Below are positions 1-64,000 of a stretch of 64,000 bases of DNA, piece by piece. Numbering within the stretch: the first letter of the stretch is position 1; every line of letters starts with the position of its first letter. The position numbers and the translations under genes are program-made. The DNA comes from Scleromatobacter humisilvae (GTDB lineage: Bacteria > Pseudomonadota > Gammaproteobacteria > Burkholderiales > Burkholderiaceae_C), in NCBI RefSeq assembly GCF_023231945.1, contig NZ_JAJLJH010000001.1:186001-250000 (forward strand). Reading direction: 5' to 3'. The notes beneath the pieces were generated by a model. It worked only from the letters and a program-made list of their open reading frames with translations, had not been told where the DNA came from and ran no database searches.

Positions 1-2
1 AT

Positions 3-734
3 CCGCAGCCGGTGTTCGACGTCAAGCTGTTCAAGGTGGGCTCGTTCGGCGCCGCCAACATCGTGATGCTGCTGGTGGGCTTCACGCTGTTCAGCACGAC
101 GCAGCTGATCCCGCAGTTCGCGCAGAACCTGCTGCAGTACGACGCGCTGGCCGCAGGCCAGACGCTGGCCCTCGGCGGACTCGCCGCCGCGGCGATGATG
201 CCGTTCGCCGGCATCGCCGCGACGAAGGTGCCGCCCAAGATACTCGTCGGCCTGGGCCTGCTGTGCACCGGGTTCGCGCTGGTGCACACCGCCTACCTCA
301 ACGGCCAGATCAGCTTCTTCGACCTGTCGATGACGCGCGTCTACCAGAGCCTGTGCCTGCCCTTCCTGTTCGTGTCGCTGACCACGGCGGGCTACGTCGG
401 CATCCCGCCCGACCGCAACAACGAGGCCTCGGCCATCATCAACCTGTCGCGCAACCTCGGCGGCTCGATCGGCGTGGCCACGGCCACGACCATGCTCGCG
501 TGGCGCGTCCAGTTCCATCACGAGCGCATCGGCGAGCAGGTGTCGACGATCGGCCCGCGCGGCCAGCAGCTGACGCAGCACGGCCTCGCGGCGGCGCAGC
601 AGGTCGTCAACGGCCAGGCGCAGGTGCTCAGCTACCTCGATATCTTCTACGCGTTCGGGATCATGGCGCTGGTCGTCACGCCGATCGCGCTGTTCCTCAA
701 GACCCCCGCGCCCGGAGAAGCCCATGGCCACTGA
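3..734 (+). CDS. MFS multidrug exporter, DHA2/EmrB-like (5' truncated)
   Basis: The frame is already open at the left edge, so the N-terminal half lies outside the window; about 243 residues remain. Several hydrophobic helices are visible, with the aromatic, Gly-rich stretches of the C-terminal half of 14-helix DHA2 transporters. The stretch NLSRNLGGSIGVA is typical of EmrB relatives, where this helix follows the last long loop. These pumps export drugs or hydrophobic acids by proton antiport. The gene overlaps the following outer-membrane factor by 11 bp, which supports a tripartite pump. The adaptor (EmrA/HlyD type) is not in the window and should lie further left. Confidence 0.88.
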   Translation, partial: PQPVFDVKLFKVGSFGAANIVMLLVGFTLFSTTQLIPQFAQNLLQYDALAAGQTLALGGLAAAAMMPFAGIAATKVPPKILVGLGLLCTGFALVHTAYLNGQISFFDLSMTRVYQSLCLPFLFVSLTTAGYVGIPPDRNNEASAIINLSRNLGGSIGVATATTMLAWRVQFHHERIGEQVSTIGPRGQQLTQHGLAAAQQVVNGQAQVLSYLDIFYAFGIMALVVTPIALFLKTPAPGEAHGH

Positions 735-2280
735 TCCCCTGCGCCCGCGCGTGACGCCCGCGCGCGCGACCGCGCTCGCGGCCGCCACGCTCGTGGGCGC
801 CTGCACGATGGGCCCGAACTTCCATCGCCCCGAGACGACGCCGCCGCCATCCTGGGCCGGCGCGGCCTCGGCGCCGGCCGACCTGCCCAGCAAGCCGGTC
901 GCGCGCGCCTACGACGGGCGGCTGTGGTGGTCGGTGTTCAGGGATCCGATGCTCGACGGCCTGGTCGACGAGGCCGTGCGCCAGAACCTCGACCTGCAGA
1001 CCGCGGCGCTGCGCATCGAGGAGGCGCGCGCGCAGCGCGGCAGCGCGGCGTCGCAGGGCCTGCCGCAGGTCAACGGCAGCGGCATCGGCGGGCGCCAGCG
1101 CGCCAGCAAGAACGGGCTGGCGAGCGCGTTGACGGGCGGGGCATCGCAGCAAGGCTCGTCGTCCGCTGGAGCCGGTGGTTCGGCTGCCACGCCTGCACCG
1201 GCGCCGTCGCCCTACTCGGACTTGTTCGACGTCGGCTTCGACGCCACCTGGGAACTCGACCTGTGGGGCAAGGTGCGCCGCGGCGTCGAGGCGGCCGACG
1301 CCAGCATCGTGTCGGCGGAGCAGGCGCGCGGCGACGCGATGGTCTCGATGACCGCGGAAGTGGCGCGCACCTACCTGTCGCTGCGCGGCGCGCAACGCCA
1401 GCGCGCGATCGTGCTGGCCGACATCGACGACGAGCAGCAGCTGTTGAAGCTCACCAACTCGCGTGCGAACAACGGGTTCTCGTCGCAGGCCGACGCCGTG
1501 CAGCAGCAGGCGCAGCTGTCGGCCTCGCAGGCGCAGCTGCCGCCGATCGACCAGAACATCGACCAGGCGATGAACCGCCTCGCGCTGCTGCTGGCGCTGC
1601 CGCCCGGCGCGCTCGCCGACCGGCTCGGTCCGCTGCCGCAGGACGACGTCGCGCTGCCGCCCGAGGTGCCCGTCGGCCTGCCGGGCGACCTGCTGCGCCG
1701 CCGGCCCGACATCCTCAAGAGCGAGGCCGACCTGCACGCCGCCACCGCCAAGGTGGGCCAGGCCAAGGCGCAGCTGTTCCCGTCGATCACGCTGGGCGGC
1801 ACCGCCGGCTTGCAGTCCATCCACGCCGACAGCCTCACCGACTGGGCCTCGCGCTTCTGGGTCGGCGGCGCGCAGGTGTCGATCCCGATCTTCGAGGGCG
1901 GCAAGCTGAAGGCACAGATCCGCACGGCCGACGCGCAGATGAAGGAGGCCGCGCTGGCCTGGCGCGGCACGGTGCTGTCGGCGTACCACGACGCCAACAA
2001 CGCGCTCGTCGCCTACGCCGACGAACAGCGCCACGCCAGCGCGCTGGCCCGCCAGCTCGCCGACGCGCGCCGCGGGGACGAGCTGATGCGCTCGCGCTTC
2101 AAGAGCGGCTTCGTCTCGATGATCGACGTGCTCGACGCGCAGCGCAACGTGCACCAGGCGGAGCAGCAGGCGCTGCAGAGCAACGTCACGGCGTCGACGG
2201 ATCTCGTCGCTTTGTACAAGGCGCTGGGTGGGGACTGGAGCGAGGATGCGGCGGCAAAGGTGGCGTCGACGGCGCCCTGA
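724..2280 (+). CDS. Outer-membrane efflux lipoprotein, NodT/OprM family
   Basis: A 518-residue TolC-type outer-membrane factor that would form the exit duct of the exporter encoded just upstream. The N-terminus is a lipoprotein signal peptide with lipobox LVGAC (Cys at residue 27), followed by MGPNFHRPE, which is characteristic of the NodT subfamily. Two long Gln/Ala-rich helical repeats, each holding an outer-membrane efflux protein domain, fill roughly residues 70-270 and 300-500; LLRRRPDI is the conserved link into the second repeat. Length is normal. The ATG sits inside the end of the MFS gene, so the two are probably translationally coupled. Confidence 0.93.
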   Translation: MATDPLRPRVTPARATALAAATLVGACTMGPNFHRPETTPPPSWAGAASAPADLPSKPVARAYDGRLWWSVFRDPMLDGLVDEAVRQNLDLQTAALRIEEARAQRGSAASQGLPQVNGSGIGGRQRASKNGLASALTGGASQQGSSSAGAGGSAATPAPAPSPYSDLFDVGFDATWELDLWGKVRRGVEAADASIVSAEQARGDAMVSMTAEVARTYLSLRGAQRQRAIVLADIDDEQQLLKLTNSRANNGFSSQADAVQQQAQLSASQAQLPPIDQNIDQAMNRLALLLALPPGALADRLGPLPQDDVALPPEVPVGLPGDLLRRRPDILKSEADLHAATAKVGQAKAQLFPSITLGGTAGLQSIHADSLTDWASRFWVGGAQVSIPIFEGGKLKAQIRTADAQMKEAALAWRGTVLSAYHDANNALVAYADEQRHASALARQLADARRGDELMRSRFKSGFVSMIDVLDAQRNVHQAEQQALQSNVTASTDLVALYKALGGDWSEDAAAKVASTAP

Positions 2281-2315
2281 GCGCATTCGAGCGGCCGCCG
2301 GCATCGATCCGGGTG

Positions 2316-2786
2316 TCAGTCGTCCAGGTCCTTCGGAATCGCTCCCGGTGTCCACCACTCCGACAGCACCACCGCCGCCAGGTCGCGGCTGGCCGACTCG
2401 TCGCTGTAGGCCATCACGTCGAGGAAGCGCAGCACCACGGTCTCCTGCGGCTTGGTCAGCGAACCCAGGCGCGGCGGGTTGCGGTCGGGCGGGCGGAAGG
2501 ATGTGAGGAGCGCGTCGGTGACGTCGCTGGGCTGGGCGATGTGGCGCAGCGCGTACTCCATCATGAACGGCAGGTAGTGGCGCCAGGACGCGGCGTCGAG
2601 CCAGCCGCTGCCCCAGGGATGGGCCTCGAGGTAGTCGTCGGAGATGGCGTCGACCAGCACGTCGAACGGCGGCGCCGGCTTGTCGAGGTCGAGCGCGTCG
2701 CCGCCGCGCAGCGTCATGGCGGGGAAGGCGGTGCCCTCGGCGGAGAAGGCCGCGAAGGCGTCGGCGATGAGGTCGGTGTGGGACAT
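2316..2786 (-). CDS. Hypothetical protein (possibly DUF6714 family)
   Basis: A 156-residue acidic soluble protein with no signal peptide or membrane segment. It contains an aromatic block around WGSGWLDAASWRHYLPF and a following ALRHI segment, which resembles a family of small uncharacterised bacterial proteins (DUF6714, from memory). The start chosen is the ATG of MSHTDLIADAF; the frame remains open upstream but without family-like sequence. It converges on the efflux gene (35 bp apart) and diverges from ribA. Codon use matches the neighbours, so it is probably a real native gene. Function is unknown. Confidence 0.7.
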   Translation of the reverse strand: MSHTDLIADAFAAFSAEGTAFPAMTLRGGDALDLDKPAPPFDVLVDAISDDYLEAHPWGSGWLDAASWRHYLPFMMEYALRHIAQPSDVTDALLTSFRPPDRNPPRLGSLTKPQETVVLRFLDVMAYSDESASRDLAAVVLSEWWTPGAIPKDLDD

Positions 2787-2897
2787 GGTGCGAGGCGGTG
2801 GCGCGGATCGAGGCGGTACTGTCGCACACCGCGTCGCCGGCGGCGCGCGCTCGGCCCTGCGAAGGGGATTTGCCGCGCGACTTAAAATCGGCGACTC

Positions 2898-3512
<615 letters not shown>

Positions 3513-3528
3513 ACGCGTCGCGCGCGCG

Positions 3529-4923
3529 TCACGCGGGCGCGACCGCCGGGGCCTCGACCGCCGAGCAGCACTCCAGCGCGCGCTGGCGCACCTGGTTGCG
3601 GCCGTTGTGCTTGGCGTCGTACATCGCGAGATCGGCCGCGCGCAGCAGGTCGGCGGGCGTCGAGTCGCGCGCATCGCACATCGCGGCCAGGCCGATGCTG
3701 ACCGACACCGGCGCGGCGAGCTCCGGCTCCCCGCGCGCGTGCAGCGTCTCCACCTTCTGGCGGATGCGTTCGGCCACGCATGCGGCGCCGGAGAGGTCGC
3801 AGGACGGCAGCACGACGACGAACTCCTCGCCGCCGTAGCGCGCGACGAAGTCGCCGGGGCGCAGGCCGGCCTCGCGTACCGCGCTGACCACCGCGCGCAG
3901 GCAGGCGTCGCCGGCAGGGTGGCCGAAGCGGTCGTTGAAGTGCTTGAAGTGGTCGACGTCGATCAGCAACAGCGCCAGGTGCGCGGCCTCCTCGACGGCG
4001 CCGTCGTCGCGCCGGCGCAGCGCCGCGCGGCGCGCGCGCTCGTGCTCGGCGTGCAGCACGTCGTCGAAGTGGCGCCGGTTGAACGCGCCGGTCAGGCCGT
4101 CCTCGATGGCCAGGCGCTGCATGCGCGCGTTGGCCTCCTGGAGCTGCGTGGCCATCACCTTCAGCGCGAGCAGCAGCATGCCGCACTCGTCGTCGGAGCT
4201 GCGCGGCAGCGGGATGTCCAGCTGGCCGCTGCCCACCGCCGATGCAAACAGCACGGCCTGCTTCAGCGGCCGGGTGATGCTCAGCGTCAGCCGCCAGCCG
4301 ACGAACGCCGCCATCAGCGAGGCCAGCACGGCCACGCCGCCGATCACGAGGTCGTTGCGGTCGGCGTACGCGCTGAGCGCCTGGATCTCGGTGGCGACGC
4401 GCTGGTTCTGCAGCTCGGCCAGGTCGTCCAGCACGTGCAGCCAAGCGGCGTGGAGGGGCGCGGCCTCGCGATCGAGCATGCGCGCGGCCATGCCGGGGTT
4501 GTAGCCCTTGACGCTGGCCTGCGCCACCTCGAGGGTCGGCGCGACGCTGCGGTCGTAGTCCTCCATCCGGCCGATCATCGTGCGTTCCTGGACGGTCTCC
4601 GCCTGCGCCGCGAAGCGCTTCTCGATGCGGCGATACGACACGGTGTCGTCGACGATCGCCGCCATGTCGTTCTGGGCATCCTCGACCGAATTGACGAGCG
4701 CGAGGCGCTGGCCGATCCGGTCCTGGCGCTCGATCAGCGCGCGCATGTCGCGGATGTCGGCCTGGCGTGCGTTGGACCGCACCACCAGTTGCATCAGGCT
4801 CTCGCGCGCGTGCCGCGTGCTCGAGACGGCCAGCCACGCGCCCGCGATCATCAGCAGCAGGATGAGCGAGAAGCACAGCACCAGGCGGTGGCCGATGCGC
4901 AGATGGCGGAAGAAGGTTCTCAT
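3529..4923 (-). CDS. Membrane-bound diguanylate cyclase (GGDEF)
   Basis: Makes cyclic di-GMP from two GTP. The 464-residue protein has an N-terminal transmembrane helix (about residues 13-34), a helical periplasmic region like four-helix-bundle chemoreceptor sensors, a second membrane helix near residue 195, a HAMP-like linker and a C-terminal GGDEF domain. The active-site motif is GGEEF near residue 365. The product-inhibition site RxxD is present just upstream (RPGDFVARYGGEEF), so feedback control should work. The start is the ATG of MRTFFRHLRI; the longer frame would add a non-hydrophobic, unlikely leader. The signal sensed is unknown. Confidence 0.92.
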   Translation of the reverse strand: MRTFFRHLRIGHRLVLCFSLILLLMIAGAWLAVSSTRHARESLMQLVVRSNARQADIRDMRALIERQDRIGQRLALVNSVEDAQNDMAAIVDDTVSYRRIEKRFAAQAETVQERTMIGRMEDYDRSVAPTLEVAQASVKGYNPGMAARMLDREAAPLHAAWLHVLDDLAELQNQRVATEIQALSAYADRNDLVIGGVAVLASLMAAFVGWRLTLSITRPLKQAVLFASAVGSGQLDIPLPRSSDDECGMLLLALKVMATQLQEANARMQRLAIEDGLTGAFNRRHFDDVLHAEHERARRAALRRRDDGAVEEAAHLALLLIDVDHFKHFNDRFGHPAGDACLRAVVSAVREAGLRPGDFVARYGGEEFVVVLPSCDLSGAACVAERIRQKVETLHARGEPELAAPVSVSIGLAAMCDARDSTPADLLRAADLAMYDAKHNGRNQVRQRALECCSAVEAPAVAPA

Positions 4924-5089
4924 CGAAGTCCGGCGTGGTGCGGTCGACCACGGCACAGCTCGCCGCTCCGCAACCGGAAAGGCGATCAACGGGATATCGA
5001 CGAGAGGCCCCTCCCAGTTGAGCCCGGGGCCGCGCGCGGGCGCCGCAAGCGCGAAATCCTCCTGCTTTGCGGCGATCCCTGCCGTCGGG

Positions 5090-5551
5090 CTAGCCGTCGG
5101 CTTGCCGCACGTGGTCAATGAGCCTGTCGCGCACCGCGTTCATCGTGCGGCGCGCCGCGGCGAAGTCCGCGGCGCCCAGCCCGGTCGCCTGGACCAGCGT
5201 CCGCTGCGCGCCCTTCTCGCGCAACGCCCGGCCGGCGTCTGTCAGCTTGACGATGACCTGGCGCTCGTCGCGCGAGTCGCGCCGGCGCTCCAGGTAGCCG
5301 AGCGCCTCCAGCTTCTTCAGGATGGGCGTCAGCGTGTTCGATTCAAGGAACAGCTTGTCGCCCAGGCCGCTGACGGTCTGCTCGTCCTGCTCCCACAGCG
5401 CGACGATCGTGATCCATTGCGTGTACGTGAGGCCCAGTTCGTCGAGGATGGGCTTGTATGCCCGGCCGTAGGCGAGGTTGGCGGAATACACGGCGAAGCA
5501 GAGGAAGTCGTCGAGCCTGGGCAGCTCGACCGGGGTGGATGGCGTGGACAT
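5090..5551 (-). CDS. ohrR: Organic-hydroperoxide-sensing repressor, MarR family
   Basis: A 153-residue MarR-type winged-helix regulator. It carries the OhrR signature FLCFAVYSAN with the peroxide-reactive Cys18, and DKLFLESNTLTPILKKLE as recognition region. There is no second Cys further on, so it should be the one-cysteine type, which senses with a low-molecular-weight thiol (known for the Bacillus protein; inference here). The start chosen is MSTPSTP, preceded by AAGGAG; an in-frame ATG 24 bp upstream (MRAKETAT) is possible. It diverges from ohr, and two perfect palindromes lie between them, as expected for a repressor of ohr and itself. Confidence 0.92.
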   Translation of the reverse strand: MSTPSTPVELPRLDDFLCFAVYSANLAYGRAYKPILDELGLTYTQWITIVALWEQDEQTVSGLGDKLFLESNTLTPILKKLEALGYLERRRDSRDERQVIVKLTDAGRALREKGAQRTLVQATGLGAADFAAARRTMNAVRDRLIDHVRQADG

Positions 5552-5594
5552 GGTCGCGGTCTCCTTGGCCCTCATGATAACCCTTTTAGATCGC

Positions 5595-5611
5595 ATGCGA
5601 TTTAATCGCAT
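5595..5611. promoter_or_regulatory. Putative OhrR operator O1
   Basis: Perfect 17-bp palindrome ATGCGATTTAATCGCAT with 8-bp arms around one central base. It sits four bases upstream of the -35 box of ohr and about 45 bp from the ohrR start codon, so it could serve both genes. Known OhrR sites are AT-rich palindromes with the same single-base centre (TACAATT-N-AATTGTA type); this is a GC-richer version. Assignment to OhrR is by position and symmetry. Confidence 0.72.
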
Positions 5612-5614
5612 TGC

Positions 5615-5643
5615 TTGACATCGTGATGCTCGATTCGTACATT
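5615..5643 (+). promoter_or_regulatory. Probable sigma-70 promoter of ohr
   Basis: Consensus -35 TTGACA at 5615-5620, a 17-bp spacer and -10 TACATT (four of six matches) at 5638-5643. The start of transcription would fall near 5650, exactly where the second palindrome begins, so a bound repressor would block initiation. Confidence 0.68.
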
Positions 5644-5649
5644 GCACGT

Positions 5650-5666
5650 ATGCGATTCAATCGCAT
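5650..5666. promoter_or_regulatory. Putative OhrR operator O2
   Basis: Perfect 17-bp palindrome ATGCGATTCAATCGCAT. It is identical to the palindrome at 5595-5611 except for the central base, which lies 55 bp away (centre to centre), about five helical turns. It covers the expected transcription start of ohr. The duplication and the precise placement around the promoter are strong signs of a working operator pair. Confidence 0.74.
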
Positions 5667-5691
5667 CCGATTTATCAACCCAGGAATGACC

Positions 5692-6108
5692 ATGAACCAC
5701 GTCGACACCGTCCTCTACACCGGCCACACCCACACCATCGGAGGCCGCGACGGCGCCGCGCGCAGCTCGGATGGGCGCCTGGACATCCGCCTGTCGCCTC
5801 CCGGCAGCGCGGGCGCGGGCACCAACCCCGAGCAGCTCTTCGCGGCCGGCTGGTCGGCCTGCTTCATCGGCGCGATGGGCCGCGCCGCCCAGGCCGCCGG
5901 CGTCAAGCTGCCGGCCGACGTGGCGGTCGACGCCGAGGTCGACCTCGGCAAGAGCGGCGACGGCTTCGCGCTGCAGGCGCGGCTCTCGATCAGCCTGCCC
6001 GGACTGGCGCCGGCGGTCGCGCGCGCCATCGTCGACGGCGCCCACCAGCTGTGCCCGTACTCGAAGGCGACGCGCGGCAACATCGCCGTCGAACTTACCC
6101 TCGCCTGA
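5692..6108 (+). CDS. ohr: Organic hydroperoxide resistance protein, Ohr
   Basis: A thiol peroxidase of the Ohr/OsmC fold that reduces organic and fatty-acid hydroperoxides. It is 138 residues, the family's usual length. Both catalytic cysteines are present: Cys57 in AAGWSACFIGAM and Cys121 in QLCPYSKATRGN. The start is the ATG preceded by AGGA at 5682-5685. It is the first gene of a short operon with an exported hydrolase (25 bp downstream) and an exported thioredoxin-like protein. It is controlled by a promoter flanked by two palindromes and diverges from ohrR, the standard peroxide-inducible arrangement. Confidence 0.96.
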   Translation: MNHVDTVLYTGHTHTIGGRDGAARSSDGRLDIRLSPPGSAGAGTNPEQLFAAGWSACFIGAMGRAAQAAGVKLPADVAVDAEVDLGKSGDGFALQARLSISLPGLAPAVARAIVDGAHQLCPYSKATRGNIAVELTLA

Positions 6109-6133
6109 ACCCGACGCCTCGAAAGAAACGACC

Positions 6134-6916
6134 ATGACCCGCCTCGCTCGATTCGCTCCCCTGCTCGTGGCCGGCGCCGCGCTGCTGTCCGCCGGCCTGA
6201 CGATCACGGCCCACGCGGCGCCCGCCGCCGACGCCCTGCCCTCCGTCGTGCTCGTCCACGGCGCGTTCGCCGACGGCTCCGACTGGGCCCGCGTGATCCC
6301 GCTGCTGCAGGCCCGCGGCGTCCACGTGACGGCCGTGCAGAATCCGCTGACCTCGCTCGCGGACGACGTCGCCGCCACCCGGCGCGCGATCGCCGCCCAG
6401 CCCGGCAAGGTGGTGCTGGTCGGCCACTCGTGGGGCGGCACCGTCATCACGGAGGCCGGCGCGAGCGACAAGGTGGCCGCCCTGGTCTACGTCAGCGCCT
6501 TCGCGCCGGACGTCGGCCAGACCTCGGGCGATCTGGGCAAGGGCTATCCGACCCCGCCGGGCCTGGCCACGCTGAGCGCCGACGCCTCCGGCTTCCTGCA
6601 CATCAGCGACGAGGGCATGCGCACGCAGTTCGCGTTCGACGTGCCGCCGGGGCGCGCCGCGGTGATGGCCGCGACACAGGGCCCGATCGCGGCCAAGGCC
6701 TTCGACGAGCCCGTCACCGTCGCGGCCTGGAAGACGCATCCGAGCTGGTTCGTCGTGTCCACGCGCGATCGCATGATCGCGCCGGAGCTGGAGGCCGCGA
6801 TGGCGCAGCGGATCGGCGCGCACGTCACGCGGGTCGCGACGAGCCACGTGCCGCAGGAGGTCGAGCCGGCCCAGGTCGCGGCGGTCATCCTCGACGCCGT
6901 GCAGCACGCGCGCTGA
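6134..6916 (+). CDS. Exported alpha/beta hydrolase
   Basis: A 260-residue protein with a cleavable signal peptide (about residues 1-28, ending AHA-AP). The mature part is a single alpha/beta-hydrolase domain: VLVHGAFADGSDW forms the oxyanion region and GHSWGG (Ser99) the nucleophile elbow; the acid and His are expected near STRDRMI and SHVPQEV. It resembles the salicylate-esterase-like hydrolases common next to redox genes in proteobacteria. The substrate cannot be told. It lies between ohr and a thioredoxin-like gene with short gaps, so it is probably induced with ohr. Confidence 0.88.
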   Translation: MTRLARFAPLLVAGAALLSAGLTITAHAAPAADALPSVVLVHGAFADGSDWARVIPLLQARGVHVTAVQNPLTSLADDVAATRRAIAAQPGKVVLVGHSWGGTVITEAGASDKVAALVYVSAFAPDVGQTSGDLGKGYPTPPGLATLSADASGFLHISDEGMRTQFAFDVPPGRAAVMAATQGPIAAKAFDEPVTVAAWKTHPSWFVVSTRDRMIAPELEAAMAQRIGAHVTRVATSHVPQEVEPAQVAAVILDAVQHAR

Positions 6917-6935
6917 AGAACGAGGACGCCCCGCC

Positions 6936-7997
6936 ATGCGCACTCTCGCACGAACCCTCCTGCTGTCGCTCGCGCTGCTCGCCGGTGCGGCGACGGCGTC
7001 CGCGGCCCGCCTCGACACGCCCGGCGGCGCGGCCCTGCCCGTCGAGCCGCTGCATCCCAGCCTCGCCGGCGCCACCGGCTGGCTCAACTCAGGCCCGCTG
7101 ACGCTGGAGGGCCTGCGCGGCAAGGTGGTGCTGGTCGACTTCTGGACGTACTCCTGCATCAACTGCCTGCGCACGCTGCCCTACGTGCGCGCGTGGGAGC
7201 GCACGTACGCGAGCCAGGGCCTGGTCGTCATCGGCGTGCACGCGCCGGAGTTCGAGTTCGAGCACGACCCGCAGCGCGTGCGCAAGGCGCTGATGGACCT
7301 GGACGCGGACTGGCCTGTCGCCATCGACGACGACTTCGCGATCTGGAAGTCGTTCCGCAACCAGGCCTGGCCCGCGCTGTACTTCATCGACGCGCAGGGC
7401 CGCGTGCGCCACCACCAGCTCGGCGAAGGCAACTACGCCGAGTCGGAGCAGGCGATCCGGCGCCTGCTGGCCGAGGCCCATGCCGACGCCAAGGTGCCGC
7501 CCGCGATGGCGGCCGTCGACGCCCGCGGCATCGGCGCGCCCCCGGACTTCGAGCACGTGCGCTCGCAGGAGACCTACCTCGGCTACGCGCACGCCGACGA
7601 GGCCGCGCCGCCCGACGTCCTGCCCGATCGCACGCAGCGCCACGTGCCGGGCATGCCTCGCCTGAACATGTGGACGCTGGGCGGTGGCTGGGTGCAGCGT
7701 CCCGAGTTCGTCGAGGCCACCGAGGCCGGCGGCACGATCGCGATGCGCTTCCACGCGCGCGACCTGCACCTGGTGCTGGGCGCGGCCGACGGCCGGCCCG
7801 TCCCGTTCCGCATCACCATCGACGGCCACGCGCCGGGGCGCGACCACGGCGTGGATGTCGACGAGCAGGGCCGCGGCGTCGTCTCGGGCGAGCGGCTCTA
7901 CCAGCTGGTGCGCGAGCAGGACGCCGTGGCGGACCACACCTTCGAGATCCGCTTCGACCGCGCCGACGCGCGCGCCTGGGTCTTCACGTTCGGCTGA
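6936..7997 (+). CDS. Exported thioredoxin-like protein, DipZ/TlpA type
   Basis: A 353-residue secreted redox protein. A signal peptide (residues 1-24) is followed by a TlpA-like thioredoxin domain whose motif WTYSCINCLRTLPY carries the CxxC pair at Cys74 and Cys77. From about residue 215 there is a beta-rich C-terminal domain like that of the DipZ family C-terminus; the DsbD-like membrane part of full DipZ is absent. It would reduce or oxidise periplasmic thiols. Third gene of the ohr operon (19-bp gap), which suggests a role in periplasmic peroxide defence, though that is inference. Confidence 0.87.
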   Translation: MRTLARTLLLSLALLAGAATASAARLDTPGGAALPVEPLHPSLAGATGWLNSGPLTLEGLRGKVVLVDFWTYSCINCLRTLPYVRAWERTYASQGLVVIGVHAPEFEFEHDPQRVRKALMDLDADWPVAIDDDFAIWKSFRNQAWPALYFIDAQGRVRHHQLGEGNYAESEQAIRRLLAEAHADAKVPPAMAAVDARGIGAPPDFEHVRSQETYLGYAHADEAAPPDVLPDRTQRHVPGMPRLNMWTLGGGWVQRPEFVEATEAGGTIAMRFHARDLHLVLGAADGRPVPFRITIDGHAPGRDHGVDVDEQGRGVVSGERLYQLVREQDAVADHTFEIRFDRADARAWVFTFG

Positions 7998-8012
7998 ACG
8001 TCGCAGCACGCG

Positions 8013-8195
8013 TCAAGGCCTGGCCGCCTTCTCCGGATAGTTGATCGACCGCAGGATGCGCCAGTCGGCGCCCTGCCGGTGGAAGACGTCCATGCTGCGG
8101 TTGCGCTGCGTGACGCGGTCGCCGACGTGCAGTTCCCACACCGAGCGCACGATGGCCATGCTGCCCTCGGCGTGCACCTCCTCGACGCGCGGTCG
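8013..8195 (-). pseudogene. C-terminal remnant of an NTF2-like (SnoaL/DUF4440) protein
   Basis: About 60 codons encode a recognisable last third of an NTF2-like fold protein: EGSMAIVRSVWELH is a beta strand and RSMDVFHRQGADWRILRS the closing hairpin, ending at a normal stop. Upstream in the same frame the sequence loses similarity, and neither other frame supplies the missing 70-80 residues or a good start. It is therefore read as a 5'-deleted gene. The roughly 110 bp between it and the acvB stop hold nothing else recognisable. Confidence 0.55.
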
Positions 8196-8305
8196 AACGT
8201 GTCCAAGACCTGCGCGGCGGCGACCCGGGCTCGCCACCGCGACCGGCAGCGGAATCAATGGTCCGAACGACGCCGGACGGCGTCGGCTTGCGCTGGATCG
8301 GCGGA

Positions 8306-9739
8306 TCAATGCGGCGCGGCATCGAGGATCCGGGCCGCCAGCGCGCCGTATTCGCCGCCGAAGTGGTGGCCGCCGGCCAGGGGCACCGCCTGCGCGTGCG
8401 CCGGCGCGAGTTCCGGGCACAGCGAGTCCTTCTCGTCCTGGCCGTAGATGCACAGCGTGTCCGCCGCGTCGAGCCGGGACGCCTCGGGGGCGATCGGCAG
8501 GTCGCCGCTGGGGCCGATCCAGTTGGCGAGGTGGAACTCGAACGATGCCTTCTGGCCCAGACCCAGCAGCGCCGTCAGGCGCACGCTCGCGCGCGTGGCC
8601 GGCGGCAGCCGGTTGATCGCGAAGGGCAGGACGTCGGCGCCTTGCGAGTAGCCGACCAGCAGCACCTCGCTGCGGCCCCAGCGCGCGCAGTAGAAGCGGA
8701 TGATGCGGTCGAGGTCGGCGGCCAGTTCGGCCGGCGTGCGCGCGTTCCAGAAGTAGCGCAGGGAATCGAAGCCGGCCACGGGCACGCCCTGCGCCGCGAA
8801 CGCCGCGCCCAGGCTCTTGTCGATGCCGGCCCAGCCGCCATCGCCGGACAGCAGCACGACCAGGCGACGTCCCGGCGCCGCGACCGGCAGTTCGACGACC
8901 GGCAGGTCCGCCAGCTGTTGCGGCGGCGCGCCGAGCGCGACCTGGGGCACGGCCAGCTTGCGGAACGCGCGGTCGAATGCCGCCATTGAGGCCTCCGGCG
9001 AGTGCCCGTCCGCGACGTCCACCCATGCCGCGCCTGGAACGCGCTGCACGAACGCGCGCGCCGCGTCGGCGGCAGCGGCGGGCCGCGAGTCGTCGCGCAC
9101 GGCCATCCAGGGGCTCGCCAGGGCCGCCGGGGACGGCACGAGGTCGACCGTCCCGCGCGCGGCATCGGTGCGCTCGCGCAGCGCATGGGTCGGACAAGGC
9201 GGCGTCTTCAGCTTCAGTTGCGAACTGAAGCCGAGCAGCAGGCCCGCCTCGAAGGTGCCGTTCGGCGCCTGGGCGAGCACCGAGTAGGCATAGGGCGACA
9301 CGTCGTCCGCCGCGACCAGGATCGGCAGCAGGTAGGCGGGCAGGTGCTCGTAGGCCTGCAGGTGCCGCGACAGGTTCTCGAAGGCGCCCGGCCCGAACGT
9401 GCACTTGCCGTCCTGGGCAGACAGACTGGCGTAGAACGGCGCGAACGGCACGGTCGCCACCATCGCTCCTTCGTCGAGCATCGTCCGCAGCATCTGCTCC
9501 TCGCGCCTGTCGGGAGCCGAGCCGGCGATGACCAGCAGCACGAACTGGCGCACGCCGCCGGCGGGCCGGTGGACGCGGACGTCGGAGAACAGGCCATGCG
9601 CGATGGCCTGCGACTCCGCCGCGGGCGCGGAAGGCGCCTCCTCCGCCGCGACGCGAGCGGGCCCGACGATGACGCAGAGCGCCGCGGCCAGCACGACGCC
9701 AGGGCGACGCATCGCAGCGAGGAATCGAAGCGGTCTCAT
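8306..9739 (-). CDS. acvB: AcvB/VirJ family periplasmic hydrolase
   Basis: A 477-residue exported protein with a signal peptide (about residues 1-32) and two related alpha/beta-hydrolase regions. The second, VirJ-like region carries the serine motif GYSQGADVLPF and ends with a His in AGGHHFGGEYG. In Agrobacterium, AcvB hydrolyses lysyl-phosphatidylglycerol in the periplasm and works opposite the synthase LpiA. The ATG overlaps the last codon of mprF by four bases (ATGA), so the pair is coupled, matching that biology. This makes turnover of aminoacylated lipid the best functional reading. Confidence 0.9.
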   Translation of the reverse strand: MRPLRFLAAMRRPGVVLAAALCVIVGPARVAAEEAPSAPAAESQAIAHGLFSDVRVHRPAGGVRQFVLLVIAGSAPDRREEQMLRTMLDEGAMVATVPFAPFYASLSAQDGKCTFGPGAFENLSRHLQAYEHLPAYLLPILVAADDVSPYAYSVLAQAPNGTFEAGLLLGFSSQLKLKTPPCPTHALRERTDAARGTVDLVPSPAALASPWMAVRDDSRPAAAADAARAFVQRVPGAAWVDVADGHSPEASMAAFDRAFRKLAVPQVALGAPPQQLADLPVVELPVAAPGRRLVVLLSGDGGWAGIDKSLGAAFAAQGVPVAGFDSLRYFWNARTPAELAADLDRIIRFYCARWGRSEVLLVGYSQGADVLPFAINRLPPATRASVRLTALLGLGQKASFEFHLANWIGPSGDLPIAPEASRLDAADTLCIYGQDEKDSLCPELAPAHAQAVPLAGGHHFGGEYGALAARILDAAPH

Positions 9740-12369
9740 GTCTTCTGTGCGGACTTGGCGCCGCCGATCAGGGTCGTCACGTCGGCCAGTATGAAAGCCG
9801 TGGCAAGCCCCTTCGGCGCGGCCAGGAATCGCGCTTCCCAGACCGGCGCGAACTTGTCCTTGAAGCTGCGCAGGCCGCGAAAATTGTAGAAGCGGTCGCC
9901 GTGCTCGAAGACGAGCCGCGCGATGCGCTGCCACTTCGGCGCGCTGCGGTGCTCGGTCATCCCGGCCATGGGCGACATGCCCAGGCCGAACCGCCGATAG
10001 CCTTCGGCCTGCAGGTGCAGGACGGTGCTGACGATCAGGAAATCCATCGTGCCGGGAGGCGCGTCGGGCAGGTAGCGCATGAGGTCGAGCGCGGCCTCCT
10101 CCCGGACGTCCGTCGTCAACAGGTTGGCGAACGCGATCAGGCGGTCGCCGTGGAAGACGGCGGCGACCGGAAACCGGCGCAGGTAGTCGGCGTCGAAGCG
10201 TCCGACGGAGAACGCCTTCTCGCCGCCGCGCTGCTCGGCGAGCCAGGCGTCGGAGACCGCCTGCAGCGCCGGCAGCATCGCGTCGACCCCGTCGGCGGCG
10301 ATCACCTCGAAGCGAAGCCCTTCGCGTCGCGCGCGATTCACGCCCGAGCGCAGGTTCGCGCGCAGCGCGCCCTTGAGATCGAAGTCGCCCAGCTCGATGT
10401 GCGCATGCTCGCCGAGCTTGAACGGATGCAGCCCGCAATCGAGGAACAAGGGCAGCGCCGTCGGGCGCACGTGGTAGAACGCGGCGCGGCCGCCGTGGTC
10501 GGTGGCCATCTCCATGAATCGCCAGACCATGTCGGGGAACTCCTTCGCGTCGCCGCAAGGCCCGAACAGGCCGACCCACGAGCGGCCCTGCTTGCCGAAC
10601 ATCAGGAAGCTGCGGCCGGTCGGCGAGAACATCAGGTGCTTGTCGCCGATCAGCGCGTAGCAGGCGTCCGAGGACGGGTTGTCGCGCGCGATCGCGGCCG
10701 CGCGTTCGATCTCCTCCGGCGTCGTCTCCGCGAGTTCCCCGGCGGGCGGCCGCAGCAGCTCCCACAGCCCGTAGGCGAGCGCCAGCAGCGCGACGGCGGT
10801 CAGCGCGCGCAGCGAGCGCGGCGCCTGGCCGTCGAGTTCGAACTGCCACCAGAGGCGGTTGCTGTAGTCCACCTCCTTGAACGCGAAGAACAGGATCCAC
10901 GCGCAGGCGACCACCACGCCGCCGAGCGCGACCACCCATTCGGGCTCCAGGTGCTGCGCGAAGAACGAGGAGCGACGGTCGAACTGCCGCCGCGAGATCG
11001 CCAGCAGCACCACCAGCGACAGCAGGAACTCCGCCTCGTGCAGCGCGATGCCCTTCGGCAGCGCCAGGGCCGCGGCGACGATCGCGAGCGCGGATGCGAT
11101 CCACCAGGCGACGTCCAGCCGGTGCAGGATGCCGCGCGCGACGATGATGAGGCCCAGCCCGGCGACGCTGCCGATGAAGTGCGATGCCTCGATGAGGGGC
11201 AGCGGCACGCGCAGCGCGGCGAGTAGCTCGCGGGCGTCGTCGGTGAACGGCGTGACGCCCGAGACGATCAGCCAGATGCCCGCGATGAGCGTCAGGGCCG
11301 CGAGCAGCGTCGGGCTGAGGCGCACGGCCATGCGTCCGACCGGCGCGGCGATGCCCGAGCGCAGCTCGTGGACGACCAGCAGCCCCGTCGCGACCACCAG
11401 CGGAAGCACGTAGTAGATGCCGCGATTGAGCAGCAGCGCGCCGAGCATCGCGTCGCGCGGGATGCCGTTGCCGGCCGCCAGCAGCATCACCGTCTCGAAG
11501 ACGCCGATCCCGCCGGGGATGTGGCTGATGATGCCCGCAGTGATCGCGATGGCGTAGAACGCCACGAAGGCCGGGAGCGGAAGCGGGCCCGGCGGCAGCA
11601 GCAGCCACAGCACAAGGGCGGAAGCCGCGAGCTCGATCGCCGAGATCGCCAGCTGGCGCAGCGCCAGCTCGATCGGCGGCAACTGGATGCGCCAGGCGCT
11701 GCCGATGCCGATCGACGACCGGCGGCCGCACAGCCACACGAAGCCGAGCAGCACGAGCAGCATCGCGGCCGCGACCAGGCGCAGCGCCCAGCCATGCAGG
11801 TGCAGCAGCCGCGCGACGTCGTGCGCGCCCCAGAGCAGGCCCAGCGCGCCGAAGAACAGCATTCCCAGGCCGAACGCGGCCGCGTTGAAGACGATCGCCC
11901 GCGCGACCTGCGGCGGCTGCACGCCCGCCGCGGAATAGAGCCGCATGCGAACGACGCCGCCGGACAGCGGCCCCAGTCCGACCGTGTTGGACAGCGCGTA
12001 GGCGACGAACGAGGTCAGCAGCACCGTCTTGCCGCTCACCGTCGCGCCGACGTAGCGCAGTGCCGATGCGTCATAGCGCGTGAGCGCCAGGTAGCTGAAG
12101 GCCGTGGCCAGCAGCGCCGCGGCGATGTTCGGCGCCGGCGTGGCGACGACGGCCGACATGACGTCGGCGTAGTGAACCTCCTGGAGCAGGCGCCGCAGCG
12201 AGATCCCGATCGCGGCCGTCAGGGCCAGGCCCAGCAGCGACAGCAGCCACGGCCGCAGGCGCGCCCACCACTCGGCGGGGTCGGCCGGGTCGAGCAAGGG
12301 GGCGCCAGGCACCTGGCGTTCGGTCTGGTCCACGTCCGTTCGCTTGCGATCCGCTCGTTGATTCGACAT
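9736..12369 (-). CDS. mprF: Phosphatidylglycerol lysyltransferase/flippase, MprF
   Basis: A large (877-residue) bifunctional membrane enzyme. The N-terminal two thirds are a flippase region of about 14 hydrophobic helices; the C-terminal part from about residue 560 is the cytoplasmic GNAT-like synthase that moves an aminoacyl group from tRNA to phosphatidylglycerol (SPTGRSFLMFGKQG, MSPMAGMTEHRSAPKWQR). Lysyl-PG lowers negative surface charge and gives resistance to cationic peptides and acid. The start at MSNQRADRK is the most sensible but has no clear ribosome site. Two tRNA-Lys genes lie directly upstream on the same strand, which may be coincidence. Confidence 0.94.
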   Translation of the reverse strand: MSNQRADRKRTDVDQTERQVPGAPLLDPADPAEWWARLRPWLLSLLGLALTAAIGISLRRLLQEVHYADVMSAVVATPAPNIAAALLATAFSYLALTRYDASALRYVGATVSGKTVLLTSFVAYALSNTVGLGPLSGGVVRMRLYSAAGVQPPQVARAIVFNAAAFGLGMLFFGALGLLWGAHDVARLLHLHGWALRLVAAAMLLVLLGFVWLCGRRSSIGIGSAWRIQLPPIELALRQLAISAIELAASALVLWLLLPPGPLPLPAFVAFYAIAITAGIISHIPGGIGVFETVMLLAAGNGIPRDAMLGALLLNRGIYYVLPLVVATGLLVVHELRSGIAAPVGRMAVRLSPTLLAALTLIAGIWLIVSGVTPFTDDARELLAALRVPLPLIEASHFIGSVAGLGLIIVARGILHRLDVAWWIASALAIVAAALALPKGIALHEAEFLLSLVVLLAISRRQFDRRSSFFAQHLEPEWVVALGGVVVACAWILFFAFKEVDYSNRLWWQFELDGQAPRSLRALTAVALLALAYGLWELLRPPAGELAETTPEEIERAAAIARDNPSSDACYALIGDKHLMFSPTGRSFLMFGKQGRSWVGLFGPCGDAKEFPDMVWRFMEMATDHGGRAAFYHVRPTALPLFLDCGLHPFKLGEHAHIELGDFDLKGALRANLRSGVNRARREGLRFEVIAADGVDAMLPALQAVSDAWLAEQRGGEKAFSVGRFDADYLRRFPVAAVFHGDRLIAFANLLTTDVREEAALDLMRYLPDAPPGTMDFLIVSTVLHLQAEGYRRFGLGMSPMAGMTEHRSAPKWQRIARLVFEHGDRFYNFRGLRSFKDKFAPVWEARFLAAPKGLATAFILADVTTLIGGAKSAQKT

Positions 12370-12496
12370 TTGACCAGACTGCGAGAGCAGCCTGCGCGCC
12401 GGGACGGCGACCGTCGCCCACCATCGACTGCGACGTCGTCTCGCGATGGCCACGCCTCGCACTTCGGCGCCACGAAGAGGCGACGCCACAAAGGCA

Positions 12497-12525
12497 AACG
12501 GCCCAGACTTGACGCCTGAGCCGTT
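12497..12525 (-). terminator. Stem-loop terminator after the tRNA-Lys genes
   Basis: On the minus strand AACGGCTCAG pairs with CTGGGCCGTT (10 bp, one G-U) across a nine-base loop, then TTGCCTTTG follows. It lies 18 bp beyond the CCA end of the nearer tRNA. The T-run is interrupted, so efficiency may be modest. Confidence 0.5.
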
Positions 12526-12543
12526 CACTCTTCTTCTTAATTT

Positions 12544-12619
12544 TGGTGGGCCCTGAGTGACTCGAACACTCGACCTACGGATTAAGAGTCCGCTGCTCTA
12601 CCAACTGAGCTAAGAGCCC
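12544..12619 (-). tRNA. tRNA-Lys (anticodon CUU)
   Basis: The 76-base cloverleaf includes an encoded CCA. The 7-bp acceptor stem GGGCTCT/AGGGCCC has one U-G pair; the D-arm is GCTCAGTTGGTAGAGC, the anticodon loop CTCTTAA gives CUU, and the T-loop is TTCGAGT. It reads the lysine codon AAG. A second tRNA-Lys gene lies 159 bp upstream on the same strand. Confidence 0.97.
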
Positions 12620-12677
12620 GAAATTCTCGGTTGCTGCCTTCGCAAACCTACTGCTTTCGCGAAAACTGCAGCCTCAG

Positions 12678-12707
12678 ATTCTACTTTGATTTTTGCTCGA
12701 CATGCAA
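12678..12707 (-). promoter_or_regulatory. Possible promoter of tRNA-Lys(CUU)
   Basis: On the minus strand TAGAAT (12678-12683, five of six matches) is preceded after 18 bp by TTGCAT (12702-12707). The AT-rich inter-tRNA spacer also holds an 8-bp inverted repeat TTTTTGCT/AGCAAAAA. Transcription would start about 50 bases before the tRNA. Read-through from the upstream tRNA gene is an alternative. Confidence 0.35.
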
Positions 12708-12778
12708 GCAAAAACTTCGAGACCATCCGGAAGACCGTTGCCGTTCGACGCGTGTTGCGGTGCGTCTCGCGGGTCGGG

Positions 12779-12854
12779 TGGTGGGTTGTGCGGGACTCGA
12801 ACCCACGACCTACGGATTAAAAGTCCGCTGCTCTACCAGCTGAGCTAACAACCC
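12779..12854 (-). tRNA. tRNA-Lys (anticodon UUU)
   Basis: The 76-base cloverleaf has an encoded CCA and a perfect 7-bp acceptor stem GGGTTGT/ACAACCC. The anticodon stem GCGGA/TCCGT encloses loop CTTTTAA, giving UUU, which reads AAA and AAG. D- and T-arms are standard. The D-arm, anticodon-stem and variable-loop sequences are almost identical to the CUU gene downstream, so the pair arose by duplication. Confidence 0.97.
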
Positions 12855-12942
12855 CGTTTCCGGCAGAGCCTCAAATCATATCATGGCTTGCCGAGCGGCG
12901 ACAAGACCCCGCTGACTCGGCAAGCAACTCCCGGCGGCCTCT

Positions 12943-13788
12943 TCACTTCAACAGCTGCGCGACGATCTCGCCGGCGGCGGCCATGCCGAAGCTGGCGGTG
13001 ACGACGACCGTCGAGCCGTAGCCGTGGCAGTTGAGCGTGTTGTCGCGGCGCGCTTCGGCCGCGGGCGACGCGTCGCCCGCGGCGTCGATCTCGCAGGCCA
13101 CCTCTTCCGGCTCGGGCGGCGCCACGGCCTCGCGCGAGAACACGCAGCGCACGCCGATCTTTCCCGTGCGCGGCGCGCCGTGCTGCGAGCGCAGGCGCTG
13201 GCGCAGGCTGGCCAGCAGCGGGTCGTGCGTGGTGGCGTGCAGGTCGTCGATCTCCAGCTTTTCCGCGCGCCGCTTGCCGCCTGCGGCGCCGCAGGTGACG
13301 AAGGCGGTGCCGGTGCGGCGCGCCCACGCGGCGAGCGCGAGCTTGGCCTTGCTCTGGTCGCAGGCGTCGATGACGGCGTCGACCTCGATCGGCAGCAGGC
13401 CGGGCCAGTTGTCGGCGTCGGCGAACTCCTCGATGCAGTGGACGATGCAGCCCGGGTGGATGTCGGCGATGCGGCGAGCGAGCGCCTCGGCCTTGGACAT
13501 GCCGATCGTCTGCCCCGTCGCCTGGATCTGGCGGTTGACGTTGGATTCGGAGACGTGGTCGAGGTCGATCAGCACCAGCTGCGCGACGCCGCTGCGCGCG
13601 AGCGCCTCGACGGCCCACGAGCCGACGCCGCCGAGCCCGACGACGGCCACGCGCGCCGCGCGCACGCGCGCGTAGCCGCGGGCGCCGTAAAGGCGCTTGA
13701 GGCCGCCGAAGCGGCGTTCGAGATCCGCGTCGTCGTCCGCCGCCGCGACGGCGGACGTCGCGGCGAGGACGTCGGGAGCGAGGGTCAC
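12943..13788 (-). CDS. tcdA: tRNA threonylcarbamoyladenosine dehydratase
   Basis: A 281-residue E1-like enzyme of the ThiF/MoeB superfamily (TcdA/CsdL). It uses ATP to cyclise t6A at position 37 of tRNAs reading ANN codons. The nucleotide-binding loop GLGGVGS is at residues 51-57; NVNRQIQAT and DACDQSKAK are the usual following family motifs. The start is GTG, overlapping the cpoB stop by four bases (GTGA). tRNA-Lys carries t6A/ct6A, and both tRNA-Lys genes follow immediately downstream. Confidence 0.93.
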   Translation of the reverse strand: MTLAPDVLAATSAVAAADDDADLERRFGGLKRLYGARGYARVRAARVAVVGLGGVGSWAVEALARSGVAQLVLIDLDHVSESNVNRQIQATGQTIGMSKAEALARRIADIHPGCIVHCIEEFADADNWPGLLPIEVDAVIDACDQSKAKLALAAWARRTGTAFVTCGAAGGKRRAEKLEIDDLHATTHDPLLASLRQRLRSQHGAPRTGKIGVRCVFSREAVAPPEPEEVACEIDAAGDASPAAEARRDNTLNCHGYGSTVVVTASFGMAAAGEIVAQLLK

Positions 13789-14597
13789 TTCAGCGACGCC
13801 AGACGTTCCTTGCCCGCGACCGCGGCCTCGGACTTCGGATACGTCTTCATCAGGTCGGCCAGCGTGGCCTTGGCGCCCTTGATGTCGCGCAGCTCGATCT
13901 GGCAGTTGGCGACCGCCAGCTCCGCCTCGGGCGCGCGCGCGTGGTCGGGCGCCGCGGCGATGAACGCCTTGAACGTGACGATCGCGCCCTTGAAGTCGCG
14001 ATTGCCGTACTGCGCGTTGCCCAGCCAGTAGCGCGCCAGGTCGGCGTAGCCGCTGGCCGGCCAGCGGCGCAGGAAGTTGCCGAGCGAGGCCTGCGCCTTG
14101 TCGAAGTCGCCGCTGCGCAGGGTGGCCGTGGCGGCCTCGTACGCGGCGATTTCCTCGGGGTCGGCCATGAAGGTCTTGCCGTCGAGGTTGACCTGCTGCG
14201 GCTCGACGCGCTTCAGGCGATCGTCGACGCCCTGCGCGATGTTCTTCTGCTGGCGCTGCACGTCGGACAGATCCTTGGCGAGCTGCTCGTTGGCGCCACG
14301 CAGCTGCGCGATCTGCTGGCGCAGCTGCTCGTTCTGGTTCGTCAGGTCGAGCAGCGCGTTCTGCAGCTGCTGCAGTTGCTGCGCGGTCTGGCCGCCCTGC
14401 GCCTTCGACGCGTCTTCCAGCGCCGAGATGCGCGTGCGCAGGTCGATGATCGCGCGACGCGCCTCGTCGTCGTCGAACAGGCCGGCGTGCGCGCTCGTGC
14501 CGCAGGCGAGCAAGGCCGCCACGGCGCAGGCGCGGCGCACGGCCGCGAATGCGCGCGGGCCAGGCCGGCCCGCGTCAAGCCCCACGACCGGCGACAT
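13785..14597 (-). CDS. cpoB: Cell division coordinator CpoB (YbgF)
   Basis: A periplasmic 270-residue protein of the Tol-Pal system that links outer-membrane constriction to septal peptidoglycan synthesis. It has an N-terminal export signal ending near CGTSAHA, then a Gln-rich coiled coil (about residues 50-125, trimerisation) and a C-terminal TPR domain with repeats around ADLARYWLGNAQYGNRDF and APEAELAVANCQIEL. The ATG overlaps the pal stop by one base (TGATG), so translation is coupled to pal. Confidence 0.93.
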   Translation of the reverse strand: MSPVVGLDAGRPGPRAFAAVRRACAVAALLACGTSAHAGLFDDDEARRAIIDLRTRISALEDASKAQGGQTAQQLQQLQNALLDLTNQNEQLRQQIAQLRGANEQLAKDLSDVQRQQKNIAQGVDDRLKRVEPQQVNLDGKTFMADPEEIAAYEAATATLRSGDFDKAQASLGNFLRRWPASGYADLARYWLGNAQYGNRDFKGAIVTFKAFIAAAPDHARAPEAELAVANCQIELRDIKGAKATLADLMKTYPKSEAAVAGKERLASLK

Positions 14598-15130
14598 CAC
14601 TTGCTGCGCAGTTCGACGCGGCGATTCTTCGCCCACGCCGACTCGTCATGGCCGTCGACCGCCGGACGCTCCTTGCCGTAGCTGACGGCCTCGAGCTGCG
14701 AGTCGCCGACGCCCAGCACCTTCATCTGCTGCACCACCGCCTCGGCGCGCTTCTGGCCCAGCGCCAGGTTGTATTCGCTGCCGCCGCGCTCGTCGGTGTG
14801 GCCTTCGGCCACTTCCTTGGCGCCCGAGTTGGCCTTGAGCATCTTGGCGTGCGACTCGACGATCCCGCGGTACTCGTCCTTGACGGCGTAGCTGTCGAAG
14901 TCGAAGTAGATGACGCGGTCCATCGTCGCCGGCGTCGTCTGCTGGCCGCTCAGGTCGGTCGTCGTGACCGTCGAGGCGCCCGTGCCGGGCGTCGTGTCGG
15001 TCGTCGTGCGCTGGGTCGTGACGTCCTTCTTCTCGACCTCGGCCGGCTTGTCCAGCTTCGTCGATGCGCAACCTGCCACCACCGCCAGGCTGGCCAGCGC
15101 CAGCAACATCTTTCCGGAATTCCTGTTCAT
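14597..15130 (-). CDS. pal: Peptidoglycan-associated lipoprotein Pal
   Basis: An outer-membrane lipoprotein of 177 residues that binds peptidoglycan and TolB. Lipobox LAVVAGC places the acylated Cys near residue 21. A Thr-rich linker (residues 30-65) leads to an OmpA-like domain: VIYFDFDSYAV, then EGHTDERGGSEYNLALGQKRA with the diaminopimelate-binding Asp and Arg, and KNRRVEL at the end. The start is MNRNSGK. It stands between tolB (69 bp upstream) and cpoB. Confidence 0.96.
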   Translation of the reverse strand: MNRNSGKMLLALASLAVVAGCASTKLDKPAEVEKKDVTTQRTTTDTTPGTGASTVTTTDLSGQQTTPATMDRVIYFDFDSYAVKDEYRGIVESHAKMLKANSGAKEVAEGHTDERGGSEYNLALGQKRAEAVVQQMKVLGVGDSQLEAVSYGKERPAVDGHDESAWAKNRRVELRSK

Positions 15131-15199
15131 CGATTTTCTCCTACCAGCACTATGAAACACATGGCCGCGGCGCGCGAGTCGCCCCGGTTTTCCCCACAA

Positions 15200-16474
15200 T
15201 CAGCGGCCGTACGGGCCCCAGACAGGTTCTCGGATGTCGAGGCCCGATTCGAGCAGCTTCGACTTGAATTTGCCATCGGTCGTGGTCGTCATCAACACGT
15301 CGCGGCCGTCGGCCTTGGTGGCGTAGATGATGTAGCGGCCGTTCGGCGCGAAGCTCGGGCTCTCGTCGTCGTTGGTGTCGCTGACGCCGCGCACGTCGCC
15401 CGAGGCCAGGTCCATCACCATGACCTTGAAGCCGCTGCCGCGCGAGATGTACGCAAGAAGCTTGCCGTCCGGGCTCAGAGCGGGGCTGATGTTGTAGGCG
15501 CCGCTGAACGTGACCCGCGTCGCGCCGCCGCCGCTCACCGACTGCCTGTAGATCTGCGGGCCGCCGCCGCGGTCGCTCACGAAATAGATGAAGGCGCCGT
15601 CCGGCGAGAACTTGGCCTCGGTGTCGATGCCGGTGCTCTCGGTGATGCGGCGCACGTTGGCGCCGCTGCGGTCCATCAGGTAGACGTGCGAGCCGCCGTC
15701 GCGCGACAGCGTCACCGCCAGGGTGCGGCCGTCCGGCGAGAACGACGGCGCGCTGTTGGAACCCTTGAACGCCGCGACTTCGCGCGTGGTGCCGGCGTGC
15801 ACGTTGCGGATGACGACCTTGGCCTTGCGGTCATGGAAGGTGACGTAGGCCAGCTCGCTGCCGTCCGGCGACCACGCCGGCGAGATGATCGGCTGGTTGT
15901 CGATCAGCGCGGCCTGGATGTTCTCGCCGTCGGCGTCGGTGATGCGCAGCGTGTACTTGCCGGGCGCCTTGGTGACGTAGGCGATGCGCGTGGAAAAGAT
16001 GCCGCGCTCGCCGGTGAGCTTCTGATAGATCTGGTCGGACACGTGGTGCGCGGCCAGGCGCAGGTCGGCGGGCAGCGTCGGCTCGCTCTGGCCGCCCTGG
16101 TCGGCGCCCTTGATGACGTCCCACAGGCGGAAGCGCACGTCGATGCGGCCATCGGCCAGGCGCGAGGCCGAGCCGGCGACCACCGCGTTGGCGCCGCGCG
16201 AGCGCAAGGTGTTGTAGTCGGGCGTGCCGTTCTCGTCGGCCGGCGCCACGCCGTCGACGATCTTGAACACGCCGCTGCGCTCGAGGTCGGCGCGCACGAT
16301 GGCCGAGATCGACTGGGCTTGGCGATCCTCGTCGCGGAAGCGCCCGAGCACGATGGGGATCTGGGTCGCGCCGACGCCATTGATCTCGACGTGGAATTGG
16401 GCGAACGCCGGACTCAGTGCCGGCAGCGCGAGGGAGGCGCCGAGGGCGCGCAAGGCTTGTCTTCTAGGCCACAT
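15200..16474 (-). CDS. tolB: Tol-Pal system protein TolB
   Basis: A periplasmic beta-propeller of 424 residues that contacts Pal and, in phage and colicin import, Tol partners. An Arg-rich signal peptide ends at SPAFA; the N-terminal alpha/beta domain covers residues 27-165. The C-terminal propeller shows repeated blade motifs such as SPAWSPDGSELAYVT, APSFSPDGRTLAVT and AKFSPDGAFIYFVSD. It is the first gene of tolB-pal-cpoB-tcdA. TolQ, TolR and TolA are not beside it: the upstream neighbour is a divergent ABC transporter. Confidence 0.96.
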   Translation of the reverse strand: MWPRRQALRALGASLALPALSPAFAQFHVEINGVGATQIPIVLGRFRDEDRQAQSISAIVRADLERSGVFKIVDGVAPADENGTPDYNTLRSRGANAVVAGSASRLADGRIDVRFRLWDVIKGADQGGQSEPTLPADLRLAAHHVSDQIYQKLTGERGIFSTRIAYVTKAPGKYTLRITDADGENIQAALIDNQPIISPAWSPDGSELAYVTFHDRKAKVVIRNVHAGTTREVAAFKGSNSAPSFSPDGRTLAVTLSRDGGSHVYLMDRSGANVRRITESTGIDTEAKFSPDGAFIYFVSDRGGGPQIYRQSVSGGGATRVTFSGAYNISPALSPDGKLLAYISRGSGFKVMVMDLASGDVRGVSDTNDDESPSFAPNGRYIIYATKADGRDVLMTTTTDGKFKSKLLESGLDIREPVWGPYGR

Positions 16475-16662
16475 GGAGGATTCAATGAGTCCTGTTCAGT
16501 CGGAAAGGTTCCGGGGAAACATCTCATGCTGTTCAGCAGGCGCATTGTAGGCAGCAAGAACGAGGCCTGCTTGTAGGTCAACAGCGCATCCGCCCGGGGC
16601 CGGATAATGCGCGTTCCTGTCGTTCGGCGGGCGGCACCGGCCGTCCGCCCCATCCCGCCTCG

Positions 16663-18423
16663 ATGAGCACCCTCAAGCAGCGCCTGGCGCGCGTGATCCC
16701 CTACTTCCGCGACAACAGCCGCTCCGCGCTGTTGCTGGCCGCGAGCGGCAACGTGGTTGCGGCGGCCACCGAGCCCGTGATCCCGTACATCCTGAAGACA
16801 CTCCTGGACAGCGGGTTCAAGAACACCTCCGGCCTGCCGATCTGGGCGGTGCCGCTGGCCGTGGTCGTGCTGTTCATCGTGCGCGGAATCTCCTGGTGGG
16901 TGTCCAGCTACGGCCTGACCAAGGCCTCGCAGAACGCGGTGCTCGCGATCCGCAGGCACCTGTTCGCGCACATGCTGCGCGCCGCGCCGGCACTGTTCAC
17001 GCGCAACACGGCCAGCAGCATCACCAACAACATCGTCTACGAGATCCAGCAAGGCTCCAACCTGCTCATGGGCACGGTGCAGACGCTGATCCGCGGCACG
17101 CTCACCGCGCTGTTCTTCATGGTCTCGCTGGTCGTGCTGAACTGGCGGCTGACGCTGCTCGTCCTGGTGCTGTTTCCCATCACCGGCTTCCTCGTGCGCA
17201 TCGTCAGCAAGCGGCTGCATCGCCTCAACCTGGCCGGGCAGGACGCCACCGACGATCTCGCCTATGTCGTGGAGGAGAACGTGCTGGCCTGGCGCATCGT
17301 GCGGCTGCACGGCGCCGCCGACCAGGAACAGCGCCGCTTCGAGAACAGCTCGCGCCTGATGCGCAGCCTCAACATCAAGCAGCAGGCCGCCGGCTCGCTG
17401 ATGTCGCCGGTCACGCAGGTGCTGGCCTCCTTCGCGCTGGCCGCGGTGCTGTGGATGGCGCTGGCCGAGAGCACGCGCGCGCACGGCACGGTGGGCGGCT
17501 TCGTCGCCTTCATCACCTGCATGCTGCTGATGATCCAGCCGTTCAAGCAGCTGTCCGACGTCATGGCGCCCCTGACGCGCGGCACCGCGGCGATGGAGCG
17601 CGGGCTGGACATGCTCGAGGCCATCCCCGTCGAAAGCGGCGGCACCCTGTCGCCCGGCCGCGTCAAGGGCGACATCGAGTTCCGCGACGTCGGCCTGCGC
17701 TACACGGCGCGCGATTCGAGCGAGGTGCCGGACGGCACGCAGGTGGCGGCGCTGTCGGACATCGACCTGAAGATCCGCGCCGGCGAGACGGTGGCCTTCG
17801 TCGGCCCATCGGGTGCGGGCAAGACCTCGCTGGTCAACCTGCTGCCGCGCTTCGTCGAGCCCACCAGCGGCGACATCCTGATCGACGGCGCACGCATCCA
17901 CGACTACGAGATGACCGCGCTGCGCAGCCAGTTCGCGCTGGTGAGCCAGGACGTCGTGCTGTTCAACCACAGCGTCGCCGCCAACGTGGCGCTGGGCGAC
18001 GCGGCCGATCCCGCGCGCGTGCGCAGCGCGCTCGCGGGCGCGAACCTGCTCGACTTCGTGATGACCATGCCCGGCGGCATCGACGCGCCCATCGGCCACA
18101 ACGGCACGCAGCTGTCGGGCGGCCAGCGCCAGCGCCTGGCGATCGCGCGCGCGATCTACAAGGACGCGCCGATCCTGATCCTGGACGAGGCCACGTCGGC
18201 GCTGGACTCCGAGTCGGAGCGCGCGGTGCAGGCGGCGCTGGAGGTGCTGATGAAGGGCCGCACGACGCTGGTCATCGCGCACCGCCTGTCGACGATCGAG
18301 CACGCCGATCGCGTCATCGCGATGGAACACGGGCGCATCGTGGAACAGGGGCCGCACGCGGAGCTGCTGGCAGCCGGTGGGCTCTACGCGCGCCTGCATG
18401 CGATGCAGTTCCGCAATGCGTGA
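16663..18423 (+). CDS. msbA: Lipid A export ABC transporter, MsbA family
   Basis: A 586-residue half-transporter with a six-helix membrane domain (residues 1-320) fused to an ATPase domain. Walker A GPSGAGKTS is near residue 381, signature LSGGQRQR near 484, Walker B ILILDEATSALD near 503, and the H-loop His in IAHRLST. Full-length similarity and lone-gene organisation fit MsbA, which flips lipid A-core across the inner membrane. A generic type I exporter is the alternative. It diverges from tolB; GATAAT at 16603-16608 may be its -10 box. Confidence 0.88.
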   Translation: MSTLKQRLARVIPYFRDNSRSALLLAASGNVVAAATEPVIPYILKTLLDSGFKNTSGLPIWAVPLAVVVLFIVRGISWWVSSYGLTKASQNAVLAIRRHLFAHMLRAAPALFTRNTASSITNNIVYEIQQGSNLLMGTVQTLIRGTLTALFFMVSLVVLNWRLTLLVLVLFPITGFLVRIVSKRLHRLNLAGQDATDDLAYVVEENVLAWRIVRLHGAADQEQRRFENSSRLMRSLNIKQQAAGSLMSPVTQVLASFALAAVLWMALAESTRAHGTVGGFVAFITCMLLMIQPFKQLSDVMAPLTRGTAAMERGLDMLEAIPVESGGTLSPGRVKGDIEFRDVGLRYTARDSSEVPDGTQVAALSDIDLKIRAGETVAFVGPSGAGKTSLVNLLPRFVEPTSGDILIDGARIHDYEMTALRSQFALVSQDVVLFNHSVAANVALGDAADPARVRSALAGANLLDFVMTMPGGIDAPIGHNGTQLSGGQRQRLAIARAIYKDAPILILDEATSALDSESERAVQAALEVLMKGRTTLVIAHRLSTIEHADRVIAMEHGRIVEQGPHAELLAAGGLYARLHAMQFRNA

Positions 18424-18428
18424 GAGCC

Positions 18429-18451
18429 GCCGCGGCCATCCCGGCCGCGGC
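18429..18451. terminator. GC-rich hairpin between convergent genes
   Basis: GCCGCGGCC and GGCCGCGGC form a perfect 9-bp stem around a five-base loop. It starts eight bases after the msbA stop and lies just past the end of the convergent small lipoprotein gene. There is no T-run on either side, so it may act only with Rho or as an mRNA-stabilising structure. Confidence 0.35.
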
Positions 18452-18463
18452 AGGTGAGAAGCG

Positions 18464-18586
18464 TCAGGCCTGGTCGGCCGCGACCGCCACGGCGGCGATG
18501 TCGTCCGTGATGTCGTTCGGGTGTCCACAGCCGGTGAGCGCGGCGGCGGCCACCAGCAAGGCCGCAAGCAAGATGGACTTCTTCAT
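18464..18586 (-). CDS. Small entericidin-like lipoprotein
   Basis: A 40-residue protein that is almost all signal peptide: MKKSILLAALLVAAAALTGC with lipobox ALTGC, then a short acidic tail (HPNDITDDIAAVAVAADQA). GGAG lies five bases before the ATG. Size and layout resemble entericidin-type or other tiny lipoproteins, but the tail is too short to name a family. It has its own upstream region of about 240 bp shared with the end of the kinase gene. Confidence 0.7.
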   Translation of the reverse strand: MKKSILLAALLVAAAALTGCGHPNDITDDIAAVAVAADQA

Positions 18587-18772
18587 GGGCGTTCTCCAAC
18601 GATTCTGGGATCGGCAACGGCACGTTTCGACGTCGGCGCAGGCGGGTTTCTGACCCGCGCGCGCTCCGGACGGAAAAGCGGATGCATGGTACGAACATGC
18701 TCGCCGCTTGCGCAGCAGGCCAGAGCAGGGATTTTCCCTGAAAGTGTGTGCAATTGATGGGGAAGGGGCTCC

Positions 18773-18789
18773 AAAGTCGCGTCGACTTT
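18773..18789. terminator. Hairpin downstream of the sensor kinase gene
   Basis: AAAGTCG-CGT-CGACTTT, a 7-bp stem with a three-base loop, lies 39 bp after the kinase stop codon. It is flanked by G/A-rich sequence rather than a T-run. A second inverted repeat, CAGGGA-TTT-TCCCTG, lies at 18726-18740. Either could end the two-component transcript, but neither is a strong intrinsic terminator. Confidence 0.3.
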
Positions 18790-18828
18790 CCCCAAAACCG
18801 GTGAAATCGACGCCCGGCCGCGCCAGGC

Positions 18829-20787
18829 CTAACGCGACCGCAGCGTCGGGAACTCCAGCAGCACTTCGGTGCGTCCGGCGTGCGAGGTGACCAGCAGCCG
18901 GCCGCCGAGCGCGGCCGCCCGGCGGCGCATGTTCTCCATGCCGCGGCCCGCGCCGCGCCGCGGCTGGATGCCCTGCCCGTTGTCGACGATCGCGATGTGC
19001 GCCGTCTCGTCCACGCCCGGCTCGCCCTTCAGGCCCGTCGTGACGGCGATGCGGGTGGCGCCGGAATGCTTCAGGCAGTTGGCGAAGGCCTCCTGCACGA
19101 TGCGCAGGATCGACAGCACGCTGTGCGGTGTCAGCATCGGCAGCGGCGGCAGGTCGACGACGTTCCACTGCAGCTCGATGCCGCCCTTGCCCAGCCGGTC
19201 CTGCAGCCGGTAGCGCAGCGTGCCCAGCACGGTCAGCAGGTCGTTCTCCACCGGCTCCAGCGAGTCGATGATCAGCTGCAGGTCCTCGATGCTCTCGCGC
19301 AGCACCGTGGCCACCTTGCCGTCCTCGCCGTCGTAGGCCGGATCGGCCTCGCGATCCATGCGGCGCACCAGCGACAGCGCCATCGTCAGCTGCGAGCCGA
19401 TGCCGTCGTGCATCTCGCTCATGATGCGCGTGCGCTCCAGCGCCAGCGCCTCGTTGCGGCGCGCCTCGACCAGCTGCTCGTAGTTGCGCTCGAGCTCCGC
19501 GGCCTTGGCGCTGACGCGCTGCTCCAGCACGCCGGCGAGCTTCTCGTAGGCGTTGTGAGATTCGGTGAAGCGGCGGATCAGGATCGTGCCGACCACGAAC
19601 AGGTACAGCGGCGCGCTGAAGTGCGCCAGGTAGACGCGGTCGGTCCAGGTGTTGGCCGAGTACAGCCACAGGTCGTAGCCGCTCAGGATCATCTGCACCA
19701 TGCCCGCGATGGCCAGCATCACGCCCTCGAGCAGGCTGCGCCGAAGGCCCACGCGCACCTGGATGAAGAAGAAGTAGGCCGACGCCACCAGCACCACCAG
19801 GTACCAGAGGTCGATGACCTCGTTGGCCATGAAGTTGCCGAAGCTGGCCACCGCGCCGACGAGGAAATAGAGCCACGACACCGTCTCGATCACCGGCCGG
19901 CGCATGCCGCAGTAGCGCAGCACGAACATGAACATCAGCACGCCGCGCAGCACCGGCGACACCTCGATGAAGCGTTCCCACAGCCAGGGCGACACCGGCG
20001 GGGTCAGCGCGTAGTAGTCGAGGCTGAAGACCGTCCACAGCAGCGAGGCGCAGCCGAACCAGAAATACATCGTGTCCCGGCGCCGGCCCAGCCAGACGCC
20101 CAGCATGAACACGCCGATCGCGCCGGTACACGCGCCCAGCAGCCGCACCAGGTCGTTCTGCCAGAACACGCGGCGCTGCCAGACGGGGCGCAGCTCCTCC
20201 TCGGTGCCGAGCCGGATCGGCGCCAGCCAGCCGAGATCCCACGCGTAGGCGCGCTGCTGGATCTCGATCTCGTTGTCGCCCGCGCGCAGCATGGTCGCCG
20301 GGATCACCGCGAACTGGGAGCGGTTCCAGTTCAGCGGCAGCGGCTGCTGCATCGGGCCGATCTCGCGCAGCGGCTGGCCGTTGACGAAGAAGCGGCCCGT
20401 GCGGTTGAACGCGACGATGTACATCGCCAGCGTGCGCTGCGGCACGGCGTCGAGCCGGAACTGCAGGCGATACCAGGCGTCGGCCATGCCCTCGTCCGAC
20501 GGCGCCTTCCACAGCTTGGCGAGCTCCACCGTCTTCCAGCTGCAACGGACGTCGGACGGCGTGGCGTCGAGTCCGGCGCTCTGGCAGAACTGGGCCTGGG
20601 TCAGCGTCTGCGACAGCCCGCCGGCCGACGCGCCCGCGGGCGCCGGCGCGGAGCGCCCGATGGCCACCAGGCCGCACACCATCACGATCGTCAGCAGCGC
20701 CAGCGTGACGACGGTCAGCCACGCGCGCCAGCGCAGCGACAGCGCGCGCAGGCTGGTGACCGCCGGCGAGACCAGCACCGCCGTCAC
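18829..20787 (-). CDS. Sensor histidine kinase with 7TMR-DISM-like sensor
   Basis: A 652-residue kinase. An N-terminal membrane anchor leads into a periplasmic jelly-roll-type domain (about residues 60-205, WYRLQFRLD and MLRAGDNEIEIQQ), then seven hydrophobic helices (about 215-405), a coiled coil, a HisKA_3 dimerisation domain with phospho-acceptor His in MSEMHDGIGSQL, and an HATPase_c domain with NGQGIQPRRGAGRGMENM. This is the NarL-partner class of kinase. The GTG start overlaps the regulator's stop by four bases (GTGA), so kinase and regulator form one unit. The ligand is unknown; the sensor type often binds carbohydrates or small acids. Confidence 0.9.
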   Translation of the reverse strand: MTAVLVSPAVTSLRALSLRWRAWLTVVTLALLTIVMVCGLVAIGRSAPAPAGASAGGLSQTLTQAQFCQSAGLDATPSDVRCSWKTVELAKLWKAPSDEGMADAWYRLQFRLDAVPQRTLAMYIVAFNRTGRFFVNGQPLREIGPMQQPLPLNWNRSQFAVIPATMLRAGDNEIEIQQRAYAWDLGWLAPIRLGTEEELRPVWQRRVFWQNDLVRLLGACTGAIGVFMLGVWLGRRRDTMYFWFGCASLLWTVFSLDYYALTPPVSPWLWERFIEVSPVLRGVLMFMFVLRYCGMRRPVIETVSWLYFLVGAVASFGNFMANEVIDLWYLVVLVASAYFFFIQVRVGLRRSLLEGVMLAIAGMVQMILSGYDLWLYSANTWTDRVYLAHFSAPLYLFVVGTILIRRFTESHNAYEKLAGVLEQRVSAKAAELERNYEQLVEARRNEALALERTRIMSEMHDGIGSQLTMALSLVRRMDREADPAYDGEDGKVATVLRESIEDLQLIIDSLEPVENDLLTVLGTLRYRLQDRLGKGGIELQWNVVDLPPLPMLTPHSVLSILRIVQEAFANCLKHSGATRIAVTTGLKGEPGVDETAHIAIVDNGQGIQPRRGAGRGMENMRRRAAALGGRLLVTSHAGRTEVLLEFPTLRSR

Positions 20788-21467
20788 AGCAGGCCCATGC
20801 GCCCCGCCTCGAACACGGCTTCGGTGCGCGAATGCACGGCGAGCTTGCGGTAGATGTGCTTGACGTGCGTGGCCACGGTGTGCGCCGACAGGTGCAGCAT
20901 GTTGGCGATCTCGCCGACGGTGAAGCCCTTGGCGATGAACAGCAGCACCTCGCGCTCGCGCTCGGACAACCCGCCGTCGTCGACCACCGCCGGCTGCGAC
21001 GGCGCGGCCGGCGTGTCCTTCTTGAAGCGATGCAGCAGCTGGCGTGCGATCACCGGGCTTATCGGCGAGCCGCCGGCGCGCAGCTCGCGCACCGTCGCGC
21101 CCAGCGTGTCGTTGAGGCTGCGCTTGAGCAGGTAGCCGGTGGCGCCGGCCTCGATCGAGGCCAGCACGTGGGCCTCGTCGCCGAACACGGTGACCACCAT
21201 CACGTCGGTGTCGGGCCGCGTGCTGGCGATCTCGCGAATCAGGTCGATGCCGTTGCCGTCGGGCAGCCCGAGGTCGATCAGCGCGACGTCGAACTCGCCC
21301 GTGGCGATCGCCTCGCGCGCGCTCTCGGCGTTGCTGACCTGGTCGGCCAGCACCAGCGCGTCGTCGCGCGCGATGGCGGCGCAGACGGTCTCGCGGAAGG
21401 CATCGTCGTCGTCCACGACCAGGATGCGGGTCGGGAGTTCTTGCGGCAGTTCAACGGTTTCAGGCAT
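20784..21467 (-). CDS. LuxR/NarL-family response regulator
   Basis: A 227-residue regulator. The receiver domain (residues about 12-130) has the acidic pocket VVDDDDAF, the phospho-acceptor Asp in DVALIDLGLPDGNG, and conserved Thr and Lys in VVTVFG and YLLKRS. The C-terminal DNA-binding domain is LuxR type (LSEREREVLLFIAKGFTV, HTVATHVKHIYRKLAV). It is the first gene of the pair with the kinase, and its targets are not evident. The 141 bp upstream shows no clear promoter. Confidence 0.92.
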   Translation of the reverse strand: MPETVELPQELPTRILVVDDDDAFRETVCAAIARDDALVLADQVSNAESAREAIATGEFDVALIDLGLPDGNGIDLIREIASTRPDTDVMVVTVFGDEAHVLASIEAGATGYLLKRSLNDTLGATVRELRAGGSPISPVIARQLLHRFKKDTPAAPSQPAVVDDGGLSEREREVLLFIAKGFTVGEIANMLHLSAHTVATHVKHIYRKLAVHSRTEAVFEAGRMGLL

Positions 21468-21608
21468 TGTTCATTGGATCAAGCACAGGCCCGACTGTAA
21501 ACGCGGGGTTGCATCCCCGGACCCGGGTATTGCCGCACAAATGCGCGGCGGTGAAGGCGGGCGGCGGAGCGGTTAAGCTCGCGCGCAGACCGTCCACCTC
21601 CGCCACCC

Positions 21609-22286
21609 ATGTCCGCCGATACCGCCGCCCCACCCCGCATCTGCGTCGTCACCAGCGGCCAGGCGCGCCTGTTCTCCACCTGCATCGAGCTGCTGATGCG
21701 CCAGCTGGGCGTCGCGGAGCGGCCCATCGACCTGCACGCCCTGTTCTGGGACGACGCCGACCTCGACAAGGTGCGCGCGGCCACGGCCGGATTCCGCGAG
21801 ACGACGATCTGGACGCACCCGCGGGTGCAGTTCAACGACGACCTGTCCGCCTACGCCAAGCCGCCCGAGACCAACGTCCACAACTTCCTGTCGATGATCT
21901 GGGGCCGGCGCCTGCTGCTCGACAGGCTGCGCGAGATCGGCGCCTTCGAGCGCTACGACCTGTTCCTGTACGTTCGCCTGGACACCTGCTTCAACCGCCC
22001 GCTGGACTACGCCGCCGTCGAGGCCCAGTTGCGCGAGCACGACGTCCTGCTGCCCGTCAACGGCCATTGGCGCGACGGCTGGTCCGACCAGTTCGTCGCC
22101 GCGCGCGCGCCGGCCGTGCAGACCTGGCTGGGCTTCGCCGACCGCGTGAAGTCCTATCTGGCCGCGGGCGTGATGCTGCATCCCGAGACGCTGCTCAAGC
22201 ACCACCTCGTGACCAGCGGACTGCGGCCCGCGGCGCTGATCACGACCTTCATCTGGCGCGGCGAGGCGACCTTCAACGTCGGCTGA
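21609..22286 (+). CDS. Hypothetical protein, possibly glycosyltransferase-like
   Basis: A soluble 225-residue protein with no export signal. The core has an opening strand PRICVVTSGQARLFSTC, then YDLFLYVRLDTCFNRPLDY, where RLD sits after two hydrophobic strands as a DxD-like nucleotide-sugar site would, followed by PVNGHWRDGWSDQF. This layout recalls small glycosyltransferase-like or capsule-type hypothetical proteins that start with 'I.i..SG..R.f..c'. I cannot assign a family. It stands alone, with no visible ribosome site, upstream of a sterol-desaturase-family gene in the same direction. Confidence 0.6.
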   Translation: MSADTAAPPRICVVTSGQARLFSTCIELLMRQLGVAERPIDLHALFWDDADLDKVRAATAGFRETTIWTHPRVQFNDDLSAYAKPPETNVHNFLSMIWGRRLLLDRLREIGAFERYDLFLYVRLDTCFNRPLDYAAVEAQLREHDVLLPVNGHWRDGWSDQFVAARAPAVQTWLGFADRVKSYLAAGVMLHPETLLKHHLVTSGLRPAALITTFIWRGEATFNVG

Positions 22287-22359
22287 GCCCGGGCACCACA
22301 GGGTTTGCACGCAGCGGACGTCGCGCGTCCACGCCGTCGCGCTGCCCCAGAATCGTCGG

Positions 22360-23202
22360 ATGACAGCCTGGCTCCACGACACCGTCACCGCCCTGACCAG
22401 CCCCGGCCCCTGGCGATCGTTCCGGCACGTCTTCGTCGTGAGCTTCCTGGACGACGGCAAGTACTACCTGCTGTCCGCGCTCGTCATCTGGGGCGTGCTG
22501 CACGTGCTGCTGAAGCAGCGTCTGGCGCACCGCGTGATCGGCGGCTGGCCCACGCGCGCCGACCTGCGCCGCGAGATCACGTACTCGATCAGCACGCTGT
22601 GCGTCATCACGGCGCTCAACGCGGGCATCCTCGCGCTGGTGGTGAGCGGCATCTTCGAGGTCTACGAGCAGCCACTCAAGCACGGCCTCGCGTGGCTGCT
22701 GCTGAGCCTGCCGCTGATGATCCTCTGGCACGACTTCTACTTCTACTGGACGCACCGCCTGCTCCACACGCGCTGGCTGTTCCGCCACGTGCACGGCGTG
22801 CACCACCGCTCGCGCAACCCGTCGCCGTGGGCGGCGTTCTCGTTCCATCCGGCCGAGGCGCTGGTCAACAGCATGGTCGTGCCGATCACGCTGATCGCGG
22901 TGCCGATCAACGAGTACGTGCTGGCCGCGTTCGCGATCCACCAGATCATCCGCAACGCCCATGGCCACGCCGCCGTCGAGAGCCTGCCGCGCGGCTTCGC
23001 ACGCCACTGGCTGGGCGGCCGCTTCGTCACCACGACGCACCACCACCTGCACCACGAGACGGCCCAGGGCAACTACGGGCTGTGGTTCACGTGGATGGAC
23101 CGCTGGTTCGGCACCGAGCGCCCGGACTACTTCGAGCGCTTCGACAAGGCCACGACGCCGCGCCAACAGTCTCACACGAGCATCGGGAGCAAACTTGGTT
23201 GA
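22360..23202 (+). CDS. Sterol desaturase / fatty acid hydroxylase family protein
   Basis: A 280-residue integral membrane di-iron enzyme. Four to five hydrophobic helices surround the histidine clusters that bind iron: HDFYFYWTHRLLH (residues 124-136), HVHGVHH (143-149), a single His in NAHGHA, and TTHHHLHHE (about 228-236). Bacterial members hydroxylate or desaturate lipids, carotenoids or ornithine lipids; the substrate is not predictable here. CAGAAT six bases before the ATG resembles the -10 boxes seen at ribA and glnS. Confidence 0.88.
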   Translation: MTAWLHDTVTALTSPGPWRSFRHVFVVSFLDDGKYYLLSALVIWGVLHVLLKQRLAHRVIGGWPTRADLRREITYSISTLCVITALNAGILALVVSGIFEVYEQPLKHGLAWLLLSLPLMILWHDFYFYWTHRLLHTRWLFRHVHGVHHRSRNPSPWAAFSFHPAEALVNSMVVPITLIAVPINEYVLAAFAIHQIIRNAHGHAAVESLPRGFARHWLGGRFVTTTHHHLHHETAQGNYGLWFTWMDRWFGTERPDYFERFDKATTPRQQSHTSIGSKLG

Positions 23203-24226
23203 ATCTGTTGAGCATGCGTTCTTGAAGACCCAATTGGGCGACTCCATGCAAGCCTTCGCCAGGACGGGCTTGCTGGGCGTCACGGAGGCGAATCGCGGCC
23301 GATACGACTACGCGTGCAGCCTGGAAAGGGACTTCGTCCGCGCCATGGATGCACAGGTGTGCTGGGGCAACAGCGCGGGCCTGGCCAAGGACATACATCA
23401 CCTGCTGGTCGCGAGCGAAGCTCCGATTCGGCTGCTCGTCTTGCGCAACACCGTTGCCGCACATCGGCAACTCGAGGAGAGCCTGGCCGACCATGGCAAG
23501 CGCGATCCCTCGCGCCTGACAGGGTTCAGGTACTTTGCGCTGCCTGTCGGCTTCGATGCGGACAAGGAGGATCTACGGGACTGGATGGCAGATCACCTCA
23601 GGCAACGCCTCTGCGCCGACCTGTTGTTCGGGACGATCTTCGGCCGCCTGGCGGCGCGCGATCTCCGGGCCTTCGTGAATCACGGCGGCCCGTTCGGATT
23701 GAAATGCGCCGTGCTCGGACTCTGCGCAAGGCACCCGATATACGCCATGGGAAGCCTGATGACTCAACTCGGAACAAAGTCGAACAGCTCCGTGCGTGAG
23801 GTATTGGTCATGCTGACCTCCGCCGGCTTTCTCTACCAGATGCCGCATCAGCAGCCTTGGCTTCCGACGCTCAAGGGGAGATTTCTCCTCGACCTCCTGA
23901 CGCGTCTTCTCTTCGAGTCCGAGACTCGAAGCGAGTGGTCACCCGAGATCAGGCTGATACTCAACCACTTGAACATCCCCTCGGACAAGCTCCGCCGCGC
24001 AGCGGAAATCCAGGAACTCCTGGCATCCAGGCAGCTTGACCCACGCGACTCGCTGGTCGACTTGCTCTGCTCGGCCATTTGGTCTGGCATCTATTTCGAT
24101 GTCGATTTGCGCAAGGGCATCGATGCCGATCATCCAGTGTTTCGTTCGGAACTCGACTGGAGCAAATTCGAAAACCTCGTTCCGGGCAGCCCGCTGCCTG
24201 CCGCACAACTGATGGAGCTCGACTAG
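23195..24226 (+). CDS. Orphan protein of unusual composition, possible winged-helix domain
   Basis: A 343-residue protein that matches no family I recognise. The best start is TTG at 23195, with GGGAG five bases before it, overlapping the desaturase stop by eight bases. By eye the gene is clearly poorer in GC than its neighbours and uses rare ATA, AAA and TCT codons, which suggests recent transfer. The N-terminal half has a strand-helix pattern around QVCWGNSAGLAKDIHHLL followed by strand IRLLVLRNT, which faintly recalls restriction-endonuclease-like folds. Residues about 200-240 (SVREVLVMLTSAGFLY, LPTLKGRFLLDLL) look like a winged helix. No partner gene is evident. Confidence 0.72.
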   Translation: MVESVEHAFLKTQLGDSMQAFARTGLLGVTEANRGRYDYACSLERDFVRAMDAQVCWGNSAGLAKDIHHLLVASEAPIRLLVLRNTVAAHRQLEESLADHGKRDPSRLTGFRYFALPVGFDADKEDLRDWMADHLRQRLCADLLFGTIFGRLAARDLRAFVNHGGPFGLKCAVLGLCARHPIYAMGSLMTQLGTKSNSSVREVLVMLTSAGFLYQMPHQQPWLPTLKGRFLLDLLTRLLFESETRSEWSPEIRLILNHLNIPSDKLRRAAEIQELLASRQLDPRDSLVDLLCSAIWSGIYFDVDLRKGIDADHPVFRSELDWSKFENLVPGSPLPAAQLMELD

Positions 24227-24280
24227 ACGGTGCGGCACCGCCCCACCGATGGCGTGCACGCGTCGCCCAATCGCCGCGCT

Positions 24281-25744
<1,464 letters not shown>

Positions 25745-25766
25745 GGCGATACGGTCTCGGGTTCTC

Positions 25767-26381
25767 TTATTCTTCGAACAGGACCCCGGCTTGCAGCAGG
25801 AGCTGCGCAGTCTCGTGCAGGGGCAAACCCATGATACCGGAGTAGCTCCCGCCGATGCGCTCGATCCACGCGGCGATGCGGCTCTGGATCGCGTACGCGC
25901 CGGCCTTGCCGAACGGCTCGCCGCTGGCGACGTAGGCCTCGACCGCGTGCGGCGGCATCGCCGCGAAGCGCACCGTCGACACGCTCAACGCGGACGTGCG
26001 CGCGCGGCCCGACGCCAGCGCCACCGCCGTCATCACGCGATGCGTGCGGCCCGACAGCCGCTGCAGGGTCGCGACCGCGTCGTCGGCATCGACGGGCTTG
26101 CCGAAGATGCGCCGGCCCAGCGCCACGGTGGTGTCGGCGCACAGCACGGGCGCCGGCGGCAGTCCACGCTTCTTCATGCGCGCGACGGCGGCGGCCAGCT
26201 TCAGCTGCGTGACGCGCTCGCAATAGACGGCGGGGGCCTCGCCGGCGACGTGCTCCTCGAGCGCCTCGGCGTCCTCGTCGGGCGATGCGAGCAGCAACTC
26301 GTGGCGCACGCCCAGCTGGTCGAGCAACTGGCGGCGGCGCGGGCTTTGGGAGGCGAGGTAGATGAACGCGTGCGTCTTCAT
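25767..26381 (-). CDS. maf: Maf-like nucleoside triphosphate pyrophosphatase
   Basis: A 204-residue house-cleaning enzyme that hydrolyses non-canonical or modified NTPs. The signature [16 protein letters not shown] is at the N-terminus and the catalytic region contains ADTTVALG and [13 protein letters not shown] closes the fold. Subfamily (YhdE dTTP/UTP or YceF m7GTP type) cannot be settled by eye. The start is MKTHAF; the ATG overlaps the rlmH stop by four bases. Confidence 0.94.
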
Positions 26382-26848
26382 TCGCGGTGATACGGATGGT
26401 TGGTCGACAACGACCACGCGCGATACAGCGCCTCGGCCAGCATCACGCGCACGAACGCGTGCGGCAGCGTGAGGTCGGACAGGCGGCAGGTCTCGTCGGC
26501 CGTGGCCTTCAGGTCGGGGTCGAGGCCGTCGGGGCCGCCGATCAGGAACGCGACGTCGCGCCCGTCGCCGCGCCAGAACTCGAGGCGATCGGCGAGCGCG
26601 CGCGTCGTCCAGCGCGTGCCGCGCTCGTCGAGCACGACGCGGCGCACGCCCTGCGGCAGCACGGCTTCCAGGCGCTTCGCCTCGGCCTGCATCATCTGCG
26701 CGGCCACCTTGCCACCGGTGCGCGGCTCGGCCTTGACGGCCTTGAGCTCGAGCCGCATCTCGGGCGGGAAGCGGCGTTCGAACTCGTCGTACGCGGCCTC
26801 GGCCCAGGCGGGCGGCTTCTGGCCGACGGAGGCGATGATCAGGCGCAT
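26378..26848 (-). CDS. rlmH: 23S rRNA pseudouridine-1915 N3-methyltransferase
   Basis: A 156-residue SPOUT methyltransferase that methylates pseudouridine 1915 in helix 69 of 23S rRNA. Length is exactly that of the family. The knotted SAM site is FLIGGPDGL, and the C-terminus TNHPYHRE is the nearly invariant RlmH ending. It lies between rsfS and maf as in most betaproteobacteria. Confidence 0.97.
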
Positions 26849-26906
26849 GGCGATGTGACGTGAAAACGGCGACCGAAGTCGCCGCTCGTTGCGAGACGCA
26901 GACGCA

Positions 26907-27782
26907 TCAGCCGCGGCGCGCCGCGATCTTCTTGGCGACCGCGACCTTGGTGGCCGCCGTCTTCCTGGCGGTCTTCTTGGCGGCGGTGGCCGCGTTGCGC
27001 GAGCTGTTGACCGGCACGACGACCTTCTTGACCGACGCGACCTTCACCGGCGCCTTGCCCTCGCGCGCGGCGGCGGAGCCGGCGCGCGTCTTGGCGGCGG
27101 CGGCGAGCTTGCCGGCGGCCGTCTTCGGTGCCGGCTTGGCGCGGCCCGCCTGCGAGCCGGCCGGCTTGGTGGCCGCGGCCTCGCGGGCGGTCAGCTTCTT
27201 CGCCGGGCCGCGCGTGGACGTCGAGCGCTCGGCCGGCGTCTTGGCGCGCGGCAGCGGCGCCGCCTTGCCCGCGGCAGCCTTCTTCGCCGCCGGCTTCTTG
27301 AGCGCGGCCTTCTTGGCCGGCGTCTCGTCATCGGCGTCGACCGGCTTGGCGGCCTTCGCGCGCTTCTTCGGCCTGGGCGTCTCGTCCTCGTCCTCGTCGT
27401 CGTCCGAGCCCTCGGCCTTCACCAGGCCGGTCGCCTTCGTGTTCAGCTTGATCGCCACCGGCTTGCCGCCCCAGATCTCCTCGAGGCGGTAGTAGTCGCG
27501 GATCGACGGCTGCATGATGTGCGCGACCGCCGCGCCGCAGTCGACGATGATCCACTCGCCGTTCTCCTCGCCCTCGGTGCGCAGCACGTCCATGCCGGCC
27601 GACCTCACCGCGTCGCGGACGCTGGCGGCCAGCGCCTTCGTCTGGCGATTGCTCGCGCCGGCCGCGACGATCACGCGCTCGAACAACGGCGACAGGTGCT
27701 CGGTGTTGAAGACCTGGATGTTCTGGCCCTTGACGTCTTCCAGGCCATCGACGATGGCGCGTTGCAGTTTGCGGATGTCCAT
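26907..27782 (-). CDS. rsfS: Ribosomal silencing factor RsfS with long histone-like tail
   Basis: Residues 1 to about 107 form a normal RsfS domain ([42 protein letters not shown]), which binds ribosomal protein L14 and blocks subunit joining in starvation. Usual length is 105-135, but this protein is 291 residues. It continues through an acidic patch (SDDDEDEDE, residues 116-124) into about 165 residues made of Ala, Lys, Pro, Arg and Thr, with [12 protein letters not shown]-type repeats like bacterial histone H1-like proteins. The tail keeps frame and codon bias to its stop, so it looks genuine. It may bind RNA or DNA; that is inference. Confidence 0.93.
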
Positions 27783-27822
27783 TAATTCTTCTTGCGGTTT
27801 GCGAATCGGGAGGGTTTCCAGC

Positions 27823-28434
27823 TCACGGCTGGGCGATTCGGTAGAGGTGGTGGTCGGCAATATAGCGCGCTACCGGCGTGCCGACCAGCGCCGTGACGTC
27901 CAGCCCGGCCGCGGCGCGCGAGCGCACCGTGGAGGCGGAATGCGGGAGCGGCGTCATCTCGACGATGCGCAGCGTGTGGGGAACATCGGCCAGGCCGGGC
28001 GCGGCGCGGACGCGATCGGCATCGCGCGCGGCCACGGCGAGACCGGCCAGCGCGAGGATCCCGCGCCAGTCGTGCCAGGTGTCGAAGCGCGCGTACTGGT
28101 CCTGGCCGATCACCAGCCACCAGCGCGTGCCGGGTTGCTCGGCGTGGAGCTGGCGCAGCGTGTCGACGGTGTAGCTGGGGCCGGCGCGGTCGAGCTCGCG
28201 CGCGTCGATGGAGAAGCGCGGCTCGCCTTCGGTCATCCGTTGCAGCATCGCGACGCGATCGGCGCCGGACGCGGGCGCGTGGTCGGCCTTGTGCGGCGAC
28301 TGGCGCGCAGGCACCCACACGAGCTCATCCAGCGCCAGCTGCGCGAGCGCGGCCTGCGCCAGCGCGCGATGGGCGAGGTGCGGCGGGTCGAAGCTGCCGC
28401 CGAACAGGCCGACGGTGCGGGTGGTGGCGGTCAG
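27823..28434 (-). CDS. nadD: Nicotinate-nucleotide adenylyltransferase
   Basis: Adenylates nicotinate mononucleotide in NAD synthesis. The nucleotidyltransferase motif [18 protein letters not shown] is at the extreme N-terminus and SASTVRSR near the end; about 203 residues, the normal size. No ATG, GTG or TTG lies between the upstream part of the frame and the essential motif. The start given is a CTG that overlaps the hemF stop (CTGA) and would give [13 protein letters not shown]. Termination-coupled initiation at this rare codon is the likeliest reading; a sequence error is the alternative. Confidence 0.9.
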
Positions 28435-29366
28435 GGCGTGATCCAGTCGCGCGGACGCAGGAAGTCGGTGTAGAGCACGGCCTCGGGCGTGCCGCCGTCG
28501 GGCGACCACTCGTAGCGCCACGCGGCCAGCGGCGGCATCGACATCAGGATGGCCTCGGTGCGCCCGCCCGATTGCAGGCCGAACAGCGTGCCGCGATCCC
28601 ACACGAGGTTGAACTCGACGTAGCGACCGCGCCGGTAGGCCTGGAAGTCGCGCTCGCGCTCGCCGTAGGGCAGCGCGCGGCGGCGCTCGACGATGGGCAG
28701 GTACGCGCCGAGGAAGGCGTCGCCGACCGAGCGCAGCATCGCGAAGCCCTGCGCGAAGCCGAGCTCGGTGACGTCGTCGAAGAAGATGCCGCCGATGCCG
28801 CGCGGCTCGTTGCGGTGCTTCAGGAAGAAGTACTCGTCGCACCAGGCCTTGAAGCGCGGATACAGCGCGTCGCCAAAGGGCGCGAGCGCGTCGCGGCAGC
28901 TCGCGTGGAAGTGGCGCGCGTCCTCCTCGAAGCCGTAGTACGGCGTGAGGTCCATGCCGCCGCCGAACCAGAAGACGGGCGCGGCGTCCTTCGGGAACGC
29001 GCAGAACAGGCGCACGTTCATGTGCACCGTCGGCACGTACGGATTGCGCGGATGGAAGACGAGCGAGACGCCCAGCGCCTCGAACGCGGCGCCGGCCAGC
29101 TCGGGCCGCGCGGCGGTCGCCGACGGCGGCAGCGTCTGTCCCTTGACGTGGCTGAAGTTGCAGCCGCCGCGCTCGATCAGCGCGCCGTCCTCGATCAGCC
29201 GCGTGAGGCCGTCGCCGATCAGCTTGCCGTCGGGCGGGCGCGTCCAGCCGTCGCTCAGGAAGGCGCCGCCGTCAGCCGCCTCCAGGGCGGCGACGATGCG
29301 CGACTGCAGGTCGAGCAGCCAGGCGCGGACGGCCACGACGTCGGGCCTGCCGATCGTCGCGCTCAT
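28431..29366 (-). CDS. hemF: Coproporphyrinogen III oxidase, aerobic
   Basis: Oxygen-dependent decarboxylation of coproporphyrinogen III to protoporphyrinogen IX in heme synthesis. At 311 residues it is full length. Signature stretches include [34 protein letters not shown] with the conserved His residues, [10 protein letters not shown] and [12 protein letters not shown]. The ATG overlaps the acyltransferase stop (ATGA), and the stop overlaps nadD. Confidence 0.97.
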
Positions 29367-30082
29367 CGTGGCACCTCGTCCTCGCGCGCGCGCAGGCGCA
29401 CGGGCGCCGCGAACGCGGGACGCCTGCCCGCGCGGCCGCGCAGGCGCTGCGCGAAACGCGCCAGGTCGGCCGGGGCATCGCCGCTGAGTCGCCAGGCCGA
29501 GTCGAGGCCGACCTCGCGGCGCGGATAGTCGAGATACGCCAGCACCACCGGCACGCCGGCCTGCAGCGCCACCTGGTGGAAGCCGCTGCGCCAGCCGGGC
29601 GTGCGCCCGCGCGTGCCTTCGGGCGAGAGGCCCAGCCACATGAACTCGTCGCGCTGGCGGGCCTCGACCAGCCGCTGCGCCATCTGGCCGACGACGCCGT
29701 TGGGCGCGTCGCGCACCACCGGAATGCCGCCGAGCCAACGCAGCCAGCGCCCGAACAGCGGCACGCGGAACAGCGTGGCCTTGCCCCAGAACGTGACGTC
29801 GAGACCCAGCGACCACTTGGCCAGCACGGCCCAGACGAAGTCCCAGTTGGACGTGTGCGGGTACACGACGATCACGCCCTGCCGCGCGGGCAGGCCGTCG
29901 GCGACCACGCGCCAGCCGAACAGCCGCATCACGCCGCGCGCGACGCGGCTGCCGCGCAGGCGCACGGGCCGCGCGGTCAGTTCGACGGGCTCGACGACGG
30001 ACGCCGGCGCCAGGCGCGCCGGCTCGGAGGCCGCGAAGTCGCGACCGCCGGCGTCCCAGCACTCAACGCTTGTGGATCGCAC
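29363..30082 (-). CDS. Lysophospholipid acyltransferase family protein
   Basis: A 239-residue PlsC-like acyltransferase: the catalytic motif is HTSNWDF (residues 76-82) and the phosphate-binding motif SPEGTRG (about 153-159). Family members move acyl chains to lysophospholipids or other glycerolipids. A hydrophobic stretch before the first motif may dip into the membrane. The start shown overlaps the end of purD by 20 bp; no later ATG keeps the active site, but the first 45 residues look unlike the family, so the true start is uncertain. Confidence 0.87.
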
Positions 30083-31346
30083 GATGCCCGATGTCGGTGC
30101 GATGCTGCTCGCCGTCGAAATGCACGTGGCGCAGCGTCTCGTAGGCGCGGTGCTGCGCGGTGCGTGTCGAGTCGCCGAGCGCCGTGACGCACAGCACGCG
30201 GCCGCCGGTCACGCTCGTGACGTCGCCCGCCAGCGCCGTGCCGGCATGGAACACGACGGCCTCGTCGGTGTCGACCGGCAGGCCGGTGATGCGATCGCCC
30301 TTGCGCGGCGCCTCCGGGTAGCCGGCCGCGGCCATCACCACGCCCAGCGCGACGCGGCGATCCCACTGCAGCTCGACCTGGTCCAGCGTGCCGTCGGTCG
30401 CGTGCATCAGCACCTCGGCCAGGTCGCTCTTCAGGCGCATCATGATGGGCTGCGTCTCGGGGTCGCCCATGCGGGTGTTGAACTCGAGCGTCTTCGGATG
30501 GCCCTGCCCGTCGATCATCAGGCCGGCGTACAGGAAGCCGGTGAAGACGATGCCGTCCTTGGCCATGCCTTCGACCGTCGGCAGGATGATCTCGTGCATC
30601 ACCTTGGCGTGCACGTTGGGCGTGACGATGGGCGCGGGCGAGTACGCGCCCATGCCGCCGGTGTTGGGGCCGGTGTCGCCGTCGCCCAGGCGCTTGTGGT
30701 CCTGGCTGGACGCCAGCGCGAGGACGTTCTTGCCGTCCACCATCACGATGAAGCTGGCCTCCTCGCCCGCGAGGAATTCCTCGATGACGACGCGCGGCGC
30801 ATCGTTGTGCTGCACCGCGAGGCCGCCCTCGGGCTTGAGCATCCAGTCGACCGCGGCATGCGCCTCGTCGACCGTGGCCGCGACGACCACGCCCTTGCCC
30901 GCGGCCAGGCCGTCGGCCTTGACGACGATGGGCGCGCCGACCTTGTCGACGAACTTGTGCGCCAGCGTGATGTCGGTGAAGGTCTCGTACGCCGCGGTGG
31001 GAATGCCGTGGCGCTTCATGAAGTCCTTCGAGAACGCCTTCGAGCTCTCGAGCTGCGCCGCCGCCCTGGTCGGGCCGAAGATGCGCAGGCCGTGCGAACG
31101 GAACACGTCCACCACGCCCTGCGACAGGGGGCCCTCGGGGCCGACCACCGTCAGGTTGATCTTCTCGGCCAGCGCGAACCGGGCCAGCGCCTCGGGCTCG
31201 GTGATGTCGACGTTGACCAGGCGCTTGTCCGCCGCCGTGCCGCCGTTGCCGGGCGCCACGTAGACGCGTTGCACGCGGTCGCTTTGGGCCAGCTTCCAGG
31301 CCAGTGCGTGCTCGCGCCCGCCGCCGCCGATGACGAGGATCTTCAT
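30063..31346 (-). CDS. purD: Phosphoribosylamine-glycine ligase
   Basis: The second step of purine synthesis, an ATP-grasp ligase of 427 residues joining phosphoribosylamine and glycine. The N-terminal motif [18 protein letters not shown] and the ATP-grasp segments [13 protein letters not shown] and [12 protein letters not shown] are all present. The ATG overlaps the yebC stop (ATGA), so purD is read from the same transcript as yebC. Confidence 0.97.
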
Positions 31347-32068
31347 TCGGAAAGTACCGCGTTGTGATAGACGTCCTGCACGTCGTCGAGATCCTCGATG
31401 ATGTCCAGCAGCTTCTGCATGCGCGCGCTGTCGTCGCCCGCCAGTTCGACGTGGCTCTCGGGGCGCATCGTCACCTCGGCGCCGTCGGGCTTCAGGCCCG
31501 CGGCCTCCAGCGCCTTCTGCACGGCCTCGAACTCGGACGGCGCGGCCAGCACCTCGATCGAGCCGTCCTCGTTGGTGACGACGTCGTCGGCGCCGGCTTC
31601 CAGCGCCACTTCCATGATCTTGTCCTCGGACGCGCCGGGCGCGAAGATGAACTGGCCGACGTGCTTGAACTGGAAGGCCACCGAGCCCTCGGTGCCCATC
31701 ACGCCGCCGTACTTGGAGAACGCGTGGCGAACCTCCGCGACCGTGCGCACCTTGTTGTCCGTCATCGTGTCGATGATGACGGCCGCGCCGCCGATGCCGC
31801 GGCCCTCGTAGCGGATCTCCTCGTAGCTGACGCCCTCGAGGTTGCCGGTCGCCTTGTCGATGTTGCGCTTGACGGTGTCGGCCGGCAGGTTGACCGCCTT
31901 GGCCTTCTCGATGGCCAGGCGCAGGCGCGGGTTCATGCCCGGATCGCCGCCGCCCGTGCGCGCCGCGACCATGATTTCACGGATGACGCGCGTCCATTCC
32001 TTGCCGCGCTTCTCGTCCTGGCGGCCCTTGCGATGCTGGATGTTGGCCCATTTCGAGTGCCCGGCCAT
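31343..32068 (-). CDS. yebC: YebC/PmpR family protein (TACO1-like)
   Basis: A 241-residue protein with the invariant start [15 protein letters not shown] and the [10 protein letters not shown] motif. The family was long annotated as transcription regulators; recent work assigns it to translation of difficult, proline-rich stretches on the ribosome. It opens the nine-gene run that ends with rng. A TAAAAT box on the minus strand (32143-32148) lies about 75 bp upstream, in the sequence GGCTAAAATGG that also occurs before the ape operon; no good -35 is seen. Confidence 0.96.
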
Positions 32069-32210
32069 AAGAAAACGCTCCTGGAAGACGACGCTGCCCG
32101 GAGCGACGGCGCTCGGCGGGCTTGGATTTGGGGGAAACGACCATTTTAGCCGGGCGCCCGAGGCGCGGGCGCCACACCCGGGCCGCGCGCCCTCCGTCGC
32201 CCCCGACTTC

Positions 32211-32525
32211 GAGCAGCCAGCCAGCGAAGGCCCCATCTTCCCGATCCTGGCCGACGCCGACAAGAAGGTCGCCAACCCCGACGCCATGCTGCACCCGAAC
32301 GCCAGCGCCACGGCGACCGTGCCCTCCGTGTTCGTCATCGACCCGCGGAAGAAGATCCGCCTGGCGCTGACCTGCCCGGCCAGCACCGGCCGCAACGTCG
32401 ACGAGATCCCGCGCGTGATCGACTCGATGCAGCTGACCGACTCGCGCAGCGTGGCCACGCCGGTCGACTGGAAGGACGGCGATCCGGTGGTGATCGTGCC
32501 GTCGCTGCACGCGGCAGCCGAACAA
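32211..32525 (+). pseudogene. Relic of a 1-Cys peroxiredoxin gene
   Basis: About 105 codons encode the C-terminal half of a 1-Cys (AhpC/TSA, Prx6-like) peroxiredoxin: [37 protein letters not shown] and [17 protein letters not shown] follow family order. The N-terminal thioredoxin fold with the peroxidatic Cys is missing, and after [10 protein letters not shown] the sequence leaves the family consensus. No start codon or ribosome site precedes it. A strong terminator still lies 115 bp downstream, so this was a complete gene once. Confidence 0.75.
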
Positions 32526-32640
32526 GTAAGCACATGCGGTCCGCTTCGTTGCGCCGCCGCGCCCGCGCGCCGAAACTGGCGCTGCGCCAACGCAAGGGGG
32601 CGTGACGGGACGCCAGGGTTGACGGGCCCTGGCGGGTAGG

Positions 32641-32679
32641 GGGAGCGAGATGTCCAGTCTCGCTCCCTTTTCCTTTTTT
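32641..32679 (+). terminator. Strong intrinsic terminator
   Basis: GGGAGCGAGA and TCTCGCTCCC form a perfect 10-bp stem around TGTCCAG, directly followed by TTTTCCTTTTTT. It is the clearest intrinsic terminator in the window. The only gene it can serve is the peroxiredoxin relic upstream; the thioredoxin-like gene begins 20 bp later and must have its own start signal or read-through. Confidence 0.85.
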
Positions 32680-32698
32680 GCAGGCAAACTCCTGGCCG

Positions 32699-33091
32699 AT
32701 GAACCCGTCGAACCCGAGCGCCGAGCCCTTGCTGGTCGCCTGCCTGTGCGCCCAGTGGTGCCGCACCTGCGACGCCTACCGCGACACCCTCGCCGCCACG
32801 CGCGACGCGATGCGCCGCGGCCATCCCGACGCCGCGATGCGCTTCGTCTGGGTCGACATCGAGGACGAGTCCGAGCTCGTCGGCGACCTCGACATCGAGG
32901 ACTTCCCGACCATCCTGCTCGCCCGCGGCGACCAGGTGCTGTTCTTCGGCCCGGTGCTGCCGCACGCGCAGACGCTGGACCGCCTGGTGCGCAACGCGCT
33001 CGACACCGATCTGCCGCCGCTGTCCACCGCGGCGCTGGCGGAGGACGTGCGCGCCCTGCCCGCGCGGCTGCGCGCGCACGAGGCCCTCTAG
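32699..33091 (+). CDS. Thioredoxin-like protein
   Basis: A 130-residue cytoplasmic thioredoxin-fold protein with active site WCRTC (Cys21 and Cys24) after the strand [10 protein letters not shown], a cis-Pro in the segment IEDFPTILL, and no signal peptide. CRTC is unusual compared with the CGPC of thioredoxin proper, and an additional Cys17 lies close by. It probably acts as a reductase of unknown clients. The start is the ATG of MNPSN; a TTG 21 bp earlier would fall in the terminator T-run. Confidence 0.85.
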
Positions 33092-33573
33092 GCCACGCGC
33101 AGCCTGCGCCCCGCGTTGTAGCCGCGCTCGACGTCCACCTTGATCTCCGCCGCGAACTCGCGCAGCTCGGCCTCGAGCCGGCGCCGGAACCAGCGGCCAA
33201 GGATGGGCGCGAGGACGGGCCGCAGCGGCTGGGTCAGCGTCAGCTCGACCAGCGTGCCGGTGCGCCCGCCTTCATCGCTGCGGTAGAAGCGCGCGACGAT
33301 CGAGCGGCCCCAGTGGGCGCCGGCGATGCACTGGTCGAGCACGCTGCCGTCCGGGCGGTCGAGGCGCTCCCAGACCTCGCGCCGTGTGCGCCAGCCGGGG
33401 CGCACCAGGCGCTCGAAGCGCGGCCCCGCGGGCCCGGGCGGCAGCTGGCGCAGGCGCTCTCGCGGGTGCACGCGCGCGACGTCCCGATGGCTGAGATCGT
33501 TGTAGTGCGCGCGCGCGACGTCGGGCGTGGCGGCGACCCACTCGTCGTGCTGGATCTCGATGAAGCCGGACAT
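33088..33573 (-). CDS. SRPBCC family protein
   Basis: A 161-residue protein of the START/polyketide-cyclase-like fold: it begins [23 protein letters not shown] and ends with the long C-terminal helix typical of SRPBCC proteins ([18 protein letters not shown]). These bind hydrophobic ligands; no specific role can be given. AGGAG lies five bases before the ATG. It converges on the thioredoxin-like gene with a four-base overlap of stop codons. Confidence 0.75.
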
Positions 33574-33697
33574 GCGCTCTCCTGGCAACACCCATGCCGC
33601 GTCGGGAACCGCGCGGCTGGAACCGGGAGACTACGGAAGGACGGCGGCGACGGATTCAAGCGGGCGCCAAGCCCGCTCCGGCGTCAGGGAGTTGCGC

Positions 33698-34381
33698 TCA
33701 GGCGCCGGGCCTGGCGGGCGTGGCGTACCAGAGCGCCGCGAAGAAGTGGCAGGTGGTGCCCGCCAGCACGAACAGGTGCCAGGCGAAGTGCATGTACTTC
33801 GCGCGCGAGTCGAAGATGAAGACGATGGCGCCCAGCGTGTAGGCCACGCCGCCGGCCAGCAGCCACAGCAGGCCGGTGGCGGGCATGGCGTGGATCAGCG
33901 GGCCGGCCGCGAGCAGCGCCGACCAGCCCATCGCCACGTACAGGCCGGTGGACCAGAGCGGGTGCTTGAGCATGTCCATCAGCTTGACGGCGATGCCGGC
34001 GGCCGCCATCGCCCAGACCGCGCCGAACAGCGTCCAGCCGGTGGCGCCGTGCAGCACGCCGAGCGCGAACGGCGTGTAGCTGCCGGCGATGAACAGGTAG
34101 ATGGCCGCATGGTCGACGCGCGCCAGGATGTTCTTGACCTTGCCGTCGGGAATCGCGTGATAGAGCGTCGACGACAGGTACAGCAGCATCATCGTGACGG
34201 AGAAGATGCTCACCGCGACGATGTTGAGCGCCGTGCCGTGCCGCGCGGCCATCACGACGAGGATGGGCAGCGACGCGATGGCCAGCAGGAAGCCCAGCCC
34301 GTGGCTGATCGCGTTGGCGATTTCCTCGCCCAGCGTCTGCGGGCGTTCGTCGAAGATGATGGCGGTGGCGGGGGTGGTCAT
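33698..34381 (-). CDS. Hemolysin III family membrane protein (PAQR type)
   Basis: A 227-residue protein with seven hydrophobic helices. The conserved family residues are present: GEEIANAISHGLG near the N-terminus, SSTLYHAIP and RVDHAAIYLFIAGSYTP in the middle, and HFAWHLFVLAGTTCHFFA in the last helix, giving the His/Asp set of the putative zinc site. Related to adiponectin-receptor-like hydrolases and YqfA. Despite the name, haemolysis is not established for most members. It stands alone. Confidence 0.92.
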   Translation of the reverse strand: MTTPATAIIFDERPQTLGEEIANAISHGLGFLLAIASLPILVVMAARHGTALNIVAVSIFSVTMMLLYLSSTLYHAIPDGKVKNILARVDHAAIYLFIAGSYTPFALGVLHGATGWTLFGAVWAMAAAGIAVKLMDMLKHPLWSTGLYVAMGWSALLAAGPLIHAMPATGLLWLLAGGVAYTLGAIVFIFDSRAKYMHFAWHLFVLAGTTCHFFAALWYATPARPGA

Positions 34382-34446
34382 GAGGCGATCGTACCGGCTT
34401 TGCCGTCGGGCTTGATGACCACGAGGCAAAGCCCGTGCCCGTCGGA

Positions 34447-35166
34447 TCAGGGCCTGGTCGCGACGAGGTTGATCAGCGTCTCCTCGCGCTCCTTGGGCGG
34501 CTTGATGCGCAGCACGCGTTCCATCAGCCCGAGATCCTCGCGGCTCCACCACAGGAACGGGTACGACACCTGCGAGTCCGGCACCACGAAGCCCGCGGCG
34601 CGCACCAGCGCGAGGTACTCGGGCGCGGTCTTCTGCACGTCCATCGGATGGCGGAACAGCAGCCGGATGATCCACGAATGGATGTAGCGCCGCGTCGACT
34701 CGGCGAACAGCAGCGTGCCGCCCGGCTTGAGCACGCGGAAGAACTCGGCGATCGCGGCGTCCTGGTCGACGAGGTGATGGAAGGTCTGGTGGCAGAAGAC
34801 CAGGTCGACGCTCGCATCGGCCAGCGGCAGCGCGGCGCTGTCGGCCTTGACGACCTCCGCCGTGCCGCCGCCCGCGGTGCGGACCTGCGCGGCCTCGCGC
34901 GTGGCGGCCTCCACCATCTTGGGCGCGATGTCGAAGCCGAGCAGGCGCTCCGGCTTGAAGCGCTCGTTGAGCTTGCGCAGCGAGCCGCCCCAGCCGCAGC
35001 CGACGTCGATCACGACGGGATAGCTCGCGCGGCGAGCCGGCATCATGGGCTCGAGGTCGCGCAGCGCGACCTCCAGCACGTGCACGTCCCAGGTGGGCGT
35101 CTGCAGGAACCAGTCGCCGAAGGCGGTCTCGGGGATGTAGGCGGGTGAGGTGCGGGCGTGGGACAT
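34447..35166 (-). CDS. SAM-dependent methyltransferase at the end of the ape run
   Basis: A 239-residue class I methyltransferase: SAM-binding motif VIDVGCGWGGSL (residues 52-63), motif II region GFDIAPKM, and the post-motif VLKPGGTLLFAEST. The C-terminal region PFLWWSREDLGLMERVLRIK would form the substrate lid. Known ape clusters contain a methyltransferase that modifies the aryl head group (as in the dialkylated, methoxylated heads of some APEs); position at the end of this same-strand run supports that role. It ends the run, 16 bp after the PPTase. Confidence 0.86.
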   Translation of the reverse strand: MSHARTSPAYIPETAFGDWFLQTPTWDVHVLEVALRDLEPMMPARRASYPVVIDVGCGWGGSLRKLNERFKPERLLGFDIAPKMVEAATREAAQVRTAGGGTAEVVKADSAALPLADASVDLVFCHQTFHHLVDQDAAIAEFFRVLKPGGTLLFAESTRRYIHSWIIRLLFRHPMDVQKTAPEYLALVRAAGFVVPDSQVSYPFLWWSREDLGLMERVLRIKPPKEREETLINLVATRP

Positions 35167-35182
35167 CGAAGTCGGGTGAAAC

Positions 35183-35848
35183 TCAGGCGCGCGCGACGCG
35201 CCAGAAAGTGCTCGTGGCGGCGCGATCCAGGCCCGCGCAGGCGACCTGCGACAGATCGTCCTCGCCGGCGCTGCAGATGGCGACGTGCAGCGCGTCGGCC
35301 TCCCACACGCGCACGTTCGCGCCGGCGGGGGCGCACGTCGTGGCGACGGCGTGGCGGAAGTCCCAGGGCGCAGCGCCCGCGGGGCACGCCTTGAACCAGG
35401 CCTCCTTGGCCGTCCACGCGGTCAGCAGCGCCGCCTCGCGACGCTCGGCGGGCAGCGCGTGCCAGCACGCCAGTTCGGGCGGCGCGAGCATCAACCCGGC
35501 ACGCTCGTCCGGCGCGGAGCGCGGGGCGCGCCCGAGTTCGATGTCGACGCCCACCGCGGAGGCCGACACCGCGGCCGCCACCCAGCCGAGGCGATGGGCC
35601 AGGCTGACGCGAACCGCGTCGTCATCGACGCCGGGCGCGCTCGCGCGCGGCGCGCATCCGGCCTCGGCGGACACGCTCCAGGACAGGGCGGCGACGCCCG
35701 TCGCGGCTTCCAGCAGTTCGCGCAGCAGGCGCCGGCTCGCCGCGAATGCCGCCTGCGCACCAGGCTTCAACCGCGCCCAGCGGGCGCGCTCGGAGTCGCC
35801 CACCCACGCCGGCGGCCCCGCCGGCACGGTGGAACCGGCCTCGGGCAA
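35183..35848 (-). CDS. 4'-Phosphopantetheinyl transferase, Sfp type
   Basis: Transfers phosphopantetheine from CoA to the active Ser of carrier proteins. The two family motifs are clear: GVDIE (residues 100-104) and WTAKEAWFK (145-153), with the metal-binding acidic residues in place. Expected to activate the two acyl carrier proteins of the ape operon. The only accepted start codon in frame is TTG at 35848, and the reading frame still looks protein-like for about ten codons before it (IRVAVARLP), so initiation may be at a CTG upstream. Confidence 0.88.
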   Translation of the reverse strand: MPEAGSTVPAGPPAWVGDSERARWARLKPGAQAAFAASRRLLRELLEAATGVAALSWSVSAEAGCAPRASAPGVDDDAVRVSLAHRLGWVAAAVSASAVGVDIELGRAPRSAPDERAGLMLAPPELACWHALPAERREAALLTAWTAKEAWFKACPAGAAPWDFRHAVATTCAPAGANVRVWEADALHVAICSAGEDDLSQVACAGLDRAATSTFWRVARA

Positions 35849-35885
35849 GCGGGCGACGGCGACGCGGATCAGCGCCGTGCCGGTG

Positions 35886-36317
35886 TCACTTGACGTTGGC
35901 GTACGTGCCCCGCAACGTGATGCCGGCCGCGAAGGTGCCGTCCGAGCATTCGATGTCGGTCGGGCTCTTGAACTCCACGTGGTCGCGCACGCTGACGATG
36001 TCGACCACCGCGTTCGCGTTCTGGCGCTGCGCGTGCTCGCGGAACTTGATCAGCGCCGTCAGGGCATTCCAGCGGCAGGCTTCCTCGGGCGTCTTGTTGA
36101 ACGCGTTGGTCCTCGCGTTGCCGGTGTCGGTGCCGAGCTTCTTCAGCACCTTGGGCGAGGGGCCGCCGGCGAGGTAGAAGCGGACGCCGTCCAGCCTTTC
36201 CTTCGCCTCGGGCATGTCCAGCACGCTCTGCAGCGTGACCGTCACCACGTCGTTCCTGGCGATGGCGGGCATCGCCAGCGTGGCGGCGGCCAGGGCGGCC
36301 ACGAAGATCCTCTTCAT
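35886..36317 (-). CDS. Small exported protein, often misnamed 'excinuclease ATPase subunit'
   Basis: A 143-residue protein with a signal peptide (MKRIFVAALAAATLAMPAIA). The mature part has VRFYLAGGPSP, TNAFNKTPEEACRWNALTALI and NANAVVDIVSVRD, the pattern of a family of exported proteins that databases often mislabel as excinuclease subunits; there is no ATPase motif. Cys residues in EACRW and DIECSD may pair in the periplasm. It is one of three exported proteins between apeR and the PPTase gene, and function is unknown. Confidence 0.75.
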   Translation of the reverse strand: MKRIFVAALAAATLAMPAIARNDVVTVTLQSVLDMPEAKERLDGVRFYLAGGPSPKVLKKLGTDTGNARTNAFNKTPEEACRWNALTALIKFREHAQRQNANAVVDIVSVRDHVEFKSPTDIECSDGTFAAGITLRGTYANVK

Positions 36318-36354
36318 CTCGTCGTCCTCGGGTTGGGCGGGGCGCAACGGCGCA

Positions 36355-36792
36355 TCAATACCGTTCGCCGTTGCCGGTGCGCACGGCGGCCCGGATCGCG
36401 GTGCTCAGGTCGTTGACCCACTGGTTGTACTTCGGATGGATCACGGGCTTGCCATCGACGGTGTCGTAGCCCATCTCGACGCTGCTCTTGTAGCGGATCT
36501 CGTAGCTCTTGGCATCGTAGGCGACGTCGACCACCACGATGTGCCCGCCGTTGGACGCCTGGAGCGACAGCACGCCCGGCTGCTCGCCCACGGCCGTCCA
36601 CCGCCGCGTCAGGCCGCCGTACAGGATCGCCTTGCGCATGGCGTCCAAGGCGAGCGGCTGGCCGTCCATCGTCACGATTTCCTGGCGCCCCAGCTCGCGC
36701 ATGGGAACGGACGATCGCGCCGCCGACGCTGTCGCAGCGATGGCAAGGCAAAGCGCGAGCAGCGTCGCGCGCAGCGTGAAGGGGGTCGTCAT
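36355..36792 (-). CDS. Exported hypothetical protein near the ape operon
   Basis: A 145-residue protein with a signal peptide ending ATASA (about residue 24). The mature domain has a beta-rich pattern, YGGLTRRWTAVGEQPGVLSL, GHIVVVDVAYDAKSYEIRYKSS, ending in a helix QWVNDLSTAIRAAV. This looks like a small alpha/beta surface or periplasmic domain. No family is recognised. It lies 22 bp after another exported hypothetical gene and 37 bp before a third, so they are co-transcribed. Confidence 0.72.
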   Translation of the reverse strand: MTTPFTLRATLLALCLAIAATASAARSSVPMRELGRQEIVTMDGQPLALDAMRKAILYGGLTRRWTAVGEQPGVLSLQASNGGHIVVVDVAYDAKSYEIRYKSSVEMGYDTVDGKPVIHPKYNQWVNDLSTAIRAAVRTGNGERY

Positions 36793-36814
36793 GCCGTCAT
36801 GCCCCGCGTGGAGA

Positions 36815-37357
36815 TCAGTTGGCGGCCTCGGACGCCGGCGCGCTCGCAGCCTCGGGCGCCACCGCGTCCTCCGAGGGCGGCACGAACTTCGGGTCGCGGG
36901 ACCAGCGCGCCAGGTCCCTGCCGATGCTCACGGAATCGCGTTCCATGAAGCCGCAGATGCCCTTGAAGGCTCCCCAGAAGCCGCCCATGGTGGTGCGATG
37001 CAGGCTGGTGGAGCGCACCACGACGCCGTCGTGCAGGAGCACCGCGTCGAGGCCGAGGCCCTTCGGTCCGGTCCAGTTGTTGCCGCGCGCGCCCCAGATC
37101 GTCGTGACGGTGACCTTGAGCACGTCGCCCTGCATCGAGTCCGTGGTGCCCGGACCCTTGTTGGCGCGCCGCAGCGCGTCGCCCACGTGGTGGGCCAGCA
37201 TGTCGCCCAGCTTGCAGTCGTCGCGCACCTCGGCTCGCGGGTCGGTGGTCGGCGCGAACGCCACGGGCGTCAGCAGCGCGACCGGCGTGGCGGCACCGGC
37301 AGCAGCGGCCGAAAGCGACACCGCCATCGCGGCGACGAGTCTATGGACATGCTTCAT
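36815..37357 (-). CDS. Exported hypothetical protein downstream of apeR
   Basis: A 180-residue protein with a signal peptide (residues 1-22) and a strong ribosome site AGGAGGAG four bases before the ATG, the best in this run, which suggests independent translation. The segment DDCKLGDMLAHHVGDALR followed by LKVTVTTIWGARGNNW and SLHRTTMGGFWGAFKGICGFMERD resembles small outer-membrane-associated proteins that form a pseudo-TolB-like fold. The C-terminal tail is Ala/Pro/Glu-rich. Unknown function; it lies 35 bp beyond the apeR stop. Confidence 0.74.
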   Translation of the reverse strand: MKHVHRLVAAMAVSLSAAAAGAATPVALLTPVAFAPTTDPRAEVRDDCKLGDMLAHHVGDALRRANKGPGTTDSMQGDVLKVTVTTIWGARGNNWTGPKGLGLDAVLLHDGVVVRSTSLHRTTMGGFWGAFKGICGFMERDSVSIGRDLARWSRDPKFVPPSEDAVAPEAASAPASEAAN

Positions 37358-37392
37358 GGAACTCCTCCTGTTGTGATTTGATGTTGTTCGAC

Positions 37393-38622
37393 TCAGCCGA
37401 ACCAGCGCCGGAAGATCAACGAGGTGTTGATGCCGCCGAACGCGAAATTGTTGCTCATCACGATGTCGGTCTCGATGACGCGGCCGCCGCCGGTGATGTA
37501 GTCGAGCGCGCCGCAGCGCGGGTCGACCTCGTCGAGGTTGAGCGTGGGCGCGAACCAGCCCTCGCGCATCATCTCGATGGTCATCCAGGCCTCCAGCGCG
37601 CCGCAGGCGCCCAGCGTGTGGCCCATGTAGCTCTTGAGCGAGCTGATCGGCATGTGCGTGCCCAGCACCTCGCTGGTGGCCTGCGATTCGGCCATGTCGC
37701 CCTGCTCGGTGGCGGTGCCGTGCGCGTTGACGTAGCCGATCGAGTCAGGCGTCAGGCGCGCGTCGACCAGCGCCAGCCGCATCGCCTGCGCCATCGTCGC
37801 GGCGTTGGGGTGCGTCACGTGCGTGCCGTCGGAGTTGGTGCCCCAGCCCAGCAGCTCGGCATGGATGCGGGCGCCGCGCGCGAGCGCGTGATCGAGTTCC
37901 TCCAGCACCAGCGTGCAGGCGCCCTCGCCCAGCACCAGCCCGTCGCGCTTCGCGTCGAACGGGCGCGGCGTCAGGGTCGGCGTCTCGTTGCGGGTGCTGG
38001 TCGCGAACAGCGTGTCGAACACGGCGGCCTCGGTGGCGTCGAGCTCCTCGGCGCCGCCGGCCAGCATCGCCACCTGGCGGCCGCTCTGGATCGCCTCGAA
38101 CGCGTAGCCGATGCCCTGGCTGCCCGAGGTGCAGGCGCTGGACGTCGTGACGATGCGCCCGGTCAACCCGAAGAACACGCCGATGTTGACGGCCGCGGTG
38201 TGCGACATCATCTTGATGTACGTGTTGGCCGTGATGCCCTCGGTGGACTTGTCGTGCATCATGCGGCCGAAGTCGCCGAGTGCCTGCGGCGTGCCGGCCG
38301 ACGAGCCGTACGACACGCCCATGCGCCCGCTCGTGACCAGCGGATCGCCCAGCAGCCCCGCGTCGGCGAGCGCCAGCTCGCTCGCGCGCGTGGCCATGAT
38401 CGCGACGCGGCCCATGCTGCGCATCGACTTGCGGTTGTAGTGCGCGGGCAGCTCGAACGGCTTCGCGGGCACGCCCAGCTGCGTGTTGAGGCCGTCGTAC
38501 TGCGCCCAGTCCTCCATGACCTGCACGGCGTTGCGGCCGCCCTTGAGCGCGGCGAGCACGCTGGGCCAGTCGTGGCCCAGCGGGCTGATGGCGCCGAATC
38601 CGGTGACGACGACGCGCTTCAT
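37393..38622 (-). CDS. apeR: APE 3-ketoacyl-ACP synthase ApeR (FabF-like)
   Basis: A 409-residue condensing enzyme that extends the polyene chain with malonyl-ACP. All catalytic residues are visible: Cys164 in TSSACTSGSQG, His301 in NAHGTATEQGD, Lys330 and His335 in SLKSYMGHTLGAC. The C-terminal FGGINTSLIF is the usual Gly-rich loop. It closes the ape operon: the order N-O-P-Q-R is that known from E. coli and Xenorhabdus ape clusters. The ATG overlaps the apeQ stop by four bases. Confidence 0.94.
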   Translation of the reverse strand: MKRVVVTGFGAISPLGHDWPSVLAALKGGRNAVQVMEDWAQYDGLNTQLGVPAKPFELPAHYNRKSMRSMGRVAIMATRASELALADAGLLGDPLVTSGRMGVSYGSSAGTPQALGDFGRMMHDKSTEGITANTYIKMMSHTAAVNIGVFFGLTGRIVTTSSACTSGSQGIGYAFEAIQSGRQVAMLAGGAEELDATEAAVFDTLFATSTRNETPTLTPRPFDAKRDGLVLGEGACTLVLEELDHALARGARIHAELLGWGTNSDGTHVTHPNAATMAQAMRLALVDARLTPDSIGYVNAHGTATEQGDMAESQATSEVLGTHMPISSLKSYMGHTLGACGALEAWMTIEMMREGWFAPTLNLDEVDPRCGALDYITGGGRVIETDIVMSNNFAFGGINTSLIFRRWFG

Positions 38623-39371
38623 CCGACCATGCCCCCGTTGACCGAGATCACCTGGCGCGTGATGTACGCCGCCTCGGGCCTGAGCAGGAAGGCGACCAGC
38701 GCGGCCACCTCGTCGGGGGTGCCCATGCGGCGCAACGGGATGATCTTCATCGCTTCCTCCAGCACCTCGGGCGGCACCATCTCGGTGTCGATCAGCCCCG
38801 GCGCCACGCAATTGACGGTGATGGCACGCTTGGCGAGCTCGACGGCCAGCGACTTCGTCGCCGCGATCACGCCCGCCTTGGCGGCACTGTAGTTGGTCTG
38901 CCCGCGGTTGCCCATCAGCGCCGACACCGAGGCCAGCGTGACGATGCGCCCCGGCTTGCGGCGCTGGATCATCGGCATCACGACCGGGTTGAGCACGTTG
39001 AAGAAGCCGTCGAGGTTGGTGTGGATGACGGCGTCCCACTCCTCGCCGCTCATCGCCGGGAACGCGTTGTCGCGCGCGATGCCCGCGTTGCAGACGACGC
39101 CGTAGTAGGCGCCGTGCTGCTCGATGTCGGACAGCAGCGCGGCCGACGCGGCGGCGCGGTCGGCGACGTCGAACGCCAGCACGTGGGCCTCGCGGCCAAG
39201 CGCCGCGATCTCGTCGCACACCGCGCGCGCCTGCTCGAGGCCCGTGCGGCAATGCACCACGACGTCGTGGCCGTCGCGCGCCACCGCGAGCGCGATCGCG
39301 CGCCCGATGCCGCGGCTCGCGCCGGTGACCAGCACGCGCTTGCGCTCGGCTGCCTTGTTCGTCTCAGTCAT
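38619..39371 (-). CDS. apeQ: APE 3-ketoacyl-ACP reductase ApeQ (FabG-like)
   Basis: A short-chain dehydrogenase of 250 residues that reduces the 3-keto group after each condensation, using NADPH. The cofactor loop is GASRGIG (residues 18-24), NAG sits at 95-97, and the catalytic triad is Ser148, Tyr161 and Lys165 (ASVSALMGNRGQTNYSAAKAG). It lies between the dehydratase and the second ketosynthase with four-base overlaps at both ends. Confidence 0.95.
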   Translation of the reverse strand: MTETNKAAERKRVLVTGASRGIGRAIALAVARDGHDVVVHCRTGLEQARAVCDEIAALGREAHVLAFDVADRAAASAALLSDIEQHGAYYGVVCNAGIARDNAFPAMSGEEWDAVIHTNLDGFFNVLNPVVMPMIQRRKPGRIVTLASVSALMGNRGQTNYSAAKAGVIAATKSLAVELAKRAITVNCVAPGLIDTEMVPPEVLEEAMKIIPLRRMGTPDEVAALVAFLLRPEAAYITRQVISVNGGMVG

Positions 39372-39865
39372 CGTTGTCCTTCCCTCGGGCCGTTCTGCGT
39401 CGACCCTTCCCCTGAATCTTGCGGCGGCTCGAACACGTTCAAGCGCCCGCTCGCCACCACGCGGCCGGCCTGTTCGATGCGGCAATCGAACACGCCAAGG
39501 CCGTTCTCTCCCGTCAGCTCGCACTGCGCGAACACCCGGAGCTCGGTGCCGGCCTCGAACGCCGGCACCATGGCCTCGTAGCGCCGGCTGCCCAGCAGGT
39601 AGCCGATTCTCGGCGATCCGCCGGCCGTGCGGGCGCGCGCGCCCGACCAGGCCGCGATCGCCTGCGCCATGTACTCGATGCCGACCCACGCCGGCACGCC
39701 GTCGGCGCCCTCGAACGGGCCGCCGGCGGGCACGCGCAGGCGCGCCTCGATGCGCTCCTCGTCGCAGTGCTCCACGGCGTCGAGCAGGCTCATCGCGCCG
39801 CGGTGCGGCACCCAGGCGTCCATGGCATGCGGCGGCCACGGCCCGTCGTTGCGGCCGGCGCTCAT
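39368..39865 (-). CDS. apeP: APE 3-hydroxyacyl-ACP dehydratase ApeP
   Basis: A 165-residue hot-dog-fold protein. VPHRGAMSLLDAVEH carries the His that serves as catalytic base, and VGIEYMAQAIAAWSG is the buried central helix. In ape systems ApeP pairs with ApeI to remove water and leave a trans double bond. Here the ApeI-like domain is fused to the ligase gene further upstream. The C-terminal tail after NVFEPP is polar and probably disordered. Confidence 0.9.
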   Translation of the reverse strand: MSAGRNDGPWPPHAMDAWVPHRGAMSLLDAVEHCDEERIEARLRVPAGGPFEGADGVPAWVGIEYMAQAIAAWSGARARTAGGSPRIGYLLGSRRYEAMVPAFEAGTELRVFAQCELTGENGLGVFDCRIEQAGRVVASGRLNVFEPPQDSGEGSTQNGPREGQR

Positions 39866-41043
39866 GGCTGCGAGAACAGCAACGACGCGTTGCTGCCTCC
39901 GAAGGCGAACGAGTTGCTCAGCACATGGCGCACCGGCCGGCCCAGCGCCATGCCCGGCGCCACCGGACGCAGCGCCGGCAGCGCGGGGTCGGCGACGCCG
40001 TCCCACCAGTGCACCGGCAGCCGGCCGTCCGGGTTGTCGACCAGCGCGTGCCACGCGAACGCGGCCTCGATCGCGCCGGCCGCGGCCAGCGCGTGGCCGG
40101 TCAGCGGCTTGGTGGAGCTCACCGGCACGTCGCGGCCCAGCACGCGGTCGACGGCCAGGCTCTCCATCGCGTCGTTCTGCGGCGTGGCGGTGCCGTGCAG
40201 GTTGACGTAGTCGACCTCGCGCGGCGCGACGCCGGCCCGTGCGAGCGCGCGCTGCATCGCCTCGGCGGCACCGCGCCCGCTGGGCTCGGGCGCCGACATG
40301 TGGTGCGCGTCCGCGCTCTCGCCCCAGCCCGCGAGTCGCACCGGTCCCTCGTCGCGTCCCATCAGGAACAGCGCGGCGCCTTCGCCGATGTTGATGCCCG
40401 CGCGGTTGGCCGACAGCGGGTTGCAGCGTTCGGCCGACACCGCCTCCAGCGCCGAGAAGCCCGCGATCGTGAAGCCCGACAACGCATCGCCGCCGCCCGC
40501 GACGACCGCGTCGACCAGCCCCGAGCGCAGCAGCCGCGCGCCGCTGGCCAGCGCCTTCGCGCCCGACGAGCACGCCGTGGAAATGACGAAGGCGGGCCCG
40601 CTGGTGCCCAGCTCCCGCGCGACGCATTGCGCCGCGTTGCCCATCTCCTGCAGCGCGTAGTCGTAGCCTGGCGGCCAGCCGAAGCCGGCATGCACCTGTC
40701 GGATCGCGGCGACGCCTTCGTCGAGGCCCGCGGTGCTGACGCCCAGCACCACCGCGACGCGCGACGGCCCGAAGCGGTCGACCGCGGCCTGCACCTGCGG
40801 GCGCAGCGGCGCCAGCGCGGCCAGCAGCAGCGCGTTGTTGCGGCTGCGCTGCTTCGCCGGAAGGCCGGCCACGGACGGCAACGGCGTCGCCACGCAGCCG
40901 AGGTTGAGCATGCGGCCCGGGGTATGCGCATCGGTGGGCGCGACGCCCGAGGGCGCGTCGGCCCACAGCGCAGCGCGGATCGCCTCGGGCGTGTCGCCGA
41001 GCGCGCAGACGCAGGATTGGGCTTGCAGGTAGATGGCGGTCAT
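39862..41043 (-). CDS. apeO: APE ketosynthase ApeO
   Basis: A 393-residue ketosynthase. Cys158 in ISTACSSGAK, His283 in NLHGTATPQND, Lys312 and His317 in STKPLTGHALA are all intact, so it should be catalytically active. ApeO is the usual partner of the ApeC chain-length-factor-like protein and starts or extends the aryl polyene. The N-terminus MTAIYLQAQSCVCALGD is that of the subfamily. It directly follows the ApeN lipoprotein gene with a four-base overlap. Confidence 0.93.
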   Translation of the reverse strand: MTAIYLQAQSCVCALGDTPEAIRAALWADAPSGVAPTDAHTPGRMLNLGCVATPLPSVAGLPAKQRSRNNALLLAALAPLRPQVQAAVDRFGPSRVAVVLGVSTAGLDEGVAAIRQVHAGFGWPPGYDYALQEMGNAAQCVARELGTSGPAFVISTACSSGAKALASGARLLRSGLVDAVVAGGGDALSGFTIAGFSALEAVSAERCNPLSANRAGINIGEGAALFLMGRDEGPVRLAGWGESADAHHMSAPEPSGRGAAEAMQRALARAGVAPREVDYVNLHGTATPQNDAMESLAVDRVLGRDVPVSSTKPLTGHALAAAGAIEAAFAWHALVDNPDGRLPVHWWDGVADPALPALRPVAPGMALGRPVRHVLSNSFAFGGSNASLLFSQP

Positions 41044-41603
41044 GGTCCGGGGGTCGCGTCGCTGGCGGCGCGCGACTCGATCTTCAGCTTGAAATGCTCG
41101 CGCCGCTGCTCGAGCTCGACGACCTGCGGCGCCGTGCGCGTGATCACCGTCACGACATCGCCGTCCTGGCGCAGCGTGCGCACGTCGCCTGCCTCCGCGA
41201 ACGTCCAGCCCGCCGGCAGCGCGGCCTGGATCGCGGCGACCGGCCACAGCGTCAGCTGCAGGTCGCTCAGGATGCGCGCGCCGGAGACGGCCTGCGGCCA
41301 CCAGGGCGCGCGTTCCTCGGTCAGCGTCGTGCCGTCCCACGCGAGGCGCGCGGCCACCTGGCCCATCGCCACGACGCCCAGTTGCACGTGCTGCGCGTCG
41401 GCCTCCAGCAGCACGTCGAGCTGCTGGTCGTGGCCGGGCGCCTGCAGCGTCAGGTGCTGCTGCAGATCGACCGGATGGCCCAGCAGCGCCGGCGCGAGGC
41501 GCAGCTGCGGCGCCTCGTGCGCGCTCGCGCGCGGCGGCGCGGACGCGCAGGCGCCCAGCGCGCCCAGCGCGCCCAGCGCGACGATCGCGATCAGTCGCTG
41601 CAC
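41040..41603 (-). CDS. apeN: APE lipoprotein ApeN (DUF3261 family)
   Basis: A 187-residue probable outer-membrane lipoprotein: a GTG start preceded by GGAGG, then VQRLIAIVALGALGALGAC, where LGAC is the lipobox. The mature part matches the layout of DUF3261 proteins found in ape and flexirubin-type clusters (QHLTLQAPGHDQQLDVLLE, PAGWTFAEAGDVRTLRQ). Thought to help place the pigment in the outer membrane with the LolA-like and MMPL proteins. Three exact 9-bp repeats (41551-41577) encode the LGA repeats of its signal peptide. It overlaps the flavoprotein gene by 13 bp. Confidence 0.86.
   Translation of the reverse strand: MQRLIAIVALGALGALGACASAPPRASAHEAPQLRLAPALLGHPVDLQQHLTLQAPGHDQQLDVLLEADAQHVQLGVVAMGQVAARLAWDGTTLTEERAPWWPQAVSGARILSDLQLTLWPVAAIQAALPAGWTFAEAGDVRTLRQDGDVVTVITRTAPQVVELEQRREHFKLKIESRAASDATPGP
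41551..41577. repeat. Three tandem 9-bp repeats in the apeN signal peptide
   Basis: GCGCCCAGC is repeated three times head to tail, plus a partial fourth copy. The unit is a whole number of codons, so gain or loss of copies would change the length of the hydrophobic core of the ApeN signal peptide without shifting frame. Confidence 0.8.
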
Positions 41604-42823
41604 AGTTCCTCCAGCACGCTCAGGCGCCGCTTGGCCTGCGCGACGTACGGATTGGCCTGGTCCCACGCATAGCCCGCGAGGATGGACGAGATCATGCGGC
41701 GGATGTCGGGCGTGTGGCGCTGGTGGAAGATGATCTTCTGGAAGCCGCCCGCGTACCACGCGTCGACGAACGCGCGGAAGGTGTCGACGCCGGCCTTCAG
41801 CGGCACGGCGTAGTCGGCCTGCCAGTCCACCGCCTCGCCGGCGAACTCGCGAGCGATGCACTGCGTGGCGAGCGACGCCGACTTGAATGCGATCGTCACG
41901 CCGCTCGAGAACACCGGATCGAGGAACTCGCCCGCGTTGCCCAGCAGCGCGAAGCCCTTGCCCCACAGCGACTTCACGTTGGCCGAGTAGCCGACGATCT
42001 GGCGCGCCGGCGTGTCCCATTCGGCGTCCTTGAGCAGTTCGCCCAGCGTGGGCACCTCGGCCAGGATCGCACGCAGGCGCTCGGTCTCGGTGCCGGTGTA
42101 CTGCGCCAGGTACGCCTGTTCGGCGACGACGCCGATCGAGCAGCGGCCGTTGGAGAACGGGATCGTCCAGAACCAGACGTCCGCGCGGGTCGGATGCACC
42201 GTCACGCGGATCTTCTGGCGATCGAACGAGCCGCCCTGCGGGATGTGGTCGGCCACGTGCGTGAAGATCGCGCCGCGCACCGGGAAGCTGGACGGCGTCT
42301 CGAGCTTGAGCAGGCGCGGCAGCGTGCGGCCGAAGCCGCTGGCGTCGAGCACGAAGCGGGCCTCGACGTGCAACTCGTTGCCGTCCGCGTCGCGCGCCGA
42401 CACGCGCGGCCGCTCGCCCTCGAGATCGATCGCGGTCACCTCGTGGCGGTAGCGGATCTCGGCGCCCATGCGCGCGGCGGCATCCGCCAGCACCTTGTCG
42501 AAGGTCGCGCGCTGCACCTGGTAGGTCGTGGCCCAGCCGTCGGAGAACTTGTCGCGGAAGTCGAAGTCGGTGTACTTGTCGCGCCATGCGAACGCGGCGC
42601 CGTTCTTGTACTGGAAGCCGGCCTCGACGACGTCGCGCAGCATGCCGGCGGCCTCGATGTATTCCATGCTCTGCGGCAGCAGGCTCTCGCCGATCGAGAA
42701 GCGCGGGAACTGCTCGCGCTCCAGCACCAGCACGCTTCGGCCCTGCTGGCGCAGGAAGCCGGCGGCGACGGCGCCCGCGGGGCCCGCGCCGATGATGAGG
42801 ACGTCGGGGGATTCGAGAGTCAT
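41591..42823 (-). CDS. FAD-dependent halogenase-like monooxygenase
   Basis: A 410-residue flavoprotein. FAD-binding GAGPAG lies at residues 12-17 and the second FAD motif is GNAGEFLDPVFSSGV. The flavin-dependent halogenase motif WxWxIP is present as WFWTIP (217-222), and Lys73 in FQYKNGAAF lies where the family's catalytic lysine is expected. Xanthomonadins, brominated APEs of Xanthomonas, also have a putative halogenase in their cluster, so halogenation of the aryl or polyene part is the leading idea. A non-halogenating oxidoreductase of the same superfamily cannot be excluded. It lies between apeM and apeN, with overlaps at both ends. Confidence 0.85.
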   Translation of the reverse strand: MTLESPDVLIIGAGPAGAVAAGFLRQQGRSVLVLEREQFPRFSIGESLLPQSMEYIEAAGMLRDVVEAGFQYKNGAAFAWRDKYTDFDFRDKFSDGWATTYQVQRATFDKVLADAAARMGAEIRYRHEVTAIDLEGERPRVSARDADGNELHVEARFVLDASGFGRTLPRLLKLETPSSFPVRGAIFTHVADHIPQGGSFDRQKIRVTVHPTRADVWFWTIPFSNGRCSIGVVAEQAYLAQYTGTETERLRAILAEVPTLGELLKDAEWDTPARQIVGYSANVKSLWGKGFALLGNAGEFLDPVFSSGVTIAFKSASLATQCIAREFAGEAVDWQADYAVPLKAGVDTFRAFVDAWYAGGFQKIIFHQRHTPDIRRMISSILAGYAWDQANPYVAQAKRRLSVLEELCSD

Positions 42824-45186
42824 GGAAGCTTCGCGGTAACGGGTGCGGGTCGATAGAACGGTGCGGAGAACCACACCAGGAGAATGCCGAAAAGGAGCGT
42901 CAGTCCGAACGAGCGTAACGCCGGCGTGCTCGACAGCGCCAGCAGCCCGAACGACAGCCACGTGCCGCCCGCGCCGAGCACGACGGCCAGCCAGGCGGCG
43001 CCGGCGTCGGCGTCCTCGCGTTCGAGCAGGAAGATGCCGTAGTCGATGCCGATGCCCAGCAGCAGCGCCAGCGCGAGCACGTTGAACAGTTGCAGTGGCT
43101 GGCCGAACAGCGCGAGCAGCGCCAGCGTGCCCAGCGTCGCGACGGCCGTGGGCATCCACGCGCGCCACGCGCGGCGGCCATAGCGCCAGCTCAAGGCGAG
43201 CAGCACGGCCGCGTGGCCGGCGACCAGCAGCAGGCCCATCATGTGGCGGTAGCGTCCGAGCAGCGCCGAGACCGACTGCACCTGGTCGACCCAGCGCACG
43301 CCGGCCAGGCCGTCGGCGCTGCGCGCGATGTCCGGCAGGGACGCGAGGTCGCGCACGCCGCGCAGCATCACGACGCTCGCGAACGCGGTGCCGTCGGCGC
43401 CGCGCGGCACCGAGCCGATCCACAGCGCGCGGCCGGCCGTCGCCGCCGGCGACGCGAGCCAGCGCTCCAGCGTCAGCGGCGCGGCCTCGAAGCGCGCGCG
43501 CTGCTGCGACTCGCCCAGCACCTGGTCGACACCGGCGATCACGCCGTCCTCGACGCGCCGGGTCAACGCGGCATCGCTCGCCTGGAGTGACAGCGACGGC
43601 ACCCAGTCCGACAACGCGCGATAGCCCGCGAGCTCGCCGCCGGCGACGCGCGCGTCGAGACGCATCTTCAACGCCTCCTCGCGCCGCAGCACGTCGTCGG
43701 CGCTCGTGCCGCGCACGACGAAGAACTGCGCGGGACTGGGCAAGCCCAGCAGGCGGCCGATCTCGCGCTGCGCGTCGACCAGCGCCGGCGGCGAGTTCTG
43801 CAGCTGGCGCAGGTCGTCGCTGACGCGCAGGCCGGCGATGCCTGCGCCGCAAGCCAGCAAGAACGCGGCGTGCACGATCCACGTTGCACGCGTCGCGCCG
43901 AAGCGCGGATAGCGCACGAAACTGGCGGCGATCCAGCGCGCGAAGGCGCTGCCGCGCGGCGTGCCGCGGTCGATCCACGGGAACCAGCACACCGTCGTCG
44001 CGAAGCTGGCCACGATGCCGACGACCGAGAACAAGGCCATCTGGCGCAGCCCCGGGAACGGCGGCAGGCCGAGCGCGACATAGCCCAGCACGCTGGTCAG
44101 CAGCGCGAGCGCGAGGCCGGGCAGCAGCGTCGACATCATGCGCAGCGGCGGCGTGTCGGGCGCGCCCTGGCGGTTGGCGAACCAGTACAGGCCGTAGTCC
44201 TCGGCGCAGCCGACCAGGCTGGCGCCGAAGACGAGCGTCAGCAGGTTGACCTCGCCGAACACCCACGCCGTCACCGACAACGCCGACGCCATGCCCACCA
44301 GCAGCGACACGGCCATCAGCAGCCGCGGCCACAGCGAGCGGAACGCGAGGATGGCCAGCAGGAGCACGCCGGCGACCGAGCCCCAGCCGATCGTGTTGAT
44401 CTCGAAGTGCGCACGCGCCGCGGCGACCTCGGCATGCAGCGGGACGCCGCCGGCGATCACCTTCGCGCCGGGCACCGCGGACGTCGCGGCGGCCTGCGCC
44501 TTCGCGAGCGCGTCCGCGATCGGCGACTCGCCCGTCAACGCGAACGCCGGCCCCGTCGTCTCGCGAAACAGCGCCACCCATTCGAGGCCGCCGTCGCTCA
44601 GCGCCAGCCGGCCGTCGCGCGGCCGCGCCCGCGTGTCGCTCGCGCGCGCGAGCCACCACTGCGGCCACAGGCCCAGCGGGTCGGCGTTCCAGTCGGCCAG
44701 GCGCAGGCCGCCACCCGGTTGCGCAAGCGCGGCGAGCGCGCCCTGCACCAGCGACTGCGGCGCCGCCCGTTCGAGCTGCGCGCGCTGCGCGGGCGCCAGC
44801 AGGCGGTCGCGGTACGGCGCGTAGAACGCCATCGTGTCGCGCAGCGCGTCGGGGCCGGCCATCACGCTCGGCTTCAACTGCGCGGGGCCAGCGTCGATCG
44901 ACTGCTGCCATGCGTCGGCGGCCCTCGTCGCGCCCGCCCAGTCGGGCGCGCCGACCAGCACGACGACCTGGCGCGTGACCTGGCCGGCAAGCTGCCGCGT
45001 GGCGCGGTCGACCTCGGGCGCCTGCTCGTCCTGCGGCAGCAGCGCCATCACGTCGGTGCCGAAGTGGCCGGCGCGCCAGAACGCCCACTGGTGCGCGGCC
45101 ACGACCACGCAGAACGCCAGCCACAGCCACGCCGCCGCCTGCCAGCGCAGGCGGTGCAACGGACGCTCGCCGGGCCGCAGGCTCAT
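42820..45186 (-). CDS. apeM: APE exporter ApeM (MMPL/RND-like)
   Basis: A 788-residue membrane protein with two repeats, each a first helix, a large periplasmic domain and five or six clustered helices: residues about 15-400 and 410-788. Motifs GCAEDYGLYWF in the first and LGIGIDYGIFLLERED in the second carry the acidic residues used for proton-coupled transport in MMPL proteins. In ape clusters this protein is thought to move the lipid-linked polyene out of the inner membrane. The start is MSLRPGERP, overlapping the LolA-like gene. Confidence 0.92.
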   Translation of the reverse strand: MSLRPGERPLHRLRWQAAAWLWLAFCVVVAAHQWAFWRAGHFGTDVMALLPQDEQAPEVDRATRQLAGQVTRQVVVLVGAPDWAGATRAADAWQQSIDAGPAQLKPSVMAGPDALRDTMAFYAPYRDRLLAPAQRAQLERAAPQSLVQGALAALAQPGGGLRLADWNADPLGLWPQWWLARASDTRARPRDGRLALSDGGLEWVALFRETTGPAFALTGESPIADALAKAQAAATSAVPGAKVIAGGVPLHAEVAAARAHFEINTIGWGSVAGVLLLAILAFRSLWPRLLMAVSLLVGMASALSVTAWVFGEVNLLTLVFGASLVGCAEDYGLYWFANRQGAPDTPPLRMMSTLLPGLALALLTSVLGYVALGLPPFPGLRQMALFSVVGIVASFATTVCWFPWIDRGTPRGSAFARWIAASFVRYPRFGATRATWIVHAAFLLACGAGIAGLRVSDDLRQLQNSPPALVDAQREIGRLLGLPSPAQFFVVRGTSADDVLRREEALKMRLDARVAGGELAGYRALSDWVPSLSLQASDAALTRRVEDGVIAGVDQVLGESQQRARFEAAPLTLERWLASPAATAGRALWIGSVPRGADGTAFASVVMLRGVRDLASLPDIARSADGLAGVRWVDQVQSVSALLGRYRHMMGLLLVAGHAAVLLALSWRYGRRAWRAWMPTAVATLGTLALLALFGQPLQLFNVLALALLLGIGIDYGIFLLEREDADAGAAWLAVVLGAGGTWLSFGLLALSSTPALRSFGLTLLFGILLVWFSAPFYRPAPVTAKLP

Positions 45187-45809
45187 CGCAGGCGTGCCGC
45201 CTCGTCCGAGCTCAGCGCCGCGGACGGCACCTGGTGCGAGAAGCGGATCTGCGTCGTGTCGCCGCGCGCCTCGTCGATGCGAACCGTCTGCACGTCGCGC
45301 TCGCCCGCGAGCGTCGCGCGTACAAGGAATTTCGCGAGGTTGGCGTCGCGCGGCGTCAGCGCCAGCGTCCAGCCGTTGGCGCCGACGGGCTGGGCGACGA
45401 CGGCGAACTTGTCGGCGAGCGCCTCGGGATCGGCCGCCAGCAGCGAGAAGATCAGCTCGTTGACCTGCTTGACGCCGGGCTCGGCCTGCGCGTCCACGAG
45501 GTCGCTGGCGCTGCCGTCGGCATTGCGCGTGAACAGCCGCGTCCTCGTCACGACCAGCGTGGACTCGAACGGCAGCTTCGTGTGCCACCACACGCCCTGC
45601 CCGCGCGCGACGAGGAACTCGCCCCTCGACACCAACGGGTTGCGGAAGCCCTTGAGCGTCTTGGTCTGCTCGAACTCGCCCTTGAGCACCGGCGAGACCT
45701 TCAGGCGCTCGCGCATCAACCTGGCGAAGTCCACCGCGGGCTGCGCGAAGGCGCACGTCGCGAAGACGCCGGCCGCCGCCAGCACGATGAGGCGCATGGC
45801 CTTGATCAC
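45183..45809 (-). CDS. apeL: LolA-like periplasmic carrier (ApeL)
   Basis: A 208-residue LolA-fold protein with a signal peptide ending TCAFAQP. Mature segments LKGEFEQTKTLKGFRNPLVSRG and GVWWHTKLPFESTLVVT match the outer-membrane lipoprotein carrier family. It would shuttle the lipidated pigment across the periplasm. The GTG start (VIKAMRL) is chosen because GGGGGT lies about six bases before it and it overlaps the thioesterase stop (GTGA); the ATG four codons later is an alternative. Confidence 0.87.
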   Translation of the reverse strand: MIKAMRLIVLAAAGVFATCAFAQPAVDFARLMRERLKVSPVLKGEFEQTKTLKGFRNPLVSRGEFLVARGQGVWWHTKLPFESTLVVTRTRLFTRNADGSASDLVDAQAEPGVKQVNELIFSLLAADPEALADKFAVVAQPVGANGWTLALTPRDANLAKFLVRATLAGERDVQTVRIDEARGDTTQIRFSHQVPSAALSSDEAARLR

Positions 45810-46225
45810 GGCGATACCCCCAGCCGTTCCCACAGGATGCGCGGGCACACGTACTGCATCTCGCGCGTCGCGATGTCGACCGCGACCTGGATCGACGTCG
45901 CGCTGTTGACGCGCTCGCCGGTCGTCGCGTCACGGATCGCGTAGTCCATCTTCAGCCGGTTCTCCCACTCGACGATCTCGGCGCGCACGATGAGACGCTG
46001 GTCGAACGTCGCCGGGCGGCTGTACTTCAGGCGCAGGTCGACGATGGGCCAGGCGTAGCCCGACTCGCGCATCCGCTGGTAGCCGTAGTCGAACTTGTCG
46101 AGCAGCGCGCAGCGCGCCAGCTCGAGGTACTTGACGTAGTGGCCGTGCCAGACGACGTCCATCGAGTCGATGTCGAAGAACGGCGGCACGACCTCGATCT
46201 CGTGCCAGAGCTCAGGCGTGGTCAT
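45806..46225 (-). CDS. apeK: APE acyl thioesterase ApeK
   Basis: A 139-residue hot-dog thioesterase of the YbgC/4HBT type. The active segment is FFDIDSMDVVWHGHYVKYLELAR, which keeps the Asp and His positions of 4-hydroxybenzoyl-CoA thioesterases. It could release finished or stalled polyene from the carrier protein. It overlaps the ammonia-lyase gene by 14 bp. Confidence 0.9.
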   Translation of the reverse strand: MTTPELWHEIEVVPPFFDIDSMDVVWHGHYVKYLELARCALLDKFDYGYQRMRESGYAWPIVDLRLKYSRPATFDQRLIVRAEIVEWENRLKMDYAIRDATTGERVNSATSIQVAVDIATREMQYVCPRILWERLGVSP

Positions 46226-47762
46226 GCAGGGTCCATTCGCGGGCGCGGATTGCGGTGAGCAGCGCGATCAGGTCGGTGTCGAGCGCGCGGTCCTCGGCGA
46301 CGAAGGCGACGCGGCGTTCGAGGTCGGCCTGGAACGCCTGCAGCGCGGCGCCGGGCACCACGTCGTCCTGCGCGCAACGCAGCGCGACGCCCTGGCGCGC
46401 GGCGACCAGCATCGCGGCGCAGACCTGCTCGGTGAGCTCCAGCACGCGCAGGCAGTCGCGCGCGGCGATGGTGCCCATGCTGACCTTGTCCTGGTTATGG
46501 CACTCGGTGGAGCGCGAGAACACGCTGGCCGGCATCGTCTGCTTGAGCGCCTCGGCCGTCCACGCCGACACGCTGATCTGCAGCGCCTTCAGGCCATGGT
46601 TGATCGCGGCACGCGGGCCGGTGGCGCCGGACAGGTTGGCCGGCAGGCCGTGGTTGTAGCGCGTGTCGACGAGCAGCGCGAGCTGGCGATCGAGCAGGTC
46701 GGCCACGTTGGCGACCGCGTTCTTCAGGCTGTCCATCGCGAACGCGATGTGGCCGCCGTAGAAATGGCCGCCGTGCAGCACCTGCTCGCGCTCGCCGTCG
46801 ATGATCGGGTTGTCGTTGGCCGAGTTGAGCTCGTTCTCGATCAGCTGGCGGAAGAACGGCAGCGCGTCCTCCAGCACGCCGACGACGTGCGGCGCGCAGC
46901 GCAGCGAGTAGCGATCCTGCAGGCGCTGCTCGTTGCGCGCGGCCGGCTTGTCGGACTCGATCGCCAGGTCGGCGCGGATGCGCGCGGCCACGCGCTGCTG
47001 GCCCGCGTGCGGCTTGACGGCGAACAGCGCCTCGTCGAAGTGGTGCGCGTTGCCCGCACTCGCCAGGACGTTGCACGCAGTGATTCGCGATGCGAGCCGC
47101 GAGACGTATTCGGCGCGTTCGTAGGCCAGGCACGCCAGCGCGGTCATCACCGCGGTGCCGTTCATGATCGCCAGGCCTTCCTTCGGCCGCAGCCGCAGCG
47201 GCGCGCGGCCCAGCGCGGCAAGCGCCTCGGCGGCGGGCTGCACGCGGCCGCGGAACAGCACCTCGCGCTCGCCGCACAGCGCCGCGGCCACGTACGACAG
47301 CGGCGTCAGGTCGCCGCTCGCACCGACCGAGCCTTCGGCGGGGATGCGGGGCAGCACGTCGTGCTCGATGAACGCGGCGAGCTGATCCAGCAACTCGACG
47401 CTGACGCCCGAGACGCCCTGCGCCAGCGACTGCAGCCGCGCGGCCAGCACCGCGCGCGTCTCCTCGGCATCGAGCATGCGGCCCAGGCCCACGCCGTGGT
47501 ACGCGAACAGGTGGTGCGGCAGTTCGGCCACGAACTCGGGCGGGATCACGACCGTGCACGAGTCGCCGTAGCCGGTCGTCACGCCGTAGACCACGCCGTC
47601 CTCGCGCAGCAGGCGCTCGAGGAAGTCGGAGCCGCGGCGGATGCGGGCCAGGAACGTGGGGTCGCGGGAGAGCTCGGCGCGGGCGTCGCGCGAGGCGACG
47701 GCGCAGACGTCTTCGATCGTCAGCGCGCGGCCGTCGAAGGTGATGGACCGGGAATCAGTCAT
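46212..47762 (-). CDS. Aromatic amino acid ammonia-lyase (HAL/PAL/TAL family)
   Basis: A 516-residue MIO enzyme. Ala148-Ser149-Gly150 in GSVGASGDLTPLSY makes the MIO cofactor; Tyr59 in VVYGVTTGYG is the catalytic tyrosine; NDNPII is the substrate-binding segment. The selectivity pair in the loop LFAYHGVGLG reads Tyr88-His89, not the Ser-His of histidine ammonia-lyases, which argues for tyrosine or phenylalanine as substrate. Flexirubin-type clusters use a tyrosine ammonia-lyase to make 4-coumarate as starter. Set within the ape operon, the same role is likely; it is not part of a hut cluster. Confidence 0.9.
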   Translation of the reverse strand: MTDSRSITFDGRALTIEDVCAVASRDARAELSRDPTFLARIRRGSDFLERLLREDGVVYGVTTGYGDSCTVVIPPEFVAELPHHLFAYHGVGLGRMLDAEETRAVLAARLQSLAQGVSGVSVELLDQLAAFIEHDVLPRIPAEGSVGASGDLTPLSYVAAALCGEREVLFRGRVQPAAEALAALGRAPLRLRPKEGLAIMNGTAVMTALACLAYERAEYVSRLASRITACNVLASAGNAHHFDEALFAVKPHAGQQRVAARIRADLAIESDKPAARNEQRLQDRYSLRCAPHVVGVLEDALPFFRQLIENELNSANDNPIIDGEREQVLHGGHFYGGHIAFAMDSLKNAVANVADLLDRQLALLVDTRYNHGLPANLSGATGPRAAINHGLKALQISVSAWTAEALKQTMPASVFSRSTECHNQDKVSMGTIAARDCLRVLELTEQVCAAMLVAARQGVALRCAQDDVVPGAALQAFQADLERRVAFVAEDRALDTDLIALLTAIRAREWTLHDHA

Positions 47763-48750
47763 GGCGCGTGGGCGTGGGAGGCGCGGCGAGCGCCCCGGGT
47801 TGATTCCAGAAGGAAAAGAAGTTGAACCACTCGTACGGCGCCCGCGCCAACAGGCGCTCGATGCGGCCCGCGAACTCCGCGGCGTAGGCCGCGCACGCGC
47901 CGAGGCGGTCGCCGCGCGGCAGCACGACGCGCTCGGCGAGGCGTTCGAAGACGACCTCGTGCGTGTCGCCCTGGCGGATGCAGCCCAGCGCGTAGAGCGG
48001 GCACTTCAGCAGCGAGGCCAGCATGTAGGCGCCGGTCGGGAACGGCGCGGCGTGGCCGAGGAAGGGCACCTGCACCGCGCTCGCGCGTCCGGCGACGATG
48101 GGCACGCGGTCGCCCGCGATCGCGACGAACTCGCCGCGCTCGACGCGTTCGGCCAGCAGCACCGCGGTGGCCGGCGTGATCTCGGTCACCTGCATCAGCG
48201 CGATGCCGCGCCCCGGCGACAGCCGCTCCAGCATGCGGTTGAACTGCTGCGCGTGCACGGTGTGCACCAGCACGGTCAGCTTCATGCCGGGCGTGGCCTC
48301 GGCCGAGGCCTGGCACATCTCGAGGCAGCCCATGTGGGCGGTCACCAGCAAGCCGCCCTGCTTCGCGCGCACCATCGCGTCGATCGCCTCGCGGCCGACG
48401 AAGCGGATGCGGTCGAGCCGGTAGCGGCCGCCGACCGCGAGCATCTTGTCGAGGATGGTCTCGGCGAACGACAGGAAGTGGCGCAGCGTGTCGCGCCGGC
48501 CGGGTGCGTGGCCCAGCGCGCCGGTGGCCTGCTCGAGCCGCTGCAGGTATTCGAGCGAGGCCTCGCGCGCCGCGCGGCTGACGGCCCAGTACCAGAGCAC
48601 CACCGGGTACAGCACGACGCGGAACGGCAGCCGGCCGCCGACGCGAAACAGCGCGTACATCAGCCACATGCCGCCGGCAAACGTCTCCTCGCCGATCGCC
48701 GACCAGTGCCGCTGCCCGGTGCCCGACGTGCGTTGCTGCACCGTGCTCAT
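47755..48750 (-). CDS. Acyltransferase, LpxL/HtrB-like
   Basis: A 331-residue membrane-bound acyltransferase. After an N-terminal hydrophobic region (GMWLMYALFRVGGRLPF, VVLYPVVLWYWAV) comes GGLLVTAHMGCLEMCQ, an HxxxxE-type catalytic motif of the lipid A acyltransferase family, and FVAIAGDRVPI downstream. In E. coli the ApeJ protein joins a glycosyltransferase and this acyltransferase in one chain; here they are two adjacent genes. Probably adds an acyl chain to the lipid anchor of the pigment. It overlaps the lyase gene by eight bases. Confidence 0.88.
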   Translation of the reverse strand: MSTVQQRTSGTGQRHWSAIGEETFAGGMWLMYALFRVGGRLPFRVVLYPVVLWYWAVSRAAREASLEYLQRLEQATGALGHAPGRRDTLRHFLSFAETILDKMLAVGGRYRLDRIRFVGREAIDAMVRAKQGGLLVTAHMGCLEMCQASAEATPGMKLTVLVHTVHAQQFNRMLERLSPGRGIALMQVTEITPATAVLLAERVERGEFVAIAGDRVPIVAGRASAVQVPFLGHAAPFPTGAYMLASLLKCPLYALGCIRQGDTHEVVFERLAERVVLPRGDRLGACAAYAAEFAGRIERLLARAPYEWFNFFSFWNQPGALAAPPTPTRHD

Positions 48751-49484
48751 CGTGCCACCTTGCGCCACAGCAGCATCGGCGCGCGCAGCAGCATGCCGAA
48801 CGCCAGGCGCGTGTGCATCTTCGTGATCAGCCAGTTGTCCAGCCCGAGCCGGAAGTGCGACAGGCCGTCCTGCGGATACGTGACGCGCGTGGGGATGCTG
48901 ACGATGCGCAGCCCGCGCCAGTGCAGCCGCACCAGCACCTCGGGATCGAAGTCCATGCGGCGCCCGAGCCGCGCCTCGCCGAACAGCCGGACGACCGGCG
49001 CGAGCGGATAGACGCGGAAGCCGCACATCGAATCACGGATCTCCAGCGACAGCGAGTTGATCCATACCCAGATGTGCGTGGCATAGCGGCCGACGAGCCG
49101 GCCCATCGGCACCGACTCGTCGTAGACCGGCACGCCGCAGATCACGGCGTCGGGCTCCGCGGCGGCTTGCGCGAGGAACTTCGGGATGTCGCCGGCGTCG
49201 TGCTGGCCGTCGGCGTCGATCTGCAGCGCGTGCGAATAACCGGCGTCTGCAGCGGCGCGCAGGCCGGCCATCATCGCGCCGCCCTTGCCCTGGTTCAGCG
49301 CCAGCCGCACCAGCGTGACGTCGGGCGCCTGCGCGAGCGCGTCCAGCACGGCGGCGCAGCCGGCGGAGCTGCCGTCGTCGACGAGGATGCAGCGCAGCCC
49401 GTGCGAACGCACGTTGGCCGCGACGGCGCCGACCGCCTCGCCGTGGTTGTAGACCGGGATCACCGCGACGGGATCGAACGTCAC
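48747..49484 (-). CDS. Glycosyltransferase family 2
   Basis: A 245-residue GT-A glycosyltransferase: VAVIPVYNHGEAVG opens the fold, VDDGSS binds the nucleotide, LNQGKGGAMMAGL follows, and DADGQHD carries the metal-binding DxD. It resembles dolichol-phosphate-mannose-synthase-like enzymes. Likely attaches a sugar between pigment and lipid anchor, corresponding to the N-terminal half of E. coli ApeJ. GTG start overlapping the ligase-dehydratase stop (GTGA). Confidence 0.9.
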   Translation of the reverse strand: MTFDPVAVIPVYNHGEAVGAVAANVRSHGLRCILVDDGSSAGCAAVLDALAQAPDVTLVRLALNQGKGGAMMAGLRAAADAGYSHALQIDADGQHDAGDIPKFLAQAAAEPDAVICGVPVYDESVPMGRLVGRYATHIWVWINSLSLEIRDSMCGFRVYPLAPVVRLFGEARLGRRMDFDPEVLVRLHWRGLRIVSIPTRVTYPQDGLSHFRLGLDNWLITKMHTRLAFGMLLRAPMLLWRKVAR

Positions 49485-51319
49485 GCGGCCCCCGCCTCGG
49501 CGAACACGATGCGGCCGCTGGAGTGGCGGCCGGCCGTGGAGCGGTACTCGAACTGCAGCGTCGCGGTCGCGGCGTTCCAGTGCAGTTCCAGGTCGATGGT
49601 CATGCCCGGCAGCGCCGGCTGCGAGAACTTCAGCGCGTCCATGCGGATGAAGCGCGCCGGCATCGCGAAGCGTTGGCGCGCGAAGACGATGGCCCAGTCC
49701 ACCTGCGCCACGCCGGGCAGGATGGGCGCGCCGGGAAAGTGGCCGTCGAACACCAGCAGGTTGGACGACAGCGCCAGCGAGGCCTGCGCGTGCGCGGCCT
49801 CGGCGATGCGCCATCGAGGCGTCGGCCGCTGCGGCCGCGCGGCCACCGGCGGCGCGAACAGCGCGCCCAGCAAGGCCTCGGTCGTCTTGCCCTGCGCGTT
49901 GACGGGCAGCGCGTCGACGAAGCGCCAGCGCCGCGGCAGCGCGACGCGGTCGACCGCTGCCAGCAGCAGCGCGCGCAGTTCGGCGGACAGCGCCGGCTTG
50001 CCGACGCGCCGCAGCTTCGCGCGGCCGGCCTCGGTCAGCGCGGCGACCACCGCCGGCCGCAGCGCATGCGCCACGGCGGCGCCCGCGTCGTCGACCACCG
50101 GCGGCTCGTCGGCCAGCATCAGCACGCGCGCCTCGGCGACGTCGCCGCTGCCCGCCAGGCGCCGCTCGATCGCGGTGAGCGACACGCGCTTCTCCTCGAT
50201 CTTGACGATGCGGTCGGCACGGCCGTGCAGCTCGAAGCCGTCCATGCCGTCGCCGGCCGGTGTCGCGCGGTCGGACGTGCGCCACCAGTCGAGGTCGGGC
50301 AGGTGCGGCGAGCGCACGCTGAGCTCGCCGTCCTCGATGCGGAACGCGATGCCCGGCAGCGGCTGCCAGGTGTCGCCGTGGCGCGCGCGCTGGCGCCAGG
50401 CGACGCCGCCGGTCTCGGAGCTGCCGTAGACCTCCACCGGCGCGCAGCCCAGCAGCGCCAGCGCGCTGTCGGCGGCCTCGGGCGGCAGCGGGCCGCCGGA
50501 CGAGAACACCGCGCGCAGGTTGGCCCGCGCGGCCGACCAGTCGGCCGCCTCCGGCAGCCGGCGCAGGTGCGCGGGGCTGGCCACGAGCACCGCGGGCGAC
50601 GCGATGCGCTGCGCGATCTCCTCGTTGAAGGCGAGGCGCTCGGCCGCGAACGGCCGGCCGGCGGCGAGCGGCCACAGCACGCGAAACAGCAGGCCGTAGA
50701 TGTGCTGGTGCGTAACGGTGGCCCAGACCAGCGGCGCGGCGCCGTCGGCCTCGCGCGCGAGGCCCGCCACCGCATCGCCGGCGGCGACCGTCTCCGGCGC
50801 GAGGTTGACGGGCGCGAGGCCGGTGTCGCACAGCGTGCCGAAGCGCAGCTCGAGCGCGTGCACTTCGGCGTCGAGTTGCGCGAGCCGCTTGGGGATCGCG
50901 AGCGGCTCGCCGCTGGTGCCCGAGGTGTGGACGATCAGCTGCGTGGCCGCGCGATCGAGCGGCTCGAACGCGGCCGCGCGCGCGGGTGCGGGACGCGCGA
51001 GCGCGCCCGGCAGGTCGCCGAGGAAGCCGTCGCAGTCCGCGCGCAGGCGGGCGACGGTGTCGTCCTGCATGTCGCCCGGAACGATCACCGTCTTGCCGGC
51101 GTGCCAGGCGCCGAACAGCGCGGCGGCGAAGTCGAAGGTGTCCTCGGCGAACAGCGCCCAGCGCGTGCCGCCCTGAGTGGCAAGCAGGTCGCGCCAGGCG
51201 CCGGCCTGGCCGGCGAAGTCCGCTGCAGACAGTGGTTCGCACGCGCGCCAGGCCACCGCGGTCGAGGCGGCGGCGCGGGGCAGTCCGGTCAGCGGCCGCC
51301 AGCCGGCCGCGTCAGCCAT
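49481..51319 (-). CDS. apeHI: APE aryl-acid AMP ligase fused to dehydratase (ApeH-ApeI)
   Basis: A 612-residue two-domain enzyme. Residues 1 to about 490 are an acyl-adenylate ligase: HTSGTSGEPLAIPK (131 on) is the P-loop, YGSSETGGVAWR the A5 region, and Lys478 in NAQGKTTEALL the catalytic lysine. It would activate the aryl starter acid and load it on a carrier protein. Residues about 505-612 are a FabA/FabZ-like hot-dog domain with FDGHFPGAPILPGVAQVDWA, equal to the separate ApeI dehydratase of E. coli. No stop or frameshift lies between the two parts, so the fusion is real in this sequence. Confidence 0.91.
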   Translation of the reverse strand: MADAAGWRPLTGLPRAAASTAVAWRACEPLSAADFAGQAGAWRDLLATQGGTRWALFAEDTFDFAAALFGAWHAGKTVIVPGDMQDDTVARLRADCDGFLGDLPGALARPAPARAAAFEPLDRAATQLIVHTSGTSGEPLAIPKRLAQLDAEVHALELRFGTLCDTGLAPVNLAPETVAAGDAVAGLAREADGAAPLVWATVTHQHIYGLLFRVLWPLAAGRPFAAERLAFNEEIAQRIASPAVLVASPAHLRRLPEAADWSAARANLRAVFSSGGPLPPEAADSALALLGCAPVEVYGSSETGGVAWRQRARHGDTWQPLPGIAFRIEDGELSVRSPHLPDLDWWRTSDRATPAGDGMDGFELHGRADRIVKIEEKRVSLTAIERRLAGSGDVAEARVLMLADEPPVVDDAGAAVAHALRPAVVAALTEAGRAKLRRVGKPALSAELRALLLAAVDRVALPRRWRFVDALPVNAQGKTTEALLGALFAPPVAARPQRPTPRWRIAEAAHAQASLALSSNLLVFDGHFPGAPILPGVAQVDWAIVFARQRFAMPARFIRMDALKFSQPALPGMTIDLELHWNAATATLQFEYRSTAGRHSSGRIVFAEAGAA

Positions 51320-51935
51320 GCGCCGCCCCGTCGGCGGCAATGCGCGCACGCACGCGGCGGCGCACCAGCCACTCCCCGCCCATCAGCAGGCCCATCGCGA
51401 TGTACGACAGCAGCCCGTTGTAGAGCGCCCAGGCGCCTGCGCTGGCCCACAGCGCGGTGGCTGCGGCGATGAGGCCGTTGACGACGAAGAAGCCGCACCA
51501 CACCTGCGTGACGCGCCGCGTGTAGGCCACCGCCGCGGGCGGGAAGTCCGGCTCGCGCAGGCGCGCCAGGCGTTCGACGACGCTCGGGCCGCGCCACAGG
51601 CTGCTCGCGAACAGGCCCAGCATCACGAGGTTGACGAGCGCCGGATAGAGCTTCAGCGGCCCCCACTGGTCGCCCAGCGCGCCGGCGACGGCGAGCACGC
51701 CGGCCAGCGCCGCCGCGACCAGCCAGAACGACTCGCGCGTGACCCACGCGCGCGCCAGCGCGAGCGCGACCAGCAGCAGCGCGATCCAGCGCGGGCTGAC
51801 GTGCCCCAGCGCCAGGTACACGACGACCGGGTACGCCAGGCTCACGGCCAGCAGCACCGCGGCCAGCAGCGGCGGCGTCCTGCGCGCGGTCGCGGCGGCC
51901 GGGGCCGGCGTGGCGGTGGCCATCGAGGAGATCAC
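51312..51935 (-). CDS. apeG: Membrane protein ApeG (COG4648-like)
   Basis: A 207-residue inner-membrane protein with about six hydrophobic helices (LLAAVLLAVSLAYPVVVYLAL, WIALLLVALALA and on). The conserved block QWGPLKLYPALVNLVMLGLF and YTRRVTQVWCGFFVVNG is that of the COG4648 proteins that sit between the carrier proteins and the ligase in ape clusters. Role unknown, perhaps an assembly scaffold. The start is GTG at 51935, overlapping the carrier-protein stop; an ATG 12 bp later is possible but has no ribosome site. Confidence 0.86.
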   Translation of the reverse strand: MISSMATATPAPAAATARRTPPLLAAVLLAVSLAYPVVVYLALGHVSPRWIALLLVALALARAWVTRESFWLVAAALAGVLAVAGALGDQWGPLKLYPALVNLVMLGLFASSLWRGPSVVERLARLREPDFPPAAVAYTRRVTQVWCGFFVVNGLIAAATALWASAGAWALYNGLLSYIAMGLLMGGEWLVRRRVRARIAADGAAHG

Positions 51936-52186
51936 GCGTGCGGCTCGTGCACGAGTCCGTACAGCGCGTCGACGACGTCCTGCACCGTGCGCACCGACTT
52001 GAAGGCCTCGGGCTGCAGCCGCTTGCCGACGAGCGGCTTGAGCTGCACGATGAGGTCGACGGCGTCGATCGAGTCGATGTCCAGGTCCTCGCCGAGGCGC
52101 GATTCGCGCGTGATGCGCGACGGCTCGATGTCGAAGGTCTGGTGCAGGATCTCGACGATCCGCGCGAAGATGTCGTCCTTGGTCAT
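51932..52186 (-). CDS. apeF: Acyl carrier protein (second of pair)
   Basis: An 84-residue acidic four-helix carrier protein. Phosphopantetheine attaches at Ser39 in LDIDSIDAVDL. Carries the growing aryl polyene as a thioester. The letter (F) is given by gene order in known ape clusters. It overlaps neighbours by four bases on both sides, so stoichiometry with the other carrier protein is probably fixed. Confidence 0.92.
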   Translation of the reverse strand: MTKDDIFARIVEILHQTFDIEPSRITRESRLGEDLDIDSIDAVDLIVQLKPLVGKRLQPEAFKSVRTVQDVVDALYGLVHEPHA

Positions 52187-52458
52187 TGCGGGTTTCCTTG
52201 AGCCTTGCCCTGCGAGATCACGAAGGCGGCCAGCGCCTTGACGCTCGCGAAATGCGCGCGCACTTCCTCCGACTCGGCCGACAGGCTCACGCCGTAGCGC
52301 TTCTGCAGCGCGAGGCCGAGCTCGAGCGCGTCGATCGAATCGAGGCCCAGGCCGTCGACGAACAGCGGCGCGCTCGCGTCGATGTCGTCCGGCGTGACGT
52401 CTTCCAGCGCCAACGAGGAAATGATGAGTGCCTTGATGTCGTTCTCAAGCTGCTGCAT
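52183..52458 (-). CDS. apeE: Acyl carrier protein (first of pair)
   Basis: A 91-residue carrier protein with the modified Ser41 in LGLDSIDALELGL. It differs clearly from the second carrier protein, so the two probably have separate partners, one for the starter and one for elongation (as proposed in Xenorhabdus). It overlaps the acyltransferase gene by 14 bp. Confidence 0.92.
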   Translation of the reverse strand: MQQLENDIKALIISSLALEDVTPDDIDASAPLFVDGLGLDSIDALELGLALQKRYGVSLSAESEEVRAHFASVKALAAFVISQGKAQGNPQ

Positions 52459-53257
52459 GGGGTCTCTCAGCGCCGAGGAGGCGCGCCAGTTCGTCGGTGA
52501 GGCGGCGTGCGGCCAGCGCTTGCGCGCCGTCCTCGGCCAGGTGGGAATCGATCGGGATGTCCTCGCCGACGTCGATCGTGAAGTGCCCGGCGCGCGGCGG
52601 CACGCGCCACCACTTGTCGGTCTTGGCCAGCATCGGCTGCGAGCAGGTGATGCGCACCGGTGTGATGGACAACGCGCCGCGCACCGCCAGGTTGGCGGCG
52701 CCGCGCTGCAGGCGGCCCAGCGGGCTGCCGGCCGGCGTGCGCGTGCCCTCGGGGAAGACGATCAGGTTGTTGCCGGCGCGCACGGAGGCGACGCAGTCGT
52801 CGATCATGCCCGGGCCCGAGTCGTTGCAGACGAAGCCGGCGGCGCGCACCGGGCCGAGCGTGAACGGATTGCGCAGCAGCGCCGCCTTGACGATGCAGTC
52901 GGCGTCGCGCACCAGCGCCATCAGGAACACGACGTCGATCAGCGACGGATGGCTCGCGAGGATCAGCAGCCCGTGGCGCCGCAGCCGCTCGCGGCCGCGC
53001 ACCTCCACGCTGCACAGGCGAAAGCCGCACATCATCGCGACGAACGCGCGGAACAGGTGATGGATGACGCCGCGCATCAGCGCCGAGCGGCGCCGGCGAT
53101 GGCGCACGACGACCAGCATCAGCGGCGCGACCACGACGCCCAGCAGCAGCCCGCCGACGCCGAACAGCGCGAACGAGAAGCCGGTGGCCGCGACGCGCCA
53201 CCAGCGGTTGAGCAGCGAGCTGCGCTCGATCTGCCCGATGACCGCGGCCTCAGACAT
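52445..53257 (-). CDS. apeD: Lysophospholipid acyltransferase-like protein (ApeD)
   Basis: A 270-residue PlsC-family enzyme. An N-terminal hydrophobic hairpin (FSFALFGVGGLLLGVVVAPL) anchors it; the catalytic motif is HPSLID (about residues 102-107) and the phosphate-binding motif FPEGTRTP. In ape clusters this gene sits between the chain-length-factor-like protein and the carrier proteins and is thought to take part in lipid attachment. The start is MSEAAVIGQ, eight bases inside the preceding gene. Confidence 0.88.
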   Translation of the reverse strand: MSEAAVIGQIERSSLLNRWWRVAATGFSFALFGVGGLLLGVVVAPLMLVVVRHRRRRSALMRGVIHHLFRAFVAMMCGFRLCSVEVRGRERLRRHGLLILASHPSLIDVVFLMALVRDADCIVKAALLRNPFTLGPVRAAGFVCNDSGPGMIDDCVASVRAGNNLIVFPEGTRTPAGSPLGRLQRGAANLAVRGALSITPVRITCSQPMLAKTDKWWRVPPRAGHFTIDVGEDIPIDSHLAEDGAQALAARRLTDELARLLGAERPHAAA

Positions 53258-54011
53258 CGCGGCTCCACACACAGCGGCGGCCGTCGACCTGCTGCACCAG
53301 TTCGGGCGCGTCGGACAGGCCGAACCACAGCGCCTGCAGGCTGGCCGGCAGCTGTGGCGGCATCGCGCCGGCGTCGCCGCCCGCCGCCTGCCAGTCCAGG
53401 TGCAGCGCGCGTTCGCCCGCGCGCGGGCGGCGCAGCTGCCAGGCCCAGGCGAAGTGCGCCGACGGCTCGTCCTCGAACGATGCGTAGCCCGCCGGCAGCG
53501 GCGAGTCGTAGACGATGAGGCTGGCGCTGCGCGCGCCGTCGTCCAGCAGCGCCATCGCCTCGACCACGCCCGCCGCGGCGGTGGCGCGGCCCGCCGCGAT
53601 GGCCGACGAGTTGCGGCGGTCGCCGCGGGTCAGCGCGATCATCGCGCCGATCGCGTTGTGCACCGACAGGCCGAAGGCCGTGGGCGACAGCGCGTCGCCG
53701 CGCGCCTGGTCGGCCAGCAGCTCGAGGCAGCGGCCCGTCTCGCCGTAGCGCGATGCGTAGACGGTGGGGTTGTCGTCGGGATCGGCATCCTCGGGCAGCG
53801 TGACCGCGCCCGCCAGGTCGATCGCGGCCTGCGCGGCCAGCCGGCCCAGCGGCGCGAAGCGCCGGCGCAGCATCGGCGCGACCGCCGCCAGCGCGACCTG
53901 CGGCTCGCCCTCGGGCAGCCATGGCGCGGCCGCCCACTGCGACCAGCGCTGCGGCGTGTCCACGCCGGGCGCGCACGCCGCCCAGGACTCGATGACGAAT
54001 GAAAGACTCAA
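53250..54011 (-). CDS. apeC: Ketosynthase-like chain-length factor (ApeC)
   Basis: A 253-residue, half-length ketosynthase homologue that begins LSLSFVIESWAACAPG. It lacks the catalytic Cys and the His/Lys set, as expected for a chain-length-factor-like partner of ApeO. The conserved VYASRYGE and SVHNAIGAMIALTRGDRRNSS segments are visible. It is the first gene of the operon. The proposed start is TTG at 54011 with CAGGG eight bases before it; no ATG or GTG fits the family N-terminus. Confidence 0.85.
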   Translation of the reverse strand: MSLSFVIESWAACAPGVDTPQRWSQWAAAPWLPEGEPQVALAAVAPMLRRRFAPLGRLAAQAAIDLAGAVTLPEDADPDDNPTVYASRYGETGRCLELLADQARGDALSPTAFGLSVHNAIGAMIALTRGDRRNSSAIAAGRATAAAGVVEAMALLDDGARSASLIVYDSPLPAGYASFEDEPSAHFAWAWQLRRPRAGERALHLDWQAAGGDAGAMPPQLPASLQALWFGLSDAPELVQQVDGRRCVWSRDV

Positions 54012-54162
54012 TTGGCTAGCCCTGACGCCGACGTTCGCCGCGGCCCGCGGCGTCGCTTTTGTGTTGTCCGCGGCTTCGCACCGCCTGACCTCCTGGCTCG
54101 CGTCGCTGCCCGGCAGGAACCCCTGCCGAGGTCGCGCTCGCGGCCTCCCCTTCCAGCGTCCC

Positions 54163-54191
54163 ATTTTAGCCTCGGCCGGGGGGTATTTCAG
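54163..54191 (-). promoter_or_regulatory. Candidate promoter of the ape operon
   Basis: On the minus strand CTGAAA (54186-54191) and TAAAAT (54163-54168) are separated by exactly 17 bp. Transcription would begin near 54156, leaving an untranslated leader of about 145 bases before apeC. The leader is GC-rich and contains a long inverted repeat around CGCCGCGGGCCGCGGCG. The rest of the 438-bp gap between apeC and the next gene (to 54449) shows nothing else I can support. Confidence 0.55.
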
Positions 54192-54449
54192 GTGACGGAA
54201 AGCTAGTCGCGCACCTCCATTCACGAGGGAGCGCGGCGCATTTCACGCGAATCGACCGCAGGATGACGCTTGCGATCAGGGTTCACCCCAAAGGCGTCGC
54301 GCGGGCGACATCGCGCTCGCCGCGATTGGCGCCGTCCGGCGCGCATCCGGCGACGCCGGCTGTCGACTCGTCGCCTGCCGCTGGCGGCCCGCGGCCGGGG
54401 TCGCGACCATGCGTGCATTCCCGTTCGACACCTCACAAGGAACCACGCC

Positions 54450-54968
54450 ATGCCCTCGCCGCTCGACATCGTCTCCCACACGCCCATCGCCGTCTGGATC
54501 GCCCTCGCCGTGCTGGTGATGGTCGGCCTGCGCCAGACGCGAACCACGAAGATGTCGGCCGGACGCGTCTGGCTCGTGCCCTTGCTGGTCGGCGCGGCCT
54601 CGCTGGCCGGCGCGCTGCGCGGCTTCGCCGGCGCCGGCGAGCTGCTGACCGGCGGCTGCTGGGCGATCGGCGCCGCACTCGGCTTCCTGTCCAACCGCTC
54701 GCTGGACCTGCCGCGCCGCGTCAGCGCCAACGACGACGGCAGCTTCACGATCGGCGGCAGCATCGCGCCGCTGCTGCTGTTCGTCGGCGTGTTCATGGTG
54801 CGCTACGTCGTCAACGTCGCGCTGGCGATCCAGCCGGCGCTCGCGCACGATCCCGTGGCCGCCGCGGCCGCCGCGATCGCCTACGGCCTGACCGCCGGCC
54901 TGCTCGCCGCGCGCTCGCGCAAGATCTGGATGACCCGGCGCGACCGCGTCGACCTGGTCGCGGCCTGA
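54450..54968 (+). CDS. Small integral membrane protein (DUF6622-like)
   Basis: A 172-residue protein with about five hydrophobic helices. The N-terminus DIVSHTPIAVWIALAVLVMVGLRQTR and the later segment VRYVVNVALAIQP match, from memory, a family of uncharacterised proteobacterial membrane proteins (DUF6622). AAGGA lies eight bases before the ATG, which rules out the longer frame. It diverges from the ape operon and precedes the LytS-type kinase by 43 bp. Function unknown. Confidence 0.8.
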   Translation: MPSPLDIVSHTPIAVWIALAVLVMVGLRQTRTTKMSAGRVWLVPLLVGAASLAGALRGFAGAGELLTGGCWAIGAALGFLSNRSLDLPRRVSANDDGSFTIGGSIAPLLLFVGVFMVRYVVNVALAIQPALAHDPVAAAAAAIAYGLTAGLLAARSRKIWMTRRDRVDLVAA

Positions 54969-55011
54969 GGTCACAATCGACGGCTCCTGCCTTGCGAAGC
55001 TCTCCGCCAGC

Positions 55012-56109
55012 GTGCTGTTCCCTTCCAACGCCTCGCCCCTGACGCCGCCCGTTCGTGGCGGCGTGCTGCGGCACGGCCCGATCGTGGCGCTGGCCAACGC
55101 CGCGATCGCCGGACTGATGGCGACGATCAACGGCGGCCATTTCGGCCACCTGCTGGTCTATTCGGAATGCATCGGCCTGTCGATCTGGGGCCTGATCGAA
55201 TTCGGCAGCCGCCTGCTGCCGGCGCAGCCTTCGGGCTGGCCGGGCGGCTGGGGCGGCATCGCGGTGGTGGCCGGGAGCTGCGCGCTCGGCTACGGCATCG
55301 GCGTCACCGTGGGCGATGCGATCTTCGGCTACACGTCCTGGGCCAATTACTTCCGCAGCCCCGTCCTGCTGATGCGCGACTTCGGGCCCACGGTGGTGTT
55401 CTGCACGGTGGTCGTCGCCGCGTTCTACGCCCACGGCCAGGTGCGCGCGCAACGCGCCCGGGCCGCCGCGGCGGCGCACGAGGCCACGCTCGCGCGGCTG
55501 AGCCTGCTGCAGTCGCAGCTCGAGCCGCACATGCTGTTCAACACGCTGGCCAACCTGCGTGCGTTGATGGCCGCCGACCCGTCGCGCGCGCAGGACATGC
55601 TCGACCACCTGATCGCCTTCCTGCGCGCGACGCTGGCCGCGAGCCGCCTGGCCGAGCATCCGCTGGCCGACGAGTTCGCGCGCATCGAGGACTACCTCGC
55701 GCTGATGCGCGTGCGCATGGGCGAGCGCCTGCGCGCCGGCGTCGCACTGCCGCCCGAGCTGGCGGCGATCGCCGTGCCGCCGCTGCTGCTGCAGCCGCTG
55801 GTCGAGAACGCGATCAAGCACGGGCTCGAGCCGCAGCGCGGCCCCGGCGAGCTGCGCGTCGACGCGGCGCTCGACGGCGCGACGCTGGTGCTGACGGTCG
55901 CCGACTCCGGCCGCGGCCTGGACGCCGCCGCCGCGGCGCGCGCCCGCGAGCCGGCCGACGCGGGCGGCGGCTTCGGGCTCACGCAGATCCGCGAACGCCT
56001 GCAGACGCTGCATGGCGACGCCGCCAGCCTCACGCTCGCGCCGCGGGCCGAAGGCGGCACGCGCGCCGAGATCCGCGTTCCCCTGCCCGCCCGGAAGCCG
56101 ACCGCATGA
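55012..56109 (+). CDS. LytS/YehU-type sensor histidine kinase
   Basis: A 365-residue kinase of the LytS class. Four or so membrane helices fill residues 20-145; a coiled coil leads to the His_kinase domain with phospho-acceptor His in QSQLEPHMLFNTLANLRALM-type sequence, then an ATPase domain with LVENAIKHGLE (N-box) and GGGFGLTQIRERL. The GTG start at 55012 lacks a clear ribosome site. The stop overlaps the LytTR regulator start (ATGA), so the pair is coupled. Confidence 0.9.
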   Translation: MLFPSNASPLTPPVRGGVLRHGPIVALANAAIAGLMATINGGHFGHLLVYSECIGLSIWGLIEFGSRLLPAQPSGWPGGWGGIAVVAGSCALGYGIGVTVGDAIFGYTSWANYFRSPVLLMRDFGPTVVFCTVVVAAFYAHGQVRAQRARAAAAAHEATLARLSLLQSQLEPHMLFNTLANLRALMAADPSRAQDMLDHLIAFLRATLAASRLAEHPLADEFARIEDYLALMRVRMGERLRAGVALPPELAAIAVPPLLLQPLVENAIKHGLEPQRGPGELRVDAALDGATLVLTVADSGRGLDAAAAARAREPADAGGGFGLTQIRERLQTLHGDAASLTLAPRAEGGTRAEIRVPLPARKPTA

Positions 56110-56915
56110 CCACCGCCCTGATCGCCGAGGACGAGCCGCTGCTCGCGCAGGCGCTGCGCGCCGAGCTGGCGCGCGCCTGGCCCGGGTTGAAGGTGCTGGA
56201 GCCGGCCGTCGACGGCGACGAGGCCGTCGAGCGTGCGCTGGACCAGCGTCCCGACATCGTCTTCCTCGACATCCGCATGCCCGGCCGCAGCGGGGTCGAG
56301 GCGGCCGAGGCGATCGTCGAGGAATGGCCGGACGACGCGGGCGCGCTGCCGCTGATCGTCTTCGTCACCGCCTACGACCAGTACGCGCTGCAGGCCTTCG
56401 AGCGCGCCGCGGTCGACTACCTGCAGAAGCCCGTGCAGCCGGGCCGGCTGGCCGCCTGCTGCACGCGGCTGAAGGACATGATCGCGCTGCGCGCGGCGGC
56501 CACGGCGTCCGCCCCTGCCGACGACGCGGCGCTGCTGGGCCGCCTGCGCGCGCTGCTGGGCGCGTCGCCGGAGGCGTCGGCACCGGAAGCGCCGCTGGCG
56601 ATCCTGCAGGCCAGCATCGGCGCGACGCTGCACATGATCCCGCTGGCCGAGGTGGTCTATTTCGAGGCGGCCGACAAGTACGTGCGCGTGGTCACCGCGA
56701 CACGCGAGGCGCTGATCCGGATGTCGCTGCGCGAGCTGCTGCCGCGGCTGCGTGCCGAAGAGTTCTGGCAGATCCACCGCGGCACCGTGGTGCGCGCCGA
56801 CGCCATCGCCACGGCCAACCGCGACGATTCCGGCAAGGTCTTCCTTACCTTGCGCCAGCGACCAGAACGGCTGGTGGCGAGTCGCCTCTACGCGCATCTG
56901 TTTCGCGGGATGTGA
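56106..56915 (+). CDS. LytTR-family response regulator
   Basis: A 269-residue regulator: receiver domain residues 1-125 (EDEPLLAQAL, phospho-Asp in DIVFLDIRMPGRSG, Lys in YLQKPV), an Ala-rich linker, then a LytTR DNA-binding domain (VVYFEAADKYVRVVT, FWQIHRGTVVRADAI). It works with the LytS-type kinase upstream. LytTR proteins bind pairs of imperfect direct repeats at promoters of surface or secreted functions; targets here are unknown. Its last 71 bp lie over the 3' end of the opposite-strand gene. Confidence 0.93.
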   Translation: MTTALIAEDEPLLAQALRAELARAWPGLKVLEPAVDGDEAVERALDQRPDIVFLDIRMPGRSGVEAAEAIVEEWPDDAGALPLIVFVTAYDQYALQAFERAAVDYLQKPVQPGRLAACCTRLKDMIALRAAATASAPADDAALLGRLRALLGASPEASAPEAPLAILQASIGATLHMIPLAEVVYFEAADKYVRVVTATREALIRMSLRELLPRLRAEEFWQIHRGTVVRADAIATANRDDSGKVFLTLRQRPERLVASRLYAHLFRGM

Positions 56916-57279
56916 CCGACGCGGCCTGGCCGCGCATCGCCCTGTCCCAGCGCTGCAGGCGCTCGGGGCTGACGTCGAAATGCTGGCCGAACAGCAGCGG
57001 GCCCTGGCGCGCCATCATCGTTGCGACGCGCGCAGCGGCGGGGTCGCCGGCATCGGCCGCGGCCGACAGCTGCGCATAGGCCTGCGGCCACTGCTGCGCC
57101 TCGTACGCTTCCATCGCCATGCGGAATCGCCCCTGCGGCACATCCCCATTGCCGCGCAGGCCCGCGCCCGTCAACGCGATGCAGGCGGCGACGATCGCCG
57201 TCGCGCCGATCAGCACTTGTGCGCCGGTATCGATCCAGCGGGCCGTCGTGCTCATCGTCATCGTCATCGCGTGCTGCAT
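56845..57279 (-). CDS. Membrane-anchored Sel1/TPR-like small protein
   Basis: A 144-residue protein with one membrane helix (VLIGATAIVAACIALTGA) and an outside helical segment FRMAMEAYEAQQWPQAYAQLSAAADAGDPAAARVATMM that reads like one or two Sel1/TPR repeats. GAGGAG stands six bases before the ATG. The C-terminal 24 codons overlap the LytTR regulator gene on the other strand, so the precise end matters to both. Similar small proteins are found beside unrelated genes in Burkholderiales; function unknown. Confidence 0.75.
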   Translation of the reverse strand: MQHAMTMTMSTTARWIDTGAQVLIGATAIVAACIALTGAGLRGNGDVPQGRFRMAMEAYEAQQWPQAYAQLSAAADAGDPAAARVATMMARQGPLLFGQHFDVSPERLQRWDRAMRGQAASVTSRETDARRGDSPPAVLVAGAR

Positions 57280-57406
57280 GGTGCTCTCCTCGTTTTCGTG
57301 GCGAGTCGACCTTCCGACTGCCGAGCCGCGAGTATGGAAAACCGGCGGCCGCCAAGCCATCCCCCTTGAGAGGGGACGGCCTGCCGCCATCTGTAACTCC
57401 GCCAAC

Positions 57407-57412
57407 TAGAAT
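57407..57412 (+). promoter_or_regulatory. -10 box of glnS, possibly leaderless
   Basis: TAGAAT (five of six matches) ends nine bases before the glnS ATG; a start about seven bases downstream would give an mRNA with almost no leader. No Shine-Dalgarno sequence is seen between, and no strong -35 is visible. The same spacing occurs at ribA. Confidence 0.4.
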
Positions 57413-57421
57413 CGCCGGGAC

Positions 57422-59221
57422 ATGAACACGCCCAAAGCCCCCAACGCCTCCGTGTCGGCCGACGAAGCCGTCAAGCCCGCCAATTTCCTGCGCAACGTCA
57501 TCGAGCGCGATCTCGAGGCGGGCACGTACGCGAATCGACAGTGGGGCGGCGGCCCGGGCGATGCGGCCAGGCACGCGGCCGGCGTGCCCGACGCGGCGCG
57601 CGTGCGCCTGCGCTTCCCGCCCGAGCCGAACGGCTACCTGCACGTGGGCCATGCCAAGAGCATCTGCCTGAACTTCGGGCTGGCGCGCGACTACGGCGGC
57701 GTCTGCCACCTGCGCTTCGACGACACCAATCCCGAAAAGGAAGAGCAGGAATACGTCGACGGCATCAAGGAGAACGTGCGCTGGCTGGGCTTCGATTGGG
57801 AGACCTCGTTCGGCAACAACCTGTTCTACGCCAGCGACGACTTCGACTTCATGTACCGCGCCGCCGAGGCGCTGGTGCAGGCCGGCCTCGCCTACGTCGA
57901 CGAGCAGTCCGCCGACCAGATCCGCGCCAACCGCGGCGACTTCACGACGCCGGGCACCAACAGCCCGTTCCGCGACCGCACGCCCGTGCAGAACCTCGAG
58001 CGCCTGCGCGAGATGCGCGACGGCAAGCACGCCGACGGCGCGATGGTGCTGCGCGCCAAGATCGACATGGCGAGCCCCAACATCAACCTGCGGGACCCGG
58101 CGCTTTACCGCATCCGCCGCGCGCACCACCACAACACGGGCGACAAGTGGTGCATCTATCCGATGTACACGTTCGCGCATCCGATCGAGGACGCGCTCGA
58201 GCGCATCACGCACAGCATCTGCACGCTCGAGTTCGAGGACCAGCGCCCGTTCTACGACTGGCTGCTGGAGCGTCTCGTCGAGCTCGGGCTGCTGGCGCAT
58301 CCGCTGCCCAAGCAGTACGAGTTCGCGCGCCTGAACCTGACCTACGTCGTCACCAGCAAGCGCAAGTTGCGCCAGCTGGTCGAGGAGAACCACGTCAGCG
58401 GCTGGGACGATCCGCGCATGCCCACGCTCGTCGGCATGCGCCGCCGCGGCTACACGGCCGGCGCGCTGCAGCTGCTGGCCGAGCGCACCGGCGCGACCAA
58501 GAACAACACCTGGATCGACTACGCGTGGCTGGACATCGCGCTGCGCGACGACCTCGAGGCGAAGGCCGCGCGCGCGATGGCCGTGCTCGATCCGATCCCG
58601 CTCAAGCTCACGAACTGGTCCGACGTCTTCGGCAGCGCCGCCACCGAGCCGTGCAGCGCCCCGGCGCATCCGCACCATCCCGACATGGGCACGCGCCAGT
58701 TCGCGCTGTCGCCCACCGTGTGGATCGAGCGCGACGACTTCCTCGAGGTGCAGACCAAGGGCTACCAGCGCCTGTTCCCGGGCAACAAGGTGCGCCTGAA
58801 GTACGGCGTCATCGTCGAGTGCACAGGCTGCGAGAAGGACGCCGACGGCAACGTCACCGCCGTGCTTGCCACCGTCGTGCCCGACACGAAGAGCGGCACG
58901 CCGGGCGCGGACCTCGTCAAGGTCAAGGGCACGATCACGTGGGTGTCGGCGCACGACGGCGTGCCCGTCACGCTGAACCTGTACGACCGCCTGTTCGCGG
59001 TGCCGCAGCCGGGCAGCGCCGACTCGCTGACGTCGGAGCTGAACCCCGACAGCATTAAGGTCACGCAGGGCTACGTCGAGCCCTCGGCCGGCAGCCTGCC
59101 CGCGGAGACGCGCGTGCAGTTCGAGCGCCACGGCTACTTCGTGACCGATCGCGTCGACCACCGGCTGGACAAGCCGGTGTTCAACCGCGTCACGACGCTC
59201 AAGGACAGCTGGGGCAAGTAA
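57422..59221 (+). CDS. glnS: Glutaminyl-tRNA synthetase
   Basis: A 599-residue class I synthetase charging tRNA-Gln. The HIGH motif is in PNGYLHVGHAKS, followed by RFDDTNPEKEEQEYV; the KMSKS-equivalent loop is VTSKRKL. The C-terminal beta-barrels that read the anticodon run from about residue 350 to the end. The roughly 50-residue N-terminal lead (PANFLRNVIERDLEAG) is normal for bacterial GlnS of this group. Confidence 0.97.
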   Translation: MNTPKAPNASVSADEAVKPANFLRNVIERDLEAGTYANRQWGGGPGDAARHAAGVPDAARVRLRFPPEPNGYLHVGHAKSICLNFGLARDYGGVCHLRFDDTNPEKEEQEYVDGIKENVRWLGFDWETSFGNNLFYASDDFDFMYRAAEALVQAGLAYVDEQSADQIRANRGDFTTPGTNSPFRDRTPVQNLERLREMRDGKHADGAMVLRAKIDMASPNINLRDPALYRIRRAHHHNTGDKWCIYPMYTFAHPIEDALERITHSICTLEFEDQRPFYDWLLERLVELGLLAHPLPKQYEFARLNLTYVVTSKRKLRQLVEENHVSGWDDPRMPTLVGMRRRGYTAGALQLLAERTGATKNNTWIDYAWLDIALRDDLEAKAARAMAVLDPIPLKLTNWSDVFGSAATEPCSAPAHPHHPDMGTRQFALSPTVWIERDDFLEVQTKGYQRLFPGNKVRLKYGVIVECTGCEKDADGNVTAVLATVVPDTKSGTPGADLVKVKGTITWVSAHDGVPVTLNLYDRLFAVPQPGSADSLTSELNPDSIKVTQGYVEPSAGSLPAETRVQFERHGYFVTDRVDHRLDKPVFNRVTTLKDSWGK

Positions 59222-59319
59222 GCCTGCAGTCATCCTGGCCCTTGATATGGGCCGCGCCGTCCTCAATTGAGGCTCAAGGGCGACGCACGTCGCCCGTTGC
59301 CTGACCTCAAGGAGTCGTG

Positions 59320-59643
59320 ATGGCTGCCGCCGCGCTGAAGAACCGTATCGAGAACCTGATCGCCATGGCCCAGTTGCTGGAGCGCGTGGACGCCAACCCG
59401 ACGATCGTCGGGGCGCAGCAGTACCTGAACCTCGTCAACACGGTCAAGACGCTGCTGGGCGAGGACGACCTGCCCGAGGACGCCCTGCGCGCCGTGCTGC
59501 GCGCCTGCCCGGCATCGGCCACGCTCTACGAGAACCTGCACTACGACCGCTCGGGGCTGTCGCAGTCGCCGCTGGACGCCGCCGTCAGCTCGGAAATGGC
59601 GGCCACGGAGCTGATCTCCGGCCTGCGCGCCCGCATGCATTGA
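59320..59643 (+). CDS. Conserved small hypothetical protein
   Basis: A 107-residue, mainly helical, soluble acidic protein (KNRIENLIAMAQLLERVDANP, QYLNLVNTVKTLLGED). AAGGAG is five bases before the ATG at 59320; a GTG directly before it is less well placed. It has no recognised domain. Its good ribosome site, normal codon use and following hairpin make it a real gene. The 98 bp before it hold the palindrome CCTCAATTGAGG and nothing else evident. Confidence 0.75.
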   Translation: MAAAALKNRIENLIAMAQLLERVDANPTIVGAQQYLNLVNTVKTLLGEDDLPEDALRAVLRACPASATLYENLHYDRSGLSQSPLDAAVSSEMAATELISGLRARMH

Positions 59644-59712
59644 CGCTTGCACGCAACAGTTACGACGTGCCGTCGCTGAAGCGACAGACACTCGACTGAG
59701 CTCCCCTCACAT

Positions 59713-59736
59713 TCGAGCCGGCAATTGCCGGCTCGA
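59713..59736 (+). terminator. Palindromic stem-loop after the small hypothetical gene
   Basis: TCGAGCCGGC and GCCGGCTCGA form a perfect 10-bp stem with loop AATT, 70 bp after the stop. Only TCGTTTCC follows, so it is a weak intrinsic terminator. The remaining 186 bp to the next gene contain one short inverted repeat (CGTACC-N6-GGTACG at 59816-59833) that could be an operator. Confidence 0.5.
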
Positions 59737-59922
59737 GTCGTTTCCTGGGCACGACTCCGCTTCCGGCGCACGCCCTCTTGCGGTGCATCTGTCAACAACG
59801 CGCGACATTTTTCGGCGTACCTCCCACGGTACGTGCACTTGTTCGCGCAAATGGCATGCCCGCGGGGATTTAGCGCGACTAGACTCCGCCCATTGGAAAA
59901 ACGAGTACGGAGACAAACTCAC

Positions 59923-61053
59923 ATGGCATTCCTGAACAAGAACACCGCCCTGGCCATCGCCGCCCTGGTCGCCTGCGGCTCGGCCGCCGCCACGGAAGAC
60001 TATGACCTGCGCTACGCGCCGGGCTACGGCGCAGCCGACATGTCGGCCCCGTTCGAAGGCGGCTGGGTCTTCCAGGCACATGCCTACGTCTACAGCGGCA
60101 ACGTCCGCGGCACGCAGACGGTCAACACCGACCTGACCGGCGCCATCTCCGCCGCCATCGGCAGCCCGCTGCCGCCGAACTCGGCCGGCGCCCACACCGT
60201 CATCCGCACGAACGACCAGCAGAACGTCAATGGCGTGCTGGCTCGCCTGAGCTACATGAGCGCGACCACCTTCCTCGGCGCGACCATCGGCGGCACCGCG
60301 CTGCTGCCGCTGATCAACAAGGGCAGCGAAGCGAGCGTCACCAACATCACCACGACGCTGACCGGCATCGCCGCGACGCTGCCGGCCCCCAACCAGGCCG
60401 GGCTGATCGGCCTGGTCAACGCCGGTGCCGCCCAGCAGGGCAACGCGCTGGCCGCCGCCAACTCCAACAAGACCTGGGGCCCCGGTGACCTCGAGGTCTC
60501 GCCGATCCTGCGCTGGAGCACCGAAGCCACGCAGACGCTGTTCGTCATGACGGTCGTGGCACCCACCGGCGACTACAACGCGAACCGCGCCGCCAACCCG
60601 AGCGCCGGCAAGTTCTGGACGTTCCGTCCGGCCGTGCAGTTCAGCTATATCGGCGACGGCTGGGACGTGGGCACGCGCGTCGCGTATTCGTACAACTCGC
60701 GCAACGTCGAGACGCACTACAAGAGCGGCGCCTACATGAACTGGGACCTGGCGCTGATGAAGTCCGTCAGCGAATCGACCCGCGTCGGCCTCTCGGCCTA
60801 CGCCGTCGACCAGCTGAACAAGGACACCACCAACCTGACGGCCGCCCAGTTCGCAGCCAAGGATCCGGCGTTCCAGGCGCGCGAGGAAGGCACCCTCAAC
60901 GAGAAGGGCCGCATCTTCGGCGCGGGCCCGGAAGTGGCCTACATCCACGGCGCCGGCGACTACCTGCTCGAAGGCCGCGTCATGAAGGAATTCGGCGACC
61001 AGACGCGTCCGAAGGGCTTCACGGCGATCGTGTCGCTGTCCAAGCCGTTCTGA
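59923..61053 (+). CDS. Outer-membrane channel family protein (MetA-pathway/phenol type)
   Basis: A 376-residue exported beta-barrel-type protein with signal peptide ending GSAAA. Alternating polar/hydrophobic strands with aromatic girdles run through the mature part; ILRWSTEATQTLFVMTVVAPTGDYNANR and FWTFRPAVQFSYIGDGWDVGTRVAYSYN match the family first named for the meta-pathway of phenol degradation. Members may pass hydrophobic compounds across the outer membrane. No degradation genes are beside it, so the substrate is open. GGAGA precedes the ATG. Confidence 0.88.
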   Translation: MAFLNKNTALAIAALVACGSAAATEDYDLRYAPGYGAADMSAPFEGGWVFQAHAYVYSGNVRGTQTVNTDLTGAISAAIGSPLPPNSAGAHTVIRTNDQQNVNGVLARLSYMSATTFLGATIGGTALLPLINKGSEASVTNITTTLTGIAATLPAPNQAGLIGLVNAGAAQQGNALAAANSNKTWGPGDLEVSPILRWSTEATQTLFVMTVVAPTGDYNANRAANPSAGKFWTFRPAVQFSYIGDGWDVGTRVAYSYNSRNVETHYKSGAYMNWDLALMKSVSESTRVGLSAYAVDQLNKDTTNLTAAQFAAKDPAFQAREEGTLNEKGRIFGAGPEVAYIHGAGDYLLEGRVMKEFGDQTRPKGFTAIVSLSKPF

Positions 61054-61221
61054 TCGGCGGGAAGAAGTCACGGCTGACCGCGCCGGCATCGCGCCCCGCG
61101 TTCAGCGCGCACCGATTCCGTCCGAAACAAGGGTTGCGACGTCCCGTCCCAGGAAGTCCGGACGGCGTCGTTCCCGCGCGGCACTGCAAGTCGCCGCGCC
61201 CAGAGTGAGGGTGAGTTGACC

Positions 61222-61845
61222 ATGAAGAAGCAAACGTTGCGCCGCCTCGTGTCGGCACTGGTGTTGGGTTGCGCCGTCTCCGGCGCCTGGGCCGAGATCG
61301 ACGTGTCCGGCGTGCCGCTGGACGAGACGGTCACCGTGGCCGGACAGCAGTTGCACCTCAACGGCGCCGGCTACCGCAAGCGCGGCTACTTCAAGATCGA
61401 CGTCACCGCGCTGTACCTGCAGCAGAAGGCGACCACGCTGGAGGCCGTCGAGAACGCCGCCGGCCCGAAGCGCGTGCAATTGACCATCCAGCAGGACGTC
61501 ACCGGCTCGCAGGCCTCGCGCTACTTCCTGATCGACTTCGAAGCGTCGGCCACGCCGGCGGAATTCGCCAAGCTGATCACCGAGGTCTCGCAGGTGGGCG
61601 ACATCTACAGCTCGCTGCCCAAGATCAAGAAGGGCGACGTCGTCGTCATGGACTGGATCCCCGGCAAGGGGCTGCTCGCCACGCTCAACGGCAACGTCCT
61701 GCAGGCGCACGGCACGCCGTCGCCCTACATCAACAGCGAGCTGCTGGCCAAGGTGATGCTGCGCATGTACGTCGGCGGCAAGACGCCGGCCGAGCTGCAC
61801 GACAACCTGCTGGGCCTGTCCAGCAGCATGCGCGACAAGAAGTAG
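61222..61845 (+). CDS. Exported chalcone-isomerase-fold protein
   Basis: A 207-residue protein with signal peptide ending GAWA and a chalcone-isomerase-like domain (LHLNGAGYRKRGYFKIDVTALYL, VVVMDWIPGKGLLATLNGN). Bacterial homologues are periplasmic and lack the plant catalytic residues; they probably bind fatty acids or similar ligands. It lies 168 bp after the channel protein with its own region and ends at a clear terminator. The ATG at 61222 is preferred to the TTG two codons earlier. Confidence 0.88.
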   Translation: MKKQTLRRLVSALVLGCAVSGAWAEIDVSGVPLDETVTVAGQQLHLNGAGYRKRGYFKIDVTALYLQQKATTLEAVENAAGPKRVQLTIQQDVTGSQASRYFLIDFEASATPAEFAKLITEVSQVGDIYSSLPKIKKGDVVVMDWIPGKGLLATLNGNVLQAHGTPSPYINSELLAKVMLRMYVGGKTPAELHDNLLGLSSSMRDKK

Positions 61846-61865
61846 TCGCGCCGCGACAGATCTCG

Positions 61866-61899
61866 AGGCCCTGACGCGTGGAAGCGCGTCGGGGCCTTT
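61866..61899 (+). terminator. Intrinsic terminator between convergent genes
   Basis: AGGCCCTGACGCG pairs with CGCGTCGGGGCCT (13 bp, one G-U) around a six-base loop, followed by TTGCTC. It lies 20 bp after the chalcone-isomerase-fold gene and just ahead of the gloA stop; it may slow transcription from both sides. Confidence 0.68.
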
Positions 61900-61911
61900 G
61901 CTCATCGCCGC

Positions 61912-62307
61912 CTAGACCTGGATCAGCTCGATCTTGTAGCCGTCCGGATCCTGCACGAAGGCGATGAACGAGGTGCCGCCCTTGACCGGCCCCGGCTCGC
62001 GCGTGACCTTGCCGCCGGCGTTGCGCACGCTGTCGCAGACGGCCGCGACATCCGGCACGCCCAGCGCGAGGTGGCCGAACGCGGTGCCGATCTCGTAGCC
62101 GGCGACGCCGTAGTTGAAGGTCAGCTCGATCTCGGCCGAGCCGACCTCGCCGTTGCCGTCGTCGGCGCCGTAGCCGAGGAAGGCCAGCGTGTACTGCTGC
62201 TCGGGCCGGTCGGTGGTGCGGCGCAGCGTCATGCCGAAGTGGCGCGTGTAGAAATCGATCGAGCGCTGCAGGTCGCCGACGCGCAACATGGTGTGGAGGA
62301 ACTTCAT
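61912..62307 (-). CDS. gloA: Lactoylglutathione lyase (glyoxalase I)
   Basis: Converts the methylglyoxal-glutathione adduct to S-lactoylglutathione. A 131-residue VOC-fold protein with all metal ligands: His5 ([10 protein letters not shown]), Glu61 (IELTFNYG), His79 (FGHLALGV) and Glu127 (KIELIQV). Size and residues fit the short, nickel-type bacterial enzyme. The ATG overlaps the dusC stop (ATGA), so it is co-translated with dusC. Confidence 0.96.
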
Positions 62308-63395
62308 GGCATCTCGAGGCTGTGGAGGGGGATCGCCCGCACGTTAGCAAACATCGCCGCGCCGAGTGCCGCAGGGTCATTGACCAGGCGCAGCTCGTCG
62401 TACGCGCGCTGCGCCTGCGGGTAGCGGCGGCGCAGCAGGTTGAGCCACTGCTTGAGCCGCCCCGCGCGATGGCGCGGCTCCACGCGGGCGCTCACGAGGC
62501 GCCAGAACTCGGCGAGCTGCGGCAGCAGGTCCTCCCAGGCGACGGCCGGCGGCGCGCCGTAGTCGGCGGGCGACTGCGGGCCGCCGGCCGAGGCCTTGAC
62601 GTAGCCGCGCGCGTCGAGCGGGGCCTCGGTCGCATGGCGCGGCAAGGCCGTCGACGGCACGTGGCCCGCGCGACGGCTCGCGCGGATCGCCCGCGCCAGG
62701 CCGGGGTCGGCCACCATGCCGCGACCGAGCATGAGGCCGTCGCAGCCGGAGACGCGGCGGCAGCGCTCGGCGTCCTCGGGCGTCCAGATCTCGCCGTTGG
62801 CGATCACGGGGATCGCGACCGCCTCGCGGATCGCCGGCACGCGCTCCCAGTAGGCCGGCGGCCGGTAGCCGTCGGCCTTGGTGCGCGCGTGCACGACCAG
62901 CTCGCTCGCGCCCCCGCCCGCGAGCGCCTGCGCGCACTCGCGCGCGAGCGAGGCGTCCTCGTAGCCCAGGCGCATCTTGGCCGACACCGGCAGCGCGGCC
63001 GGCACCGCGCGCCGCACGGCCTCGACGATGCGCCCCAGCAGCGCCGGATCCTGCAGCAGCGACGCGCCGCCGCCGTGGCGGTTGACGACCTTGGCGGGAC
63101 AGCCGAAGTTGAGGTCGATGCCGTCGGGCCGGAACGCGGCCAGCGCCGCCGCGTTGTCGGCCATGCACGCCGGATCCGACCCCAGCAGCTGCGGCCGCAC
63201 GGGCACGCCCGCGCGCGTGCGTCCGCCCTGCAGCAGCTCGGGAACGATGCGCGTGAATACCCGGTCGGGCATCAGCATGTCGGTGATGCGGATGAACTCC
63301 GACACGCAGCGATCGATGCCGCCGACGGCGGTCAGGATCTCGCGCAGCGGGTGGTCGAGGAGCCCCTCCATCGGGGCGAGCAACAACAGGCTCAC
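62304..63395 (-). CDS. dusC: tRNA-dihydrouridine synthase, DusC type
   Basis: A 363-residue FMN enzyme that reduces uridine (U16 for DusC) in the D-loop of tRNA. The N-terminus [16 protein letters not shown] is the DusC form; the catalytic Cys is in [15 protein letters not shown], and [16 protein letters not shown] and [12 protein letters not shown] shape the FMN site. The segment between about residues 245 and 300 is Ala/Pro-rich and longer than usual. The GTG start overlaps the stop of the aminotransferase gene (GTGA). Confidence 0.92.
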
Positions 63396-64000
63396 GCCGG
63401 CCACTCGTCGACCGAGTCCGCCAGGCGCTCGTAGTCCGACTCGTCGTTGTAGACCTGCGCCGCGAGCCGCACGCAGACGTGGCCGTCGATCGCGAGCACC
63501 TGCGCCTCGATGCGGCGTTCGAGGAACAGCCAGTCCTTCAACGCTGGCGCCGCGGACTCGCCGAGTGCATCGATGCGCGCCGGCAGCGCCACGCTGGCCA
63601 TGCAGCCGACCATGGACTCGGGCGTCGTGAACGGTTGGCCCCAGCGCGCCGACAGCTCGTGCGCCATGCGCCAGACGAGGTCGTGGTTCCACGTGCGCAT
63701 CGCAGCCAGGCCCAGCACGTCGCGCATGAACGCGATGCCCGCCGGCGCCGACAGCATCGCCGACGGATCGCGCGTGCCGGTCCAGTCGAACTCCTGCGCG
63801 AGGCCGACGTCGAGTCCCCACGAGATCGTCGGCGGATGGATCGCGACGCGATGCGCGGGCGCCACCCACAGGAAGCCGCAGGCGCGCGGCGCGAAGGCCC
63901 ACTTGTGCAGGTTGCCGACATACCAGTCGGCGCCGAGCGACGAGATGTCGAGCGCGATCGCGCCCGGTGCGTGCGCGCCGTCGATCAGCACCGGCACGCC
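63392..64000 (-). CDS. PLP-dependent class V aminotransferase-like protein (5' cut)
   Basis: About 202 residues of the C-terminal part remain; the frame is open to the window edge. DGAHAPG and the PLP-binding lysine in GNLHKWAFAPRACGFLW mark an isopenicillin-N-epimerase/CsdA-like fold type I enzyme. The following GTRDPSAML and the C-terminal small domain are complete. The usual naming is 'isopenicillin-N epimerase-like', but the reaction is not known for such genes outside antibiotic producers. Confidence 0.88.
   Translation of the reverse strand, partial: GVPVLIDGAHAPGAIALDISSLGADWYVGNLHKWAFAPRACGFLWVAPAHRVAIHPPTISWGLDVGLAQEFDWTGTRDPSAMLSAPAGIAFMRDVLGLAAMRTWNHDLVWRMAHELSARWGQPFTTPESMVGCMASVALPARIDALGESAAPALKDWLFLERRIEAQVLAIDGHVCVRLAAQVYNDESDYERLADSVDEWPA

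Follow-up and report, generated by a model that had tools for sequence, protein, structure and literature searches.

The 64,000-nucleotide stretch of Scleromatobacter humisilvae DNA analysed here (the window) carries an aryl polyene (APE) operon in which an MIO aromatic amino acid ammonia-lyase and a flavin-dependent-halogenase-fold enzyme (FDH) stand among the usual genes. The question was whether this pair marks a mixture of flexirubin and xanthomonadin features, as the original prediction proposed, or whether the operon is of an ordinary kind. The locus is very likely an aryl polyene operon of the ordinary, membrane-anchored E. coli type, in which the lyase and the FDH are accessory cassettes, both common and independent of each other. 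Clusters of this standard bacterial kind make a yellow membrane pigment.

Gene content and order of the operon

The operon was complete at 54011–37393 on the minus strand and consisted of 18 co-directional genes; both its ends and its description as an eighteen-gene set with ApeC to ApeR equivalents had been predicted correctly. With the gene starts chosen in this analysis, neighboring genes overlapped by a few bases at all junctions except one. Gene identities were obtained from Pfam and NCBIfam profile matches, except for ApeG and the exporter, which gave no match in the Pfam search and were identified by similarity and position relative to E. coli.

In transcription order, the minus-strand genes began with an ApeC-like ketosynthase chain-length factor (53250–54011; PF13723, E 7.9e-49), an ApeD-like lysophospholipid acyltransferase (52445–53257; PF01553), the acyl carrier proteins ApeE (52183–52458; PF00550, 64% to E. 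coli) and ApeF (51932–52186; PF00550), and an ApeG-like membrane protein (51312–51935; 42% to its positional counterpart in E. coli). These were followed by an ApeH AMP-ligase fused to the ApeI dehydratase (49481–51349; PF00501 and PF22818), and by a GT2 glycosyltransferase (48747–49484) and a lipid-A-type acyltransferase (47755–48750), which correspond to the N-terminal and C-terminal halves of E. coli ApeJ. After the lyase (46212–47762) came the ApeK thioesterase (45806–46225; PF13279), the LolA-like carrier ApeL (45183–45797; PF03548) and the MMPL/RND-type exporter ApeM (42820–45186; HpnN-like below the cut-off, 31% to E. coli ApeM). The FDH (41591–42823) was followed by ApeN, a DUF3261 LolB-like lipoprotein (41040–41666, start uncertain between 41666 and 41603; PF11659, 4.8e-35), the ketosynthase ApeO (39862–41043; NF006618), the dehydratase ApeP (39368–39865; PF22817, 1.8e-22), the FabG2 ketoreductase ApeQ (38619–39371; TIGR01831) and the ketosynthase ApeR (37393–38622; NF006587). 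The matches of ApeO, ApeQ and ApeR exceeded their cut-offs, as did those of ApeP (80 bits) and ApeI (50.7 bits).

The functions and order from ApeC to ApeR were those of the E. coli APE cluster (APEEc, apeA–R), for which 4-HBA is the proposed starter (PMC8253772). ApeI was placed with an in-frame query, which matched E. coli (40%), Pseudoalteromonas donghaensis and two further loci (L060 and L028). Unlike the window, the one annotated E. coli locus compared has neither lyase nor FDH, keeps ApeH and ApeI separate and encodes ApeJ as one gene. A stop-to-stop frame of at least 540 codons was found in 76 of the 80 loci with an ApeH match, which is an upper estimate of the ApeH–ApeI fusion.

Downstream on the same strand, a 4'-phosphopantetheinyl transferase (35183–35848; PF01648), which may activate ApeE and ApeF, and a SAM methyltransferase (34447–35166; PF08241), a candidate head-group methylase, may also be cluster members. 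Sixty loci extended over 4.5 kb beyond ApeR; a relative of the transferase was located 3' of ApeR in 31 of them and a methyltransferase relative in 7, which makes the membership of the methyltransferase less sure.

The halogenase-fold flavoenzyme

The FDH matched PF04820 (1.7e-25) and contained K73, FLDPVFSSG and, as predicted for the flavoenzyme, a WxWxIP motif (WFWTIP). Lys73, WxWxIP and FxDPxxSxG, the signature of flavin-dependent halogenases, were kept in all 93 rows of the alignment, 92 of them different (L019 and L102 are the one identical pair). The halogenase Lys also aligned in 3nix, CndH, 8zop, ChlB4 and 5bul. As the signature residues are conserved, a halogenated head group is possible. 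The structure model of the FDH (pLDDT 91) was closest to 3NIX, a Cytophaga hutchinsonii flavoprotein with no assigned function (44% identity, TM 0.94).

The probable target of the FDH is the phenolic head group, where halogenation is slightly favored over a different flavin-dependent oxidation as its putative activity. A substantial possibility, short of the favored one, is that the enzyme retains the fold and acts as a head-group hydroxylase, oxidase or reductase. Consistent with such a role, matches below the NCBIfam cut-offs were to geranylgeranyl reductases and the monooxygenase QhpG, p-hydroxybenzoate hydroxylases appeared in the fold search from rank 39, and no halogenated product from such an operon was reported among the literature matches listed (including the best 25 of 130). 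Against it, neither the halogenase Lys nor either of the two motifs varied in the 93 rows, and halogenases filled fold ranks 7–38, directly after 3nix at ranks 1–6.

The ammonia-lyase

The predicted MIO ammonia-lyase was confirmed by its GASGDL motif and its match to PF00221 (E 1.2e-159). Action on histidine had been named as a result that would refute the original prediction. The lyase and all 67 relatives carried NQD at the position of QED in the HutH of this genome, and this separate HutH, encoded at another place, passed the hutH cut-off. A histidase is not favored because the key Glu is replaced by Gln and a true HutH is present elsewhere. The lyase scored 405 bits against the hutH profile and a similar 422 bits against a TAL subfamily (BagA/FevW), passing neither cut-off. 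It is probably a tyrosine ammonia-lyase. RmXAL, another named enzyme, is from a yeast.

Two alternatives are unlikely: that the enzyme prefers phenylalanine, as a phenylalanine ammonia-lyase, or that its function is unrelated to the pigment. Which substrate an MIO lyase prefers cannot be reliably deduced from its sequence, and FlxA looked HAL-like at one motif (PMC3992019); in two Cupriavidus loci (L058 and L066) the lyase was located 3' of ApeR. Both points leave room for these alternatives. On the other side, in 57 of the 59 loci that carry it near an FDH, the lyase occupied a fixed slot inside the operon, flanked by ApeJ and ApeK, and APE head groups are described as hydroxylated in PMC8253772. 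A tyrosine ammonia-lyase serving the pigment pathway is the reading retained here.

Distribution of the lyase and the FDH

Of the 80 nearest FDH loci retained in the genome scan, 59 had the lyase near the FDH, and the loci with the pair spanned several proteobacterial families and Myxococcota. In 71 of 71 loci, the FDH lay 3' of ApeM and 5' of ApeO; a relative on an Aureispira plasmid was not in an apeC–R operon. In the family sample (60 genomes), the FDH was found in three genomes, S. humisilvae included, and the lyase was present in those three.

The class sample (185 genomes) contained 16 genomes with ApeP, of which five had both genes, four the lyase only, three the FDH only and four neither (Fisher p = 1). 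Without the four genomes with rearranged clusters (G108, G160, G203 and G207), the corresponding numbers were five, four, two and one (Fisher p = 1). No association is seen in the 16-genome table, which holds too few genomes for proof of independence. Two genomes without ApeP fall outside this table, one with a 39% lyase match (G148) and one with the FDH on a 4.9 kb contig (G182).

No APE-type lyase was found elsewhere in six of six lyase-less whole genomes searched (L052, L060, L062, L067, L075 and L103; best matches 35–38%), which rules out for these six that the lyase was kept at another place; L044, L048 and L087 were outside this search. The idea that another gene takes the place of the lyase was also rejected, as the ApeJ acyltransferase and ApeK lay less than 130 bases apart in 12 of 13 lyase-less loci; the slice of the 13th stops short of this gap. 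Fourteen FDH rows have no lyase state in the tree owing to a short flank, the absence of an APE operon or, in Acidovorax sp. CF316 (L065), a fragment of the lyase (73%) lying where a contig ends. Both genes give the impression of cassettes that have fixed slots and are independent of each other.

Comparison with flexirubin and xanthomonadin clusters

The predicted hybrid of a flexirubin lyase and a xanthomonadin halogenase draws on the presence of both enzyme types in one operon, on the tyrosine ammonia-lyase used in flexirubin clusters (PMC3992019) and on the halogenase gene included in Xanthomonas xanthomonadin clusters (PMC3691225), but it is highly improbable and is largely refuted by the distribution of the pair, since both genes are frequent, independent accessories of ordinary APE operons.

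Flexirubin clusters (flxA–flxY, darA/B) resemble the window in their MIO lyase for an aryl-acrylate starter, LolA and an exporter (PMC3992019). They differ in that the lyase of the window reached only 319.7 bits against the FlxA profile NF053541 (cut-off 700), close to the 309.4 bits of the genome's own HutH, and the search of the genome for DarB (NF053539) gave a best score of 35 bits against a cut-off of 550. Xanthomonadin/arcuflavin clusters likewise make an aryl polyene pigment and contain FDH-fold flavoproteins, but they are rearranged and carried two flavoproteins, at 30–34% and 25–28% identity, in the five regions read; their starter is supplied by a XanB2-type chorismatase (PMC3949708, PMC3691225). 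In a tree that covered their X1 flavoproteins (five rows; X2 left out), these split from the FDH with a support of 100, the name xanthomonadin-type being a label assigned in this analysis.

The gene set itself has a close counterpart. In P. donghaensis (NZ_CP032091), the functions and order of the window recur together with an annotated aromatic amino acid ammonia-lyase (60% identical) and FAD-dependent oxidoreductase (52% identical to the FDH); with ApeH and ApeI encoded separately, this cluster counts 19 genes. Among the literature matches listed (including the best 25 of 130 and 25 of 102), nothing relevant on a lyase with a halogenase in APE clusters was found, and a SEED name search gave no match. 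No pigment product is known to us from S. humisilvae or from any relative that carries the two genes.

Proposed pathway and significance

In the pathway that we infer, the lyase would deaminate L-tyrosine to 4-coumarate, which ApeH would load on an acyl carrier protein. The polyene would be built by ApeR, ApeO and ApeC with ApeQ and ApeP/ApeI, and released by ApeK. The two acyltransferases and the glycosyltransferase would anchor it to lipid, and ApeM, ApeL and ApeN would transport it to the outer membrane. For its action on the phenolic head group, the FDH would draw reduced FAD from a general flavin reductase; no such reductase was recognized among the 18 operon genes. As 4-coumaroyl has the skeleton of 4-hydroxybenzoyl after one round of elongation, the lyase would alter where the precursor comes from but leave the scaffold unchanged. 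Thus, of the predicted arylacrylate-derived, possibly halogenated and chemically new APE, the starter is plausible and the halogenase residues are kept, but the chemical novelty is not supported because the gene set is widespread and the coumaroyl starter would reach the same aryl polyene scaffold.

The pair of lyase and FDH is an ordinary combination in many other bacteria. A more tentative reading, less likely than not, is that the FDH is a genuine halogenase in the many APE operons carrying it, in which case a large unrecognized share of aryl polyenes would be chlorinated or brominated and the lyase-bearing ones started from 4-coumarate, with the window as one member. If the lyase, for starter supply, and the FDH, for head-group tailoring, are independent fixed-slot cassettes, APE operons would form a four-way genotype with both, either one or neither, and pigment chemistry would be directly comparable between the genotypes.

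Gene content of the APE operon

The genome of Scleromatobacter humisilvae (G000) is a high-GC genome of 6.27 Mb, and its genus and family mates belong to Burkholderiales. Annotation of each gene in the operon at 54011-37393 against Pfam and NCBIfam recovered every aryl polyene (APE) function from ApeC to ApeR (E. coli naming), with ApeH and ApeI fused into one gene and ApeJ present as two genes, a glycosyltransferase and an acyltransferase. Two genes lay beyond this set, namely, an aromatic amino acid ammonia-lyase (46212-47762, - strand) and a flavoprotein of halogenase fold (FDH; 41591-42823, - strand), and the gene content proposed from sequence inspection was borne out. The window proteins gave tblastn matches in the same order along the one E. 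coli APE locus compared, with ApeI matched via an in-frame query. The RefSeq annotation of that locus gives this gene order too, and both the lyase and FDH are absent from it. An excerpt on CFT073 likewise lists apeA-R without lyase or flavoprotein (Johnston et al. 2021, PMC8253772).

Three small, exported-looking proteins (by eye; 36815-37327, 36355-36702, and 35886-36317) lie between the operon and a phosphopantetheinyl transferase, and none had a Pfam or NCBIfam match. Near the operon start, on the opposite strand, a LytS-type sensor histidine kinase (PF06580; 55012-56109, + strand), with a response regulator just downstream by eye, is a candidate regulator.

Prevalence and arrangement of the lyase and FDH

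The lyase and FDH pair is common in APE operons. FDH was detected in all four genomes of the genus and in three of the 60 genomes of the family sample (G000 included), and those same three carried the lyase about 4.5-4.8 kb away. An FDH alignment scan of genome contigs confirmed at least 583 relatives. Among the best 80 of these, 59 had the lyase inside the locus, including Duganella, Collimonas, Herbaspirillum, Pseudoxanthomonas, Stenotrophomonas, and the Myxococcota Corallococcus and Archangium, a share that is not a random-sample estimate because these 80 are the closest relatives; in some of the other 21, a contig end may be the sole cause of the absence. In a less biased class-level draw of 185 genomes (G000 included), 16 had the dehydratase ApeP. 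Both genes were called in five of them (G000 included), the lyase only in four, FDH only in three, and neither in four (E-value thresholds of 1e-60 for FDH and 1e-80 for the lyase; Fisher p = 1). Leaving out four genomes with rearranged clusters (G108, G160, G203, and G207), the counts were five, four, two, and one, respectively.

Both genes occupied fixed slots. The lyase lay in the acyltransferase/thioesterase interval in 57 of the 59 lyase-bearing loci, and downstream of ApeR in the other two, both Cupriavidus. FDH lay in the exporter/ApeO interval in all 71 loci among its best relatives in which both of these neighbours could be located. In the four lyase-only genomes, the lyase was at its usual slot, and no FDH match was found in the stretches taken from them. 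On a quick FDH tree, the lyase state needed at least six changes over 79 scored rows, of which well-supported branches forced only two in the group table, with several long branches flagged. From the sample split, the fixed slots, and these changes, the lyase and FDH therefore look like independent cassettes.

The relocated lyase of Cupriavidus sp. amp6 (L058, 16656-18158) has one in-frame TGA, possibly a pseudogene or sequencing error. Several Cupriavidus loci (L049, Cupriavidus pinatubonensis; L071-L073; L038) had an APE-type FDH without a recognisable APE operon in 10 kb flanks, with flagellar-looking genes by eye around that of L049; Cupriavidus sp. amp6 has one such copy (L071) and another within its APE operon (L058).

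Predicted lyase substrate and starter supply

The lyase has the MIO motif, which was ASG in 66 of 67 relatives and DSG in one. At two positions that we take to be substrate-selectivity motifs, lyases of this group differed from the genome's own histidase (HutH), which scored over the hutH cut-off and lies elsewhere on the same contig: NQD stood in the window lyase and all 67 relatives against QED in HutH, and YH (59 relatives) or FH (8) against SH. These differences favour an aromatic substrate, as FlxA of flexirubin has, although the lyase fell short of the FlxA cut-off. The roles of such motifs are discussed in PMC3992019.

For CFT073, 4-hydroxybenzoate is the proposed APE starter (Johnston et al. 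2021, PMC8253772), and it should be available in G000 too, since a chorismate lyase over cut-off was found. One elongation round on 4-hydroxybenzoyl would yield 4-coumaroyl; thus, a coumarate starter alone would make no new scaffold.

Predicted FDH function and its relatives

The closest solved structure to FDH was 3nix of Cytophaga hutchinsonii, which has no assigned function, followed by halogenases including CndH, 8zop, ChlB4, Bmp2, and Mpy16. Lys73, presumably the catalytic Lys of halogenases, aligned to a Lys in all five structures compared, and WxWxIP and FxDPxxSxG were invariant in 93 of 93 FDH rows. The AlphaFold model (11-row alignment) had a pLDDT of 91.2 and a TM of 0.94 on 3nix. 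Judged from the nearest structures, conserved Lys, motifs, and predicted fold, halogenation by FDH is plausible.

Among 40 genomes of the family holding Stenotrophomonas, four had an APE-type FDH (66-75% identity) and 21 had a protein at 29-36% identity, with a second FDH-fold protein (27-30%) 8-12 kb off on the same contig in 15 of the 21. In the five Xanthomonadaceae-type regions read (L140-L144), both flavoproteins lay within a rearranged polyene cluster, labelled xanthomonadin-type here from gene content and family. The first group (X1) formed a separate clade on the FDH tree, and the Lys and WxWxIP were also kept in both X1 and the second group (X2). In L140-L144, the two different proteins were about 10 kb apart, and the second adjoined a GT2 gene. 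A further relative (41%), on an Aureispira anguillae plasmid (Bacteroidota; L112, 10821-12074), lay outside any apeC-R operon; genes nearby encode an AMP-binding protein and a fusion of MMPL, acyltransferase, and methyltransferase parts.

In published accounts, a halogenase is part of the Xanthomonas clusters, whose pigments are brominated, whereas that of Lysobacter enzymogenes is described without a halogenase and its pigment without a bromine pattern (PMC3691225); arcA of arcuflavin is an annotated halogenase (PMC3949708); and chlorination differs among flexirubins (PMC3992019). No description of the lyase-plus-FDH combination in APE operons was found among the matches listed in openly licensed literature. 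The original prediction, which paired a flexirubin feature (lyase) with a xanthomonadin feature (halogenase), held that the pair may define a chemically new APE; this was not supported, as the pair occurs in a well-populated APE subtype. The window operon is a member of that subtype.
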